DNA of 64,000 nt. Source: Membranipora membranacea. Taxonomy: Eukaryota; Bryozoa; Gymnolaemata; Cheilostomatida; Membraniporidae. Positions 1 through 64,000 of this stretch are shown here, piece by piece (positions within the stretch are counted from its first letter, which is position 1; each line of letters begins with the position of its first letter). A program made the position numbers and the translations under genes. The stretch is from positions 5,394,001 through 5,458,000 of the forward strand of contig OU612068.1 of NCBI GenBank assembly GCA_914767715.1. Direction: 5' to 3'. Under the pieces are notes generated by a model. That model was not told where the DNA came from and made no database searches. It was given only the letters and a program-made list of their open reading frames with translations.

Positions 1-89
1 TAAATTTAACATGTTCGCATTTGAGAGGATTGAACCCCATCTTCTAACTACTCTCCCATACTTGGAGGGCATCTAGATTTTTTTGGAGC

Positions 90-510
90 TGGAAAAAGTT
101 TTCACCGGTCGAACAGATGACGTATCGTCTGCGAACATCGGGTTTTGGATATGACTGAGTCAGCTAGGTCGTTTATGTAGACCAGGAACAGGATTGGGCC
201 AATTACTGAACACTGGGATGACCTTGGCGTGGGCTATAACTATGGCCATCAACTGTAAATACTTGGGATTGACCTTCTAGTAGACTCTGTTCCAAGAAAG
301 TAGCTTGAGGGGTAACTCCGATATAAGCGAGTTTCTGAAGAAGTTATTGTGGTCAACTTGGTCGAAAGCTTTACTGAAGTCAAGGAAACCGGCATCCGCT
401 TCCTCTCCTTTGTCAAACTGTTATGAAATGTCGCAAATCTGTTATGTCAGCTGGCTCTCATAGCTTCTGAAACCATGTTGGCGCTTGATTATTTACCTGC
501 GTCTTCTTCG
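90..510 (-). mobile_element. Decayed LINE reverse-transcriptase fragment
   Basis: Read on the minus strand this stretch encodes pieces of a non-LTR retrotransposon reverse transcriptase. A FLDFSKAFD block lies at about 362-390, followed by QVDHNNFFRN. An IGPILFLVYINDL block is near 180-225, and an FADD catalytic-type block near 121-140. The INDL block and the FADD block are in different frames and a stop follows the QVDHN segment, so the copy is frameshifted and dead. The order of motifs (DFSKAFD, then INDL, then FADD) is the order in CR1/Jockey-type LINEs. The clade cannot be fixed from so short a piece. Confidence 0.72.
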
Positions 511-750
511 TCTCAAGCGCCAGCTCTCCAGCTGTGACTTTAGAAACTTCTGCTCAAAATCGGTTTAACATTTCCGGGTCATTAACATGAGCTTAATTTG
601 TTGCTTTAATCGAGGAATTTTGGAACCTGACTGGCCGCAATGACAATGCAAAAACAACAAATTAAGCAAGCGCCAAAATGGTTTCCAGAAAATACAGAAG
701 CTATGAAAGCAGGACAGTCATATAGTTCCATAAGTTATAAGGGTTTTCAT

Positions 751-885
751 CACAGGCCTTCTATAGTTGGTGCAAGTCCAGTGGTAGAGTGCCCCAGTGG
801 TCGAGGCCTTTTCTCTCAAGAAAAGGCCTCGGCCACTGGGGCACTCGACCACTGGACTTGCACCAACTACAGAAGAAGGCCTGTG
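751..885. repeat. Long near-perfect hairpin (foldback element)
   Basis: The left arm starting with CACAGGCCTTCT (751) reappears as its reverse complement ending at 885, with the centre near 816. The arms are about 60 bp and differ only by a few bases, including a small length difference around 763/872. The inner part has its own repetition (the arm contains CCAGTGG twice). The short open frame across it merely reads through the hairpin and is not a gene. It is probably a MITE-like or foldback element. No target-site duplication was identified. Confidence 0.8.
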
Positions 886-1530
886 GTTTGCATGTCATCA
901 GCAATGATGTCCTATGCAATAAGTGTACATTCAAACAGGTTTAAATTGATTCAAATCACTTACTCATTGTTCCAATGCACTTAAATAGTCCATCATTATA
1001 TAATGTAAGAGTTAAAGTCAGTACGTGGACTGGTGACTCAGTGGGGAATATCTTCACAATCTATAGATTCAGCTGTGGAGTTCAGTCACTCCTTTGTTTA
1101 GTGGTCTATAATGGGCAAGAAGGTCTGGTCCTATTGATTAATTTACTCCTTGATAATGGGCTAAACTAACATGGAGCAGTTTGTATGGATGAATAAGGAT
1201 CGATACAGTGGTCTAAAAAACAGCGGACTATAGACCCATTTCAAGCGGACCACAGACCAGCGGAACATCGGCGAAGCGGAACATAGAACGCACCCGATGG
1301 AATATAACTGCAGCATTTACTGCCGATTTCCACTAGCCTCAGTTCTTTCCTGCTAAGATTATTGATATGATTGTTTTATTTTAGAACATGAAGTCTTGAT
1401 ATTCTTTTTAGATCTGAGAATAAATAGTAGCGACTCCAATTACAATGTTTATATATTTAGTCTGTCTCTTTCCGTCTCTTTTATTCCCACTAAATATGAA
1501 TCATGCTGTCTTGCTTATGGTATATCTATA

Positions 1531-1915
1531 ACCAAGGAGTAACAGCTGTCACTCCTTGGTATAACCATGCCCTTGTGTATAACTTAGCCATATCTTAAAT
1601 GTTTTTGATATGACACTAGTGAAACTGGGTTTTGAACAGGATGGCTAGTAACAAGGCAATCCACTCATCATTGAAGTCTGTAGACATGTGGCGTGCCAAA
1701 AACTGGTCTCATATCATCAACAGGACAGGTCAAGACAAGTCAGTCAGTGTGAGTGTCCCTCACTGTCACACCCGGGAGAATGGAATCCATTCTCCCTGGT
1801 CACATCACATTGTCATAATATGGTCAGGGCAATGAACTTCCTCTCCGGAGAGGAAGTTCATTGGTCAGGGCCTTGGTAGAATCAAGGAGTAACAGGGGAC
1901 CCCTGGCACTCCTTG
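1531..1915. repeat. Cluster of four short palindromes
   Basis: Four separate palindromes sit within 385 bp: 1531-1560 (arms ACCAAGGAGT and ACTCCTTGGT around an AACAGCTG centre), about 1771-1800 (GGGAGAATGGA arms), 1831-1862 (a perfect 32-bp palindrome with TGAACTTCCTCTCC as half) and 1883-1915 (arms CAAGGAGT and ACTCCTTG around AACAGGGGACCCCTGG). The first and last use the same outer arm. No coding sequence explains them. The same arm occurs again as a 21-bp palindrome at 7681-7701 and in the equivalent place of the other array units. Confidence 0.75.
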
Positions 1916-2296
1916 GTAGAATGGGCAAGGTGGTATAGCTCCTTGGCTTAGACTTGTAGTATCAACAGAGAAGACAACTCCATAAAAACATAAACAACAA
2001 CCCTTGATAGGAATACACTGCTGCGCTAAAGACTGTTAGGATGCTTTGTGGCCACTGCCGAATGTCCGCCTGGCATCCGGTGGCTGCCAGTCAGGCATTC
2101 TGTTGGTACTCGGGCAATGGCCGGATGCTCATCTGGCATCTGAGAGCATAAAAGTCATCCAATATACGAATTTAACACAGGCTGATGAGTTCGTATCAGA
2201 GGTTTTGAAGGAAGGCGATACTATGAGTAATGAGTTCAATGAGTAATGAAATTCAAACAATGCATTTATGATGTTGTTTAAAAGCCCGAAAGCCTA
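1916..2296. other. Upstream region of the propeller gene, no gene seen
   Basis: There is no splice-bounded coding block here. The open frame at 2046-2246 has no recognisable content. This stretch presumably holds the promoter or an untranslated leader of the gene at 2297, but I see no clear core-promoter motif. Confidence 0.4.
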
Positions 2297-3616
2297 ATGC
2301 AAACCAGTTCAATGGAACACAATCAAACCGAATCTGTTGTAGGAATGAATGAAGTGCGCACACAGGAACAAAATGACCCATCTATCTCTCCTCCAACGGC
2401 TTTGATTTTTAAACGTCAGGTGATGTTCAAATTTGAACCAGAATGTGTGCAACGATATAAAGGAGTGACATATGTCGGTTTTGATCATGGTGTCACCAAA
2501 GTTCATGATGACAGAGCGGTGCTAGAGGATTTAATGAATGACCTCTCTGGTGTTGTTGGTTTTTGCGTCTACAAGGATGAGATTTTTGTGCTAGGCAATG
2601 ACATATCTCATTACAAGGTCGTTGTATACGACATGAACGGTAAAGGTAAACGTGAATGGACTACATGTGTGCGCTTGATCAACCATGGCATGTTCAAAAT
2701 CTGCGCCGTCAACGGTAAATTGATTGTACCAAATCAGAAAGAAAATATGTTGATGGTTTATTCAACCACGGGTGAATTGATTAAAAGCATACAATGTGAT
2801 CTTGGGGACGGAGACCAAGTAAACTTAACTACTGTAGGAGATAACTCTGTGTTAGTGACAGTGTGCTGCAGCCCTGGGATTATATTCCGCATCAATATTG
2901 ATACTCAGGAGATCATGTGGAAGCGCCCAGCTCCTACTAAATTTCCTAGTGGAACTGCTGCGTACAAATATAACTATTTACTTGTCTGTGTGGGCAACTC
3001 CAAGGCTAATCACATCATTGTACTCAATATCGATACAGGTAAGGATATGAAAGTACTGCTATACCCTCAGGACCTGGCTCAGTACGAGTTATATCAGATA
3101 TATAAAGTAAACCTACCTGTAAGCTGTGGGACATAGGGTGTCAGCAATTCAAGGATAAAATGAGGCAGAAAAGTAGATTGGGGAGTCAACCAGATGGCAA
3201 AAACTTAAAATTCAGTTCATCATTAATTGATGAACTGAATTTTAAGGTTTTTTTCATCTTTCTAAACCAAAACTTAGAAAGACGTCGATATTTGTTGCCC
3301 CCAATGTAATTATTAATGAAGGAGCAAAACCACTCCCATTGTTGCCAACATTGCGGAAATTGTTCATTATTATGTTACAGTCTTGTATGGATTGTTACTC
3401 CCTTTTTTAATTAGCATGACGTTATCTCTTTCAGGTGAGTATCTTGGAGACTTGAAGATGCCAGATGAATGTGAAAATATGGTGCTGCACCTTGAGGGAG
3501 ATTTGGCCATTTATAATGATACACTTATAGTTTCCCAATTAGGTGATCTTATGGAATGTCATACCAACCCAAATACACCGCTACGCCCTCTTCTAGTTTT
3601 CTTCAAAGTGATCTGA
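2297..3616 (+). CDS. TRIM/NHL-like beta-propeller protein, two exons
   Basis: Exon 1 is 2297-3038 (donor ACAG|GTAAGG) and exon 2 is 3435-3616 (acceptor TTTCAG|GTGAG, stop TGA). They join in phase 1 within a glycine codon to give 307 residues. An in-frame TAA lies directly upstream of the chosen ATG (2279-2281), so the protein starts here unless an exon is missing. After a polar N-terminus of about 30 residues it shows repeated blade-like segments of the form hydrophobic strand, short turn, then VYDMNGK, VYSTTGELI, INIDTQE or LNIDTGE. This is the pattern of the C-terminal propellers of TRIM2/3/56-like proteins. RING, B-box and coiled coil are absent. If the exon-1 donor were ignored the frame would run to 3136, but the spliced reading restores the DTGEYLGDL strand. 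Function is unknown; family membership is inferred from pattern, not from a search. Confidence 0.62.
3203..3283. repeat. Two adjacent hairpins in the propeller-gene intron
   Basis: Arms CTTAAAATTCAGTTCATCA and its complement flank a few bases at about 3203-3250. A second, smaller hairpin (TCTTTCTAA / TTAGAAAGA) follows at about 3257-3283. Both lie inside the intron 3039-3434. Either could be a small foldback element. Confidence 0.6.
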
Positions 3617-3849
3617 AGCTAACCAATATCACCACTTTTAAGTATTAATATGTAATAATATAATCTTTATTTCAAACCATTGGTATGCTATAGCCTTAAT
3701 AAAATTGGCCATCCTTACAGGTTTTGGTACAATAAAAATGATAAAATGCATACAACTTGCATTTTGTTGGCATCTCGGATTAAAAAGGAAATAAATTACA
3801 CTTAAATGATTGTAAAACATTCTCACTTATACATATTTCAAACGTATAC
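3617..3849. other. Intergenic spacer left of the array
   Basis: AT-rich sequence after the stop of the propeller gene. An AATAAA occurs near 3729. No coding block is supported. Array homology begins abruptly at 3850 with CACTACAG. Confidence 0.4.
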
Positions 3850-4454
3850 CACTACAGATTTTGTTCGCGACGTACAAGGACTTATTTGTAAGAGTTATCT
3901 TCCCAAATTACAATGTAGTCCATGCCATTCATTGTCAGGATTTACAAAGCAGTATTGATACAGGATAACAATCCCAACATCAAACAATGGCAACTGGAAT
4001 TGTATAACTGGATGGCTAATAATCTAGGTTAGCACAATACAATTTTGAATATTATCATGGGCTAAAGCCCCTGTAACCCTTTGCTCTCTGTATGGCATCA
4101 CAGCCATTAACACAGTGAGCAATATCCTCATGACAGTAGATACCATAGTAAAAACATTTCATACTGTGATCCATCTGGATACCCAACTAACCATATTGAC
4201 TTCAAACTGTTGATGGCATATGGCCGAGGACCTATTGGTGACTGCATTTGTAAACTTTCTAACTCAAATTAAGCTGCAAAACAAAATCCCTCCCCTGCCT
4301 TCTCTGGTCTTCACCTGATTGATTTGATTGATTTATTACATATCACAGACAATATTACCAGGGCTCTCAACCACTCAGGTTTTTGGGTTCAACTCAGGCT
4401 TCTCAGGGGATTTTAGAATGTGAGCTAAAACCTCAGATTTTGCTCGTTGGCAGA

Positions 4455-5555
4455 GATGAATAATATATAAACGATGCTAAATGTTGCCTTACAATAATCT
4501 ATGTCATATTATTAATGAATGATCAGGTATTACATTCTAGTTGTGATAAGCTATGCTCTCACTGCACTGCCTATTCAAGTCATTTATGTGAAATTGATAT
4601 GGCTAAATTCCAATTTGCATTTGAGAATGCTTTTAAAATGTAGCTTGTAATGAACTTGACATGATTGAATGAATCTAGTCTTTAATTTGAATATCAACAC
4701 ATTAAACCCCAACTTGCCTTTCTGTCAAAGCATCGCGGTACAGACTGAGATGACATACATATTTGATCACAGGGTCAACACTGCTTGATGTTTTAAGCAG
4801 ATAGTTGGACATTTATATCATTGGAAGGTGGCAAAATAATGCGCTTTCCCAGGAACGTCTTATCTGCTTGTTTAATAGCTGATAGATTGACTTTCAGCTT
4901 GGCAGCGTTTTAATATTGAGAAGCCATGTTCTCGGGCAATACTAATAATATCCAAAGTGATTGTATCGAAATTATTTTTTGGTGTGGATAGTTGTGACAG
5001 CCCATTGAAATAATTGGCAACTGCATTGTCAATTTGTTCAAGTGGTGCTTTCTGATGGTTGCTGACAGCAGCACAGGATTGGTTTGCTTGTTGTTGAAGT
5101 CGCTTTCTTTATTTATTGCGTTTGCCTCTTATTGTGTACTCTATTTTAGACCACCTTGCTTGCATTGCTAATTTTTGGCAGAGATGAATAATAAAGATAA
5201 CATCAAACTTTTGCATGAGAATTATGTGTGGTATTTGTTGTGGGTATTTGATTTCATTTGTGATAAGCTATGCTCTTACTGCACTGCCAATCCCAGTGAT
5301 TTGCAAAATAGATTATTATGGCTAAATAGAAATTTGAATTTTAGGAATGTTAAATAAGTGATTTTGCGGGTGAACCGGATAAATCCAGGCGACATCAAAC
5401 TTTTGCATGAGAATAATGTGTGGTATTTGTTGTGGGTATTTGATTTCATTTGTGAAAAGCTATGCTCTTATTGCACTGCCAATCCCAGTGATTTGCAAAT
5501 AGATTATTATGGCTAAATAGAAATTTGAATTTTAGGAATGTTAAAAAAGTCATTT
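4455..5555. repeat. Diverged internal ~160-bp repeats in unit A
   Basis: The sequence from CATCAAACTTTTGCATGAGA to TTTTAGGAATGTT occurs at about 5200-5351 and again at 5393-5545 with few changes. A more diverged third copy is at about 4455-4660 (GATAAGCTATGCTCTCACTGCACTGCC). The 60-codon open frame over the middle copy is not repeated as an open frame in the others, so I treat this as non-coding repeat. Equivalent blocks are in B (about 12773-13873) and C (about 20046-21146). Confidence 0.7.
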
Positions 5556-6546
5556 TGCAGGTGAACTGGATAAACCATGGCAATGATTTCAATAGCATCA
5601 CATTACACCAATTATATTATGCCTTTCTACCCTGGCGGCTCGATTCGTCAGCCTTTAAATCAATATCTTTACAAACATATTTTTACATAATTTGAGATTA
5701 CAGATTTTGTTCGCGACGTACAAGGACTTATTTGTAAGAGTTTTCTTCCCAAATAACAATGTAGTCCATGCCATTCATTGTCAGGATTTACAAAGCAATA
5801 TTGATACAGGATAACAATACCAACTTCAAACAATTACAACTCGAGATGTATAACTGGTGATATTTATATATTCATTAGGAAACAGCACAAGCTAAGATTG
5901 CACAGCAGTAAAGTCGAGATGACAAGATCTATTTTGTCTCAGAATTGCAATAATTGAGACCGGGTGCAAAATATGGACTTACTTTTTTGGTTTGAATTTT
6001 CTCAACCAAGTGATCATTTTGTGATGTTATTCTATTTAATCAGCCAAAATCTGCGACTCGAGTTGTATAACTGGTGATATTTATAGATTCATTAGGAATA
6101 CAACAGCACATTTTGAGATTCAAACATGTAGTTTATTACGTGAAAGCTGAGATTGTAAATAGGCATGATGGATTGAAGTGAGGAGTTAAATCACAGCTGA
6201 CAGAAATTTTTCATAATCAAGCGGTCATTGATTCAGAAAATAATTCGCGAAATTCATACTGACACAAGCCCATAAAAATATACCTAGTATTGGTGGTCAT
6301 CAAAATACACGACAGCCTAATAAGTAAGCATTTGAGAAACTATTATCCAAAGATTGTATGACATTTACATGAAAGCTGAAATTACAATTAGGCTTGATGG
6401 ACTAAAATAAGGCTTTACTTTAACTGTCAGAAAATGTCTTATCAATGATCACAGTGGAAATCAGGTTTACACTATTATATTGAAGTTGAAAATTAATTTA
6501 AGCGTAAATTAAATATTGAATGTCCGGTTGTGTTTCTCTTGAGCAA

Positions 6547-6819
6547 TTAAAATGTACAGTTTTTGTTTCCGAGCAAATGGCTTGGCATCCGTTTGCGTCG
6601 CACACTACCAACAACGCCAGCAAGTTGTCTCCCTCTCAATTTAACTTTATCCACAGTCCCGTGTAAATACGCCGTGCAGGACGGTAAACGAAAAGATGGA
6701 GGATGGCATACTCCTTCATCCTCTGAAGACATAAGGTCTGTATGTAGCTGTAGGTTATTGATGTCGTCCATGCTCAAACCCAGGCCTTTTTTGATCCTCG
6801 TAATCCTATTCCGTAATTT
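6547..6819 (-). CDS. Possible terminal coding exon, unknown protein (unit A)
   Basis: On the minus strand an acceptor TGTATTTTAG precedes an open frame of 90 codons ending at 6547. It starts with a basic stretch (KLRNRITRIKKGLGLSMDD), then an acidic MSSEDEG motif and an RKRM-rich basic C-terminus. It is open from acceptor to stop, and the SSEDEG-plus-basic pattern looks more like protein than chance. I do not recognise the family. Another minus-strand open block with an acceptor lies 400 bp upstream (7218-7416). The opposite strand also has an open frame here, so this is tentative. Confidence 0.35.
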   Translation of the reverse strand, partial: KLRNRITRIKKGLGLSMDDINNLQLHTDLMSSEDEGVCHPPSFRLPSCTAYLHGTVDKVKLRGRQLAGVVGSVRRKRMPSHLLGNKNCTF

Positions 6820-7217
6820 CTAAAATACAGAGCAGAGAAGATTAACATATTTAATAAATTGCAAAAGTTCTAGGAGCGGATGGATGGGAAAGTTGGCATT
6901 GTATTATAAATTCTTTGTAAGAAGCTTGGCATCGTCAATATTGCTATAACGTGAGAGGGATCCCAGATTTAAAGTTCAGAGAAAGCTCCGTTTTTGTTCA
7001 AAGTTAAAAACTTTTAGCCTCATTCAGAAATCTATACTTGACTAAGCAGTTGCCAACAAGTTTCTACAGCAGCCGTCCCAAGAAATAATCCCTAATCACA
7101 ATTAGCTGTCAGCCGATCAATACAGTCTAAAAATTCCTATCTAGTGATATGACAAATTGGTTACATCAGTTCGCTTTTGATTGATAAGAATAAAATATTT
7201 GCACATAATAAATTCAC

Positions 7218-7416
7218 CTACATTTTTCTTTTTGTTGACTTAGATCGGCTACCCTTTCTTTTGTCTGTATCTTTAATTTTGTGCCTTTCTACATCGTACT
7301 TCCGTCTAGTCATAAGCATGATATCCCTGTTCCGTATCCTTTCTATCGGAATTGGCAACTGACGAATTCTGCTGGCATACTCGAGAGCCACATCCTGGTT
7401 CGCAGTATGTTCGTAT
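7218..7416 (-). CDS. Possible coding exon, unknown basic protein (unit A)
   Basis: An acceptor TTTCTCTAG on the minus strand opens a frame of about 65 codons ending with a stop at 7218-7220. It is rich in Arg and Lys, with a run such as RNRDIMLMTRRKYDVERHK that would form a charged helix. No donor joins it cleanly in phase to the downstream block at 6819. Either it is a terminal exon, or the donor used (for example G|GTAGCC) leads elsewhere, or the gene is decayed. Unrecognised. Confidence 0.3.
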
Positions 7417-7680
7417 CTAGAGAAAGATAGTGAACAGTGAGCACAAGCGATAATATGTCAGCAGAAGTGCTTGCATTCCAATTTTTTCCCAAAATATAAT
7501 TAGCTTAGATGAGATTATCAACCCGCTATGATTAATAGTATATAGAAATATATATACATTTTGTCCAATAAATTATAGTCCAGTCAAATTTCCAGCCAGA
7601 ACTGTGAGTATACGACGTTTATAATAGTTTTGAAATTAGTTTGAGTATGTGCTGATTGCAGGTTAACTTTAAAGAGTGTT

Positions 7681-7701
7681 ACCAAGGAGTAACTCCTTGG
7701 T
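7681..7701. repeat. 21-bp palindrome ACCAAGGAGT-A-ACTCCTTGGT
   Basis: Perfect palindrome with 10-bp arms. The same arm occurs in two palindromes at 1531 and 1883. Copies are found in units B (about 15999), C (about 23270) and E (about 39309). Confidence 0.75.
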
Positions 7702-8230
7702 ATTACCAACTCTAAAATTTAAATTGGATTTCCAGAAAAGTAAACACAACAAAAATTAATTTTCATTATCCAGTGATGCTCTTCCAAGTCCTTCACTTAA
7801 CTTTCTATCGAAGTCATGATAGAAAAATAAACTTCTTGTAGTTAGAGTTTAAATTAACTAAGTTTGAATCATTGAAACATGAGATACCACTTTTTACTAG
7901 TTGGTAGAGTTGCGCAATACTTCTGACACCAGTTTACCATTGAGTTCAAAAAGTTAATTTTTGATGAGATCAGTGAATGCATTATGAAAGTTTCATTTTC
8001 TAACAAGTTTTTATGGGAGGTTTTGATGTCAGACAAAGTTGCATGTTCTAACTTTCCTTTTTTGTTCATATCCTATCATACCTTTCACCGTCAACAATAG
8101 AAAAATCACTCACATCCAGTTGACGAGCTGTATAGATAAGAAGAAATTATAGGACTACGACAAACCGACTACACTTAAGATTATCAGCGGGGTTACATTT
8201 ACCTTGTAGCTTATTAGAATGTGCTTTTGT

Positions 8231-8313
8231 AGCCCCTCTTGACAAGCTTTGTTCAGTGGTGGTACCCCCCGCCCCACCCCACCCGCTTCCGAACAAAGCT
8301 TGTCAAGACAGGC
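8231..8313. repeat. Hairpin with a G-quadruplex loop upstream of BAF (unit A)
   Basis: The arms are AGCC plus CTTGACAAGCTTTGTTC and its complement GAACAAAGCTTGTCAAG at 8291-8307. The loop at 8265-8284 reads C6-G-C4-A-C4-A-C3. On the minus strand this is GGG T GGGG T GGGG C GGGGGG: four G-runs with single-base loops, a textbook strong quadruplex motif. It lies about 570 bp upstream of the BAF start codon and about 190 bp upstream of the probable first splice donor. Confidence 0.8.
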
Positions 8314-8711
8314 TAGTGCTATTACTGATAAGAAACTTGTATATTTGAGTTAGCCGGATCACTTTATCACTGTAATACGATTTTTTGTCCAACACATCAG
8401 TATCAGTCCATTGTTAAACAAGCTGTTGGATAGTTGCAAAGAAATTGTGAAGCATAGATAGAGGTTGTACGTAAGTATGCTCATTTTATGTTAATTGATC
8501 ATTTGTATGGGTATGCAACCTACAGCAGTGCACATACCACTGCACAACACACAGGTCTTCAGCTAGAAACCATCAGTCAAGCGCTGCTTCGAGGCCTTAT
8601 CTAGTACAACCTCCTCATGGCCGTCCCCATCAGCATGAATTCACCCCTGTGTGTTGATGAGCATCTCATTCCATCACTTCCAGCTTTTGGTAGTTTGACA
8701 TAATCAGTGTG

Positions 8712-8713
<2 letters not shown>

Positions 8714-8743
<30 letters not shown>
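8714..8743. repeat. TA microsatellite
   Basis: (TA)n within the intron upstream of the BAF coding exon. Its length differs between units (similar in A and B, shorter in C, very short in D, longest in E at about 38257-38296), the main length variation between otherwise identical copies. A second TA run lies in the BAF intron near 9484-9508. Confidence 0.85.
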
Positions 8744-8747
<4 letters not shown>

Positions 8748-8856
8748 TGTGCTGCTGATCTTGAGCTTCATATGTATATATCAATATCTTTTCTAGCTGC
8801 TTACCTTACTTTGCGATCGATTGTTACATAATGATTTGTTATTTTGCAGCAGAGCA

Positions 8857-9692
8857 ATGTCTTCGACAACACAGAAGCATGATAATTTTGTGTCGGAGCC
8901 ACTAGGTGACAAACCCGTCACAGACATACCTGGAATTGGACCTCGTACTGGGGAGCACTTGAATGAGCAGGGATATACCCAGGTGAGTTATTGTAATTTT
9001 TCCTTCCGTATCCCTCACCTGTATCATAACATTATTCTATATAATAACAATTTTATTGGCATCCAAAGGTAAAAGAAAAGGTCGTAATTTTGATATAAGT
9101 CAAAGTGTAACAATGCTATGCCGGTATAAGTTTTTAAAAAATAATTGGATTTTTCCAGTCATCAGCAAAACTTGTGATACACATGCTGTAGAACTTCAAC
9201 TACAAATTTTTAATCTTTTTGAGAAAAAAATAGAGCCTATGTCTTGACCATAATTATTATTGGGATTTAATAAAATAATTTGTTTTTTTTCAGTCATCAG
9301 CAAATTTTGTAATTCTCATGCTGGGGATTTACAAGATATTGTTTCACAGAAAATTGATTGATTTTCCAGTCATATCTTTGCTTTCTAATTGGGACAAGCA
9401 AAATAACTGTTTTTTTAGAAATGAATGATATCGACTGCTGAGAAAAGTGGGATTCACAGGTCTTAGTCAAGTTATAGTACAACATATATACATATATATA
9501 TATATATACTGTCATTTCATTACTGTATCATTATTGAACTATTGTTATTTTCAGGCAAGGCAGCTTGTAGGTCAAGAAATGCTGCATGGGGGTGATGCCG
9601 TAGAGGATGTAGTGCGTGGTGCTGGAGCCAATAACAGGAATGTGGACAACGCCGTTTCTGGAGTCAAAGGATGGACCCAAAACAACACATAA
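8857..9692 (+). CDS. BAF-like protein, copy A
   Basis: Coding exons are 8857-8982 (donor CAG|GTGAGT) and 9555-9692 (acceptor TTTCAG), joined in phase 0 to 87 residues; human BAF has 89. An acceptor at 8849 and a donor GTAAGT at 8471 suggest an upstream non-coding exon ending at 8470. The N-terminus [11 protein letters not shown] matches the MTTSQKHRDF start of BAF, where Ser/Thr residues are phosphorylated by VRK kinases. Residues 15-45 hold the helix-hairpin-helix core (PGIGP...GEHLNEQG) that contacts DNA backbone in BAF. Exon 2 keeps GQ, the GANN block and the tryptophan corresponding to W84 (W82 here). It replaces the acidic LKKDEDLFREW part and has no cysteines, so it is a divergent member. 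BAF dimers bridge DNA and bind LEM-domain nuclear-envelope proteins; whether this paralog does so is inference. Confidence 0.85.
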
Positions 9693-10135
9693 GCAAGAAG
9701 TACTCATTGACATAAGTTTGCGTAATCTAATTCATGGCACCTTTACCCATTATGAGTTGACCAACAATTCATAATCTACCCAAATTCAATATTTGCTAAA
9801 ATTGTTGCTTTTTAATTAGATATAACCATTTTTCATGAAATCTTTTGCCACTATATGGAAAGAATTCCTTATAATGAAAAATTAATAAAATTTAAAAAAA
9901 ACCCAACTTTCTTATTGGACCATAAGAATATTTCTTTCTAGGCTCCACGGTATCTCTGCACCATATTGCAAAACGACAAACCAAATATCCACCTGTAAAA
10001 GCATGTCAGAAGTATTAGAAGAAGATTTAAGAATGATATTAGTGGTATGTAAAAACTGACTAAGCTGCAGCTTTTTAGGAGAATTAAATGAAAACATTTT
10101 AAAAAAAATAACCGATGGTACAAAACAAATGATTT

Positions 10136-11182
10136 ATATATACTTTTATTGTCATTCTACATCATCTTTAGGAATGTTTTTCATGCAGTGACAGAACAAA
10201 AAAGAAAAAAACTTAAGCGGAGAGAAAAAATACTCAAGTAACAAGAATTAATAGGATATAAAGTGCTTTGATAGTTGTTGTTTAAAATGAGTGAGTTTGG
10301 TTGCTGAGCGTATCTGAATTGGTAAAGAGTTAAAAGTTGTAGTGATTTTTTGTCTTAATTGATCAGTGTGATAATGTAATAGGTATCTGTCTCTAAAAAA
10401 GGTTTTAGAGCTAGCTGGAATAAAGCCTTCCAAAAGAAAGTCAGGTGCAATCAAATGCAAAATTTGGAAACCAAAAATACAGGTGAAATGACCAGCAAGG
10501 AGAGGAAAAGGAATCAGACCAAGAGATGTATGTAAATCTCTTGTATGTATTAGATGATATGGTATGTGGCTGACATTTGCTATTAGGCGGAAAGCCCTCT
10601 TTTGGAGCAAGTATATTCTTTCAAGAATATATTGTGGTGATAGGTTGCCATATATGCGGATGCCATATATCATATGACAAAAGACATACTGGAAATAAAA
10701 GTTACGAGATGATTTACTATCTAGGAATGCCCTGCATTTCTGGAATAATGCCAAACTTTTGTTTATTTTGATGCAAATCTGGTCTACATGATCGTCCCAT
10801 GTCAATGAGTCATTCAAAGTAAAACCAAGGAGTTTGGTATTGGCATTTCGGTTTAGTTTTTTATGGTTAATTTTTAGATCTAAATCTAGAGATGTGGCTC
10901 TATGAGAGGGTTGTACAAGCATATAGTAAGATTTTTTTATGTTTATCAACATCCTATTATTCCTACACCAACTTTCTATCAAGTGTAGATCAGTATCACA
11001 TAAATCATTAAGTGTATCAAAGTTGTCAGATTTTGATACGAAAACTGTATCATCAGCGTAGGCAAATGCCTTGGAATGTAATGTGTAGGATAAAAGATCA
11101 TTGACGTATATGAGGAATAAACTTGGTGCCAGAATTGAGCCTTGGGGGACACCAATGTCTATTGTCTCGGCGCCAATGATTT
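10136..11182 (-). mobile_element. 5'-truncated LINE with open reverse-transcriptase frame, unit A only
   Basis: Minus-strand open frame from about 11172 to 10248 with GVPQGSILAPSLFLIYVNDL (RT motif B region), AYADDT (catalytic YADD-type motif C), then KLLGFTLNDSLTWDDHV and a C-terminal domain. It is uninterrupted for about 308 codons, with 3' end in AT-rich simple sequence near 10136. It is flanked by an 8-bp duplication AATGATTT (10128-10135 and 11175-11182). The site is empty in units B, C and D, so insertion followed the duplication, or the array copies came from an allele without it. It is CR1/L2/Jockey-like by motif order. Confidence 0.88.
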
Positions 11183-11375
11183 TGTCTCGGCGCCTACTTT
11201 CCTCCTCTTAAAATGAGAACGCAGGCAGTTTCAATATGTGATTTCACTCAATGTGATGACAAGACATGCATGGGCCTGTGCAATTGTCGCAGCATCAATA
11301 TTAACAAAGTTTTTTTTAATTATTATGAAGCAATTTAATAATGATGTAATCATAATCATTGACAGGGCCCGGATC

Positions 11376-11790
11376 CTAGTATACGGCCACACCTGCCTGG
11401 CCACTCATCTGACTCAAAGTTATCCTATTGATTCTTTCTATACCACAGCTAAACTGGTAGACATCCTAAATGAGTATTCTGTGCACGTTGGAGGGGAACG
11501 GGACAAAGAAAATAAAACCAAAACCAGACGCCAGCCCCTCAGTGAAATATCGATAGGAGAGGTGAAGCTAATATTACGTAATCTAGACACAAGTAAATCT
11601 ACCAACAGCGGGGATTTCCCCACCTGGGTGAGCAAATCTGCGTTTGAAGATATACGCGTACCAGCGACTGATATCATCAACTGAATGCTGAACTCCAACC
11701 AATATCCCCAAATGTGGAAAAATGCCGAAATAAGACCACTGAAGAAAACCGAAAACCAATCAACACCTGATAATTTACTTTAAAATTTTC
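11376..11790 (+). pseudogene. Older LINE reverse-transcriptase relic (unit A)
   Basis: Encodes the N-terminal part of a LINE reverse transcriptase: SEISIGEVKLILRNLDTSKS, then GDFPTWVSKSAFEDI, then TDIIN, an in-frame TGA, and LNSNQYPQMWKNAEIRPLKK. The stop lies in the middle of a normally continuous segment (TDIINxSLxxxxFPxxWK), so the copy is dead. It was present before the array duplicated. Confidence 0.75.
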
Positions 11791-14700
11791 AGCCAGAATT
11801 GAACATTCTCCTGGGTGCAATTTTTTTATGATATGATGATACACACAGCACTGCCAGCCCCATTCCCTGTATACCAATAAACAAACACAAAGATTTCCAC
11901 AAAAGTTAGTTGGGGGTACACTTAGCCTGGGCAGGCTGTCGTGTCGGGGCTAGGGTACACTCATATACTGAAAAGCTTAGTCGGCTGGTCATGGTTCAAA
12001 GCTTTGATGCATGTATGCATAGCATTCACCTTAAACCACCTGGCTATAGCTAGTTCCTTAACATAGTAACACTAGACATTCCGTGTGTCAACGCCATCGC
12101 TGCAACACCAAATCCCGAACAAAACTTAGGGAGCAAACACTCTTTTATTCCTATGTCAATAATGTATCACTACAGATTTTGTTCGCGACGTACAAGGACT
12201 TATTTGTAAGAGTTATCTTCCCAAATTACAATGTAGTCCATGCCATTCATTGTCAGGATTTACAAAGCAGTATTGATACAGGATAACAATCCCAACATCA
12301 AACAATGGCAACTGGAATTGTATAACTGGATGGCTAATAATCTAGGTTAGCACAATACAATTTTGAATATTATCATGGGCTAAAGCCCCTGTAACCCTTT
12401 GCTCTCTGTATGGCATCACAGCCATTAACACAGTGAGCAATATCCTCATGACAGTAGATACCATAGTAAAAACCTTTCATACTGTGATCCATCTGGATAC
12501 CCAACTAACCATATTGACTTCAAACTGTTGATGGCATATGGCCGAGGACCTATTGGTGACTGCATTTGTAAACTTTCTAACTCAAATTAAGCTGCAAAAC
12601 AAAATCCCTCCCCTGCCTTCTCTGGTCTTCACCTGATTGATTTGATTGATTTATTACATATCACAGACAATATTACCAGGGCTCTCAACCACTCAGGTTT
12701 TTGGGTTCAACTCAGGCTTCTCAGGGGATTTTAGAATGTGAGCTAAAACCTCAGATTTTGCTCGTTGGCAGAGATGAATAATATATAAACGATGCTAAAT
12801 GTTGCCTTACAATAATCTATGTCATATTATTAATGAATGATCAGGTATTACATTCTAGTTGTGATAAGCTATGCTCTCACTGCACTGCCTATTCAAGTCA
12901 TTTATGTGAAATTGATATGGCTAAATTCCAATTTGCATTTGAGAATGCTTTTAAAATGTAGCTTGTAATGAACTTGACATGATTGAATGAATCTAGTCTT
13001 TAATTTGAATATCAACACATTAAACCCCAACTTGCCTTTCTGTCAAAGCATCGCGGTTCAGACTGAGATGACATACATATTTGATCACAGGGTCAACACT
13101 GCTTGATGTTTTAAGCAGATAGTTGGACATTTATATCATTGGAAGGTGGCAAAATAATGCGCTTTCCCAGGAACGTCTTATCTGCTTGTTTAATAGCCGA
13201 TAGATTGACTTTCAGCTTGGCAGCGTTTTAATATTGAGAAGCCATGTTCTCGGGCAATACTAATAATATCCAAAGTGATTGTATCGAAATTATTTTTTGG
13301 TGTGGATAGTTGTGACAGCCCATTGAAATAATTGGCAACTGCATTGTCAATTTGTTCAAGTGGTGCTTTCTGATGGTTGCTGACAGCAGCACAGGATTGG
13401 TTTGCTTGTTGTTGAAGTCGCTTTCTTTATTTATTGCGTTTGCCTCTTATTGTGTACTCTATTTTAGACCACCTTGCTTGCATTGCTAATTTTTGGCAGA
13501 GATGAATAATAAAGATAACATCAAACTTTTGCATGAGAATTATGTGTGGTATTTGTTGTGGGTATTTGATTTCATTTGTGATAAGCTATGCTCTTACTGC
13601 ACTGCCAATCCCAGTGATTTGCAAAATAGATTATTATGGCTAAATAGAAATTTGAATTTTAGGAATGTTAAATAAGTGATTTTGCGGGTGAACCGGATAA
13701 ATCCAGGCGACATCAAACTTTTGCATGAGAATAATGTGTGGTATTTGTTGTGGGTATTTGATTTCATTTGTGAAAAGCTATGCTCTTATTGCACTGCCAA
13801 TCCCAGTGATTTGCAAATAGATTATTATGGCTAAATAGAAATTTGAATTTTAGGAATGTTAAAAAAGTCATTTTGCAGGTGAACTGGATAAACCATGGCA
13901 ATGATTTCAATAGCATCACATTACACCAATTATATTATGCCTTTCTACCCTGGCGGCTCGATTCGTCAGCCTTTAAATCAATATCTTTACAAACATATTT
14001 TTACATAATTTGAGATTACAGATTTTGTTCGCGACGTACAAGGACTTATTTGTAAGAGTTTTCTTCCCAAATAACAATGTAGTCCATGCCATTCATTGTC
14101 AGGATTTACAAAGCAATATTGATACAGGATAACAATACCAACTTCAAACAATTACAACTCGAGATGTATAACTGGTGATATTTATATATTCATTAGGAAA
14201 CAGCACAAGCTAAGATTGCACAGCAGTAAAGTCGAGATGACAAGATCTATTTTGTCTCAGAATTGCAATAATTGAGACCGGGTGCAAAATATGGACTTAC
14301 TTTTTTGGTTTGAATTTTCTCAACCAAGTGATCATTTTGTGATGTTATTCTATTTAATCAGCCAAAATCTGCGACTCGAGTTGTATAACTGGTGATATTT
14401 ATAGATTCATTAGGAATACAACAGCACATTTTGAGATTCAAACATGTAGTTTATTACGTGAAAGCTGAGATTGTAAATAGGCATGATGGATTGAAGTGAG
14501 GAGTTAAATCACAGCTGACAGAAATTTTTCATAATCAAGCGGTCATTGATTCAGAAAATAATTCGCGAAATTCATACTGACACAAGCCCATAAAAATATA
14601 CCTAGTATTGGTGGTCATCAAAATACACGACAGCCTAATAAGTAAGCATTTGAGAAACTATTATCCAAAGATTGTATGACATTTACATGAAAGCTGAAAT

Positions 14701-14864
14701 TACAATTAGGCTTGATGGACTAAAATAAGGCTTTACTTTAACTGTCAGAAAATGTCTTATCAATGATCACAGTGGAAATCAGGTTTACACTATTATATTG
14801 AAGTTGAAAATTAATTTAAGCGTAAATTAAATATTGAATGTCCGGTTGTGTTTCTCTTGAGCAA

Positions 14865-15137
14865 TTAAAATGTACAGTTTTTGTTTCCGAGCAAATGGCT
14901 TGGCATCCGTTTGCGTCGCACACTACCAACAACGCCAGCAAGTTGTCTCCCTCTCAATTTAACTTTATCCACAGTCCCGTGTAAATACGCCGTGCAGGAC
15001 GGTAAACGAAAAGATGGAGGATGGCATACTCCTTCATCCTCTGAAGACATAAGGTCTGTATGTAGCTGTAGGTTATTGATGTCGTCCATGCTCAAACCCA
15101 GGCCTTTTTTGATCCTCGTAATCCTATTCCGTAATTT
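14865..15137 (-). CDS. Possible terminal coding exon, unknown protein (unit B)
   Basis: Unit B copy of the block at 6547-6819. The translation is identical, which reflects the recent duplication and is not independent evidence of coding. Confidence 0.33.
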   Translation of the reverse strand, partial: KLRNRITRIKKGLGLSMDDINNLQLHTDLMSSEDEGVCHPPSFRLPSCTAYLHGTVDKVKLRGRQLAGVVGSVRRKRMPSHLLGNKNCTF

Positions 15138-15535
15138 CTAAAATACAGAGCAGAGAAGATTAACATATTTAATAAATTGCAAAAGTTCTAGGAGCGGATG
15201 GATGGGAAAGTTGGCATTGTATTATAAATTCTTTGTAAGAAGCTTGGCATCGTCAATATTGCTATAACGTGAGAGGGATCCCAGATTTAAAGTTCAGAGA
15301 AAGCTCTGTTTTTGTTCAAAGTTAAAAACTTTTAGCCTCATTCAGAAATCTATACTTGACTAAGCAGTTGCCAACAAGTTTCTACAGCAGCCGTCCCAAG
15401 AAATAATCCCTAATCACAATTAGCTGTCAGCCGATCAATACAGTCTAAAAATTCCTATCTAGTGATATGACAAATTGGTTACATCAGTTCGCTTTTGATT
15501 GATAAGAATAAAATATTTGCACATAATAAATTCAC

Positions 15536-15734
15536 CTACATTTTTCTTTTTGTTGACTTAGATCGGCTACCCTTTCTTTTGTCTGTATCTTTAATTTTGT
15601 GCCTTTCTACATCGTACTTCCGTCTAGTCATAAGCATGATATCCCTGTTCCGTATCCTTTCTATCGGAATTGGCAACTGACGAATTCTGCTGGCATACTC
15701 GAGAGCCACATCCTGGTTCGCAGTATGTTCGTAT
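15536..15734 (-). CDS. Possible coding exon, unknown basic protein (unit B)
   Basis: Unit B copy of the block at 7218-7416, same reading frame and splice acceptor. Confidence 0.28.
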
Positions 15735-16548
15735 CTAGAGAAAGATAGTGAACAGTGAGCACAAGCGATAATATGTCAGCAGAAGTGCTTGCATTCCAAT
15801 TTTTTCCCAAAATATAATTAGCTTAGATGAGATTATCAACCCGCTATGATTAATAGTATATAGAAATATATATACATTTTGTCCAATAAATTATAGTCCA
15901 GTCAAATTTCCAGCCAGAACTGTGAGTATACGACGTTTATAATAGTTTTGAAATTAGTTTGAGTATGTGCTGATTGCAGGTTAACTTTAAAGAGTGTTAC
16001 CAAGGAGTAACTCCTTGGTATTACCAACTCTAAAATTTAAATTGGATTTCCAGAAAAGTAAACACAACAAAAATTAATTTTCATTATCCAGTGATGCTCT
16101 TCCAAGTCCTTCACTTAACTTTCTATCGAAGTCATGATAGAAAAATAAACTTCTTGTAGTTAGAGTTTAAATTAACTAAGTTTGAATCATTGAAACATGA
16201 GATACCACTTTTTACTAGTTGGTAGAGTTGCGCAATACTTCTGACACCAGTTTACCATTGAGTTCAAAAAGTTAATTTTTGATGAGATCAGTGAATGCAT
16301 TATGAAAGTTTCATTTTCTAACAAGTTTTTATGGGAGGTTTTGATGTCAGACAAAGTTGCATGTTCTAACTTTCCTTTTTTGTTCATATCCTATCATACC
16401 TTTCACCGTCAACAATAGAAAAATCACTCACATCCAGTTGACGAGCTGTATAGATAAGAAGAAATTATAGGACTACGACAAACCGACTACACTTAAGATT
16501 ATCAGCGGGGTTACATTTACCTTGTAGCTTATTAGAATGTGCTTTTGT

Positions 16549-16631
16549 AGCCCCTCTTGACAAGCTTTGTTCAGTGGTGGTACCCCCCGCCCCACCCCAC
16601 CCGCTTCCGAACAAAGCTTGTCAAGACAGGC
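16549..16631. repeat. Hairpin with a G-quadruplex loop (unit B)
   Basis: Identical copy of the element at 8231-8313; the G-rich loop is 16583-16602 on the minus strand. Confidence 0.8.
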
Positions 16632-17029
16632 TAGTGCTATTACTGATAAGAAACTTGTATATTTGAGTTAGCCGGATCACTTTATCACTGTAATACGATT
16701 TTTTGTCCAACACATCAGTATCAGTCCATTGTTAAACAAGCTGTTGGATAGTTGCAAAGAAATTGTGAAGCATAGATAGAGGTTGTACGTAAGTATGCTC
16801 ATTTTATGTTAATTGATCATTTGTATGGGTATGCAACCTACAGCAGTGCACATACCACTGCACAACACACAGGTCTTCAGCTAGAAACCATCAGTCAAGC
16901 GCTGCTTCGAGGCCTTATCTAGTACAACCTCCTCATGGCCGTCCCCATCAGCATGAATTCACCCCTGTGTGTTGATGAGCATCTCATTCCATCACTTCCA
17001 GCTTTTGGTAGTTTGACATAATCAGTGTG

Positions 17030-17067
<38 letters not shown>

Positions 17068-17176
17068 TGTGCTGCTGATCTTGAGCTTCATATGTATATA
17101 TCAATATCTTTTCTAGCTGCTAACCTTACTTTGCGATCGATTGTTACATAATGATTTGTTATTTTGCAGCAGAGCA

Positions 17177-18012
17177 ATGTCTTCGACAACACAGAAGCAT
17201 GATAATTTTGTGTCGGAGCCACTAGGTGACAAACCCGTCACAGACATACCTGGAATTGGACCTCGTACTGGGGAGCACTTGAATGAGCAGGGATATACCC
17301 AGGTGAGTTATTGTAATTTTTCCTTCCGTATCCCTCACCTGTATCATAACATTATTCTATATAATAACAATTTTATTGGCATCCAAAGGTAAAAGAAAAG
17401 GTCGTAATTTTGATATAAGTCAAAGTGTAACAATGCTATGCCGGTATAAGTTTTTAAAAAATAATTGGATTTTTCCAGTCATCAGCAAAACTTGTGATAC
17501 ACATGCTGTAGAACTTCAACTACAAATTTTTAATCTTTTTGAGAAAAAAATAGAGCCTATGTCTTGACCATAATTATTATTGGGATTTAATAAAATAATT
17601 TGTTTTTTTTCAGTCATCAGCAAATTTTGTAATTCTCATGCTGGGGATTTACAAGATATTGTTTCACAGAAAATTGATTGATTTTCCAGTCATATCTTTG
17701 CTTTCTAATTGGGACAAGCAAAATAACTGTTTTTTTAGAAATGAATGATATCGACTGCTGAGAAAAGTGGGATTCACAGGTCTTAGTCAAGTTATAGTAC
17801 AACATATATACATATATATATATATATACTGTCATTTCATTACTGTATCATTATTGAACTATTGTTATTTTCAGGCAAGGCAGCTTGTAGGTCAAGAAAT
17901 GCTGCATGGGGGTGATGCCGTAGAGGATGTAGTGCGTGGTGCTGGAGCCAATAACAGGAATGTGGACAACGCCGTTTCTGGAGTCAAAGGATGGACCCAA
18001 AACAACACATAA
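17177..18012 (+). CDS. BAF-like protein, copy B
   Basis: Exons 17177-17302 and 17875-18012, identical in sequence to copy A, including the 572-nt intron as far as I can read. Same 87-residue product. The upstream non-coding-exon donor equivalent to 8471 is at about 16789. Confidence 0.85.
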
Positions 18013-18648
18013 GCAAGAAGTACTCATTGACATAAGTTTGCGTAATCTAATTCATGGCACCTTTACCCATTATGAGTTGACCAACAATTCATAATCTACC
18101 CAAATTCAATATTTGCTAAAATTGTTGCTTTTTAATTAGATATAACCATTTTTCATGAAATCTTTTGCCACTATATGGAAAGAATTCCTTATAATGAAAA
18201 ATTAATAAAATTTAAAAAAAACCCAACTTTCTTATTGGACCATAAGAATATTTCTTTCTAGGCTCCACGGTATCTCTGCACCATATTGCAAAACGACAAA
18301 CCAAATATCCACCTGTAAAAGCATGTCAGAAGTATTAGAAGAAGATTTAAGAATGATATTAGTGGTATGTAAAAACTGACTAAGCTGCAGCTTTTTAGGA
18401 GAATTAAATGAAAACATTTTGAAAAAAATCACCGATGGTACAAAACAAATGATTTTGTCTCGGCGCCTACTTTCCTCCTCTTAAAATGAGAACGCAGGCA
18501 GTTTCAATATGTGATTTCACTCAATGTGATGACAAGACATGCATGGGCCTGTGCAATTGTCGCAGCATCAATATTAACAAAGTTTTTTTTAATTATTATG
18601 AAGCAATTTAATAATGATGTAATCATAATCATTGACAGGGCCCGGATC

Positions 18649-19063
18649 CTAGTATACGGCCACACCTGCCTGGCCACTCATCTGACTCAAAGTTATCCTA
18701 TTGATTCTTTCTATACCACAGCTAAACTGGTAGACATCCTAAATGAGTATTCTGTGCACGTTGGAGGGGAACGGGACAAAGAAAATAAAACCAAAACCAG
18801 ACGCCAGCCCCTCAGTGAAATATCGATAGGAGAGGTGAAGCTAATATTACGTAATCTAGACACAAGTAAATCTACCAACAGCGGGGATTTCCCCACCTGG
18901 GTGAGCAAATCTGCGTTTGAGGATATACGCGTACCAGCGACTGATATCATCAACTGAATGCTGAACTCCAACCAATATCCCCAAATGTGGAAAAATGCCG
19001 AAATAAGACCACTGAAGAAAACCGAAAACCAATCAACACCTGATAATTTACTTTAAAATTTTC
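18649..19063 (+). pseudogene. Older LINE reverse-transcriptase relic (unit B)
   Basis: Copy of 11376-11790 with the same in-frame TGA. Confidence 0.75.
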
Positions 19064-22000
19064 AGCCAGAATTGAACATTCTCCTGGGTGCAATTTTTTT
19101 ATGATATGATGATACACACAGCACTGCCAGCCCCATTCCCTGTATACCAATAAACAAACACAAAGATTTCCACAAAAGTTAGTTGGGGGTACACTTAGCC
19201 TGGGCAGGCTGTCGTGTCGGGGCTAGGGTACACTCATATACTGAAAAGCTTAGTCGGCTGGTCATGGTTCAAAGCTTTGATGCATGTATGCATAGCATTC
19301 ACCTTAAACCACCTGGCTATAGCTAGTTCCTTAACATAGTAACACTAGACATTCCGTGTGTCAACGCCATCGCTGCAACACCAAATCCCGAACAAAACTT
19401 AGGGAGCAAACACTCTTTTATTCCTATGTCAATAATGTATCACTACAGATTTTGTTCGCGACGTACAAGGACTTATTTGTAAGAGTTATCTTCCCAAATT
19501 ACAATGTAGTCCATGCCATTCATTGTCAGGATTTACAAAGCAGTATTGATACAGGATAACAATCCCAACATCAAACAATGGCAACTGGAATTGTATAACT
19601 GGATGGCTAATAATCTAGGTTAGCACAATACAATTTTGAATATTATCATGGGCTAAAGCCCCTGTAACCCTTTGCTCTCTGTATGGCATCACAGCCATTA
19701 ACACAGTGAGCAATATCCTCATGACAGTAGATACCATAGTAAAAACCTTTCATACTGTGATCCATCTGGATACCCAACTAACCATATTGACTTCAAACTG
19801 TTGATGGCATATGGCCGAGGACCTATTGGTGACTGCATTTGTAAACTTTCTAACTCAAATTAAGCTGCAAAACAAAATCCCTCCCCTGCCTTCTCTGGTC
19901 TTCACCTGATTGATTTGATTGATTTATTACATATCACAGACAATATTACCAGGGCTCTCAACCACTCAGGTTTTTGGGTTCAACTCAGGCTTCTCAGGGG
20001 ATTTTAGAATGTGAGCTAAAACCTCAGATTTTGCTCGTTGGCAGAGATGAATAATATATAAACGATGCTAAATGTTGCCTTACAATAATCTATGTCATAT
20101 TATTAATGAATGATCAGGTATTACATTCTAGTTGTGATAAGCTATGCTCTCACTGCACTGCCTATTCAAGTCATTTATGTGAAATTGATATGGCTAAATT
20201 CCAATTTGCATTTGAGAATGCTTTTAAAATGTAGCTTGTAATGAACTTGACATGATTGAATGAATCTAGTCTTTAATTTGAATATCAACACATTAAACCC
20301 CAACTTGCCTTTCTGTCAAAGCATCGCGGTTCAGACTGAGATGACATACATATTTGATCACAGGGTCAACACTGCTTGATGTTTTAAGCAGATAGTTGGA
20401 CATTTATATCATTGGAAGGTGGCAAAATAATGCGCTTTCCCAGGAACGTCTTATCTGCTTGTTTAATAGCCGATAGATTGACTTTCAGCTTGGCAGCGTT
20501 TTAATATTGAGAAGCCATGTTCTCGGGCAATACTAATAATATCCAAAGTGATTGTATCGAAATTATTTTTTGGTGTGGATAGTTGTGACAGCCCATTGAA
20601 ATAATTGGCAACTGCATTGTCAATTTGTTCAAGTGGTGCTTTCTGATGGTTGCTGACAGCAGCACAGGATTGGTTTGCTTGTTGTTGAAGTCGCTTTCTT
20701 TATTTATTGCGTTTGCCTCTTATTGTGTACTCTATTTTAGACCACCTTGCTTGCATTGCTAATTTTTGGCAGAGATGAATAATAAAGATAACATCAAACT
20801 TTTGCATGAGAATTATGTGTGGTATTTGTTGTGGGTATTTGATTTCATTTGTGATAAGCTATGCTCTTACTGCACTGCCAATCCCAGTGATTTGCAAAAT
20901 AGATTATTATGGCTAAATAGAAATTTGAATTTTAGGAATGTTAAATAAGTGATTTTGCGGGTGAACCGGATAAATCCAGGCGACATCAAACTTTTGCATG
21001 AGAATAATGTGTGGTATTTGTTGTGGGTATTTGATTTCATTTGTGAAAAGCTATGCTCTTATTGCACTGCCAATCCCAGTGATTTGCAAATAGATTATTA
21101 TGGCTAAATAGAAATTTGAATTTTAGGAATGTTAAAAAAGTCATTTTGCAGGTGAACTGGATAAACCATGGCAATGATTTCAATAGCATCACATTACACC
21201 AATTATATTATGCCTTTCTACCCTGGCGGCTCGATTCGTCAGCCTTTAAATCAATATCTTTACAAACATATTTTTACATAATTTGAGATTACAGATTTTG
21301 TTCGCGACGTACAAGGACTTATTTGTAAGAGTTTTCTTCCCAAATAACAATGTAGTCCATGCCATTCATTGTCAGGATTTACAAAGCAATATTGATACAG
21401 GATAACAATACCAACTTCAAACAATTACAACTCGAGATGTATAACTGGTGATATTTATATATTCATTAGGAAACAGCACAAGCTAAGATTGCACAGCAGT
21501 AAAGTCGAGATGACAAGATCTATTTTGTCTCAGAATTGCAATAATTGAGACCGGGTGCAAAATATGGACTTACTTTTTTGGTTTGAATTTTCTCAACCAA
21601 GTGATCATTTTGTGATGTTATTCTATTTAATCAGCCAAAATCTGCGACTCGAGTTGTATAACTGGTGATATTTATAGATTCATTAGGAATACAACAGCAC
21701 ATTTTGAGATTCAAACATGTAGTTTATTACGTGAAAGCTGAGATTGTAAATAGGCATGATGGATTGAAGTGAGGAGTTAAATCACAGCTGACAGAAATTT
21801 TTCATAATCAAGCGGTCATTGATTCAGAAAATAATTCGCGAAATTCATACTGACACAAGCCCATAAAAATATACCTAGTATTGGTGGTCATCAAAATACA
21901 CGACAGCCTAATAAGTAAGCATTTGAGAAACTATTATCCAAAGATTGTATGACATTTACATGAAAGCTGAAATTACAATTAGGCTTGATGGACTAAAATA

Positions 22001-22137
22001 AGGCTTTACTTTAACTGTCAGAAAATGTCTTATCAATGATCACAGTGGAAATCAGGTTTACACTATTATATTGAAGTTGAAAATTAATTTAAGCGTAAAT
22101 TAAATATTGAATGTCCGGTTGTGTTTCTCTTGAGCAA

Positions 22138-22410
22138 TTAAAATGTACAGTTTTTGTTTCCGAGCAAATGGCTTGGCATCCGTTTGCGTCGCACACTACC
22201 AACAACGCCAGCAAGTTGTCTCCCTCTCAATTTAACTTTATCCACAGTCCCGTGTAAATACGCCGTGCAGGACGGTAAACGAAAAGATGGAGGATGGCAT
22301 ACTCCTTCATCCTCTGAAGACATAAGGTCTGTATGTAGCTGTAGGTTATTGATGTCGTCCATGCTCAAACCCAGGCCTTTTTTGATCCTCGTAATCCTAT
22401 TCCGTAATTT
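22138..22410 (-). CDS. Possible terminal coding exon, unknown protein (unit C)
   Basis: Unit C copy of the block at 6547-6819, unchanged in translation. Unlike the BAF exons of unit C, this block has not diverged. Confidence 0.33.
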   Translation of the reverse strand, partial: KLRNRITRIKKGLGLSMDDINNLQLHTDLMSSEDEGVCHPPSFRLPSCTAYLHGTVDKVKLRGRQLAGVVGSVRRKRMPSHLLGNKNCTF

Positions 22411-22806
22411 CTAAAATACAGAGCAGAGAAGATTAACATATTTAATAAATTGCAAAAGTTCTAGGAGCGGATGGATGGGAAAGTTGGCATTGTATTATAA
22501 ATTCTTTGTAAGAAGCTTGGCATCGTCAATATTGCTATAACGTGAGAGGGATCCCAGATTTAAAGTTCAGAGAAAGCTCCGTTTTTGTTCAAAGTTAAAA
22601 ACTTTTAGCCTCATTCAGAAATCTACTTGACTAAGCAGTTGCCAACAAGTTTCTACAGCAACCGTCCCAAGAAATAATCCCTAATCACAATTAGCTGTCA
22701 GCCGATCAATACAGTCTAAAAATTCCTATCTAGTGATATGACAAATTGGTTACATCAGTTCGCTTTTGATTGATAAGAATAAAATATTTGCACATAATAA
22801 ATTCAC

Positions 22807-23005
22807 CTACATTTTTCTTTTTGTTGACTTAGATCGGCTACCCTTTCTTTTGTCTGTATCTTTAATTTTGTGCCTTTCTACATCGTACTTCCGTCTAGTC
22901 ATAAGCATGATATCCCTGTTCCGTATCCTTTCTATCGGAATTGGCAACTGACGAATTCTGCTGGCATACTCGAGAGCCACATCCTGGTTCGCAGTATGTT
23001 CGTAT
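22807..23005 (-). CDS. Possible coding exon, unknown basic protein (unit C)
   Basis: Unit C copy of the block at 7218-7416, same frame. Confidence 0.28.
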
Positions 23006-23819
23006 CTAGAGAAAGATAGTGAACAGTGAGCACAAGCGATAATATGTCAGCAGAAGTGCTTGCATTCCAATTTTTTCCCAAAATATAATTAGCTTAGATG
23101 AGATTATCAACCCGCTATGATTAATAGTATATAGAAATATATATACATTTTGTCCAATAAATTATAGTCCAGTCAAATTTCCAGCCAGAACTGTGAGTAT
23201 ACGACGTTTATAATAGTTTTGAAATTAGTTTGAGTATGTGCTGATTGCAGGTTAACTTTAAAGAGTGTTACCAAGGAGTAACTCCTTGGTATTACCAACT
23301 CTAAAATTTAAATTGGATTTCCAGAAAAGTAAACACAACAAAAATTAATTTTCATTATCCAGTGATGCTCTTCCAAGTCCTTCACTTAACTTTCTATCGA
23401 AGTCATGATAGAAAAATAAACTTCTTGTAGTTAGAGTTTAAATTAACTAAGTTTGAATCATTGAAACATGAGATACCACTTTTTACTAGTTGGTAGAGTT
23501 GCGCAATACTTCTGACACCAGTTTACCATTGAGTTCAAAAAGTTAATTTTTGATGAGATCAGTGAATGCATTATGAAAGTTTCATTTTCTAACAAGTTTT
23601 TATGGGAGGTTTTGATGTCAGACAAAGTTGCATGTTCTAATTTTCCTTTTTTGTTCATATCCTATCATACCTTTCACCGTCAACAATAGAAAAATCACTC
23701 ACATCCAGTTGACGAGCTGTATAGATAAGAAGAAATTATAGGACTACGACAAACCGACTACACTTAAGATTATCAGCGGGGTTACATTTACCTTGTAGCT
23801 TATTAGAATGTGCTTTTGT

Positions 23820-23902
23820 AGCCCCTCTTGACAAGCTTTGTTCAGTGGTGGTACCCCCCGCCCCACCCCACCCGCTTCCGAACAAAGCTTGTCAAGACAG
23901 GC
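23820..23902. repeat. Hairpin with a G-quadruplex loop (unit C)
   Basis: Identical copy of the element at 8231-8313; the G-rich loop is 23854-23873 on the minus strand. Confidence 0.8.
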
Positions 23903-24441
23903 TAGTGCTATTACTGATAAGAAACTTGTATATTTGAGTTAGCCGGATCACTTTATCACTGTAATACGATTTTTTGTCCAACACATCAGTATCAGTCCAT
24001 TGTTAAACAAGCTGTTGGATAGTTGCAAAGAAATTGTGAAGCATAGATAGAGGTTGTACGTAAGTATGCTCATTTTATGTTAATTGATCATTTGTATGGG
24101 TATGCAACCTACAGCAGTGCACATACCACTGCACAACACACAGGTCTTCAGCTAGAAACCATCAGTCAAGCGCTGCTTCGAGGCCTTATCTAGTACAACC
24201 TCCTCATGGCCGTCCCCATCAGCATGAATTCACCCCTGTGTGTTGATGAGCATCTCATTCCATCACTTCCAGCTTTTGGTAGTTTGACATAATCAGTGTG
24301 TTCTATATATATATATATATATATATATGTATTGTGCTGCTGATCTTGAGCTTCATATGTATATATCAATATCTTTTCTAGCTGCTAACCTTACTTTGCG
24401 ATCGATTGTTACATAATGATTTGTTATTTTGCAGCAGAGCA

Positions 24442-25256
24442 ATGTCTTCGACAACACAGAAGTATGATAATTTTGTGTCGGAGCCACTAGATGACAAACC
24501 CGTCACAGAAATACCTGGAATTGGACCTCGTACTGGGGAGCACTTGAATGAGCAGGGATTTACCCAGGTGAGTTATTGTAATTTTTCCTTCCGTATCCCT
24601 CACCTGTATCATAACATTATTCTATATAATAACAATTTTATTGGCATCCAAAGGTAAAAGAAAAGGTCGTAATTTTGATATAAGTCAAAGTGTAACAATG
24701 CTATGCCGGTATAAGTTTTTAAAAAATAATTGGATTTTTCCAGTCATCAGCAAAACTTGTGATACACATGCTGTAGAACTTCAACTACAAATTTTTAATC
24801 TTTTTGAGAAAAAAATAGAGCCTATGTCTTGACCATAAATATTATTGGGATTTAATAAAATAATTTGTTTTTTTTCAGTCATCAGCAAATTTTGTAATTC
24901 TCATGCTGGGGATTTACAAGATATTGTTTCACAGAAAATTGATTGATTTTCCAGTCATATCTTTGCTTTCTAATTGGGACAAGCAAAATAACTGTTTTTT
25001 TAGAAATGAATGATATCGACTGCTGAGAAAAGTGGGATTCACAGGTCTTAGTCAAGTTATAGTACAACATATATACATATATATATATATATACTGTCAT
25101 TTCATTACTGTATCATTATTGAACTATTGTTATTTTCAGGCAAGGCAGCATTGGGGTGATGCCGTAAAGGATGTAGTGCGTGGTGCTGGAGCCAATAACA
25201 GGAATGTGGAAACCGCCGATGCTGCAGTCAAAGAATGGACCCAAAACAACGCATAA
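24442..25256 (+). CDS. BAF-like protein, copy C, with internal deletion
   Basis: Exons 24442-24567 and 25140-25256, giving 80 residues. Relative to copy A, a 21-nt in-frame deletion at the start of exon 2 removes most of LVGQEML. In BAF this stretch leads into the helix that packs the dimer, so the fold may be altered. Twelve further base changes in the exons all change residues: H8Y, G17D, D23E and Y40F in exon 1, and eight in exon 2. The 572-nt intron differs by a single base (near 24837). The reading frame and splice sites are intact, so the copy is probably expressed or very recently disabled. Confidence 0.78.
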
Positions 25257-25892
25257 GCAAGAAGTACTCATTGACATAAGTTTGCGTAATCTAATTCATG
25301 GCACCTTTACCCATTATGAGTTGACCAACAATTCATAATCTACCCAAATTCAATATTTGCTAAAATTGTTGCTTTTTAATTAGATATAACCATTTTTCAT
25401 GAAATCTTTTGCCACTATATGTAAAGAATTCCTTATAATGAAAAATTAATAAAATTTAAAAAAAACCCAACTTTCTTATTGGACCATAAGAATATTTCTT
25501 TCTAGGCTCCACGGTATCTCTGCACCATATTGCAAAACGACAAACCAAATATCCACCTGTAAAAGCATGTCAGAAGTATTAGAAGAAGATTTAAGAATGA
25601 TATTAGTGGTATGTAAAAACTGACTAAGCTGCAGCTTTTTAGGAGAATTAAATGAAAACATTTTGAAAAAAATCACCGATGGTACAAAACAAATGATTTT
25701 GTCTCGGCGCCTACTTTCCTCCTCTTAAAATGAGAACGCAGGCAGTTTCAATATGTGATTTCACTCAATGTGATGACAAGACATGCATGGGCCTGTGCAA
25801 TTGTCGCAGCATCAATATTAACAAAGTTTTTTTTAATTATTATGAAGCAATTTAATAATGATGTAATCATAATCATTGACAGGGCCCGGATC

Positions 25893-26307
25893 CTAGTATA
25901 CGGCCACACCTGCCTGGCCACTCATCTGACTCAAAGTTATCCTATTGATTCTTTCTATACCACAGCTAAACTGGTAGACATCCTAAATGAGTATTCTGTG
26001 CACGTTGGAGGGGAACGGGACAAAGAAAATAAAACCAAAACCAGACGCCAGCCCCTCAGTGAAATATCGATAGGAGAGGTGAAGCTAATATTACGTAATC
26101 TAGACACAAGTAAATCTACCAACAGCGGGGATTTCCCCACCTGGGTGAGCAAATCTGCGTTTGAGGATATACGCGTACCAGCGACTGATATCATCAACTG
26201 AATGCTGAACTCCAACCAATATCCCCAAATGTGGAAAAATGCCGAAATAAGACCACTGAAGAAAACCGAAAACCAATCAACACCTGATAATTTACTTTAA
26301 AATTTTC
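25893..26307 (+). pseudogene. Older LINE reverse-transcriptase relic (unit C)
   Basis: Copy of 11376-11790 with the same in-frame TGA. Confidence 0.75.
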
Positions 26308-26684
26308 AGCCAGAATTGAACATTCTCCTGGATGCAATTTTTTTATGATATGATGATACACACAGCACTGCCAGCCCCATTCCCTGTATACCAATAAACA
26401 AACACAAAGATTTCCACAAAAGTTAGTTGGGGGTACACTTAGCCTGGGCAGGCTGTCGTGTCGGGGCTAGGGTACACTCATATACTGAAAAGCTTAGTCG
26501 GCTGGTCATGGTTCAAAGCTTTGATGCATGTATGCATAGCATTCACCTTAAACCACCTGGCTATAGCTAGTTCCTTAACATAGTAACACTAGACATTCCG
26601 TGTGTCAACGCCATCGCTGCAACACCAAATCCCGAACAAAACTTAGGGAGCAAACACTCTTTTATTCCTATGTCAATAATGTAT

Positions 26685-29600
26685 GGCCATAGTAATGAAT
26701 AGCTGAAACACGGGATGTTCCACAGCCTCGCTTACATATGACCTGTAAGTATTCACACTCTTCCAAAAAGGAGACAACTTAATCTCATCGAGATATATGA
26801 CACTGGAAGGATCCAAGATAATAGTGACTCGTTTTGCAGAGGGGTCGATCTTGTCCCCCAGCTGCGCAGATTTCTTCAATATGCTCTTACGATGGGACAG
26901 AATGGTAGGAGCCTCAGCGGATTTATCCGTATCCATTCCAGTTGTGGTATCATCTTCAGCTGTTTTTAGAACAGGGACAGTAGGGTCTGGGGTCAAATTC
27001 ACTTCCTCCTCTTCTTTGAATCTCTCTATTTGATCTTTGATAGCATCACCTGGGGATCTAGTAAATCCTTCGGCCATCGAGACGGATCTCTGAGTTTTAC
27101 CTGCACTCATTGAGCCGCGCATAGCACTAGGCTTAGATATACTACTCCTCAGGGGGGCAGCGGAAGAGGTTTCCGGTTTAGCAGAGTTATTTATATTATC
27201 TTCTGTGGTGGAGTTGTTTTTACTTTTGTTTACTGAAGCTTCTTCAGCCGTCTCCACCTGTGACAGAGTCATGAATATTATTGCAGCAAGTTCAAGGTAG
27301 CGATAATACAACAGAGTTCTCAACACAAGAGCACCTGATTACAACTAAATCCATGGTCAAGTTAAAGATCTTTAATTTGAACTGCAATGATGGTGGAAAT
27401 TAGGCCGAGTACTCTCATGTTCCAATCAACAGATCACGGGTTGTAAGACATGTTTAACAGTCAAACTGATCACATCCTCATCCATGAGTTAGTTAACCAA
27501 CACTAAGAATTATAAAAAAAATTCATTGCCAACACTTACATCAGCCTGTTCTAGCTCACTATGATAGGAGGTGTCTATAACAGTGAGTATAACATTCAGC
27601 AGCTGAAAACTACCAAAGAAGGTGGTCCCGATGAAGAATAGAGTACTCAGTGGTCCAGTAGAATGAACAATCTTCAAATACAACACCATTCAGTCATAAA
27701 ACATCGATCACCATTACAGGGCCCGAGCATTGCCCTGAGAGTACAACTACTACTCTGAATTCATATTCAGTAATTTTTGGTAAACAGGCTTAAACAAAAT
27801 CGAATTTAATTCACTATGTTGTTGTCCTCCCCTTTTACAAGGGAAAGTAACTCCAAACAATCATCTAATAATTAGTGCTGACACCATTATAGAATCAGGC
27901 AAGCTAAATGTTTTATCATTGCAGTCACTTACCTTCTTGTACACATCTTCCCAATTATCCAGAATGACCAGTTGCATGGTGGCCAGAAGAGCGTCTCCAA
28001 AACTGTCAAAACTGAGACTATTATCATAAGGATTGTCGATAGCTGACAGCTCCATACAGACATAAGGAGGAGGGCAGAGTCTCGATCCTGTCACATTACC
28101 GCACAGTACGGGGGAATCATCTGTCTGGGGTATCTCCCAATTATCTGATGATTTGAAATTATATGCAATCGATTAACAGCATTGAGATCATCAACTTAAT
28201 ATAAAGGAAAAGCTACTTCTCAATCCCTCAAGATTTCATGGCGGCGTTCATTTGGTCATCAAATGAAAAAATGTGTATACGAAAGTCTTACTGCTTCCTC
28301 ATAGTGATCAAACTAAATGGGTAGAACTAAAGTCTTTGTCATATGTGCATTTGCATTTTATTAATGTTTTTTGTGCAAGAAATTTACTCTATACCAATGG
28401 TAAGTAACACTTAGTACTCAATGAAAGACTGAAGAACTAAACAGCAGAATTACCTTCGTTATAGACCCAGCTTGTATACTCAGGGTAGGGCGATAGTCTC
28501 ATTTTTGTTGTTTTTATGCCACTGGTCACCTGACTATGTCCCACTTCTTTCGTAGCTTCAGTACTTAACATATAGGTTAAGGTTGTCGATACCGTGTCCC
28601 TGGTTGTAACCGCGTACAACGATTTCTGACTATCTAACATAGGGAGGGTAACTCCTGGTGGATGGTCGTGCAAAGCAGGGCTGAAACCTGTGTCGTTGGG
28701 GAAAGTGTACGGTAACACACATCGTCTTTTCATATTGCCATTGAAGAACTGAAGTCCAAGCAGAGCAAACACCACCATCCAGAACATGGATAAGAGGATT
28801 ACTTCTAGGAGTTCAGTCATGGAGCCGAAGAGAGCGTTTACAAGCACTCTGACATCTAGTGGAAAAAAGAGAACCCCACAATGCTTAATACAGTCCTAGA
28901 TATAGACACCAAATATCGTGATTGACTAACATTAAATTCTATTTTAGTCATTATTCTTAGCTCCTGGTGATGAATATACCGATTAACAAGCAGAATATTT
29001 ATTATACCATCGCCCGGTGATGAGTGGATGATATGCCAGCATCTTGTTGTTCACAAACCGCTGCAAGAAATCAACTAGTTGAAATTTGAGCATTATTTTC
29101 AGCTGCAGACAACAGGATCCGTATGACACATGGCATGCTAAAGAAGCAATATCAGGAATTGGTATTGCATGAAATCACTAGGATATTATGAAATGACATA
29201 CTTTTGAAGGATGATATTGTTCTGAGTATTCTGATGGTCCTCAGTGCTCTGAATGCTGTCAGATTAAGATTCACGATTCCTTGTGTCGAGTACGAGAATA
29301 CCCTAAATGGGTGTAAAAGAATTAAGCAAACATCAGCTAAACAGGTTTTGTTTAAGAAGGAAACAGCGGTGGGCATGAGACATATTCAGTATCCTGTATT
29401 CAGTATCCTGTATTCAGTATCCTGCATGCTAAAGACGATGATTATTCAAAAGGTTATATTGCGCGTCATGTTCATGAATCTCTGTTTTCAAGATACGCAA
29501 AACATAGGTCAACAAGGGCTAAGCATAAGAAAGGGAGAAATTGACGCTGACGCTTAAAGCTGACGACTTTAATGAGACCAACCCGGCAGCAGTGAGGATG

Positions 29601-31618
29601 AAGTCAAGCCAGTTCCATGGACTAGTAAAATAGCTGCCTCGATGACAGAAAACTCCAAATGCAAGCATCTTCAGTATCATCTCTGTCATGTAGACTGTGA
29701 CAAACATGGCTCCTAGTATTGGAACACTTTCGACGGTAGTTGGGCTACTTGCCATATGCACACAGTCAGCAATTATGACTATCATAATCAGAATTTTGAA
29801 CATGAAACTTGAAACCAGTTTGTTAGCCGAGTCTCTGATCGATTGATTGCTCTTGAGACATCCAAAAGCCTGAATAAATATATGAACGAATAGCCCTTAT
29901 GTTTTGCATACTGGCCGCGAGATGGTCTTGTGGCAAAAACTAACTCAGCAGCACCGTATTGGTGGCGCAGCCTTCCAACATAAATGATATGATATGATAT
30001 ATAAGAACCAGTCTTTCATTGTGGCCAAGCTATTTTCCAAAAAAAGGGATTCCATCGTTTTCCAAAGAGCTCGGTCTAGGTGAATCATTCAGAACCTATG
30101 CTGCAGAGACAAACGTATGCCTTGATCGTTTTCGCATGCATACACTGAATGTTTAGAGCTCGCAAATTAGGATGGCAGAAAGAGCAGACACTCTATGTTC
30201 TAGTGCTGAACAGTACCATATAAGCGTAAAGAATGACGCAAAACATTTTTAGATTCATAAATTTGTCGTATGTCTCATTTGAGGTAATGTTTGAAGCTGG
30301 TGTAGGCCAGTGTGAGCTAGGAAGCGATGCAAGCATCAGCAGGGTAGTTCTCACTCTATAAATATGTTGGTAAAAAATATCAACCCACCCTGTTCCTCCA
30401 CCAGCAAAGCCACGCCCATCTCAGACACTTGTTCTCAGGTCTTCTGGCAAGTCGAGGCAGGTTAAGTGAGTTTTCCAAATGAGCAGTGTCAGTTGGCTTA
30501 CAAAAATATAAGTCGACATACGCTGGGAACGGGAAGTACTAAATAGAACAGAAAGAAAAAATTGAGAAAATTAAATACAAGATACTATCAAGGTATTTAA
30601 TTGCTTCATGAAGCTTTTTATCAACAATCACTGCAATAGTTGAATTGCAGTGCCCTGATGGAAGGTAGTGCAGCAAAGCTGGTCCCTCTATGTTATGAAA
30701 GGATTGTTTTGTGAGACCAAGCTGTCTCAATTCAATCTCACATCTAATTCTTGGTAGTTAGAGCGCTTAAGAATTTTGCTTTCGATCTTGAGTGAAATAT
30801 TGACGCTAATAGCTAGTTATCAATAAATTATATATTGATATTGGGCCAATAAAGTTTCAACTAGATTAAGTGAGGTTTGATTTACCAAATCCTCGCTGTT
30901 GCTCCACCAAAGACCATTGCCTTTTCAGTGTTTCAATTTGGCACAACGTTGACTTTCACGTATATAATGCTACCAGGTAATGAACAATTTGTTTTATGCA
31001 GCAATAAACGTCCGGTGAAGAATTTGGCAGAAATAGTTGGTATAATGTGTACTCCATAGTTTTCATGATATGACAATCAGTAACAAAGTATAAACATAGA
31101 TAATAGAATATACATAACAATATACCTTACTATGTTCCATTGGAAATAATGTGAAGCAGGGTGGTGAGAGGCTTATCACATGTCATGCATATAAGAATAT
31201 ACAGCATATCAGGGAGAATCTCCCTTATCATACAAATAAGACATACATTAGATTTATATAAATAACTGAAAGTTTATGTTGTATATAAATATTTATATAT
31301 GTGTGTGTGTGTGTGGTAATAACTCACCCGCTTAGGGATCTCGATCTCAGGTTGAGTAATTCTCTTCTTCATGTGAATTTGTCTGTAGTTATCTATTCCG
31401 ATAACATGGCCTGATGACAGCCTGTTGTCAAGTGCTGTGAAGTTAGAGGGTGCCTGTTTAACCATGTCATCTCCGTACTGAAGGGCTGGCTGCTCATTGA
31501 AAGTCGTATTATCATTTAAACAACTGCTGGAGCTGTCTGCATCAAAGTGGACGCTGGTACCTGATGAACTTCTCGACTTGGCTTGTTGTGGTTTTACCAA
31601 ATCCTTCTTCTTCTTCAT
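26685..31618 (-). CDS. Voltage-gated sodium-channel-like gene, 5' part, truncated
   Basis: Seven minus-strand exons join in consistent phase: 31618-31328 (start ATG, cytoplasmic N-terminus), 29869-29583 (S1-S3, with SPWNWLDF), 29302-29202 (S4, FRALRTIRILRTI with arginines every third residue), 28855-28454 (S5 and extracellular loop), 28144-27933 (loop and pore helix, LDNWEDVY), 27671-27540 (S6, FFGSFQLLNVIL) and 27257-26685 (I-II linker and first part of domain II S1). The WNWLDF motif, the SFDSFGDAL pore pattern and an aspartate at the domain I filter position fit Nav channels (DEKA or DEEA filter) rather than Cav (glutamate). About 569 residues are present, against roughly 2,000 for a full channel. 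The last exon is cut mid-helix, without a donor, at the edge of array unit C. No later exons occur at lower coordinates, so the gene is broken here or the assembly is. The exon 2 donor (GG|GTTGGT) is weak; an alternative five codons downstream keeps phase. Confidence 0.82.
29384..29428. repeat. Short minisatellite in the channel-gene intron
   Basis: Three consecutive copies of about ATTCAGTATCCTGT in the intron between exons 2 and 3. Confidence 0.8.
30540..30745 (-). pseudogene. Coding-like relic in channel-gene intron 1
   Basis: A minus-strand open stretch reads RCEIELRQLGLTKQSF, then a PSGHCNSTIAVIVDKKLHEA segment. It has protein-like composition but no splice sites that fit the channel gene in phase. 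It may be part of an unrelated retroelement or domesticated ORF; I do not recognise it. Confidence 0.3.
31298..31316. repeat. TG microsatellite
   Basis: (TG)n next to the donor of the first channel exon. Confidence 0.7.
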
Positions 31619-33662
31619 ATTATTACGATTTTGTGATCCCAGCCGATAACTAAGTTCGAATGCTCAAAATTTCGCAGCTGCCAGAATATTGATGAAAAAT
31701 TGAGCGCTGATAAGTTATACACAAAGTCAAACGCCAAGGCATTATGAAAAATTGCGTATTGCACTGTGTTTACGATGCTGCCATAATCAACACAACGTTA
31801 CTCTTGGATGGTGATACGTCACAGTTTGTAACGAAGGTCGTTTGACACGCAACTTTCTGGTCATGCTTAGAATGAAAAACAACGCCAGTCAAAAAGAGCA
31901 ACCAAAAAGGATATTTATTACTATTGACAATAGCAGGTACTTTTCCTAATTTTTATTTATTAGACAATCTATAGATTAATGATCATGACATCCTCATGAA
32001 ATTTGATTATTGCCTAATTCTAATATCCATCCATGGTACGGCATATGAGTGGAAAAATAAAATAAAAGGTAGTCTAAGCTGCATATGTTGAAAAATCACA
32101 TATCAAATTCAAAACGGTGCTTTGTCTCTTGGTGGTTCTACACTTGGATGGCCGGTATTTATCTGTCTTTGCTCTACGATCAGATTTTTCTTTTGTATTT
32201 AGGGGATGGTGATCGTCAACGGCTTTTTGTGGTGAAGAGTTCACTGCAAGAGGTTGTAGGAAAGCTGTGATCGTTGGCAGTGCTAGATTGTAACACCTCT
32301 GATCGTAGTCTTCAGAGAATGACAAAATGTCCAACACCTTCTGATTGATTGATTGGTTTATTTGTCACTCACATACAAGTATGTTGCGAAATTCGGTGTT
32401 TGGTACACTGCTGTTCAAATGGAGCAAAGAGAAAAAAAAGTACATGAAGAAAAACTGACATCTAATCGTGGATTTTTTTTTTTTTTTTTACATTTTTATT
32501 GGCAGTCTATTTCATTCCAGTAGCGGAATGTTTTCCGAATAGTGCCGAAAAAAAGGAAAAGGAAAAGAGAAAAAAAGGATAGCTTGAGACTGAAGATGAG
32601 TTAAAATGTTTCAGCAGTGAGGTGGAAATAGATAGGATGTCTTTGAGAAGAGAGAAAATAAAAATGTTAAGATATTTTCATTACAGTATTTTCATTGGGT
32701 TTAAATAATATCATTGAGGGATAAAATCATGTCTTCCGGATAATTAATATGTGCGGCAGCATTAGTGCTGGCAGTGAGACAAGACAATTCCTGGTCTTGC
32801 TGGGAGAGCATCTCGTCCCGTCGAGACAGACAACTCTTGATCAATGTCAGGACTAATTCATTATAAATGGTTATAACTGGTCAAAATACTGCCTGCACCT
32901 GGACCTGAACCTGAGACCTTGTGACTCATAGTGAGCGCTCTTAACCTACGCTATGGATTTTATGTGACGTCGACTGGAAATTGAGACTATACCATTATAA
33001 AACATAGCTATTACTATTAGTCATACTTTTGCTGCGATTAATATGAAAGGCTTACAACACTACATAAATCTTTCTTCAGACATACATAATTCAACAAATA
33101 CCTGACAGAAATATGTTGAGATGATATATTACAAACTGAATCCAACTTAACATGTACTATCAGCTAGTTACATTGATGATATCTGAAGAATGTTTTATCG
33201 GCATCGATATATGCCTCGGTTTCGTCTCAAATTTTCTTGCTGTCTCGGTCTCGTCCCGTTAAAATCTGACAATTTTCCATCACTAGGCAGCATAGTTATA
33301 AAAAAGACAACAATTTTGAGCTAAGGCTGCGTTAATAAATGCTGCTTTATCTTGGTCATACCAATAACAGCACTGATATAGAATATTAAATAAATCTCAG
33401 AGAGGAAGCAATGAACTCCCTTTATTGGTGGAAGACAGGCAGTAGTGTTAGAAAACTAGTTTTGCATACATATATTTATATGGTAATCAATCTTCACTTA
33501 ACATAGTGTTTTCTATCATTGATTTTTTGAGAAAATTCCAAAAAATAAGAATACGATATTATTCTACCGGTTGTCTAACCCTAATTTCCTTACTATTTAC
33601 ATCGGAATCTTATTGAGTTATCAATATTACTATCCGCTGCGCTGTGTCACCAGAGGGAACAG
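31619..33662. other. Region upstream of the channel gene, repeats only
   Basis: No coding exon is supported. It holds the presumed promoter of the minus-strand channel gene, a T-rich run at about 32470-32490, and a GTCTCG/GTCCCG-rich stretch near 32800-32830 and 33215-33270 that looks like diverged dispersed repeat. Confidence 0.4.
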
Positions 33663-33708
33663 ACTCTTACAAATAAGTCCTTGTACGTCGCGAACAAAAT
33701 CTGTAGTG
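33663..33708 (-). repeat. Inverted copy of the array-boundary repeat
   Basis: Reverse complement of the first 45-46 bp of each unit (the sequence beginning CACTACAGATTTTG at 3850, 12168 and 19441). It ends with CTGTAGTG at 33708, immediately before unit D. The match stops after TTTGTAAGAGT. Together with the left edge at 3850 it gives the region CACTACAG...CTGTAGTG ends, as a DNA transposon would have. Longer copies of the same repeat (~120 bp) occur in each unit start and internally at about 5698-5817, 14016-14135 and 21289-21408. Confidence 0.8.
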
Positions 33709-34178
33709 TGTAATACGATTTTTTGTCCAACACATCAGTATCAGTCCATTGTTAAACAAGCTGTTGGATAGTTGCAAAGAAATTGTGAAGCATAGATAGA
33801 GGTTGTACGTAAGTATGCTCATTTTATGTTAATTGATCATTTGTATGGGTATGCAACCTACAGCAGTGCACATACCACTGCACAACACACAGGTCTTCAG
33901 CTAGAAACCATCAGTCAAGCGCTGCTTCGAGGCCTTATCTAGTACAACCTCCTCATGGCCGTCCCCATCAGCATGAATTCACCCCTGTGTGTTGATGAGC
34001 ATCTCATTCCATCACTTCCAGCTTTTGGTAGTTTGACATAATCAGTGTGTTCTATATATATATATGTATTGTGCTGCTGATCTTGAGCTTCATATGTATA
34101 TATCAATATCTTTTCTAGCTGCTAACCTTACTTTGCGATCGATTGTTACATAATGATTTGTTATTTTGCAGCAGAGCA

Positions 34179-35014
34179 ATGTCTTCGACAACAAAGAAGT
34201 ATGATAATTTTGTGTCGGAGCCACTAGGTGACAAACCCGTCACAGACATACCTGGAATTGGACCTCGTACTGGGGAGCACTTGAATGAGCAGGGATTTAC
34301 CCAGGTGAGTTATTGTAATTTTTCCTTCCGTATCCCTCACCTGTATCATAACATTATTCTATATAATAACAATTTTATTGGCATCCAAAGGTAAAAGAAA
34401 AGGTCGTAATTTTGATATAAGTCAAAGTGTAACAATGCTATGCCGGTATAAGTTTTTAAAAAATAATTGGATTTTTCCAGTCATCAGCAAAACTTGTGAT
34501 ACACATGCTGTAGAACTTCAACTACAAATTTTTAATCTTTTTGAGAAAAAAATAGAGCCTATGTCTTGACCATAATTATTATTGGGATTTAATAAAATAA
34601 TTTGTTTTTTTTCAGTCATCAGCAAATTTTGTAATTCTCATGCTGGGGATTTACAAGATATTGTTTCACAGAAAATTGATTGATTTTCCAGTCATATCTT
34701 TGCTTTCTAATTGGGACAAGCAAAATAACTGTTTTTTTAGAAATGAATGATATCGACTGCTGAGAAAAGTGGGATTCACAGGTCTTAGTCAAGTTATAGT
34801 ACAACATATATACATATATATATATATATACTGTCATTTCATTACTGTATCATTATTGAACTATTGTTATTTTCAGGCAAGGCAGCTTGTAGGTCAAGAA
34901 ATGCTGCATGGGGGTGATGCCGTAGAGGATGTAGTGCGTGGTGCTGGAGCCAATAACAGGAATGTGGAAACCGCCGATGCTGGAGTCAAAAAATGGACCC
35001 AAAACAACACATAA
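34179..35014 (+). CDS. BAF-like protein, copy D
   Basis: Exons 34179-34304 and 34877-35014, giving 87 residues. Compared with copy A it has Q6K, H8Y, Y40F, D73E, N74T, V76D, S77A and G81K; no silent change is seen, and the intron reads the same. Only about 470 bp of unit sequence precede the ATG, so the probable non-coding first exon is kept but the upstream G-rich hairpin is lost. Confidence 0.84.
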
Positions 35015-35650
35015 GCAAGAAGTACTCATTGACATAAGTTTGCGTAATCTAATTCATGGCACCTTTACCCATTATGAGTTGACCAACAATTCATAATCTA
35101 CCCAAATTCAATATTTGCTAAAATTGTTGCTTTTTAATTAGATATAACCATTTTTCATGAAATCTTTTGCCACTATATGATAAGAATTCCTTATAATGAA
35201 AAATTAATAAAATTTAAAAAAAACCCAACTTTCTTATTGGACCATAAGAATATTTCTTTCTAGGCTCCACGGTATCTCTGCACCATATTGCAAAACGACA
35301 AACCAAATATCCACCTGTAAAAGCATGTCAGAAGTATTAGAAGAAGATTTAAGAATGATATTAGTGGTATGTAAAAACTGACTAAGCTGCAGCTTTTTAG
35401 GAGAATTAAATGAAAACATTTTGAAAAAAATCACCGATGGTACAAAACAAATGATTTTGTCTCGGCGCCTACTTTCCTCCTCTTAAAATGAGAACGCAGG
35501 CAGTTTCAATATGTGATTTCACTCAATGTGATGACAAGACATGCATGGGCCTGTGCAATTGTCGCAGCATCAATATTAACAAAGTTTTTTTTAATTATTA
35601 TGAAGCAATTTAATAATGATGTAATCATAATCATTGACAGGGCCCGGATC

Positions 35651-36065
35651 CTAGTATACGGCCACACCTGCCTGGCCACTCATCTGACTCAAAGTTATCC
35701 TATTGATTCTTTCTATACCACAGCTAAACTGGTAGACATCCTAAATGAGTATTCTGTGCACGTTGGAGGGGAACGGGACAAAGAAAATAAAACCAAAACC
35801 AGACGCCAGCCCCTCAGTGAAATATCGATAGGAGAGGTGAAGCTAATATTACGTAATCTAGACACAAGTAAATCTACCAACAGCGGGGATTTCCCCACCT
35901 GGGTGAGCAAATCTGCGTTTGAGGATATACGTGTACCAGCGACTGATATCATCAACTGAATGCTGAACTCCAACCAATATCCCCAAATGTGGAAAAATGC
36001 CGAAATAAGACCACTGAAGAAAACCGAAAACCAATCAACACCTGATAATTTACTTTAAAATTTTC
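35651..36065 (+). pseudogene. Older LINE reverse-transcriptase relic (unit D)
   Basis: Copy of 11376-11790 with the same in-frame TGA. Confidence 0.75.
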
Positions 36066-36427
36066 AGCCAGAATTGAACATTCTCCTGGGTGCAATTTTT
36101 TTATGATATGATGATACACACAGCACTGCCAGCCCCATTCCCTGTATACCAATAAACAAACACAAAGATTTCCACAAAAGTTAGTTGGGGGTACACTTAG
36201 CCTGGGCAGGCTGTCGTGTCGGGGCTAAATTTTATTAATTTTTCATTATAAGGAATTCTTATCATATAGTGGCAAAAGATTTCATGAAAAATGGTTATAT
36301 CTAATTAAAAAGCAACAATTTTAGCAAATATTGAATTTGGGTAGATTATGAATTGTTGGTCAACTCATAATGGGTAAAGGTGCCATGAATTAGATTACGC
36401 AAACTTATGTCAATGAGTACTTCTTGC

Positions 36428-38143
36428 TTATGTGTTGTTTTGGGCCCATTTTTTGACTCCAGCATTGGCGGTTTCCACATTGCTGTTATTGGCTCCAGCA
36501 CCACGCACTACATTCTTTACGGCATCACCCCCATGCAGCATTTCTTGACCTACAAGCTGCCTTGCCTGAAAATAACAATAGTTCAATAATGATACAGTAA
36601 TGAAATGACAGTATATATATATATATATATATGTATATATGTTGTACTATAACTTGACTAAGACCTGTGAATCCCACTTTTCTCAGCAGTCGATATCATT
36701 CATTTCTAAAAAAACAGTTAGTTTGCTTGTCCCAATTAGAAAGCAAAGATATGACTGGAAAATCAATCAATTTTCTGTGAAACAATATCTTGTAAATCCC
36801 CAGCATGAGAATTACAAAATTTGCTGATGACTGAAAAAAAACAAATTATTTTATTAAATCCCAATAATAATTATGGTCAAGACATAGGCTCTATTTTTTT
36901 CTCAAAAAGATTAAAAATTTGTAGTTGAAGTTCTACAGCATGTGTATCACAAGTTTTGCTGATGACTGGTTTAGCAATCTATGCTAGTTCACAGCACTTG
37001 AATAATGAGAGTGGTAGGTTTACTGATGAGTGATGGTACTGATATAATCTTGTAGATAATCTTTTATTAATTCTACGCAATATCTTGTCGTACTATTTCA
37101 CCGTAAAGTCTGAAAAGATGTTATAAAAAACAATGGTAAGGCTCTAGAGTCAATTAGCTTGAATTAATATATAAAATACAAGCATACATGTATATGCGAA
37201 GTATGCAAATACAGAAAGAAATGCTGCAAAGGAGTGTTTGCCAAGAGTTTGTGTAAAAACAATATGGTAATAAAAGGAAAATATCGTACCTTTAGCTCCT
37301 TCCAAGTGTGTGCTTTCTTATGATAGTACGTTCTTGATTATGACTTGGAAAATTGTATCTTAAATATTCCAGACAGAGAAAATGTAAATACTAGTATTTA
37401 AATGTGTACGCAGGGAGAAATAATATATTACATGATTCTCCTCTGGCACTCGATCGGTAACTGACAGAGGACCGAATTGACCCTAGACACTGAGTTCAGT
37501 GTTGGGCAACATAACAATAGGGACACCAGGCTGACCAGTTCTCTAGACCAATCGCACGATAGCAAGAGGGCACCGAAACCAAGATCAAACGAACTCCCAC
37601 CATTGTCCGAAGACTCCCGCAACACTCACTCCAAGCAGCCAGCACTATGCCACTTCATTGTTTCCAAAATGCCTGATTTAGCAGTTTTAAGGATTAGTGA
37701 ATCTCATTTTATTATACTATGACAACTCTGACGAACTCATTGATAGATATAATCTACCAAATTACATCTAACAATTGAAATAAAACTTCACTCAGACTTA
37801 ACATAAAATCGTTATTGTTATCTTATCAGCTATCTTCACAACTGGAAAAATCCAATTATTTTTTAAAAACTTATACCGGCATAGCATTGTTACACTTTGA
37901 CTTATATCAAAATTACGACCTTTTCTTTTACCTTTGGATGCCAATAAAATTGTTATTATATGGAATAATGATATGATACAGGTGAGGGATACGGAAGGAA
38001 AAATTACAATAACTCACCTGGGTAAATCCCTGCTCATTCAAGTGCTCCCCAGTAGCAGGTCCAATTCCAGGTACGGCTGTGACGGGTTTGTCACCTAGTG
38101 GCTCCGACACAAAATTATCATACTTCTTTGTTGTCGAAGACAT
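36428..38143 (-). CDS. BAF-like protein, copy E
   Basis: Minus strand: exon 1 is 38143-38018 and exon 2 is 36565-36428, giving 87 residues with intact frame and splice sites. Relative to its nearest copy D it has D23A, I24V and R30A next to the helix-hairpin-helix GIG turn, and E59K, D60N, R70S, D76N and T83A in exon 2. Again there are no silent changes. The intron is enlarged to about 1.45 kb by an insertion (36970-37845). Loss of three acidic residues and gain of a lysine would raise the charge. The R30A change sits in the DNA-binding turn, so DNA affinity may differ. Confidence 0.82.
36970..37845. mobile_element. 876-bp insertion in the copy E BAF intron
   Basis: Sequence foreign to the unit, flanked by ACTGG at 36965-36969 and again at 37841-37845. 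The unit has a single ACTGG at this place, so this behaves as a 5-bp target-site duplication. I see no terminal inverted repeats. An 81-codon plus-strand frame (37477-37722) has no recognisable domain. It could be a non-autonomous element or a retroelement fragment. Confidence 0.6.
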
Positions 38144-38252
38144 TGCTCTGCTGCAAAATAACAAATCATTATGTAACAATTGATCGCAAAGTAAGGTTAG
38201 CAGCTAGAAAAGATATTGATATATACATATGAAGCTCAAGATCAGCAGCACA

Positions 38253-38298
<46 letters not shown>

Positions 38299-38693
38299 CA
38301 CACTGATAATGTCAAACTACCAAAAGCTGGAAGTGATGGAATGAGATGCTCATCAACACACAGGGGTGAATTCATGCTGATGGGGACGGCCATGAGAAGG
38401 TTGTACTAGATAAGGCCTCGAAGCAGCGCTTGACTGATGGTTTCTAGCTGAAGACCAGTGTGTTGTGCAGTGGTATGTGCACTGCTGTAGGTTGTATACC
38501 CATACAAATGATCAATTAACATAAAATGAGCATACTTACGTACAACCTCTATCTATGCTTCACAATTTCTTTGCAACTGTCCAACAGCTTGTTTAACAAT
38601 GGACTGATACTGATGTGTTGGACAAAAAATCGTATTACAGCGATAAATTGATCCGGCTAACTCAAATATACAAGTTTCTTATCAGTAATAGCA

Positions 38694-38778
38694 CTAGCCT
38701 GTCTTGACAAGCATTGTTTGGAAGCGGGTGGGGTGGGGCGGGGGGTACCACCACTGAACAAAGCTTGTCAAGAGGGGC
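38694..38778. repeat. Hairpin with a G-quadruplex loop (unit E)
   Basis: Inverted copy with the G-run on the plus strand at 38726-38745. One arm has changed (GCATTGTTTGG instead of GCTTTGTTCGG), weakening the stem, while the four G-runs are unchanged. Confidence 0.75.
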
Positions 38779-39897
38779 TACAAAAGCACATTCTAATAAG
38801 CTACAAGGTAAATGTAACCCCGCTGATAATCTTAAGTGTAGTCGGTTTGTCGTAGTCCTATAATTTCTTCTTATCTATACAGCTCGTCAACTGGATGTGA
38901 GTGATTTTTCTATTGTTGACGGTGAAAGGTATGATAGGATATGAACAAAAAAGGAGAGTTAGAACATGCAACTTTGTCTGACATCAAAACCTCCCATAAA
39001 AACTTGTTAGAAAATGAAACTTTCATAATGCATTCACTGATCTCATCAAAAATTAACTTTTTGAACTCAATGGTAAACTGGTGTCAGAAGTATTGGTCAA
39101 CACTACCAACTAGTAAAAAGTGGTATCTCATGTTTCAATGGTTCAAACTTAGTTAATTTAAACTCTAACTACAAGAAGTTTATTTTTCTATCATGACTTC
39201 GATAGAAAATAAAGTGAAGGACTTGGAAGAGCATCACTGGATAATGAAAATTAATTTTTGTTGTGTTTACTTTTCTGGAAATCCAATTTAAATTTTAGAG
39301 TTGGTAATACCAAGGAGTTACTCCTTGGTAACACTCTTTAAAGTTAACCTGCAATCAGCACATACTCAAACTAATTTCAAAACTATTATAAGCGTCGTAT
39401 ACTCACAGTTCTGGCTGGAAATTTGACTGGATGGAGATACTGTCTAATCTCCTGAACATGTGTATGAGTGGGCGAGATGGGCTTCTAGAGGCCCATAGTT
39501 CTAGGAGAGGCAAGTGCCTCCCTTAAAAAGCTAAATAAAAGGGCCTAAAAACATTATAATAGAATCTTCCAAGTCAGAGTCAGCTTGAGAAAAAGCTCCA
39601 TTGTGCTTTCTACTCCATAATATACTTTTGAGGATGAGGCATTACCCTAAACCTCACAGGAGAAGCTTCCACCAGACTGATCAGGTGCTGCATATTGCGT
39701 TCACAAGGATAATGGCCTCCCCTACCCTTTTTTCTAAACTACTGCATCATCCAACACATAGATATTTTCTAGAGATATAACGGAATCTCCATTAAAACAA
39801 ATCTAGAGCAACCTGGTTTTGTATGTATGGGCATCATAAATAGAGGCCATCCACACTCAATGCACACGATACATCTAGGGCTCTGAAAGATACGAAC

Positions 39898-40000
39898 AAT
39901 CAGTGGTGTACATACCACTGCACACAAGCCACAGGTCTTCAGCTAGGAACCATCTTCTCTAGTATCACCTCCTCGATGTTGGCCCCCAGATGAGATGATG
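39898..40000 (+). repeat. Dispersed repeat related to part of the BAF unit
   Basis: The sequence CATACCACTGCACACAAGCC followed by ACAGGTCTTCAGCTAGGAACC resembles the unit sequence at about 8535-8640 (ACATACCACTGCACAACACA, CAGGTCTTCAGCTAGAAACC), with divergence. It shows that the stretch upstream of BAF contains an older dispersed repeat family. Confidence 0.6.
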
Positions 40001-42763
40001 AGTTTCTTGCAGGTGGCTACAAATGAGTTTCCCCTAGTGCCATAAAACAGCAGGCACTACAACCTATAACTACGAAGTGCCGCCACTACTCTTGGCGCAA
40101 ACAAGCCAGCTGTCTGGGTTTTGAAAATAGCTTTCAACTTGTGATGCTCATTTCGTTGAAATTGGGTTATGAAATATGCCTTGGCGATTGAGAATGCCTT
40201 TTGTTTTTGCTCTCACTTTCAACAATGTACTGGGGGCTTTTAATTAAACACTGGCAAAACTACTTTCATGTTAGACCGTTCTTTGCTGAGACTCCCCTTT
40301 CCTCCTCTTGAAGTTTATGGCTTGCACATGCTGATTATCATGCCTGCTGCAGTCTGCTAAAAACATAGATGTTTGATGTAAACGTGAAATCCTTAGTGTT
40401 GTCTGCTCATAGGAAATAGTGAGATAACTCCCAACAAAACATAACTAATTGCTGCTCTTTGAAGAAGGGATAGAGGGATAGAGGGAGGGTGTGCCATCCT
40501 TCTGCGTTGAAGAAGCCAGATCTAGGTTCAGCAAACCAAGATGCCAAATTGATATTAAAAACAGTGTGGATTTTATTTGGTATTCAATTCCCAGAAGAAT
40601 GTACTGATGATTGCAGTGTTGTGTACTATATAATAAACGAACCATATCCAAAGTACATTTATTGGCAATTTTCACTTCTGTTTTCAATTTATCTATAGCA
40701 GCAGTAATGGCTAAATGATACTGTCGATCTGTCAGACGCAAAATAATAACATTATTGTTTATTTTGTTTCTGTAACACCTGCCTCCAAATATAATTTGTA
40801 TTTATCTTCTCTTTCACTGAGCCAAACAGTTGGCGCTAATTTTGTTGTTGTTGTTACATTTACTTTAGTATCCTGTCAGTACTCATTAGAGAAAATGAGA
40901 CAGTGATATGGGAAAAACGGAGTCATATTATCACCGTTGACCAATCACACTTGATCACACCTTTCTCAATATTATTACAGATATGGACCCAAAACCTAGC
41001 CTTATCACGTGTCTACATTTTTTGTAGCTCAAGACAAGCAAAACCAAAAAACAGGCAACATGTGTCAAGGACCTTTTGAAAATAAGTATATCTGTCATGC
41101 CTGTGTGATGGCCTTTGGAGAGCTCACCATGATAATATACAAAAGGTATTATTTTGGGCTATCAGGGAAGGTTGGACACCCACCCACCCTACCTGGTGCT
41201 ACTGACTATTGGGAGATTGAGTGCGAGGTTCGAGTCTCACCCTTATGCAGTGCGTTTTTCTGGCGAAAGGGTTAATCACTGATTTGTCATTTTACCTACT
41301 CATCAGAATCATGATTTAATGAACCGATCGATTTTGCGGTTGTTATTAAATATTCAAAGTGATCTCATAACAGGTTGTACGCTTAATGGCTACCAACTCC
41401 TGTAACAAAGTGAATCATATTCGTTTGTTACACGTTTGGTTCAATATCTATGGCTACACATTTATTTTAAGCATGCTTAGGATGCTATATTTAACTGAAA
41501 CACAGAAAAAAACCTGAGGAAGTGTTGTTTTAGACATCCATCCAGCTGTATCTTATTTGAACGGGATATTTAAATCAATAATTTTTATTTTGTAACTTTT
41601 TACTTTTTACATTAACACAACAAAGCATGTAAATTTATGATAACAACGATAGAATATAATTTGTACACATTATCATGTTCTTGGATGTTAGAACAAATAT
41701 AATCATCAAAGTCAAACATGATTTTGCAGCTTCGTTGCTGTTTTGTTGTTTTTGAATTTGCAACAGGAGTTCCCTATTCTTGGGGAAAGAAGACATAACT
41801 CCAATTACAATCTGGCGTTGACAGTGTCTATCCTTAAAATTAAGCTATCAGATAAAATACTGCCTTGCATATTTTTAGCTATCACATCATAAAATGGACA
41901 TCTAATACCCTGGTTGTTATATACGTCCTGGGAAGGTTCCTGCTTTATTGGACCTAGCTGAAGGAAAACAATCCAGATTATAGAATATTTTTTGAGGACC
42001 GTAGAGGCACTGCTAACTGTCATGTAATTGACATATAGCGAGGTAATGAGAATGAAAAGCCACAAAAAGTCACCAAAATTTTCTTCTACATGATTTTGCA
42101 GGCTTTGGCAATAGTAGGCTCTGTAGTGCTTTAACAAGTACATTTTAATTTTTTGCAGTATTTTTAGCCGCTCATTCTTTCCTCAACATGCTATCATGAT
42201 TACATTGTATCCTTTTTAGCCTTCTTGCTTAAATATTGTTTGAGTTTGGGAGTGGGTTTACTTTAGGAAATGACATGGTTACAGGCTTATAATGGCGTTT
42301 AGATGAATGCAAAGCACATCAGTCATTAATTAGCAGTGTCAGATTTAATACGTTGCGACATCAGGTTTAGCGATGATTTCATAAATACATAGACACTAAA
42401 ATGATTAAGTGCCTACATATAAAAAAATCCGCAACTCCCAAAAACTGTTGGCACCATTTGTCACCAGTTGACCTCGGGTACTTCAATTATCATGGCAGTT
42501 TCCTGGTATTAGCTTGATTTGTTATACAAGACTTAGGAAATAGTTGATGGGTTGCAAGATTTTATGATACCGTTGCACATGACTATGTGAAAATCCAGTT
42601 TCCTTAGCGACGGTTCTAGCCCTTCTTCTAAACTACATCTGATCGTAGGATCTGAGGCTACACTAACAGATGCATGACATTACAGTAAAGAATACTGTCA
42701 AGTATATCTAGTATAAGCATCTATGAAAATGAAGTATGAAGTTTGTTATTGTTTCCACAAGCT

Positions 42764-42770
42764 ACTTCCG
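42764..42770 (-). promoter_or_regulatory. Candidate ETS-binding site upstream of ETV6/Yan
   Basis: ACTTCCG, i.e. CGGAAGT on the minus strand, matches the high-affinity ETS core and lies about 260 bp before the start codon. Autoregulation is possible for this family, but a single 7-mer is weak evidence. Confidence 0.3.
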
Positions 42771-43027
42771 TAATATTCATGCTTATAGCAAGCCATTGGC
42801 TGACTAATTTTACAGAGCCAATGAGAAAGCACTGAAAATACATTAGGAAGTTGCAGCTCTAGGAAAGTAGCTTCAATTATTTACGTGACAAAGGCTGATT
42901 TCAATTCCCACCTTCCCGCCTGTGATTCTAGTGTGCTATGTTTTTTTGACAACTAGACTGCAGCAGTGTTGGTTGTGTTTGCAGCGCATGGTGAGGTTTC
43001 TTAAACGCTAAATACCTACCTCTATAA

Positions 43028-46000
43028 ATGATCATTGGTGATATGATGCAGTGGAACGAAAACAGCGCAAACAGATATGGAACATCACCTCCAAGCAGCG
43101 GCACAGTAAACAATGGGGAACGCAGTTCACATTCTACTCCAAACTCAACAGGATCATTATATAACAACAACAATACATCTACAGTAACATCTTCTCAGAG
43201 TAATACTAATTCAACGCAACAGAACGCCACACAACAATTACAGAACAGCTTGAGCATGCTGCCGCAGTCATGCAGTGGTATGTAATATACAGTTGGTTTC
43301 CGCCAACTTGGTGCCTTTCCAGGTGTTTCCTTGGACAAAAAACTCAACACTGCAAATTCATAAAGTTGAGTGTAAAAAAACAGGCGTGCTCCACAGATGG
43401 ATTATACTTCAACAAGACGCAGCTGTCTGTTAAATTTATTCAATTTTCCCCATGCATTGGGAGCAACAAAGCTTCTCTTTTTTGCAATATTTACAGTCTT
43501 TATCTACGTGGCCCAGTGATAGATAGGCATTATTAAAACTTTCCTGACTCATAATAATGGCCTCATAATGATATGGAAATATGAGCAATATCACGAGGAC
43601 GCGGCAAAACAAGCTGACTAAGTTAGAAGTTGTATTCAGCAGCTATGACACGTAATTTACATTACATGCAGGCTTGGCCGTTTAAATCAATGACTTTATT
43701 TCCTTGTCAGATTAAAATCTAATATGTTTACATACTCGCCCATGTACCCTGGTTGTGATTGTGCGTTAAACCTGTTTCTTTACAGTATATGGTGTCCACC
43801 CTGTTGATTGGGGACGGGAGGAAGTCAAGCAATGGCTCAAATGGTGCATTGGCGAATTCTCGTTCACAGATGTCCAAGTCGAAAAGTTCGCCATGAATGG
43901 TAATTAATATTTCAAAACCATTTCCATTGTTGTTTTGGTAATTTCCTCGCAATCTAACAGGATGTGGGCTATCAGTGTTAGTATCATGTTAAGTATGTCG
44001 GTTTATTCACAAAGCTAGATCTGTCTGATTTGAGACATTAAACCAGCCACTACTTCTATTACTAAGGCATCGACCTATGATATCACCAGTGTAGTTTTCC
44101 TGTGGATGTTTCATCGGCAAATTAAACAATAGCTGACTGGGCTATTGCACGTCTAGCAGTTTTCTTTGTTAGGAGGGCACTTCCCTTGTATTATTTTATC
44201 ATTCAAGATTACTTAGTAAAAATAACTTGGGCCTGACTCATTGATTTCATCATTGCTTGTGAGTGCTCTAATTATGCACAGGTCGACGCTTATATCCCTT
44301 CAGCATGTGTTATAGAATAGCATAGAAGTACACTGTGGTTAAACTTTCACAGTCCATACAAGAACAAAAACACCCGAAAAAGGTTTTAGTGTTTTTGTTG
44401 CATGATACTCTTTCCTCTTGGGGCATTAAGGAAATGTCCTCTTTTCATTATTTCAGGTAAAGCACTGATATTGTTGAAGAAAGAGGATTTTATTGAGCGA
44501 TCCCCGTCAGCAGGGGACGTTTTATATAACATCCTTCAAAAACTGCTGGATGCTCAAAGCAAGTCCTCAGGTGAGCACCATTTAATCAGCATAGCCCAAG
44601 ACCGCCTCCTAAAATCAAGCTCAGGAAGTGGGGAGATCATGTTGACCGACAATGCACAGTAGAATTGGTTTGTTGCGCTGGGTATCGCGCCACACCTGCG
44701 TCTTATATTGTCGTAGCCTACGGCTCGGGGCTTTCCAAGTTTGGTGTGTAGCGACCATAATTGCCAAGATTTGCTGCTGCATTCCTAAACACAATTGCTA
44801 TCATTGCGCTGATGTATGGACTGAATTGCATGTGTGATGCAACACTCCGCAAAATGTCAAACAATACGAATAAAAACAAAAAATTAGATTGATAAATATG
44901 TAAATCGAGATTTGATTGATTTGTGAATAAGGAATTTCAAAAGATTCATAATTACCTAATAACTAAGAGATGGGAGTTGATCATAAGGACCTGAGGTGGA
45001 ACAGGATACTTAAAACATTTTGTTTTGGAAGATGAAGACGTAGTTTTAGTGACTGAGACTAGCGTTGGTTTATGAGTAGGCCATTGATGGTATACTTTAT
45101 TGCTAACTTCCTGCTTTAGACTCACTCATAACTGTGAATTATCTTCATGGATAACGAACTTTTCCATTTTATCACTTATTTTACCAAGAAGGAACTGCCG
45201 CAAAACATTTGTTATGATAATTTATGGTATTTTAATTCTCGAATACTATTGCTACAGCGTGAGAATTCTACTCACGTTTGCTATCACAATCTCACCGTGG
45301 AAGAGTTGTACACATTCAAAAATAGGGGATAATCTTTTGTACCGCATTGCTTACATACGCAATGCAACAATGAGGAAATTTCTCAAATCGTTATCTCGAA
45401 CCCCCTTATTAAGCGGAGATAGCGTAGATTTCCATTGAACAGCTAAAATGTGTCAAGTTTGAGCCGACCCTTATGACATTGTTGAACAGCAAAACTGCAC
45501 AAAACTGAAAACCAGTGCTGCGGGGCCCGACAAATGCGATGTACGCAATGAACAACATGCTGATAAAGCTGAGAGTGGCAAGCTGTTGTGAAAATGTCAC
45601 TGTTTATAATGATATTTCAACTTACAGGAAATGATTTGTAAAGAATTCTCACAAATAGCTTGCAGCCATGTAATTCTGCGTGATTAAATTGCCTTAGTAT
45701 GAGTGTGCTTAGCATATAGAGTGGTTTTAACATCGTGATATTCTAGAAGGAGGCCTGTCTATAATTTATTATTAGCAGATTGTTGTGAGATGAATTATTA
45801 ATTGAGGGCAAACAGCCCATAGGATGTGTCAATATATCTTATCTATTTCCTGGCAAATGTCTTACAGGAAATAGTCAATTTAATCAAGCACCTGGCAACC
45901 ACCGCTATGCTGCTAGTGTTTCTATTCTCAATAACATCTCAATAGGCTACTAAATGTCTTCTCATTGTATCACATCACCTGAGGTGGGCATAGCGCTGCT

Positions 46001-49000
46001 AGCAGCGAGATATTGTCGACTACGAGACGAGAGACTAGCCAGCGTAAAATTAGGCACAGGAAACGTGAACCTGTCATTATTACACAACATCCAGCTTCCC
46101 TCCTTAGCACCTTGTGAAGTATCAGTTTCTGCCTCCTCGGATACACATATGCGATTAAGATATGTGCACATCCTATTTCTACCATTATTATCATTCTAAG
46201 CCTCTGCAGGCGAATTTAATAAGGCTACCTAAGGTCGGAGAAATTCAGATAAGCACAGGTGTGGAGGGCATCAAGGGTTCAGCCTCGCAAAGGGTTGTCC
46301 AGAGACATATGGTTGTTTATTTGTCTTTTGATTCTACAGATATCCTAACAAAAAAAACAAAATTTTAAAGGGGTGGAAATAGTTAGGTTATAATAAAAAT
46401 TATGGATCTTATAACGATACTAATGCTTGCACATGTGATATCTAATAATTAAGCCATGCAAAAAAAATTTAGAAAATAATTCAATAACAAAATTCCCACA
46501 ACAGATAATCTTAAACTTTCCATGAATTAAGTAAACCTTTCCAATGTACTGGAGCAATAACCTAAACACAATTGGCATATTTGATTGCAATTTTTATTTC
46601 TCAGCAAAATTAAAAGTGTTTATCATTTTGCTCAATTTGCTTTGGCATCGATTCTGACCTTCTGTATTGCTGGTAGGGTCCCTTTGTTAATAAAAAAAAG
46701 TGTGTTGGTATTTTAATGGCCACCTTGTTTCATTTATTTATATATAGGTCCTATATTCGGCAAACAAAATTGTTTACTGTTCCAGTTTATTGGTTGTAAA
46801 TAGAAAAATATTACTTCTTAATCTTATCTGTAAATGAAATGGAGAAATTTCTTTGGTGTGAAAAAACCAGATGCCAAGTTACGACAAGTTAAAAATATTC
46901 AACTTGGCAATCAATAAAATAAACACTTCAGTAGAGCTTACAGTTTCCGTAACTTAATGTTTAGGGGTGGCAATCACATGAAAAGTTGTATATATTATGG
47001 TTGTCCGCATAGGACTAGAAAAGAATTACTGTTGTTTGCAAATAAAAATTACTAATAACCAAACCCTTTCATTTTAATTGAAAATAATAAGTGAGTTAGA
47101 AGCATTCACCAAAAAATAATGAATTGGGTAGGTTAAAAGAAAAAATTAAAAATGTTTTTTAATTTTAAACTAATTTTCTTCTATTTCCTGTTACGACCTA
47201 TAAATCAATAGAGTTTCATTTGAATGTTATTATGGTTTCATGAAGCTCTAGTAATAATTTTGTAAGATCTCCCCAACTCCTTGGTTAGGTGGTACATGTA
47301 CATGCTCATGAAAGGGAAGGAAAGAAACTTTATTGCTACATAAAAATCAATTAAATATTATGATTAAACAAATTATTTTCCTTAAACCCTAACTGACGGA
47401 ACAATAAAAGAGCAGTGTTGATTGGTACAACATTAATAAGATACATGAGGTGTGCCAGTCGGTCGCAGCAGGTTTATTGCCTCACAGATCCTCTCCGATG
47501 ATTACACCATTGTTAATACTTCTGTGACACGACACCCAATCTTGTATAAGATTTCAGGGTTTGAGGAATGTTTTCCTGTAGGGTAATTGCATCACCCCTA
47601 AAATGAGGAAAGGAAAACCGATAAAAGCCTGGCACGCCTTTGATCGGTGTCTGGAGCGCCAAAATCTTCAAGTCAAACTAAATAAATCTGTCCACATCTA
47701 GGGTCACAATGCTGTGAATCAACATGCTAATGAAGATATAAGTGCTAAGATTGCATTAAAGATTATAAATGTGTTTCTGGCTTTAAATTTTTAGCCTTAG
47801 CTCCTGCATTCTCTGGAGCAGATATTGCGGGACAGGCCGCGCTGATGAACCTGATGATGATGCAGAACCCATTCTTCGCTCACGGATTAATGTCGTCAGG
47901 AGCTTTCCCCACATTTCCAGGTAAATATTTCATGCATTTCATGTTTCACAAGTTCTATCTAACATATACAACCCCATGCGTCGGCATCACCTCTTTAGTA
48001 AGGTGACAACACAACAACTCTAATCCAGAAGCTGTTAGATTAGAATACCACAGGCAATAGTAATGAAGCCGGAAATAAATTGACCTCATCATCAACTACG
48101 CTCCTAAATTTCCACTTTCATATTGGAAAATAATAGTCGGCATCACAAGATTTTAGGATGGTAAAGTGTCACGGCTTCTTCGAACTTTTCTAGCTTCAAC
48201 ATCCAATTAATGAATAATATCTGACATGTTTTCGTTCTCTGATGTCATCAGCGTTTAATTTATCATTGCTGGCAACACTTTCAAGCTCAGGAGTCTCTAA
48301 GTGACCTACATATCTTATCATCCTCTCGCTGTTTACATCCTGCATAATGAAGCTCATATCCTGTTAGATGACAGCAGGCAATATCTGCTGTACCCAAATA
48401 GCACCATAACAGAATGTAATATACCAATATAATTTCTACATAGCACAATCATACATAAGTTAATAACAATCCGGATCTATCTACCGTCATAAAAATAAAT
48501 CCGGGTATCTTAGCTGTGATATCATAGGATGTGTGAACCTGATTGATCACCACAGGAGTAAATGAGGACATAGTAAACAAGCCGTGTGTCTGCAGCTGTA
48601 CTCCAAATAAATCTACTCTTTCTCTGATTCACCAAATAAGTTCACGACACTGCGGGGCAAGTGTCAGACGCTATTGTGGTGTCTGATCCCATCATCAGTT
48701 TGACTGATGGTGTCATAGATCCTACCACGAATCACAAATATCAAATCGAACTCGACTTGAACCCTCTTAGTTATATCATCATGAGTCTGCTACCTGCCTA
48801 CATTTGATTATTAGTTTTGCAATGGAATGCATCATGGGGATGAAGCCGTAAAAAATCATCACCATCAAAATTTTCTAATTTTGTTTAGGTGCAGCTGAAC
48901 CTGTATCGATCATTCCGAAAATATTTCCTGTTTTTCTGCTCCGCTGCATCTTCTATTCCCTCCATTAAAGTGTCATAAATATCAACATCTGCCCTTCATA

Positions 49001-52000
49001 CCAGCAGATATTTTTTTGCTCGAGTTGGAAGTTAGCGCCTAGATAGGATATGTTGACAACACAGCCATTGTTGCCGGAGTGGTGTGAATTTCTGGTGTGG
49101 GTAGAGTGTAATTATAATGAAGGATATTGGGAAATCGGAAAGGAATGTTTGTCCGTTGATAAGCCAAAGCAAAATTGAGCCGTCCAGATTCATCCCCATA
49201 TTTCTTGTTAGGAAACCTAGCAGTAAGTTGGTGACACCGCTGTCTTATAGCCTGTAGATAACGTCTAAACAATCGCAGACGTGTTTATGGCATATTACCA
49301 TTGCTAGCAGCCTGTTACCTGCGCATTGTGTTCCTGTTCTCACATTAAATTGCCTCGCAATGGGTGAGAGCATAGAGCATAGAATACAAAGATAACTGAA
49401 TATTATGGAACTTGTGCTTGGACGATTGCGGTTTCCAAAATATTTCATGACATCATGTTATTGCAAGTATGCTATACTTGATATTGAAATACTAAAATAC
49501 CAATCGTTAACGGAACTCACTCTCCGTATGTAGTACAAGCCGGACGTCAATATCTGACCTTCCCTTCTAACCTTCCCCTCCCGATTAATATCACTCACCA
49601 AACTGACTCACAACAATCAGAGACCCGACAAGTGACACCCATGATGCTTCCTGACCAAACAAAAAATGAAGAAATTACAGATCCGCTAGTGATGGAAAAA
49701 GGAAAACAGCGGCAAAAAAAGGAAAGTCTTTGTTATTAATCGGCTAGATTGAATGTTGTCATAAGACAGGATTAGCCCCAGCAAAGAACTTGTGAAATTC
49801 CGATAAATATGCAAATCCCCTCCTGAACAAAGTAACTCTTACCAAAATCTCGCGACCACATTATAATAGTGAATATCTGGTATTCCTCTTGTGTAGGAAC
49901 TTAACTCCTCACCCGGATTTACTCCCTAATTATCAGAAAGGATACGACCACACCGAGTTTGGATTTTGAAATCTTGTGTTCGTAGATGCTGCCCACAGAA
50001 GTACTGATAAACAAAAACTTGTGATTCAGATTTTTTTGCTTTGATGCTTTCAAACCCTCTTTCATATGTGGACATTGAACACTTTTCCACGAAAGTCATT
50101 CTATATTTTGATATTTTTGTTTGTCAATCAAAGATAAATCATCCATTTACTATGAATCATTAAAGTGGTTTTGTTGCAGAATTAGCTGGAAATTTCCCAC
50201 TCAGTTCACTTGTTCAGGTTTCTTCTGATTTCTTTTCAGTTTCTATCAATCGCTTAATTCTAAAATAGCGCATTCTGCTGCTTAAGTATATTTTTAGTTT
50301 GACTCACTCAATCAATTTACATACAGAAGTAATTTTTGAGTAGACATTATTTGGTCACGTTACTTGCAGGTTACTCTATCTCAGGTGATAGACGAAATCT
50401 CTTAATTTATTTTGTTCCTTGAGAAGACTCACAAGATTTAGTTGGAGATAAGGATCAAAGGAAAATATTGTAATTAGAAAGTTACGAAATTATCTTTTAT
50501 TGCCTCCTATCTAACGACCCAACAACTTAGTGAAGCAGAACACATCAGGTGCAAGACTGTGTGACACAAAAAAAACCACAATCGCATATTCCCAAAAAAT
50601 TCAAAACCTGTTAAATTCCAACAGATTTCCATTTCCTCTATTGCAATTGAATATTCTGCTGTGGTCGTCCGAAATGATAGTGAGGATGTAACTCTCCCAA
50701 ATTTTGAGAAAGATCTGTTTTTGCGAATCAGATTTCCACAACAAAATGTGTATCATTTCCTACTTATAAAATTGTTGACAGACCGCAAAATCAACCAAAT
50801 CACCCAAACTTTCCACAAAAAAAGCAATCATAATGAATTTCCACGCACGGTTCAATCTTGTTATGCAGAAAACACAAGATGGAGTGTAAAGATAGCTATC
50901 TGCAGTTTGCATGCAAACAGGATGTGTTATTGAGTGTTTGGTGTTTTTTGTTAGCGTCATTACGAAACTGATTTGGAACACTACCAATTCTTTTATTACA
51001 ACACTGCTAAATTTCAGAAAGATGAGCACACACTATTATATACAAGCCATGCATCCTTATACAAGCAAAAAATAAATAACCATGGATCCATGCCAGTGAG
51101 GTTATAATTGAAAGCGAAAGGTACACTTCCACCCCCCAACTGATGTGTCATAAACGTCATGTGTGAAGAACTGTGTACAAACGAAGAAGAATTTCTACTC
51201 GCTCCCAGTAGACCAAAATCAGCCATGTTGGAAATTCCGATCATCACATTAGGCAAAATTATGACCAAACCTGAAGAGGATACTGATCAACAGTTGTGCA
51301 TCTGCTGATGCCTGAGTGAAAGCCGTCGTCCACAAATGGAAATAAACTAATAATGACTCACAAAACAAAGTTTTTCCCACAATCATGGTTTTTTTAGACT
51401 GAGGTGTTGCCGCCATTTTGTAGATATGGATGGCGCCTGTATGGCGCTGTCCTCATTAAATACACCTCAGATCAAGTGACTTCATTCGTTAACATCGACT
51501 GCCGAGCAAAGCACCAAGGAAGCAAACTGAATAAGGTAAAAGGAATTTTGTTTTTGTGCCAATTTTCTTGTTGCACAATAGGACAAGGTTTACGGGTAAT
51601 GCCGTTGCACTTCCTCCTCTCATACAGTTATTGTCGAGAGGCAAAGAGGTATTAAATTCTAAAATTGTCATATCATATCAGGTGACAATTTGCTTTGCTG
51701 CTGATAAGCAAAGGGAAATATAAGACATGACGTAAATCTAAATAGCATAAGCATTGCAGTCAAAAAGCGAGTAAAGAGTTACGCCCACCAACCAGGATGT
51801 GAAATAAGTAAGCCTCAAGACGCTGCCAGTCAAGTCTTGGGATCACGTAACGCAATCCAAGCCATGATATCTGCACACAAGACATATCCTGGAAGGCCTT
51901 ATGGCGTTAAGCGATGACAGCGCGATGTGCCTAACCAGATAGAGGATCTTGGCACTGTGCAGTATCATCACTTGACTTTTCTGCCGATTGAGAGTACTGG

Positions 52001-55000
52001 TGATCAAGCTAGAGTACACAATGGGGTTTTGATAGTAGGCCTAAAAGTGCCATCCATTGAGTTAGCAGTGTGGTTAATTTTTTTTATCGATAAAACTTCC
52101 TGTTCTTAGTTCTGTGAAGCTTTGTTGGCGGCATAGCCAATCAATCTCAAGTGCAGCTCCCCTTCCTACTTATCTCAGTCTTTGTGACTGAACAACTATC
52201 TCAAGATCAGAGGCTAGGAAGTGTCTAAAAAACATCTGCTATTGATCTAATTCTCATTCTTTCCTCACATATGGCGCACCGCCATTGTTCGCAGTGCTCC
52301 TTGCTAGGATATTATCGGTATAATACAGGAAATCGCATCGCCTTGAGCATAATGGATGTTGTGTCAGATTAATAAGGTTATTTCCACTGGATGTATTTTC
52401 TGTGCACACAAGACGTGTCAGGTTATCTTCTTTGTTTGGTTGTAACGATACCGGCAGACTCCAGTTTGTGTGGAAGGATTACAGCAGAGCAACCTTTAGT
52501 CCTCTGATGTTCAAAGCATAATGTATGAGGAGTTAGACAAGGAGCGCTGCCAATGAACGCTGCCGTTTCAGTCCGTTCCTCATTATATCGCAGTGCTAAA
52601 AATCGTTATAAGGCTATTTCCTTGTTGGTTATTGAATGACACTTGATATTTCTCTACTTCCCTGTTTTATTGATTTTGTCTGAAAAGAGTTTCTAAACTT
52701 GGTTTTTGACTATGTGGAATGACTCACTTTATCTAAGCACGTTTGTATGAGATAGTGACCCAGTTAGTTACGCCCTTGATGCTGTCTTGCTGACGTTTAA
52801 TGCATGTCATTGCAGCCCCTCCCGTTTGTCTAGTAGTCACATTTTGTACATATGTGTAGTAATTAAAACCTGAAATTCTTATTTGCTTGGCATGGACAGC
52901 AAATCAAAAATATTTTAGATGGCTTCATTGCAAAACACTCATATCATCGGAATCAGCTCGTAGTGACGTTAATCTTGACTTTGATAAAAATACCGGATTT
53001 AATAACCTCACCATATAAAAAACGGGAAAGTCCCTAAATAAACTTCCCTCCTTTAGTTTCTCATGGCCGAGAAATCGTATAATCAGCGGTTGTGCATTGT
53101 GCGAGTAGCTCTCAATGTTGTGCAAGAAGGACTTTGGCCTTCCGTTTAATATCTGCAGAAATTCGTTTTCCAATCCTTATGCTTCAAAAAACTTCAATGG
53201 CAGTTCTAAAAGATGTTACAAAACTCTGAACCTCCATATTCTAGCAAAATACTTTATAGAGCGAGTTTAACTTTTGTGTGACAGCTATGTCTGCCATCTT
53301 GTCTGCTGATCAGAGTGATGGCGTGAGTGTTGAACCCAGCTGCTTTATCTTATATTTCGGTAATTTCCTCAACTTGAAAACCATCATCAATAATCTAATC
53401 AGCAACAGGCTGTAACCACTCAAAGCTCTGTCGCAATAACTTACTTCCTCATAGGCAGGCTATGCCTCTCAACAGTGCTCTGTCTGGTGCACGAAATGAT
53501 CACTGCAGGCTTCAAATACCACATATCTACACGGAATTAGTCCAAATCTTCTTGCATACAAAGATTTCCAATGAGCCATAATTTGTTTTTGGATATCACC
53601 TAAACTGCGTCAGCCCTGCTCATTAAATGAATGTATGAGTAATACACAATTTATGTAAACGGACTTAGCTCGTGCATGGAGCTATCATCACTTATGCTTG
53701 CAGTCATGCCCATTACTTTTTTATTGGCAAAACTTTCATTTGTTGAGAATATTTTTCAAAATCAGACATCGAGAAAGGAGGGAAAAAAAATTTCAATCAA
53801 GATGAAGAACAAGATACTCATCTTTTTTTCTATTATGACAAAAACAATTTTGTGGCATCCAAATGCACATATTGGTTGAGTTAGGCAGTGCTTGTCCGGA
53901 TATACCCAGATAAAGGAGCGCAACTGGCTACTCTCAGTTTGCATAGTTCCTGTGCTGCTGTGTTCACTTATCACTATATGGACAACTGTTGTTATTGGAA
54001 GTGAGTTGGAGGGAAGTCATCCTAGCCTGCCTCTCTATATGGAGTCTCAGACGCTGTAAATGTCACTTCCTTTAATTCTCTTTGATATATTAGATCATTG
54101 ACTGGTGACCTTGTTCTATAACAGTCCTGTCTCATTATTTTGTTACGGTCCTGATGCTCACCTCCGCATAAACTTCCACATGATGATGTGGAAGTGGTGC
54201 AGGACAAGCTGATTATACATTGCCTAGATCTAACTTTGATCTGTCTGTGATGTCACTCGTTTCCTCTCAACATTTCCTTCCCAGCATCATCTCCGCAGTC
54301 AAACACCTCTTATCAAGTAATCTCTTACCAAGTAACAAGAGCCATCACTATAACAACTTTAGGTTCTACCTGTCATAAAAAAATTGTTGCCAAATTCTCA
54401 GAGAATCAAATTTCCTCTGTCTTCAGATAGGGTGCTCACAGATTTGAATAATAATATCCGGCCATGACATGAGTGACCTGACTTTGGCCTTTTTTTTAAA
54501 TCATTTTTTGTCAATGTTATCGTGGGTGGGAAATAGCATAATCCTTTGATGTGTCATTGTGTATGTATATTTATGATTTCACAATGAAGGTGGTATTGTG
54601 GTCTGTTTTGTTCATCAGATTGTTCAATAATGTACTATCATCGATGTATTCTCCTCCAACTAACTCCCCCACTGCATTGTTATAAAAAGGTTAGCTTGAT
54701 ACTATTGACAGGATCATTATTATTGTTGATTGACTGTTATAATTTTTTTGATTGCAGGAGGATTGGGCAGATCCAGTTTGCCGCTTACTCCACCCAGCAC
54801 CAGCTCTCCTCAACTAGGGGACAGTGACAGATCGAGCCCATCGTCTGCTCTCACCCCAAACCAATCACAGAGATCGTCAGCAGTGGCTAGAAGCATCTCT
54901 CACTCCCCGCAGGATGCCAAGCTTGCTGCTCATTTCCGCACAGGTAATTTTCCACTCCTAAGGTTCAATTGGGAGTGGAGATTAATGTGGTTGAGTTGTT

Positions 55001-57700
55001 ACATAAGGACCTCTCACTCTCTAAACATTCCTTCGCCATCTTGTCCTGTTATACCAGGATATGATATGCGTGAACCAGATGATTAATTAATGAGAGAAAA
55101 TTCCATAAACTAAATAAATACCAGCCTTGAGGAAGCTGTAAAATTTTCAACAGGTGGCATAAAACGAGGTCATTCTTAGGCCTGACAATATTTTGAAAGC
55201 CAAGTCCGATTTTTAAAAACACAAACACAACATCTATTATTATGGAAATATTTTCCAGAGTCTTTCCATCTGACGAGCCAAAGTTTTCAAATTAATGTTG
55301 GGGGAGGGGGAAGCAGGAAATGCTGGCACAATGTCAAATAATGCCCATTTTCCTTATTTCATCGTAAATCGTTTTTGATGTGGCGACAGCACAAAATGGC
55401 TAAATTGAAAATCACCATTTTATATTACCCTATGTGTGTTTTCATTCACAGACCCATCGTACCACACTCATTCACGAAAGAGTGAGGGGGAGCTGCACCT
55501 ACCCACCCCTCTTCTCTCACGCGGCGTCAGTGAATCAGTGATCAAGGCTACACCCACACATCACCACCCATTCCCTCATCTGTACAGATCCCCCAAAGAG
55601 GAACCGATGGACATCCCAGTGTCACCCGGTCGAGGAAAAAGTGGTAAATATCTGCTCACCAAATTATTTATCCCAAAATAACATTTATAGCCACTTAAAT
55701 TAATGGAATTATTTGACAAATAATTGCTCAGTCATACTTCTGCAATCACTTGGACAGTTTAAAGTGAAGGTTTTATGCTCTTTTGATTGAGATATATTAT
55801 TATCAGTTTTCACAATCTTCGATGATGGAGACCTTCCTTGTATATGATATAATTGATTGAAGTCACAAGGAAAACAGGTTTATGTGTTCTATAATTTTAT
55901 CTATCATGGTTTTTGACTTTTTCATCTTTTGCTTGTAGATTGCCGCCTGCTCTGGGAGTTTATAAGCAAGTTACTGAAGGATTCAAATTACACAGATTAT
56001 ATAAAATGGGAAAATGCCTCCGATTATACATTTAGGATCGGTGAGTTGACAGCAGCTGCTCAATACATTCACACATTATCTGTTTTCCCTGCCTTAAAAC
56101 CATGACCCACCCACAAGTTCAACAATGTGACCCCTCTTAGTCCACTTGCCCAACAGGGAACTAATTTTTGGCACAAAACAAATATGCGCTATAGTTTTAT
56201 ATAAACTTTGCTAAACAGCTTTACTTAGTGTAAAGTAATTTCATATCAGTTGTTTTTATAAAAACTTGGCAAGGTGGCTAGTTCCTCTTATAGGCTTAAA
56301 ATTGGCTCACAGACCTGCATATTGACATAGAAGTGCACAGTGACTATTCATGTATGAGTAAGCCAGTTATTCATAATGGTACCAATTCCATGTATAATTT
56401 GTTGTGATATTTTAGTGAACCCAGCGCAGCTATCCAAGCTTTGGGGTATACAGAAAAACAGAACTAACATGACATATGAGAAGCTGAGCAGAGCCTTGAG
56501 ATACTATTACAGAATGGATATCATAGAAAAGGTACCCGGCAGGCGGCTTACATACAGGTGAGAATCCCTTCAGCAACTATTTATCTATGTCGTCTAATCA
56601 TCGTATTTTCTCACCCATCAACTAATATCCCTCTCTTACATCTAAATTAGATCAATCTAGTGAGTGGCTTTTAGGGGCTTCATCTACACACTCTACATTG
56701 CTATTCCAATCATCACCCCCCTGCGAAGCATGGATAAGCTGTATAACATATATCACCAGCTGACACAAGTATTAATCTGTTAGTATGTTTAATCTGGATT
56801 GAGCGAGTGTGTGTAATTAGTGAGAAGCCTTGGTGAGACCAAGCGGTAACAGGTTACAGGTGAGGTGACACCGTTTGTTCGTTCCTTTCATCCTGCTGCA
56901 CTAATAATGACAATAGTTATTGTCCAGAGTTTCAACTTACAAGGAGTACACAACTCCCAAGTATATTTTGGTCTCGTGATATCTGCCATAAAAAAGTCAT
57001 TGATTGTAGGCCTTTAAAAATAATAATGATAATAATAGTAATGATAATAATAAGTAGTAGTAATTGTTTCCTATTTACTTATCGAGCGGTACTCATTATT
57101 CTGTAATTAGTTGTGCTATTGCCAACAGTGGATAGCAAAATATGTCTACCCTGTCATGATAATGCAATTCATAGACGTTGACATATTAAATAAAATAATT
57201 TCAGGTTTATGCGACCACCACATGAGATAAAACGAGGACAGAGAGGTGCTAAGCCTGGAGTACCACGTAAATCTCGATCCACTGATGAAGAGACAGAATG
57301 TATTGATGAAGTAGACCCAGTGGAGGGTGGAGAGATGTCAGATTTGTCAGGGGAAGAAGACAGACTAAACTCTGATGATTATGTCCCTGAGTATAAACCG
57401 CGCGTCAGTCTGCAACCTGAGAGGGCAGCTGATTCTCCGATAGATCTAGTCAATCATCAAAGACATTCCAATGCTGCTCATAGCGTAACCGGGCTCGGAG
57501 CTGGAGGGGTCGTATACCCAGGGGGCACATACTCCGCCCATGTAAAAGCTGATCTCACCCCTAAGTCTGAGCCACTCCTGCAATCAACGAACACTTCACT
57601 CAGTCAATCACTGGCAGCAAGCATCAAACCGGACCTCAATGGGTGGGCACCCTCAAACAGCATGGTTAATAACCATCAACTGTCATCTATTATGGAATAA
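43028..57700 (+). CDS. ETV6: ETV6/Yan-type ETS transcriptional repressor, nine exons
   Basis: Exons: 43028-43277, 43786-43899, 44457-44570, 47795-47920, 54758-54943, 55452-55643, 55939-56040, 56416-56557 and 57205-57700 (stop TAA). All splice sites are AG/GT and the phases agree, giving 573 residues. Residues about 85-159 are a SAM/pointed domain ([14 protein letters not shown], then [11 protein letters not shown] and SGDVLY equivalents), which polymerises in TEL/Yan. The middle is rich in Ser-Pro/Thr-Pro ([16 protein letters not shown]), typical MAP-kinase targets. Residues about 329-411 are the ETS domain ([34 protein letters not shown]), closest to ETV6/ETV7/Yan. The C-terminal tail carries VKAD (K523) and IKPD (K550), which fit the SUMO-acceptor consensus. 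In animals this factor represses receptor-tyrosine-kinase target genes and is exported or inactivated on MAPK signalling. The start ATG is chosen because the frame is intact from it; a second ATG follows six codons later. The vertebrate ETV6/ETV7 split cannot be assigned here. Confidence 0.93.
57018..57064. repeat. AAT/AGT-type microsatellite in the last ETV6/Yan intron
   Basis: Imperfect run of AATAATGAT/AGTAGT triplets about 140 bp before the last exon. Confidence 0.75.
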
Positions 57701-58104
57701 TTTAAGCTATTTATTTTTATAAGAAACGGGCATTTTAAAATTATCTAAACTTATATATGAGCATTAATGCTGATAAACTTGTGTGCCCTGTGCCATCTCA
57801 TATTTCAAACAGCAGTTGATATAACACCCTTGTGAGCACACACACATTTTCTGATACAGTTTTTAATCATCATAGACTGCTTTGCTCTCAGCATGATATT
57901 CGGGAAATTTTGTGCAGCTATGCCATTTCTGCCAACTGGTCGCAAACTCTGATAAACTGTACATAATATGATAATGTTATGGTATAATGAATTATAACTT
58001 ATAACTAATATTGCTGCTTCACGGAAAAAATTAAAACGTATTCAGAATTGCCAGGTCTGTGTGTCAGAAATTGTACATAACATGTTGTTCTTTATAATAG
58101 AGCC

Positions 58105-58110
58105 AATAAA
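58105..58110 (+). terminator. Polyadenylation signal of ETV6/Yan
   Basis: AATAAA in CCAATAAAATGTG, about 405 bp after the stop codon, followed by a TG-rich stretch. It is the first good match to the canonical hexamer downstream of the stop. Confidence 0.6.
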
Positions 58111-58580
58111 ATGTGTTGGTAAATACTAGATTTGTGTCAATTCTTCTGCTCATCTCCTGGACTAGCCGGACAATAGATCATGGAATATTTATAAACTGTT
58201 TCATGACATTAATAATGGTATATGAGGCAATGACTACATTTTGGATCATGTGGTAGCTTTGTATTTAATACTCCAGCGAGAAGAAGCAAGGGAAAACAGA
58301 ATCCTGTCAATAATACACCATACAGACATCATGGGTATTAGAAGTTGTCTACCTTTTGAAGTGGGATTCTATACATAGCAAACTAATTTTGATAAATCGA
58401 TTTTGGAGGCTAAAAACAAAACCTGTTTAAAGATGGCTGCCACCATTGACAACAAGAAAAAGAAGTGAGAGTGAACATTGATTGTCATTTCCATTTGTTC
58501 TACATCTTGCTCACACCAGAGCTCAACCTCCCAACCACTGGTTGATATCCAGTCTAATCAAGTGGTCAACAAGACTATGG

Positions 58581-58746
58581 TCACTGGCCCATTCTAGAGT
58601 GGTACAATGGAAAACAACGCTACAAGTACACCAAAGCCATCATAATAAAATAATATGGGCTCTTCAACAACTTGCAACTTTATTATTATGGCTTTGGTGT
58701 ATTTGTAGTGTTCTTTTCCATTGTACCACCAGAATGTGCCAATGAT
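58581..58746. mobile_element. Foldback (MITE-like) element
   Basis: TCACTGGCCCATTCTAGAGT then GGTACAATGGAAAACAACGC on the left pair with the reverse complement ending TTCCATTGTACCACCAGAATGTGCCAATGA on the right. Arms are about 70 bp with few mismatches and a ~25-bp loop. The plus- and minus-strand open frames over it are by-products. Confidence 0.75.
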
Positions 58747-58756
58747 AGTAATATAC

Positions 58757-58978
58757 ATTTGAATACAGATGCTTCATTCCTTGTAACAAGAAGTACTGCT
58801 TGCTTGAAGCATGCAAGCAATGAACTAGTTCATTGATGCAAGCAATCCGTGGCACTAACTTGAGCCGAGAATAACTCAAGCTAGTCTTATTTGACTGGCT
58901 CAAGGAGTTAGAGGTTCTGGCTGCAACTAGCAAGGAGCACTTCTTGATACAAGGAATGAAGCATCTGTGTTCAAATGT
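58757..58978. mobile_element. Second foldback with nested palindromes
   Basis: The outer arms, ATTTGAATACAGATGCTTCA and onward (58757-58796), pair with ACTTCTTGATACAAGGAATG and onward (58939-58978). Inside are smaller palindromes: GCTTGCTTGAAGCATGCAAGC, AATGAACTAGTTCATT and CTTGAGC...CTCAAG. It directly follows the previous element. Confidence 0.72.
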
Positions 58979-61602
58979 TCATTACTAGCTTGATATGCAT
59001 TTTTTCAATAAAGGCCAGTTTTATGATCACTGTGCCTGATTATGCTGGGGTTCAGTGTAAACCTAGGTCAAAAATAAATAACTACTCTTTTTTAGGTTGG
59101 ATGTGAATGGTGGATGAAAGTGTGAAAATTCAGTCGCTATCATTTGCTTGAGAAAGCTTAAGTTAGTGACCACCCATTGTCTTTGTTCGTTAGATTGGAA
59201 CCACCCAACCAGTGGTTGTTTGTTGTAGTAGCATTGAAATGTCGATGAATAAAGTGGTCTACTCTATCTACTGAGTAAAATAAGAAAGTGTGTATGATGA
59301 GATGGATAGCCCCGCAGTTGTAGTACAAGCTGAGCATTGGATAGATCGTTCAGGGATATTTGACAGATAGTAAGAGGGAGGTGGTCCTGTGATGATTGCA
59401 ATCAAGATGATAATTTTTCAATCTCCCAAAAGAAGTGGTGGTGATCGATGTCATAAAGTTTACATAGTCCCATGCGCATCCAATCACTTATTTACTAACT
59501 TAACACCCTGTTGCCCATTTGCTGCGCACACAGCTCTATTGGCGAGGCCAAAAAGACACATTTTCTCCGGGCTGAATTAAACTCGGGTTGCCTTTTGAAG
59601 TTTTGCATCTGATTCTTACACTTTTTGTTAATTCCTTAATGACAATAACAACTCCAAAATGGTGCATATCTCCCTAGAAACAACAATGAAAATCTATAAA
59701 AGTACATCACAATGTCTGTGTCAACTGTGCACAACCTGTGGTTGTATTTTGCATATGTTATCATTGATAGCGTTGTGATTGTCAAAATGTCATGAATATT
59801 ATAATTGAGAACTGCTATTTCTGACCAACATTGTTGTTTATGGCATTAAATATGAGCATGAATAATAGCTATCAGCTCCCACAATCGCTGAATTCCCAAA
59901 ATGATATTAGTCAACTTTGATTTTTCCTGAAAATGTTTGCGCATATTCTGTAAAAGAAATCACTGGAATCAATGACGTAAATGTTCAAAGCAGTGATAAT
60001 ATGATTTCCTGATGAAAGTTCTCAAGTAAAAAGATCCTTGGGTTGCCATGAGCTGATAAAAATAACGGCAAAATAGATTTGGAGAACTCAAAAGCCATAC
60101 AGCTCTCTACCTTTGCGCGTGTGGCACATCGTTGGGTTTATGTATGCATTGAGTGGAGAATAGATCTCGACAGCTTGCCTTCAAACTAACTAGTTCATGC
60201 TAATTGACTAGTACTTTTCAATGTAAAACACAATGCTACCTCCTCTGCAAAAGGGTGGTTCTAAAAACAGAGTCTCACGAAAGCTCTATGATTACCAACA
60301 CACAGACTTTTTATTGGTATGGCCTAATGCTTTGCCTGTGTTGTATTCTTTTACAGTTAAGAAGTATGTAGTGCTGAGTAATGAATGGTGGTTCTCTGCC
60401 TGCGATTGTCCACAAAAAGACGATGAGCGGAGCCCGAGACTATAAATCTCTGGTGACATCACATCGCCTCGGGGGTCCCTCCTCTGTCGGAGGTGATGAT
60501 GATATGCGTAAGCTATTATCATTATCTTTATAAATATTATTATAGCGCCTTATGTTTATTTCAGCCCATTATTTATTATCATATGTGTAATTAGCCAGCA
60601 ATTAAGGGGATACTCCAATACTCTTGTCATGTCAGATATCGGCTGTTGGTCCCACAGCCTTATTGTCTCAATGCTATGTCGCTTAATTTGTTTTGGGATG
60701 ACTGAATGTTAGCTAGCACCAGAACCAGACGGCCTAGAGGGGTGTTTAAAAATAATGCAATGATGCTGAGTAACTGTCAGCTAGCCATAGTATACATATA
60801 TTTCACATCTCAAACATAGGTAAAAAGGCGGCAAATTTTTTTTCCTGTGAAATATTTAATCAATGAAGCATTTGCTTTGAAAACAGATTTTTACTCAAAT
60901 TAACTTTGGGGATTACTGAAACAAACTATCAGTAATCCTAAAATATAGGGACATGCATAAACAACAGATGTTGGGCTAGCCTAGTTTCTCTCATTTTCAG
61001 CCACTTATCATTTAAAACTCACCCTAACTTAAAACTGTTATGACAGAATTAAGTTTACCATAATCGATGATATTTTGAACACTATATTAAAAAAACCAAG
61101 GCCGATGGTGATGAAAAAGGTTGTTTGTTGGAATGCTAATGCTTAGGAGCAGAGGCCTCTTGAAAAGAGGAATGTTCTGTAGTTGGAAAAACTTTGAAAA
61201 AAGTTAAATCAACTTTTTTTAAAATTTTTATTAAGAATATTTTCTTTGCTTTAATATTAAGTTTACCATATTTATAAGTTTACCATATTTACCATACTTA
61301 CGATTCCAGTAAAATGAATTTTGAAAGGCATTTGAACTCTATCTGAATTAATAAACAAGGTATATTAGTTAAATTTGTCAGTTTTCTGACATAATTTACA
61401 TAAATTCCCTTACTTACCGACTAGAGAACAGAACTATGTGAGCACACCAGTCTGCTAGCAGAGACAGAAAAGGTCAGTTTGTTTTCTACTTCAAAAAAAG
61501 TTACAATACACCCTGCTTAGGAAGGCCCAGCTATGTCGCATTTCTCATTTATAAGAATCATCTTTTTTTTATGGCAGTATTTATTTAGAACTCTTTTCAC
61601 AG
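58979..61602. other. Intergenic region, no gene supported
   Basis: AT-rich. It may include the upstream exons and promoter of the CCDC148 gene, whose first coding exon I cannot identify. A short frame at 60233-60445 has no recognisable domain. Confidence 0.4.
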
Positions 61603-63267
61603 ATAAGCTTGCTGTTCGGTTTATGAATGGTGTACAGAGTAATAAGTATAAAGCTGTGGACTATGAGCAGCTTAAAATGAAAGCTCAAGATATGAAGTTC
61701 AAAGGAAACAAGTCGCTAATCAAGGTATGATGAGTTCTTCTTGTAACTAATACCCATTTAAGGACCAGGTAAGAAACCAAAAGCCAATGGACCTCCAAGT
61801 TTAAACTGAGGGTTATTGAAAAAAATCAATCCGACCATGAAATAAATAGACAGTTTTCTAAGCTCTTATTTATGCCTCAATTCGGAGTTGTCCTCTCTCC
61901 AGTTTGGTACTTTTAACCCACGCCGCATAGGAAAAACCTGCTGAAAGAGGGTTATCTTGAAAACCGATTATGTTAGGATAAAAATGAGGTTTGATTCAGA
62001 GTCTGCACCATTGAAAACCCTGGGAGACAGGGTTTCCAAATCATTGGAGGCTTGGAATGTTGATAAACTTTAATTTTAGTGATGAAACTCATGAAAATTC
62101 TCCCAAATTGTCCACAAAAAAGGCAGAAAATGCCATAATTGACTATCCAAATACTAAAATTATTTACCAAACTATGTTCATATGAGCTTTCAATGCTGCA
62201 GAATCTGAATCAAAAATAATTCTTATCCTATTATAAGCGGTTATCAAGATAACCCTCTTTTCAGCACGTTTTTCCTATGTGGCGTGGGTTAAAAGTACCA
62301 AACTGGAGAGAGGACAACTCCGAATTGAGGCATAAATTGGAGCTCAGAAAACTGTCTATTGTTTTTGTTATTATTAGTAGAGATCATCGAGTCAAATTTG
62401 TTGTATGATGATTCAATGAGGATTTCAGTGGGATCTTTTATTTCTATGCCCCTCACAATGGTGAGGTTAACATGCAGAACACCTAATACCAACAGTGTAT
62501 CACCACCTCTCAAGAATAGTGTTTATCGATCAAGGAGGGCCTATGTTCAGTTGGGTCTTTTTGTTGAAGATAAAACAGATAGAGCAAGCATCCAAAGAGA
62601 CAAAGGCTCAAAGTTTGCTCAAGCAACACAAAGCTGTGTGGATGAAGGAGTTAGCCCATCTTAATTCTCTCAGGCGGAAGCATACAGCAGATGTGGATCT
62701 GCAAACTAAACATGGTTAGTCTGTGTTCACAGCAGTGGCACATTATCTGACCATTTGTTAACCTAAGTGACGGGGCGAGCTAGATACCCCCACATTCTGT
62801 GATAGCAGGCTACGTAAGACCTGGCTCAGTTCATTGATAGCGTGTGAATAGTGTGAGCCGGTTCGTCACTATCTCAGCTATTGGTATTAATTTCGTCAGC
62901 ACCACTATATCGCCGTTTGATCTTTGAAATAATTAATAGTAGTTTTACTCATCAGCATTATGGAAAAGCGGAGAATAACGGAGAAACAACAGAGGATTTT
63001 TCCTAGCCTGTACGAGCCTTTATCAACAATATAGTCATTTTAGGCTCGCTTTTCCATAAAATCTAGTTTCTGCTCTTGTTTACTGCGACAGCTGTGAGTT
63101 GTAACTTGTGATGCAGTGATGCAGTGATATTGCAAAATTCCGTTTGCAGGTCTTGAGTGTGACGAGTCTTCCCACATCTTTGATGATATCGAAGAATATT
63201 CTACGAGACTCGCAGTGGAAGCGTCGCAATTTAAAAAGAGTAGCATCGACCCAATTTGGGAACTCAG
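61603..63267 (+). CDS. CCDC148: CCDC148 ortholog, three internal exons (partial)
   Basis: Exons are 61603-61724 (acceptor TTTTCACAG, donor AAG|GTATGA), 62570-62714 (acceptor TTGAAG, donor ATG|GTTAGT) and 63150-63267 (acceptor TTTGCAG, donor CAG|GTAATT). Phases are compatible: the second junction forms a glycine codon G|GT. Conserved blocks match coiled-coil protein CCDC148: NKYKAVDYEQL against the family's KYKPVDYQQL, LLKQHKAVWMKELAHLN against LIKQHKQVWWQEYQRLN, and DPIWELR against NPIQQLR. The gene's 5' coding exon lies upstream in phase 1, and the larger 3' part lies beyond the window. CCDC148 is a coiled-coil protein of poorly known function, probably connected with cilia or centrosomes. 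The acceptor of exon 2 could also be nine bases further on without changing frame. Confidence 0.82.
61845..62360. mobile_element. MITE-like element with ~130-bp inverted repeats in a CCDC148 intron
   Basis: AATAGACAGTTTTCTAAGCT at the left end and its complement ending AACTGTCTATT at the right. The match (TTTATGCCTCAATTCGGAGT, GTTGTCCTCTCTCCAGTTTG and so on, through AGGGTTATCTTGA) continues for about 130 bp with a handful of mismatches. About 250 bp of unique centre lies between. It contains no transposase. It sits between the exons ending at 61724 and starting at 62570. Confidence 0.85.
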
Positions 63268-64000
63268 GTAATTTTACATTTCCTGATTGTTGTGCCAGTG
63301 GCATGACCGGAGCGAAAAAAGAACCCTGTTTTTGCTACTGCAAGTTATGCAATGGTTTGTGGGGATACTGAGTCTTTTAACTCCATTTCATTTCCTGACA
63401 CTTTGCACACGATTAGTAATCATTGTGACAGTTAATTCATTGTGTTAGAATGACATAATAATGCATGTATCACTGCTAATATCTAGGTAACAGATTGGGC
63501 GCTGCAGGGGTATTGCAAGGAAGTGAGTAACAGTTGCATAATGGACTGGCTATCCCTGATATCAATGTGGCCGATATCAGCCGTTGGATATAACATCTGG
63601 ACCCCAAAAAAAATGCATAAGTTTGCACAAGACATTCCTTTGGTTGATTTGCGGTTTGCTATCTAAGGTAAAAAATCCGGCAGCCAAGAATTAATATGTG
63701 CCCTACAGCAAAATGTCGAAACACTTATCAGAGGATGAGCCAACTTCATTTCCTGATTATGTAGTGTTAAAACCACACTGAATAATTGAATACATAAATG
63801 TACAGTCGAAGGAGCCAAATTGTGACTGTTATTCTTTATCATGAACTGTTAATCCTGGCATGGTCTAGAGGTGTGAGTTGTGTACAGACTACTGTATTGA
63901 TTCAGGCCCTCATGGTTGCATGATGAGTAAGCCTTCATCCTTCCGATTGGAAAAAAACTGCCATCTTGGAGAGCCTGCAAAAAGATGGTATATACCGTGC
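63268..64000. other. CCDC148 intron or downstream sequence
   Basis: Follows the donor at 63268. No further exon is recognised. A small hairpin with GATATC arms is at about 63555-63585. The next CCDC148 exon should lie beyond the right edge. Confidence 0.4.

Follow-up and report, generated by a model that had tools for sequence, protein, structure and literature searches.

Organization of the BAF-like gene array

The window analyzed here, a 64,000-nt stretch of the Membranipora membranacea genome (contig OU612068.1, positions 5,394,001 to 5,458,000), contains five BAF-like genes, designated A through E. Each is intact, with an ATG start codon, an open frame, a stop codon, and a GT-AG intron (Table 1), the splice donor of gene E being GTGAGT; the genes lie where a preliminary description of the same DNA had placed them. 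The surroundings of the array genes are nearly identical, and the genes are products of very recent segmental duplication. Unit A includes an extra segment of ~1 kb (10136-11174) with a reverse-transcriptase fragment. The seven residues lost from gene C align with human residues 45-51 (positions counted by hand), and inspection of the gene E intron insertion by eye gave no clear terminal inverted repeat. For the ORF at 2297-3133, 133 candidates were examined and no relative was found among them.

Table 1. Positions of array genes and duplication units within the window
Feature	Position	Strand	Remarks
Gene A, coding exon 1	8857..8982	+	
Gene A, intron	8983..9554	+	572 nt; no differences among A, B, and D, one in C
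Gene A, coding exon 2	9555..9692	+	
Gene B, coding exon 1	17177..17302	+	coding sequence of B identical to that of A
Gene B, coding exon 2	17875..18012	+	
Gene C, coding exon 1	24442..24567	+	
Gene C, coding exon 2	25140..25256	+	lacks 21 nt in frame (LVGQEML)
Gene D, coding exon 1	34179..34304	+	
Gene D, coding exon 2	34877..35014	+	
Gene E, coding exon 1	38018..38143	-	
Gene E, coding exon 2	36428..36565	-	
Gene E, intron insertion	36970..37840	-	~870 nt, CCAGT repeat at borders
Duplication unit A	3847..12165	+	
Duplication unit B	12165..19440	+	
Duplication unit C	19438..26684	+	
Partial unit with gene D	33709..36227	+	
Inverted partial unit with gene E	36226..39431	-	

Relationship to canonical BAF

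BAF is an essential nuclear protein, and basic residues in its helix 6 are a functional trait of canonical BAF, not of the whole PF02961 family. The array proteins matched the PF02961 profile with 67.3 bits for A and 63.2 bits for E (the Pfam curated cut-off is 25), and for C and D the exon 1 matches alone already exceeded the cut-off. Like canonical BAF (BANF1; PF02961), they have the Pfam domain, the same intron position, the helix-hairpin-helix G-I, and the equivalent of Lys6; K7, G26, and I27 are invariant in the seven aligned sequences, and G28 is present in six of the seven. T4 is also invariant (7/7), and the N-terminus of the array proteins, MSSTT before QKH, provides predicted Thr/Ser phospho-acceptors. 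The array intron follows codon 42, matching the intron position of the canonical BAF gene on chromosome C8, whose exon 1 was read as ending in GFDM and exon 2 as starting with AYVV, both ends being deduced from frame and splice signals.

The array genes differ from the canonical BAF of this genome in being present in several copies, in evolving rapidly, and in encoding slightly shorter proteins with a strongly altered second half and 36-38% identity to it; the best score against a BAF chain in the PDB was 136.6 bits for the C8 gene and 45.3 bits for gene A. By alignment, the helix 6 basic residues (human Lys72 and Arg75) are not kept: residue 70 is Arg in A-D and Ser in E, and the equivalent of Arg75 is Asp or Glu in all five array genes. 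On this basis, we use the term BAF-like rather than BAF. The Pfam match thus bears out the earlier assignment to the BAF family, with the qualification that the array genes are, by their sequences, divergent BAF-like paralogs within PF02961, and that canonical BAF is encoded on another chromosome.

Divergence of coding and noncoding sequence

Across the array, all 23 variable coding sites are replacement sites (23/23), and no synonymous codon difference is present in any of the 10 gene pairs, as the preliminary description had stated for the pairs that it compared. When 23 changes were placed at random with the types of base change kept, the probability of no synonymous change was 0.002. Genes A and D have 9 base differences, all 9 replacement, and none in the 572-nt intron, exactly as first counted. 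Between A and C, the deletion and the single difference in 572 intron bases were recovered, and the 12 replacement differences first reported became 13 with the inclusion of codon 54 beside the deletion. The 9 replacement differences between D and E and the 3 E-private substitutions in their shared intron stood, although the insertion in the gene E intron had gone unmentioned. Since the coding sequences of A and B do not differ, the array encodes four versions of the protein.

The multi-state codons are as originally listed (23 D/E/A, 76 V/D/N, and 81 G/E/K). Variable codons make up 8 of 18 in the range 68-85, the helix 6 equivalent, versus 11 of 69 elsewhere (p = 0.02, for a range picked after seeing the data), a weak indication of clustering. 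There was no trend in charge, as 9 of 19 variable codons alter it against a chance expectation of 0.40 (p = 0.49). Several variable codons align with human Gln5, Gly16, Leu23, Lys72, and Arg75, residues tied in the literature to DNA binding or its regulation. Codon 8 encodes His in A, B, the BAF-like pair on chromosome C3, and the C8 gene, and Tyr in C, D, and E; these states misfit E as a neutral outgroup unless back-change or shuffling occurred.

Noncoding sequence has diverged far less. Genes B and C differ at 13 of 243 exon bases versus 6 of 7004 aligned positions in the rest of the 7.3-kb unit, a 62-fold difference (Fisher p = 1e-15); between A and C, noncoding changes are 29 times rarer per base than coding changes; and B and D differ at 9/264 exon bases versus 3/2255 noncoding bases. 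The 6 noncoding differences between B and C are scattered, the unit being evenly young, and no 264-bp stretch outside the exons holds more than 2 differences for B and C or 3 for A and C. The view that the copies diversify only in exons is therefore slightly too strong, as noncoding changes do occur at these lower rates, but the exon excess itself is pronounced. Genes A and B have the reverse pattern, with 9 noncoding differences and none in coding sequence, so not every copy diversifies. Private noncoding changes number 8 in A and 1 in B (p = 0.04), which might reflect unequal clocks.

Likelihood tests of selection

A joint likelihood fit of codons and noncoding DNA gave an omega of 12.4 (about 7-21), and omega = 1 with a free exon rate was rejected (LRT 15.1, p = 1e-4). 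When the fit was restricted to DNA near the genes, omega was 11.9 (p = 1.5e-4). The absence of synonymous changes drives two-parameter fits to their bounds, for the array as for the C3 pair. The strong positive selection put forward in the preliminary description is thus supported, with an omega of ~12, and the signal is replicated at a second locus, as described below.

The same description had offered intron homogenization by gene conversion as a companion process, and the exon differences could indeed be old, with introns and flanks homogenized by gene conversion or unequal crossing-over while selection keeps the exons distinct. Conversion is favored where near-identical copies lie in tandem or inverted orientation, and gene E looks mosaic relative to D in its noncoding sequence (20/~1457 in the 5' half versus 1 E-private change in 602 in the 3' half), which hints at some gene conversion or a composite origin. 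Omega reaches 29 for the young copies but 5 for E (p = 0.0016), and the states at codons 8 and 81 hint at shuffled older variants. However, silent sites between the replacement sites are undiverged and give no sign of extra age, low divergence extends over the whole 7.3-kb unit and not just the vicinity of the genes, and an additional exon-specific rate did not improve the fit (p = 0.23, rate estimate below 1). Because divergence is evenly low across the unit, homogenization of the introns is not required, and positive selection would be required even so; we consider such a history unlikely, at perhaps one chance in four.

BAF-like genes elsewhere in the genome

The 339-Mb genome was searched by family and by protein; where repeats and large families are concerned, the counts are minimum values. 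Besides the five array genes on C4 (C4:5.40-5.43 Mb), the search for further copies that had been proposed earlier turned up one canonical BAF on C8 (C8:9792599-9793809) and a BAF-like pair on C3 (L010 and L011; C3:13.84-13.86 Mb). Over its 273 coding bases, the C3 pair has 21 replacement codon differences and none that are synonymous, versus 41 differences in 1454 noncoding bases (2.8%; Fisher p = 3e-4 for the coding excess). The excess lies in exon 1, where 19 of 126 bases are changed (p = 5e-8 versus noncoding), while exon 2, with 2 of 147, has none. With kappa and base frequencies set as fixed values, omega was 3.9 for the whole CDS and 8.1 for exon 1, and omega = 1 with a free rate was rejected for both (p = 0.0036 and 0.0068, respectively). 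Six codons are changed at two or three bases, so silent steps may be hidden. By these comparisons, the C3 pair is an independent replicate of the array pattern at an unlinked locus, and replacement-only differences at both loci argue for strong selection for new protein versions. Variable codons common to the C4 and C3 families were not above chance (4, p = 0.09; 3 with a gapped alignment).

Near-identical tandem copies are the hardest case for assembly, and the pattern could in principle be an artefact of assembly or polishing or stem from haplotypes left uncollapsed. Errors ignore codon position, yet none of the 23 array sites and 21 C3 substitutions is synonymous, coding length changes are limited to 21 and 3 nt, and the pattern is repeated on another chromosome, making an artefact very improbable. 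A special mutator that targets exons, also raised in the preliminary description, would fit the sharp contrast between exons and introns taken alone. As the sole cause it is rejected by the likelihood tests with a free exon rate, both for the array and for the whole CDS of the C3 pair, and as a helper it is not needed, given the lack of improvement from an exon-specific rate. Transitions and transversions number 10:13 in exons and 20:16 outside (p = 0.43), A-G changes make up 9 of the 10 exon transitions against an expected 0.67 (p = 0.11), and exon 2 of the C3 pair has just 2 changes; we regard a mutator as even less probable than an artefact. An editing- or deaminase-like strand bias was also considered and rejected, replacement-capable sites themselves predicting the A-G proportion of 0.67.

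A single-sequence protein search found no relatives elsewhere, and none were found in two scans of viral contigs or in bacterial and archaeal contigs. In a profile search, 2 of 31 candidates were relatives, both PF02961 members.

Interpretation and comparison with known systems

The reading that we favor, at a probability of roughly 0.87, is that a divergent BAF-like subfamily has come under positive selection repeatedly, driving the copies apart after duplication. The five genes would have arisen by very recent segmental duplication, with the canonical BAF gene retained on C8 leaving the copies free to change. The array proteins may dimerize and bind DNA or BAF partners as BAF does, in which case the amino-acid changes could retune such binding. 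Our best guess at the driver is a contest against DNA that is foreign or mobile, or against its antagonists, or else germline conflict. According to PMC13245274, BAF inhibits replication of the vaccinia genome unless inactivated by the viral B1 kinase. A doubtful extension, to which we give somewhat less than one chance in three, is that the BAF-like genes form a rapidly renewed DNA-bridging repertoire, duplicated and diversified in an arms race against DNA of viral or mobile origin or the BAF antagonists of such DNA, with housekeeping left to the BAF gene at another locus.

Selection might instead be reproductive, if the family is BAF2-like, expressed in the gonad, and caught up in sexual or meiotic conflict, a tentative alternative that we place slightly above the repertoire. 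In cichlids, banf2 varies in copy number, and a female-specific copy, banf2w, has three amino-acid alterations, with non-conservative substitutions, as well as a one-residue deletion, according to PMC8268354. As described there, these genes and the array are alike in being recent BAF paralog duplicates of ~90 residues with two coding exons, and in combining replacement changes with a small in-frame deletion. They differ in extent, the cichlid changes being three residues in a single copy specific to females, versus 23 replacement sites among five genes, plus a second locus, here.

BAF-like copies evolving at an omega of ~12 in the array, with the pattern replicated at a second locus, provide a natural set of variants from which to learn where on the protein pressure acts and who exerts it. 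The array is also an unusually clean case for selection just after duplication, with the same duplicated segment supplying the neutral yardstick. The combination of fast exons and slow introns is already known from venom genes. Both of its elements, greater divergence in exons than in introns and more replacement than silent change, are present in the array and again in the C3 pair. In the accelerated exon evolution of snake venom genes (ASSET, PMC2711939), exons likewise diverge while introns stay similar. Those genes encode secreted toxins and change by segment switches, whereas the array belongs to a protein family known as nuclear and has mainly scattered point changes.

Organization of BAF-like genes in the array and the genome

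A family search of the whole genome (339,339,785 bases, 18 contigs) resulted in nine exon matches; protein searches added second exons and no further gene. The tally is one canonical BAF on contig C8 (best match among PDB BAF chains, 136.6 bits), five genes, A to E, in the window (C4:5394001-5458000), and two BAF-like genes, L010 and L011, 9.7 kb apart on contig C3, so the proposal that copies be sought elsewhere in the genome yielded both the canonical gene and the C3 pair. No further genes were found beside the two clusters when six 10-kb stretches were searched with tblastn, one weak match with an internal stop (E 0.01) being left out of the count.

In each of the genes A to E a GT-AG intron divides the coding sequence into two exons, and the products of A and E match the Pfam model PF02961 with 67.3 and 63.2 bits, respectively (cut-off 25). 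Each of the five carries the splice-acceptor-like sequence TTTTGCAG directly before its start codon (ATG) and so may have a non-coding first exon. Genes A, B, and C are carried by tandem units of ~7.3 kb each, and D and E by partial copies of the unit, that of E inverted. The borders of the duplications may have been set by a transposon, as the sequence with which the tandem units begin resembles a transposon end. Inspection by eye of the insertion in the intron of E revealed no clear terminal inverted repeat. An inverted repeat, CTTGACAAGCTTTGTTC ... GAACAAAGCTTGTCAAG (8238-8307), precedes the BAF start by ~550 bases; it recurs at the matching places in the other units, with one arm altered in the E unit. 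All four of the ORFs given from 27864-29896 matched Ion_trans at E<=0.05, two of them above the Pfam cut-off. The adjoining ORF 26676-27338 overlaps the end of unit C (26684) by three codons before it stops, as if the right end of the array had cut the ion-channel-like gene.

Coordinates of features in the C4 window (window positions) and of the C3 gene pair (positions within L010 and L011)
Feature	Contig	Position	Strand	Remarks
Unit-start sequence CACTACAGATTTTG...	C4	3850, 12168, 19441	+	Same in all three tandem units
Segment exclusive to unit A, ~1 kb	C4	10136-11174		RVT_1 reverse-transcriptase fragment on the minus strand, E 7.6e-13
Ion-channel-like gene exons	C4	26676-29896	-	Ion_trans matches
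Left border of D	C4	33663-33708	-	46 bases of the unit-start sequence, inverted
Insertion in intron of E, ~870 nt	C4	36970-37840		CCAGT repeated at both sides
L010	C3	3569-4347		BAF-like gene
L011	C3	5271-6046		BAF-like gene

Coding and non-coding differences among the five genes

Among the five genes, 23 of 264 coding positions are variable (12, 8, and 3 at codon positions 1, 2, and 3), every one alters the amino acid, and no pair shows a synonymous codon difference, in agreement with the preliminary description, which had reported no silent change. Nor did synonymous and intronic changes reach the same rate once all copies were aligned: in the alignment, which takes in 470 bases of upstream and 194 bases of downstream sequence, 36 columns vary, namely the 23 coding ones and, counting gaps, 13 of the 1,266 that are non-coding. 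The further claim that differences are confined to exons held as a strong excess, with 13/243 exon bases but 6/7,004 non-exon bases differing between whole units B and C; it did not hold strictly, as A and B, whose coding sequences are identical (0/264), differ at 9/7,009 non-exon bases. The corresponding values are 13/243 and 13/7,003 for A-C, 9/264 and 3/2,255 for B-D, and 8 exon sites and 5/2,255 for C-D.

Tests for selection on the coding sequences

If 23 changes of identical types were placed at random (100,000 draws), a mean of 5.3 were synonymous, and none were in 0.2% of draws. Codon and nucleotide models were then fitted jointly with shared branch lengths on the tree AB | C | DE. Exons and flanks were assumed to share this tree, an assumption that E may violate. 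With 7,025 non-coding columns of the full unit, in which D and E have missing data, omega was 12.4 (the log-likelihood drops by ~1.9 near 7 and 21, interpolated between printed values). An elevated exon rate without selection was rejected, as omega fixed at 1 with a free exon rate fitted worse than both free (LRT 15.1, p=1e-4), and the codon-model check envisaged earlier upheld selection on the array. An extra exon rate on top of free omega brought no gain (LRT 1.5, p=0.23); in this two-parameter fit omega goes to its bound because synonymous changes are absent. By branch, omega was 29 for the young branches and 5 for the E branch (p=0.0016). The near-gene analysis agrees (omega 11.9; omega=1 with a free rate rejected, p=1.5e-4).

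An independent replicate on C3

The two C3 genes are separated by 21 substitutions across 273 coding bases (exon 1 19/126, exon 2 2/147) and by one extra codon, with six codons altered at two or three bases and no synonymous codon differences. Non-coding differences number 7/256 upstream, 16/500 in the intron, 18/698 downstream, and 29/1749 in a block further 3'. The CDS as a whole gave an omega of 3.9 and exon 1 alone 8.1, and omega=1 with a free rate was rejected for both (p=0.0036 and p=0.0068). The pair is an independent replicate of the array signature. That one family shows this signature at two unlinked loci makes a local fault in the assembly a less likely source of the exon differences. 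The two families altered different protein halves: 19 of the 21 C3 replacements are in exon 1, and 14 of the 23 variable sites of the C4 array are in exon 2.

Positions of the replacements and possible drivers

Residues were mapped from a phmmer alignment to the human protein, with numbering counted by hand. Array codons 6, 8, 17, 23, 24, 30, and 40 correspond to human residues 5, 7, 16, 22, 23, 29, and 39, and codons 70, 73, 76, 77, 78, and 81 to residues 72, 75, 78, 79, 80, and 83. Gln5 and Lys6 are described as bonding DNA phosphates, with Leu23 contributing to the Lys6 pocket (PMC4266902); Gly16Arg is reported to raise DNA affinity sevenfold (PMC10099716); and Lys72 and Arg75 are placed near the phosphorylated N-terminus, Lys72 being salt-bridged to it (PMC8053085). 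Gene C has a Gly-to-Asp change at the Gly16 equivalent and lacks the residues aligned with human 45-51, probably helix 4, which is placed at the monomer interface (PMC8053085). Clustering of variable codons in 68-85 is modest (p=0.02, the range picked after looking at the data), and charge change is at chance level. Together, these observations are suggestive of binding surfaces, short of proof.

An arms race fits as the driver, as BAF is reported to inhibit replication of the vaccinia genome when it is not inactivated by the B1 kinase of the virus (PMC13245274). A reproductive driver fits as well, with a precedent in cichlid banf2w, described as a BAF2 copy that is female-specific and carries replacement changes (PMC8268354); the evidence here does not separate the two. 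Among titles and the beginnings of abstracts in an incomplete literature search, no diverging BAF copies besides the cichlid paper were found. Venom genes are reported to share the combination of fast exons and slow introns (PMC2711939). The signature is thus a known one, in an unexpected protein family, and replicated.

Probable tempo and possible homogenization

Duplication would have produced spare copies, the canonical BAF remaining on C8, and repeated selection would then have favored successive replacements. With a neutral difference of 0.09% between B and C, protein change in the array would be very fast. The flanks may have been partially homogenized, as E resembles the rest of the copies far more in its 3' half than in its 5' half and the His/Tyr state of codon 8 departs from the neutral order of the copies; in that case the change need not have been so fast, but selection would still be required. 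Codon 8 is His in A, B, the C3 pair, and canonical BAF and Tyr in C, D, and E, even though flanking DNA places E furthest from the other copies. Back-change, shuffling, or a different root would account for this pattern.
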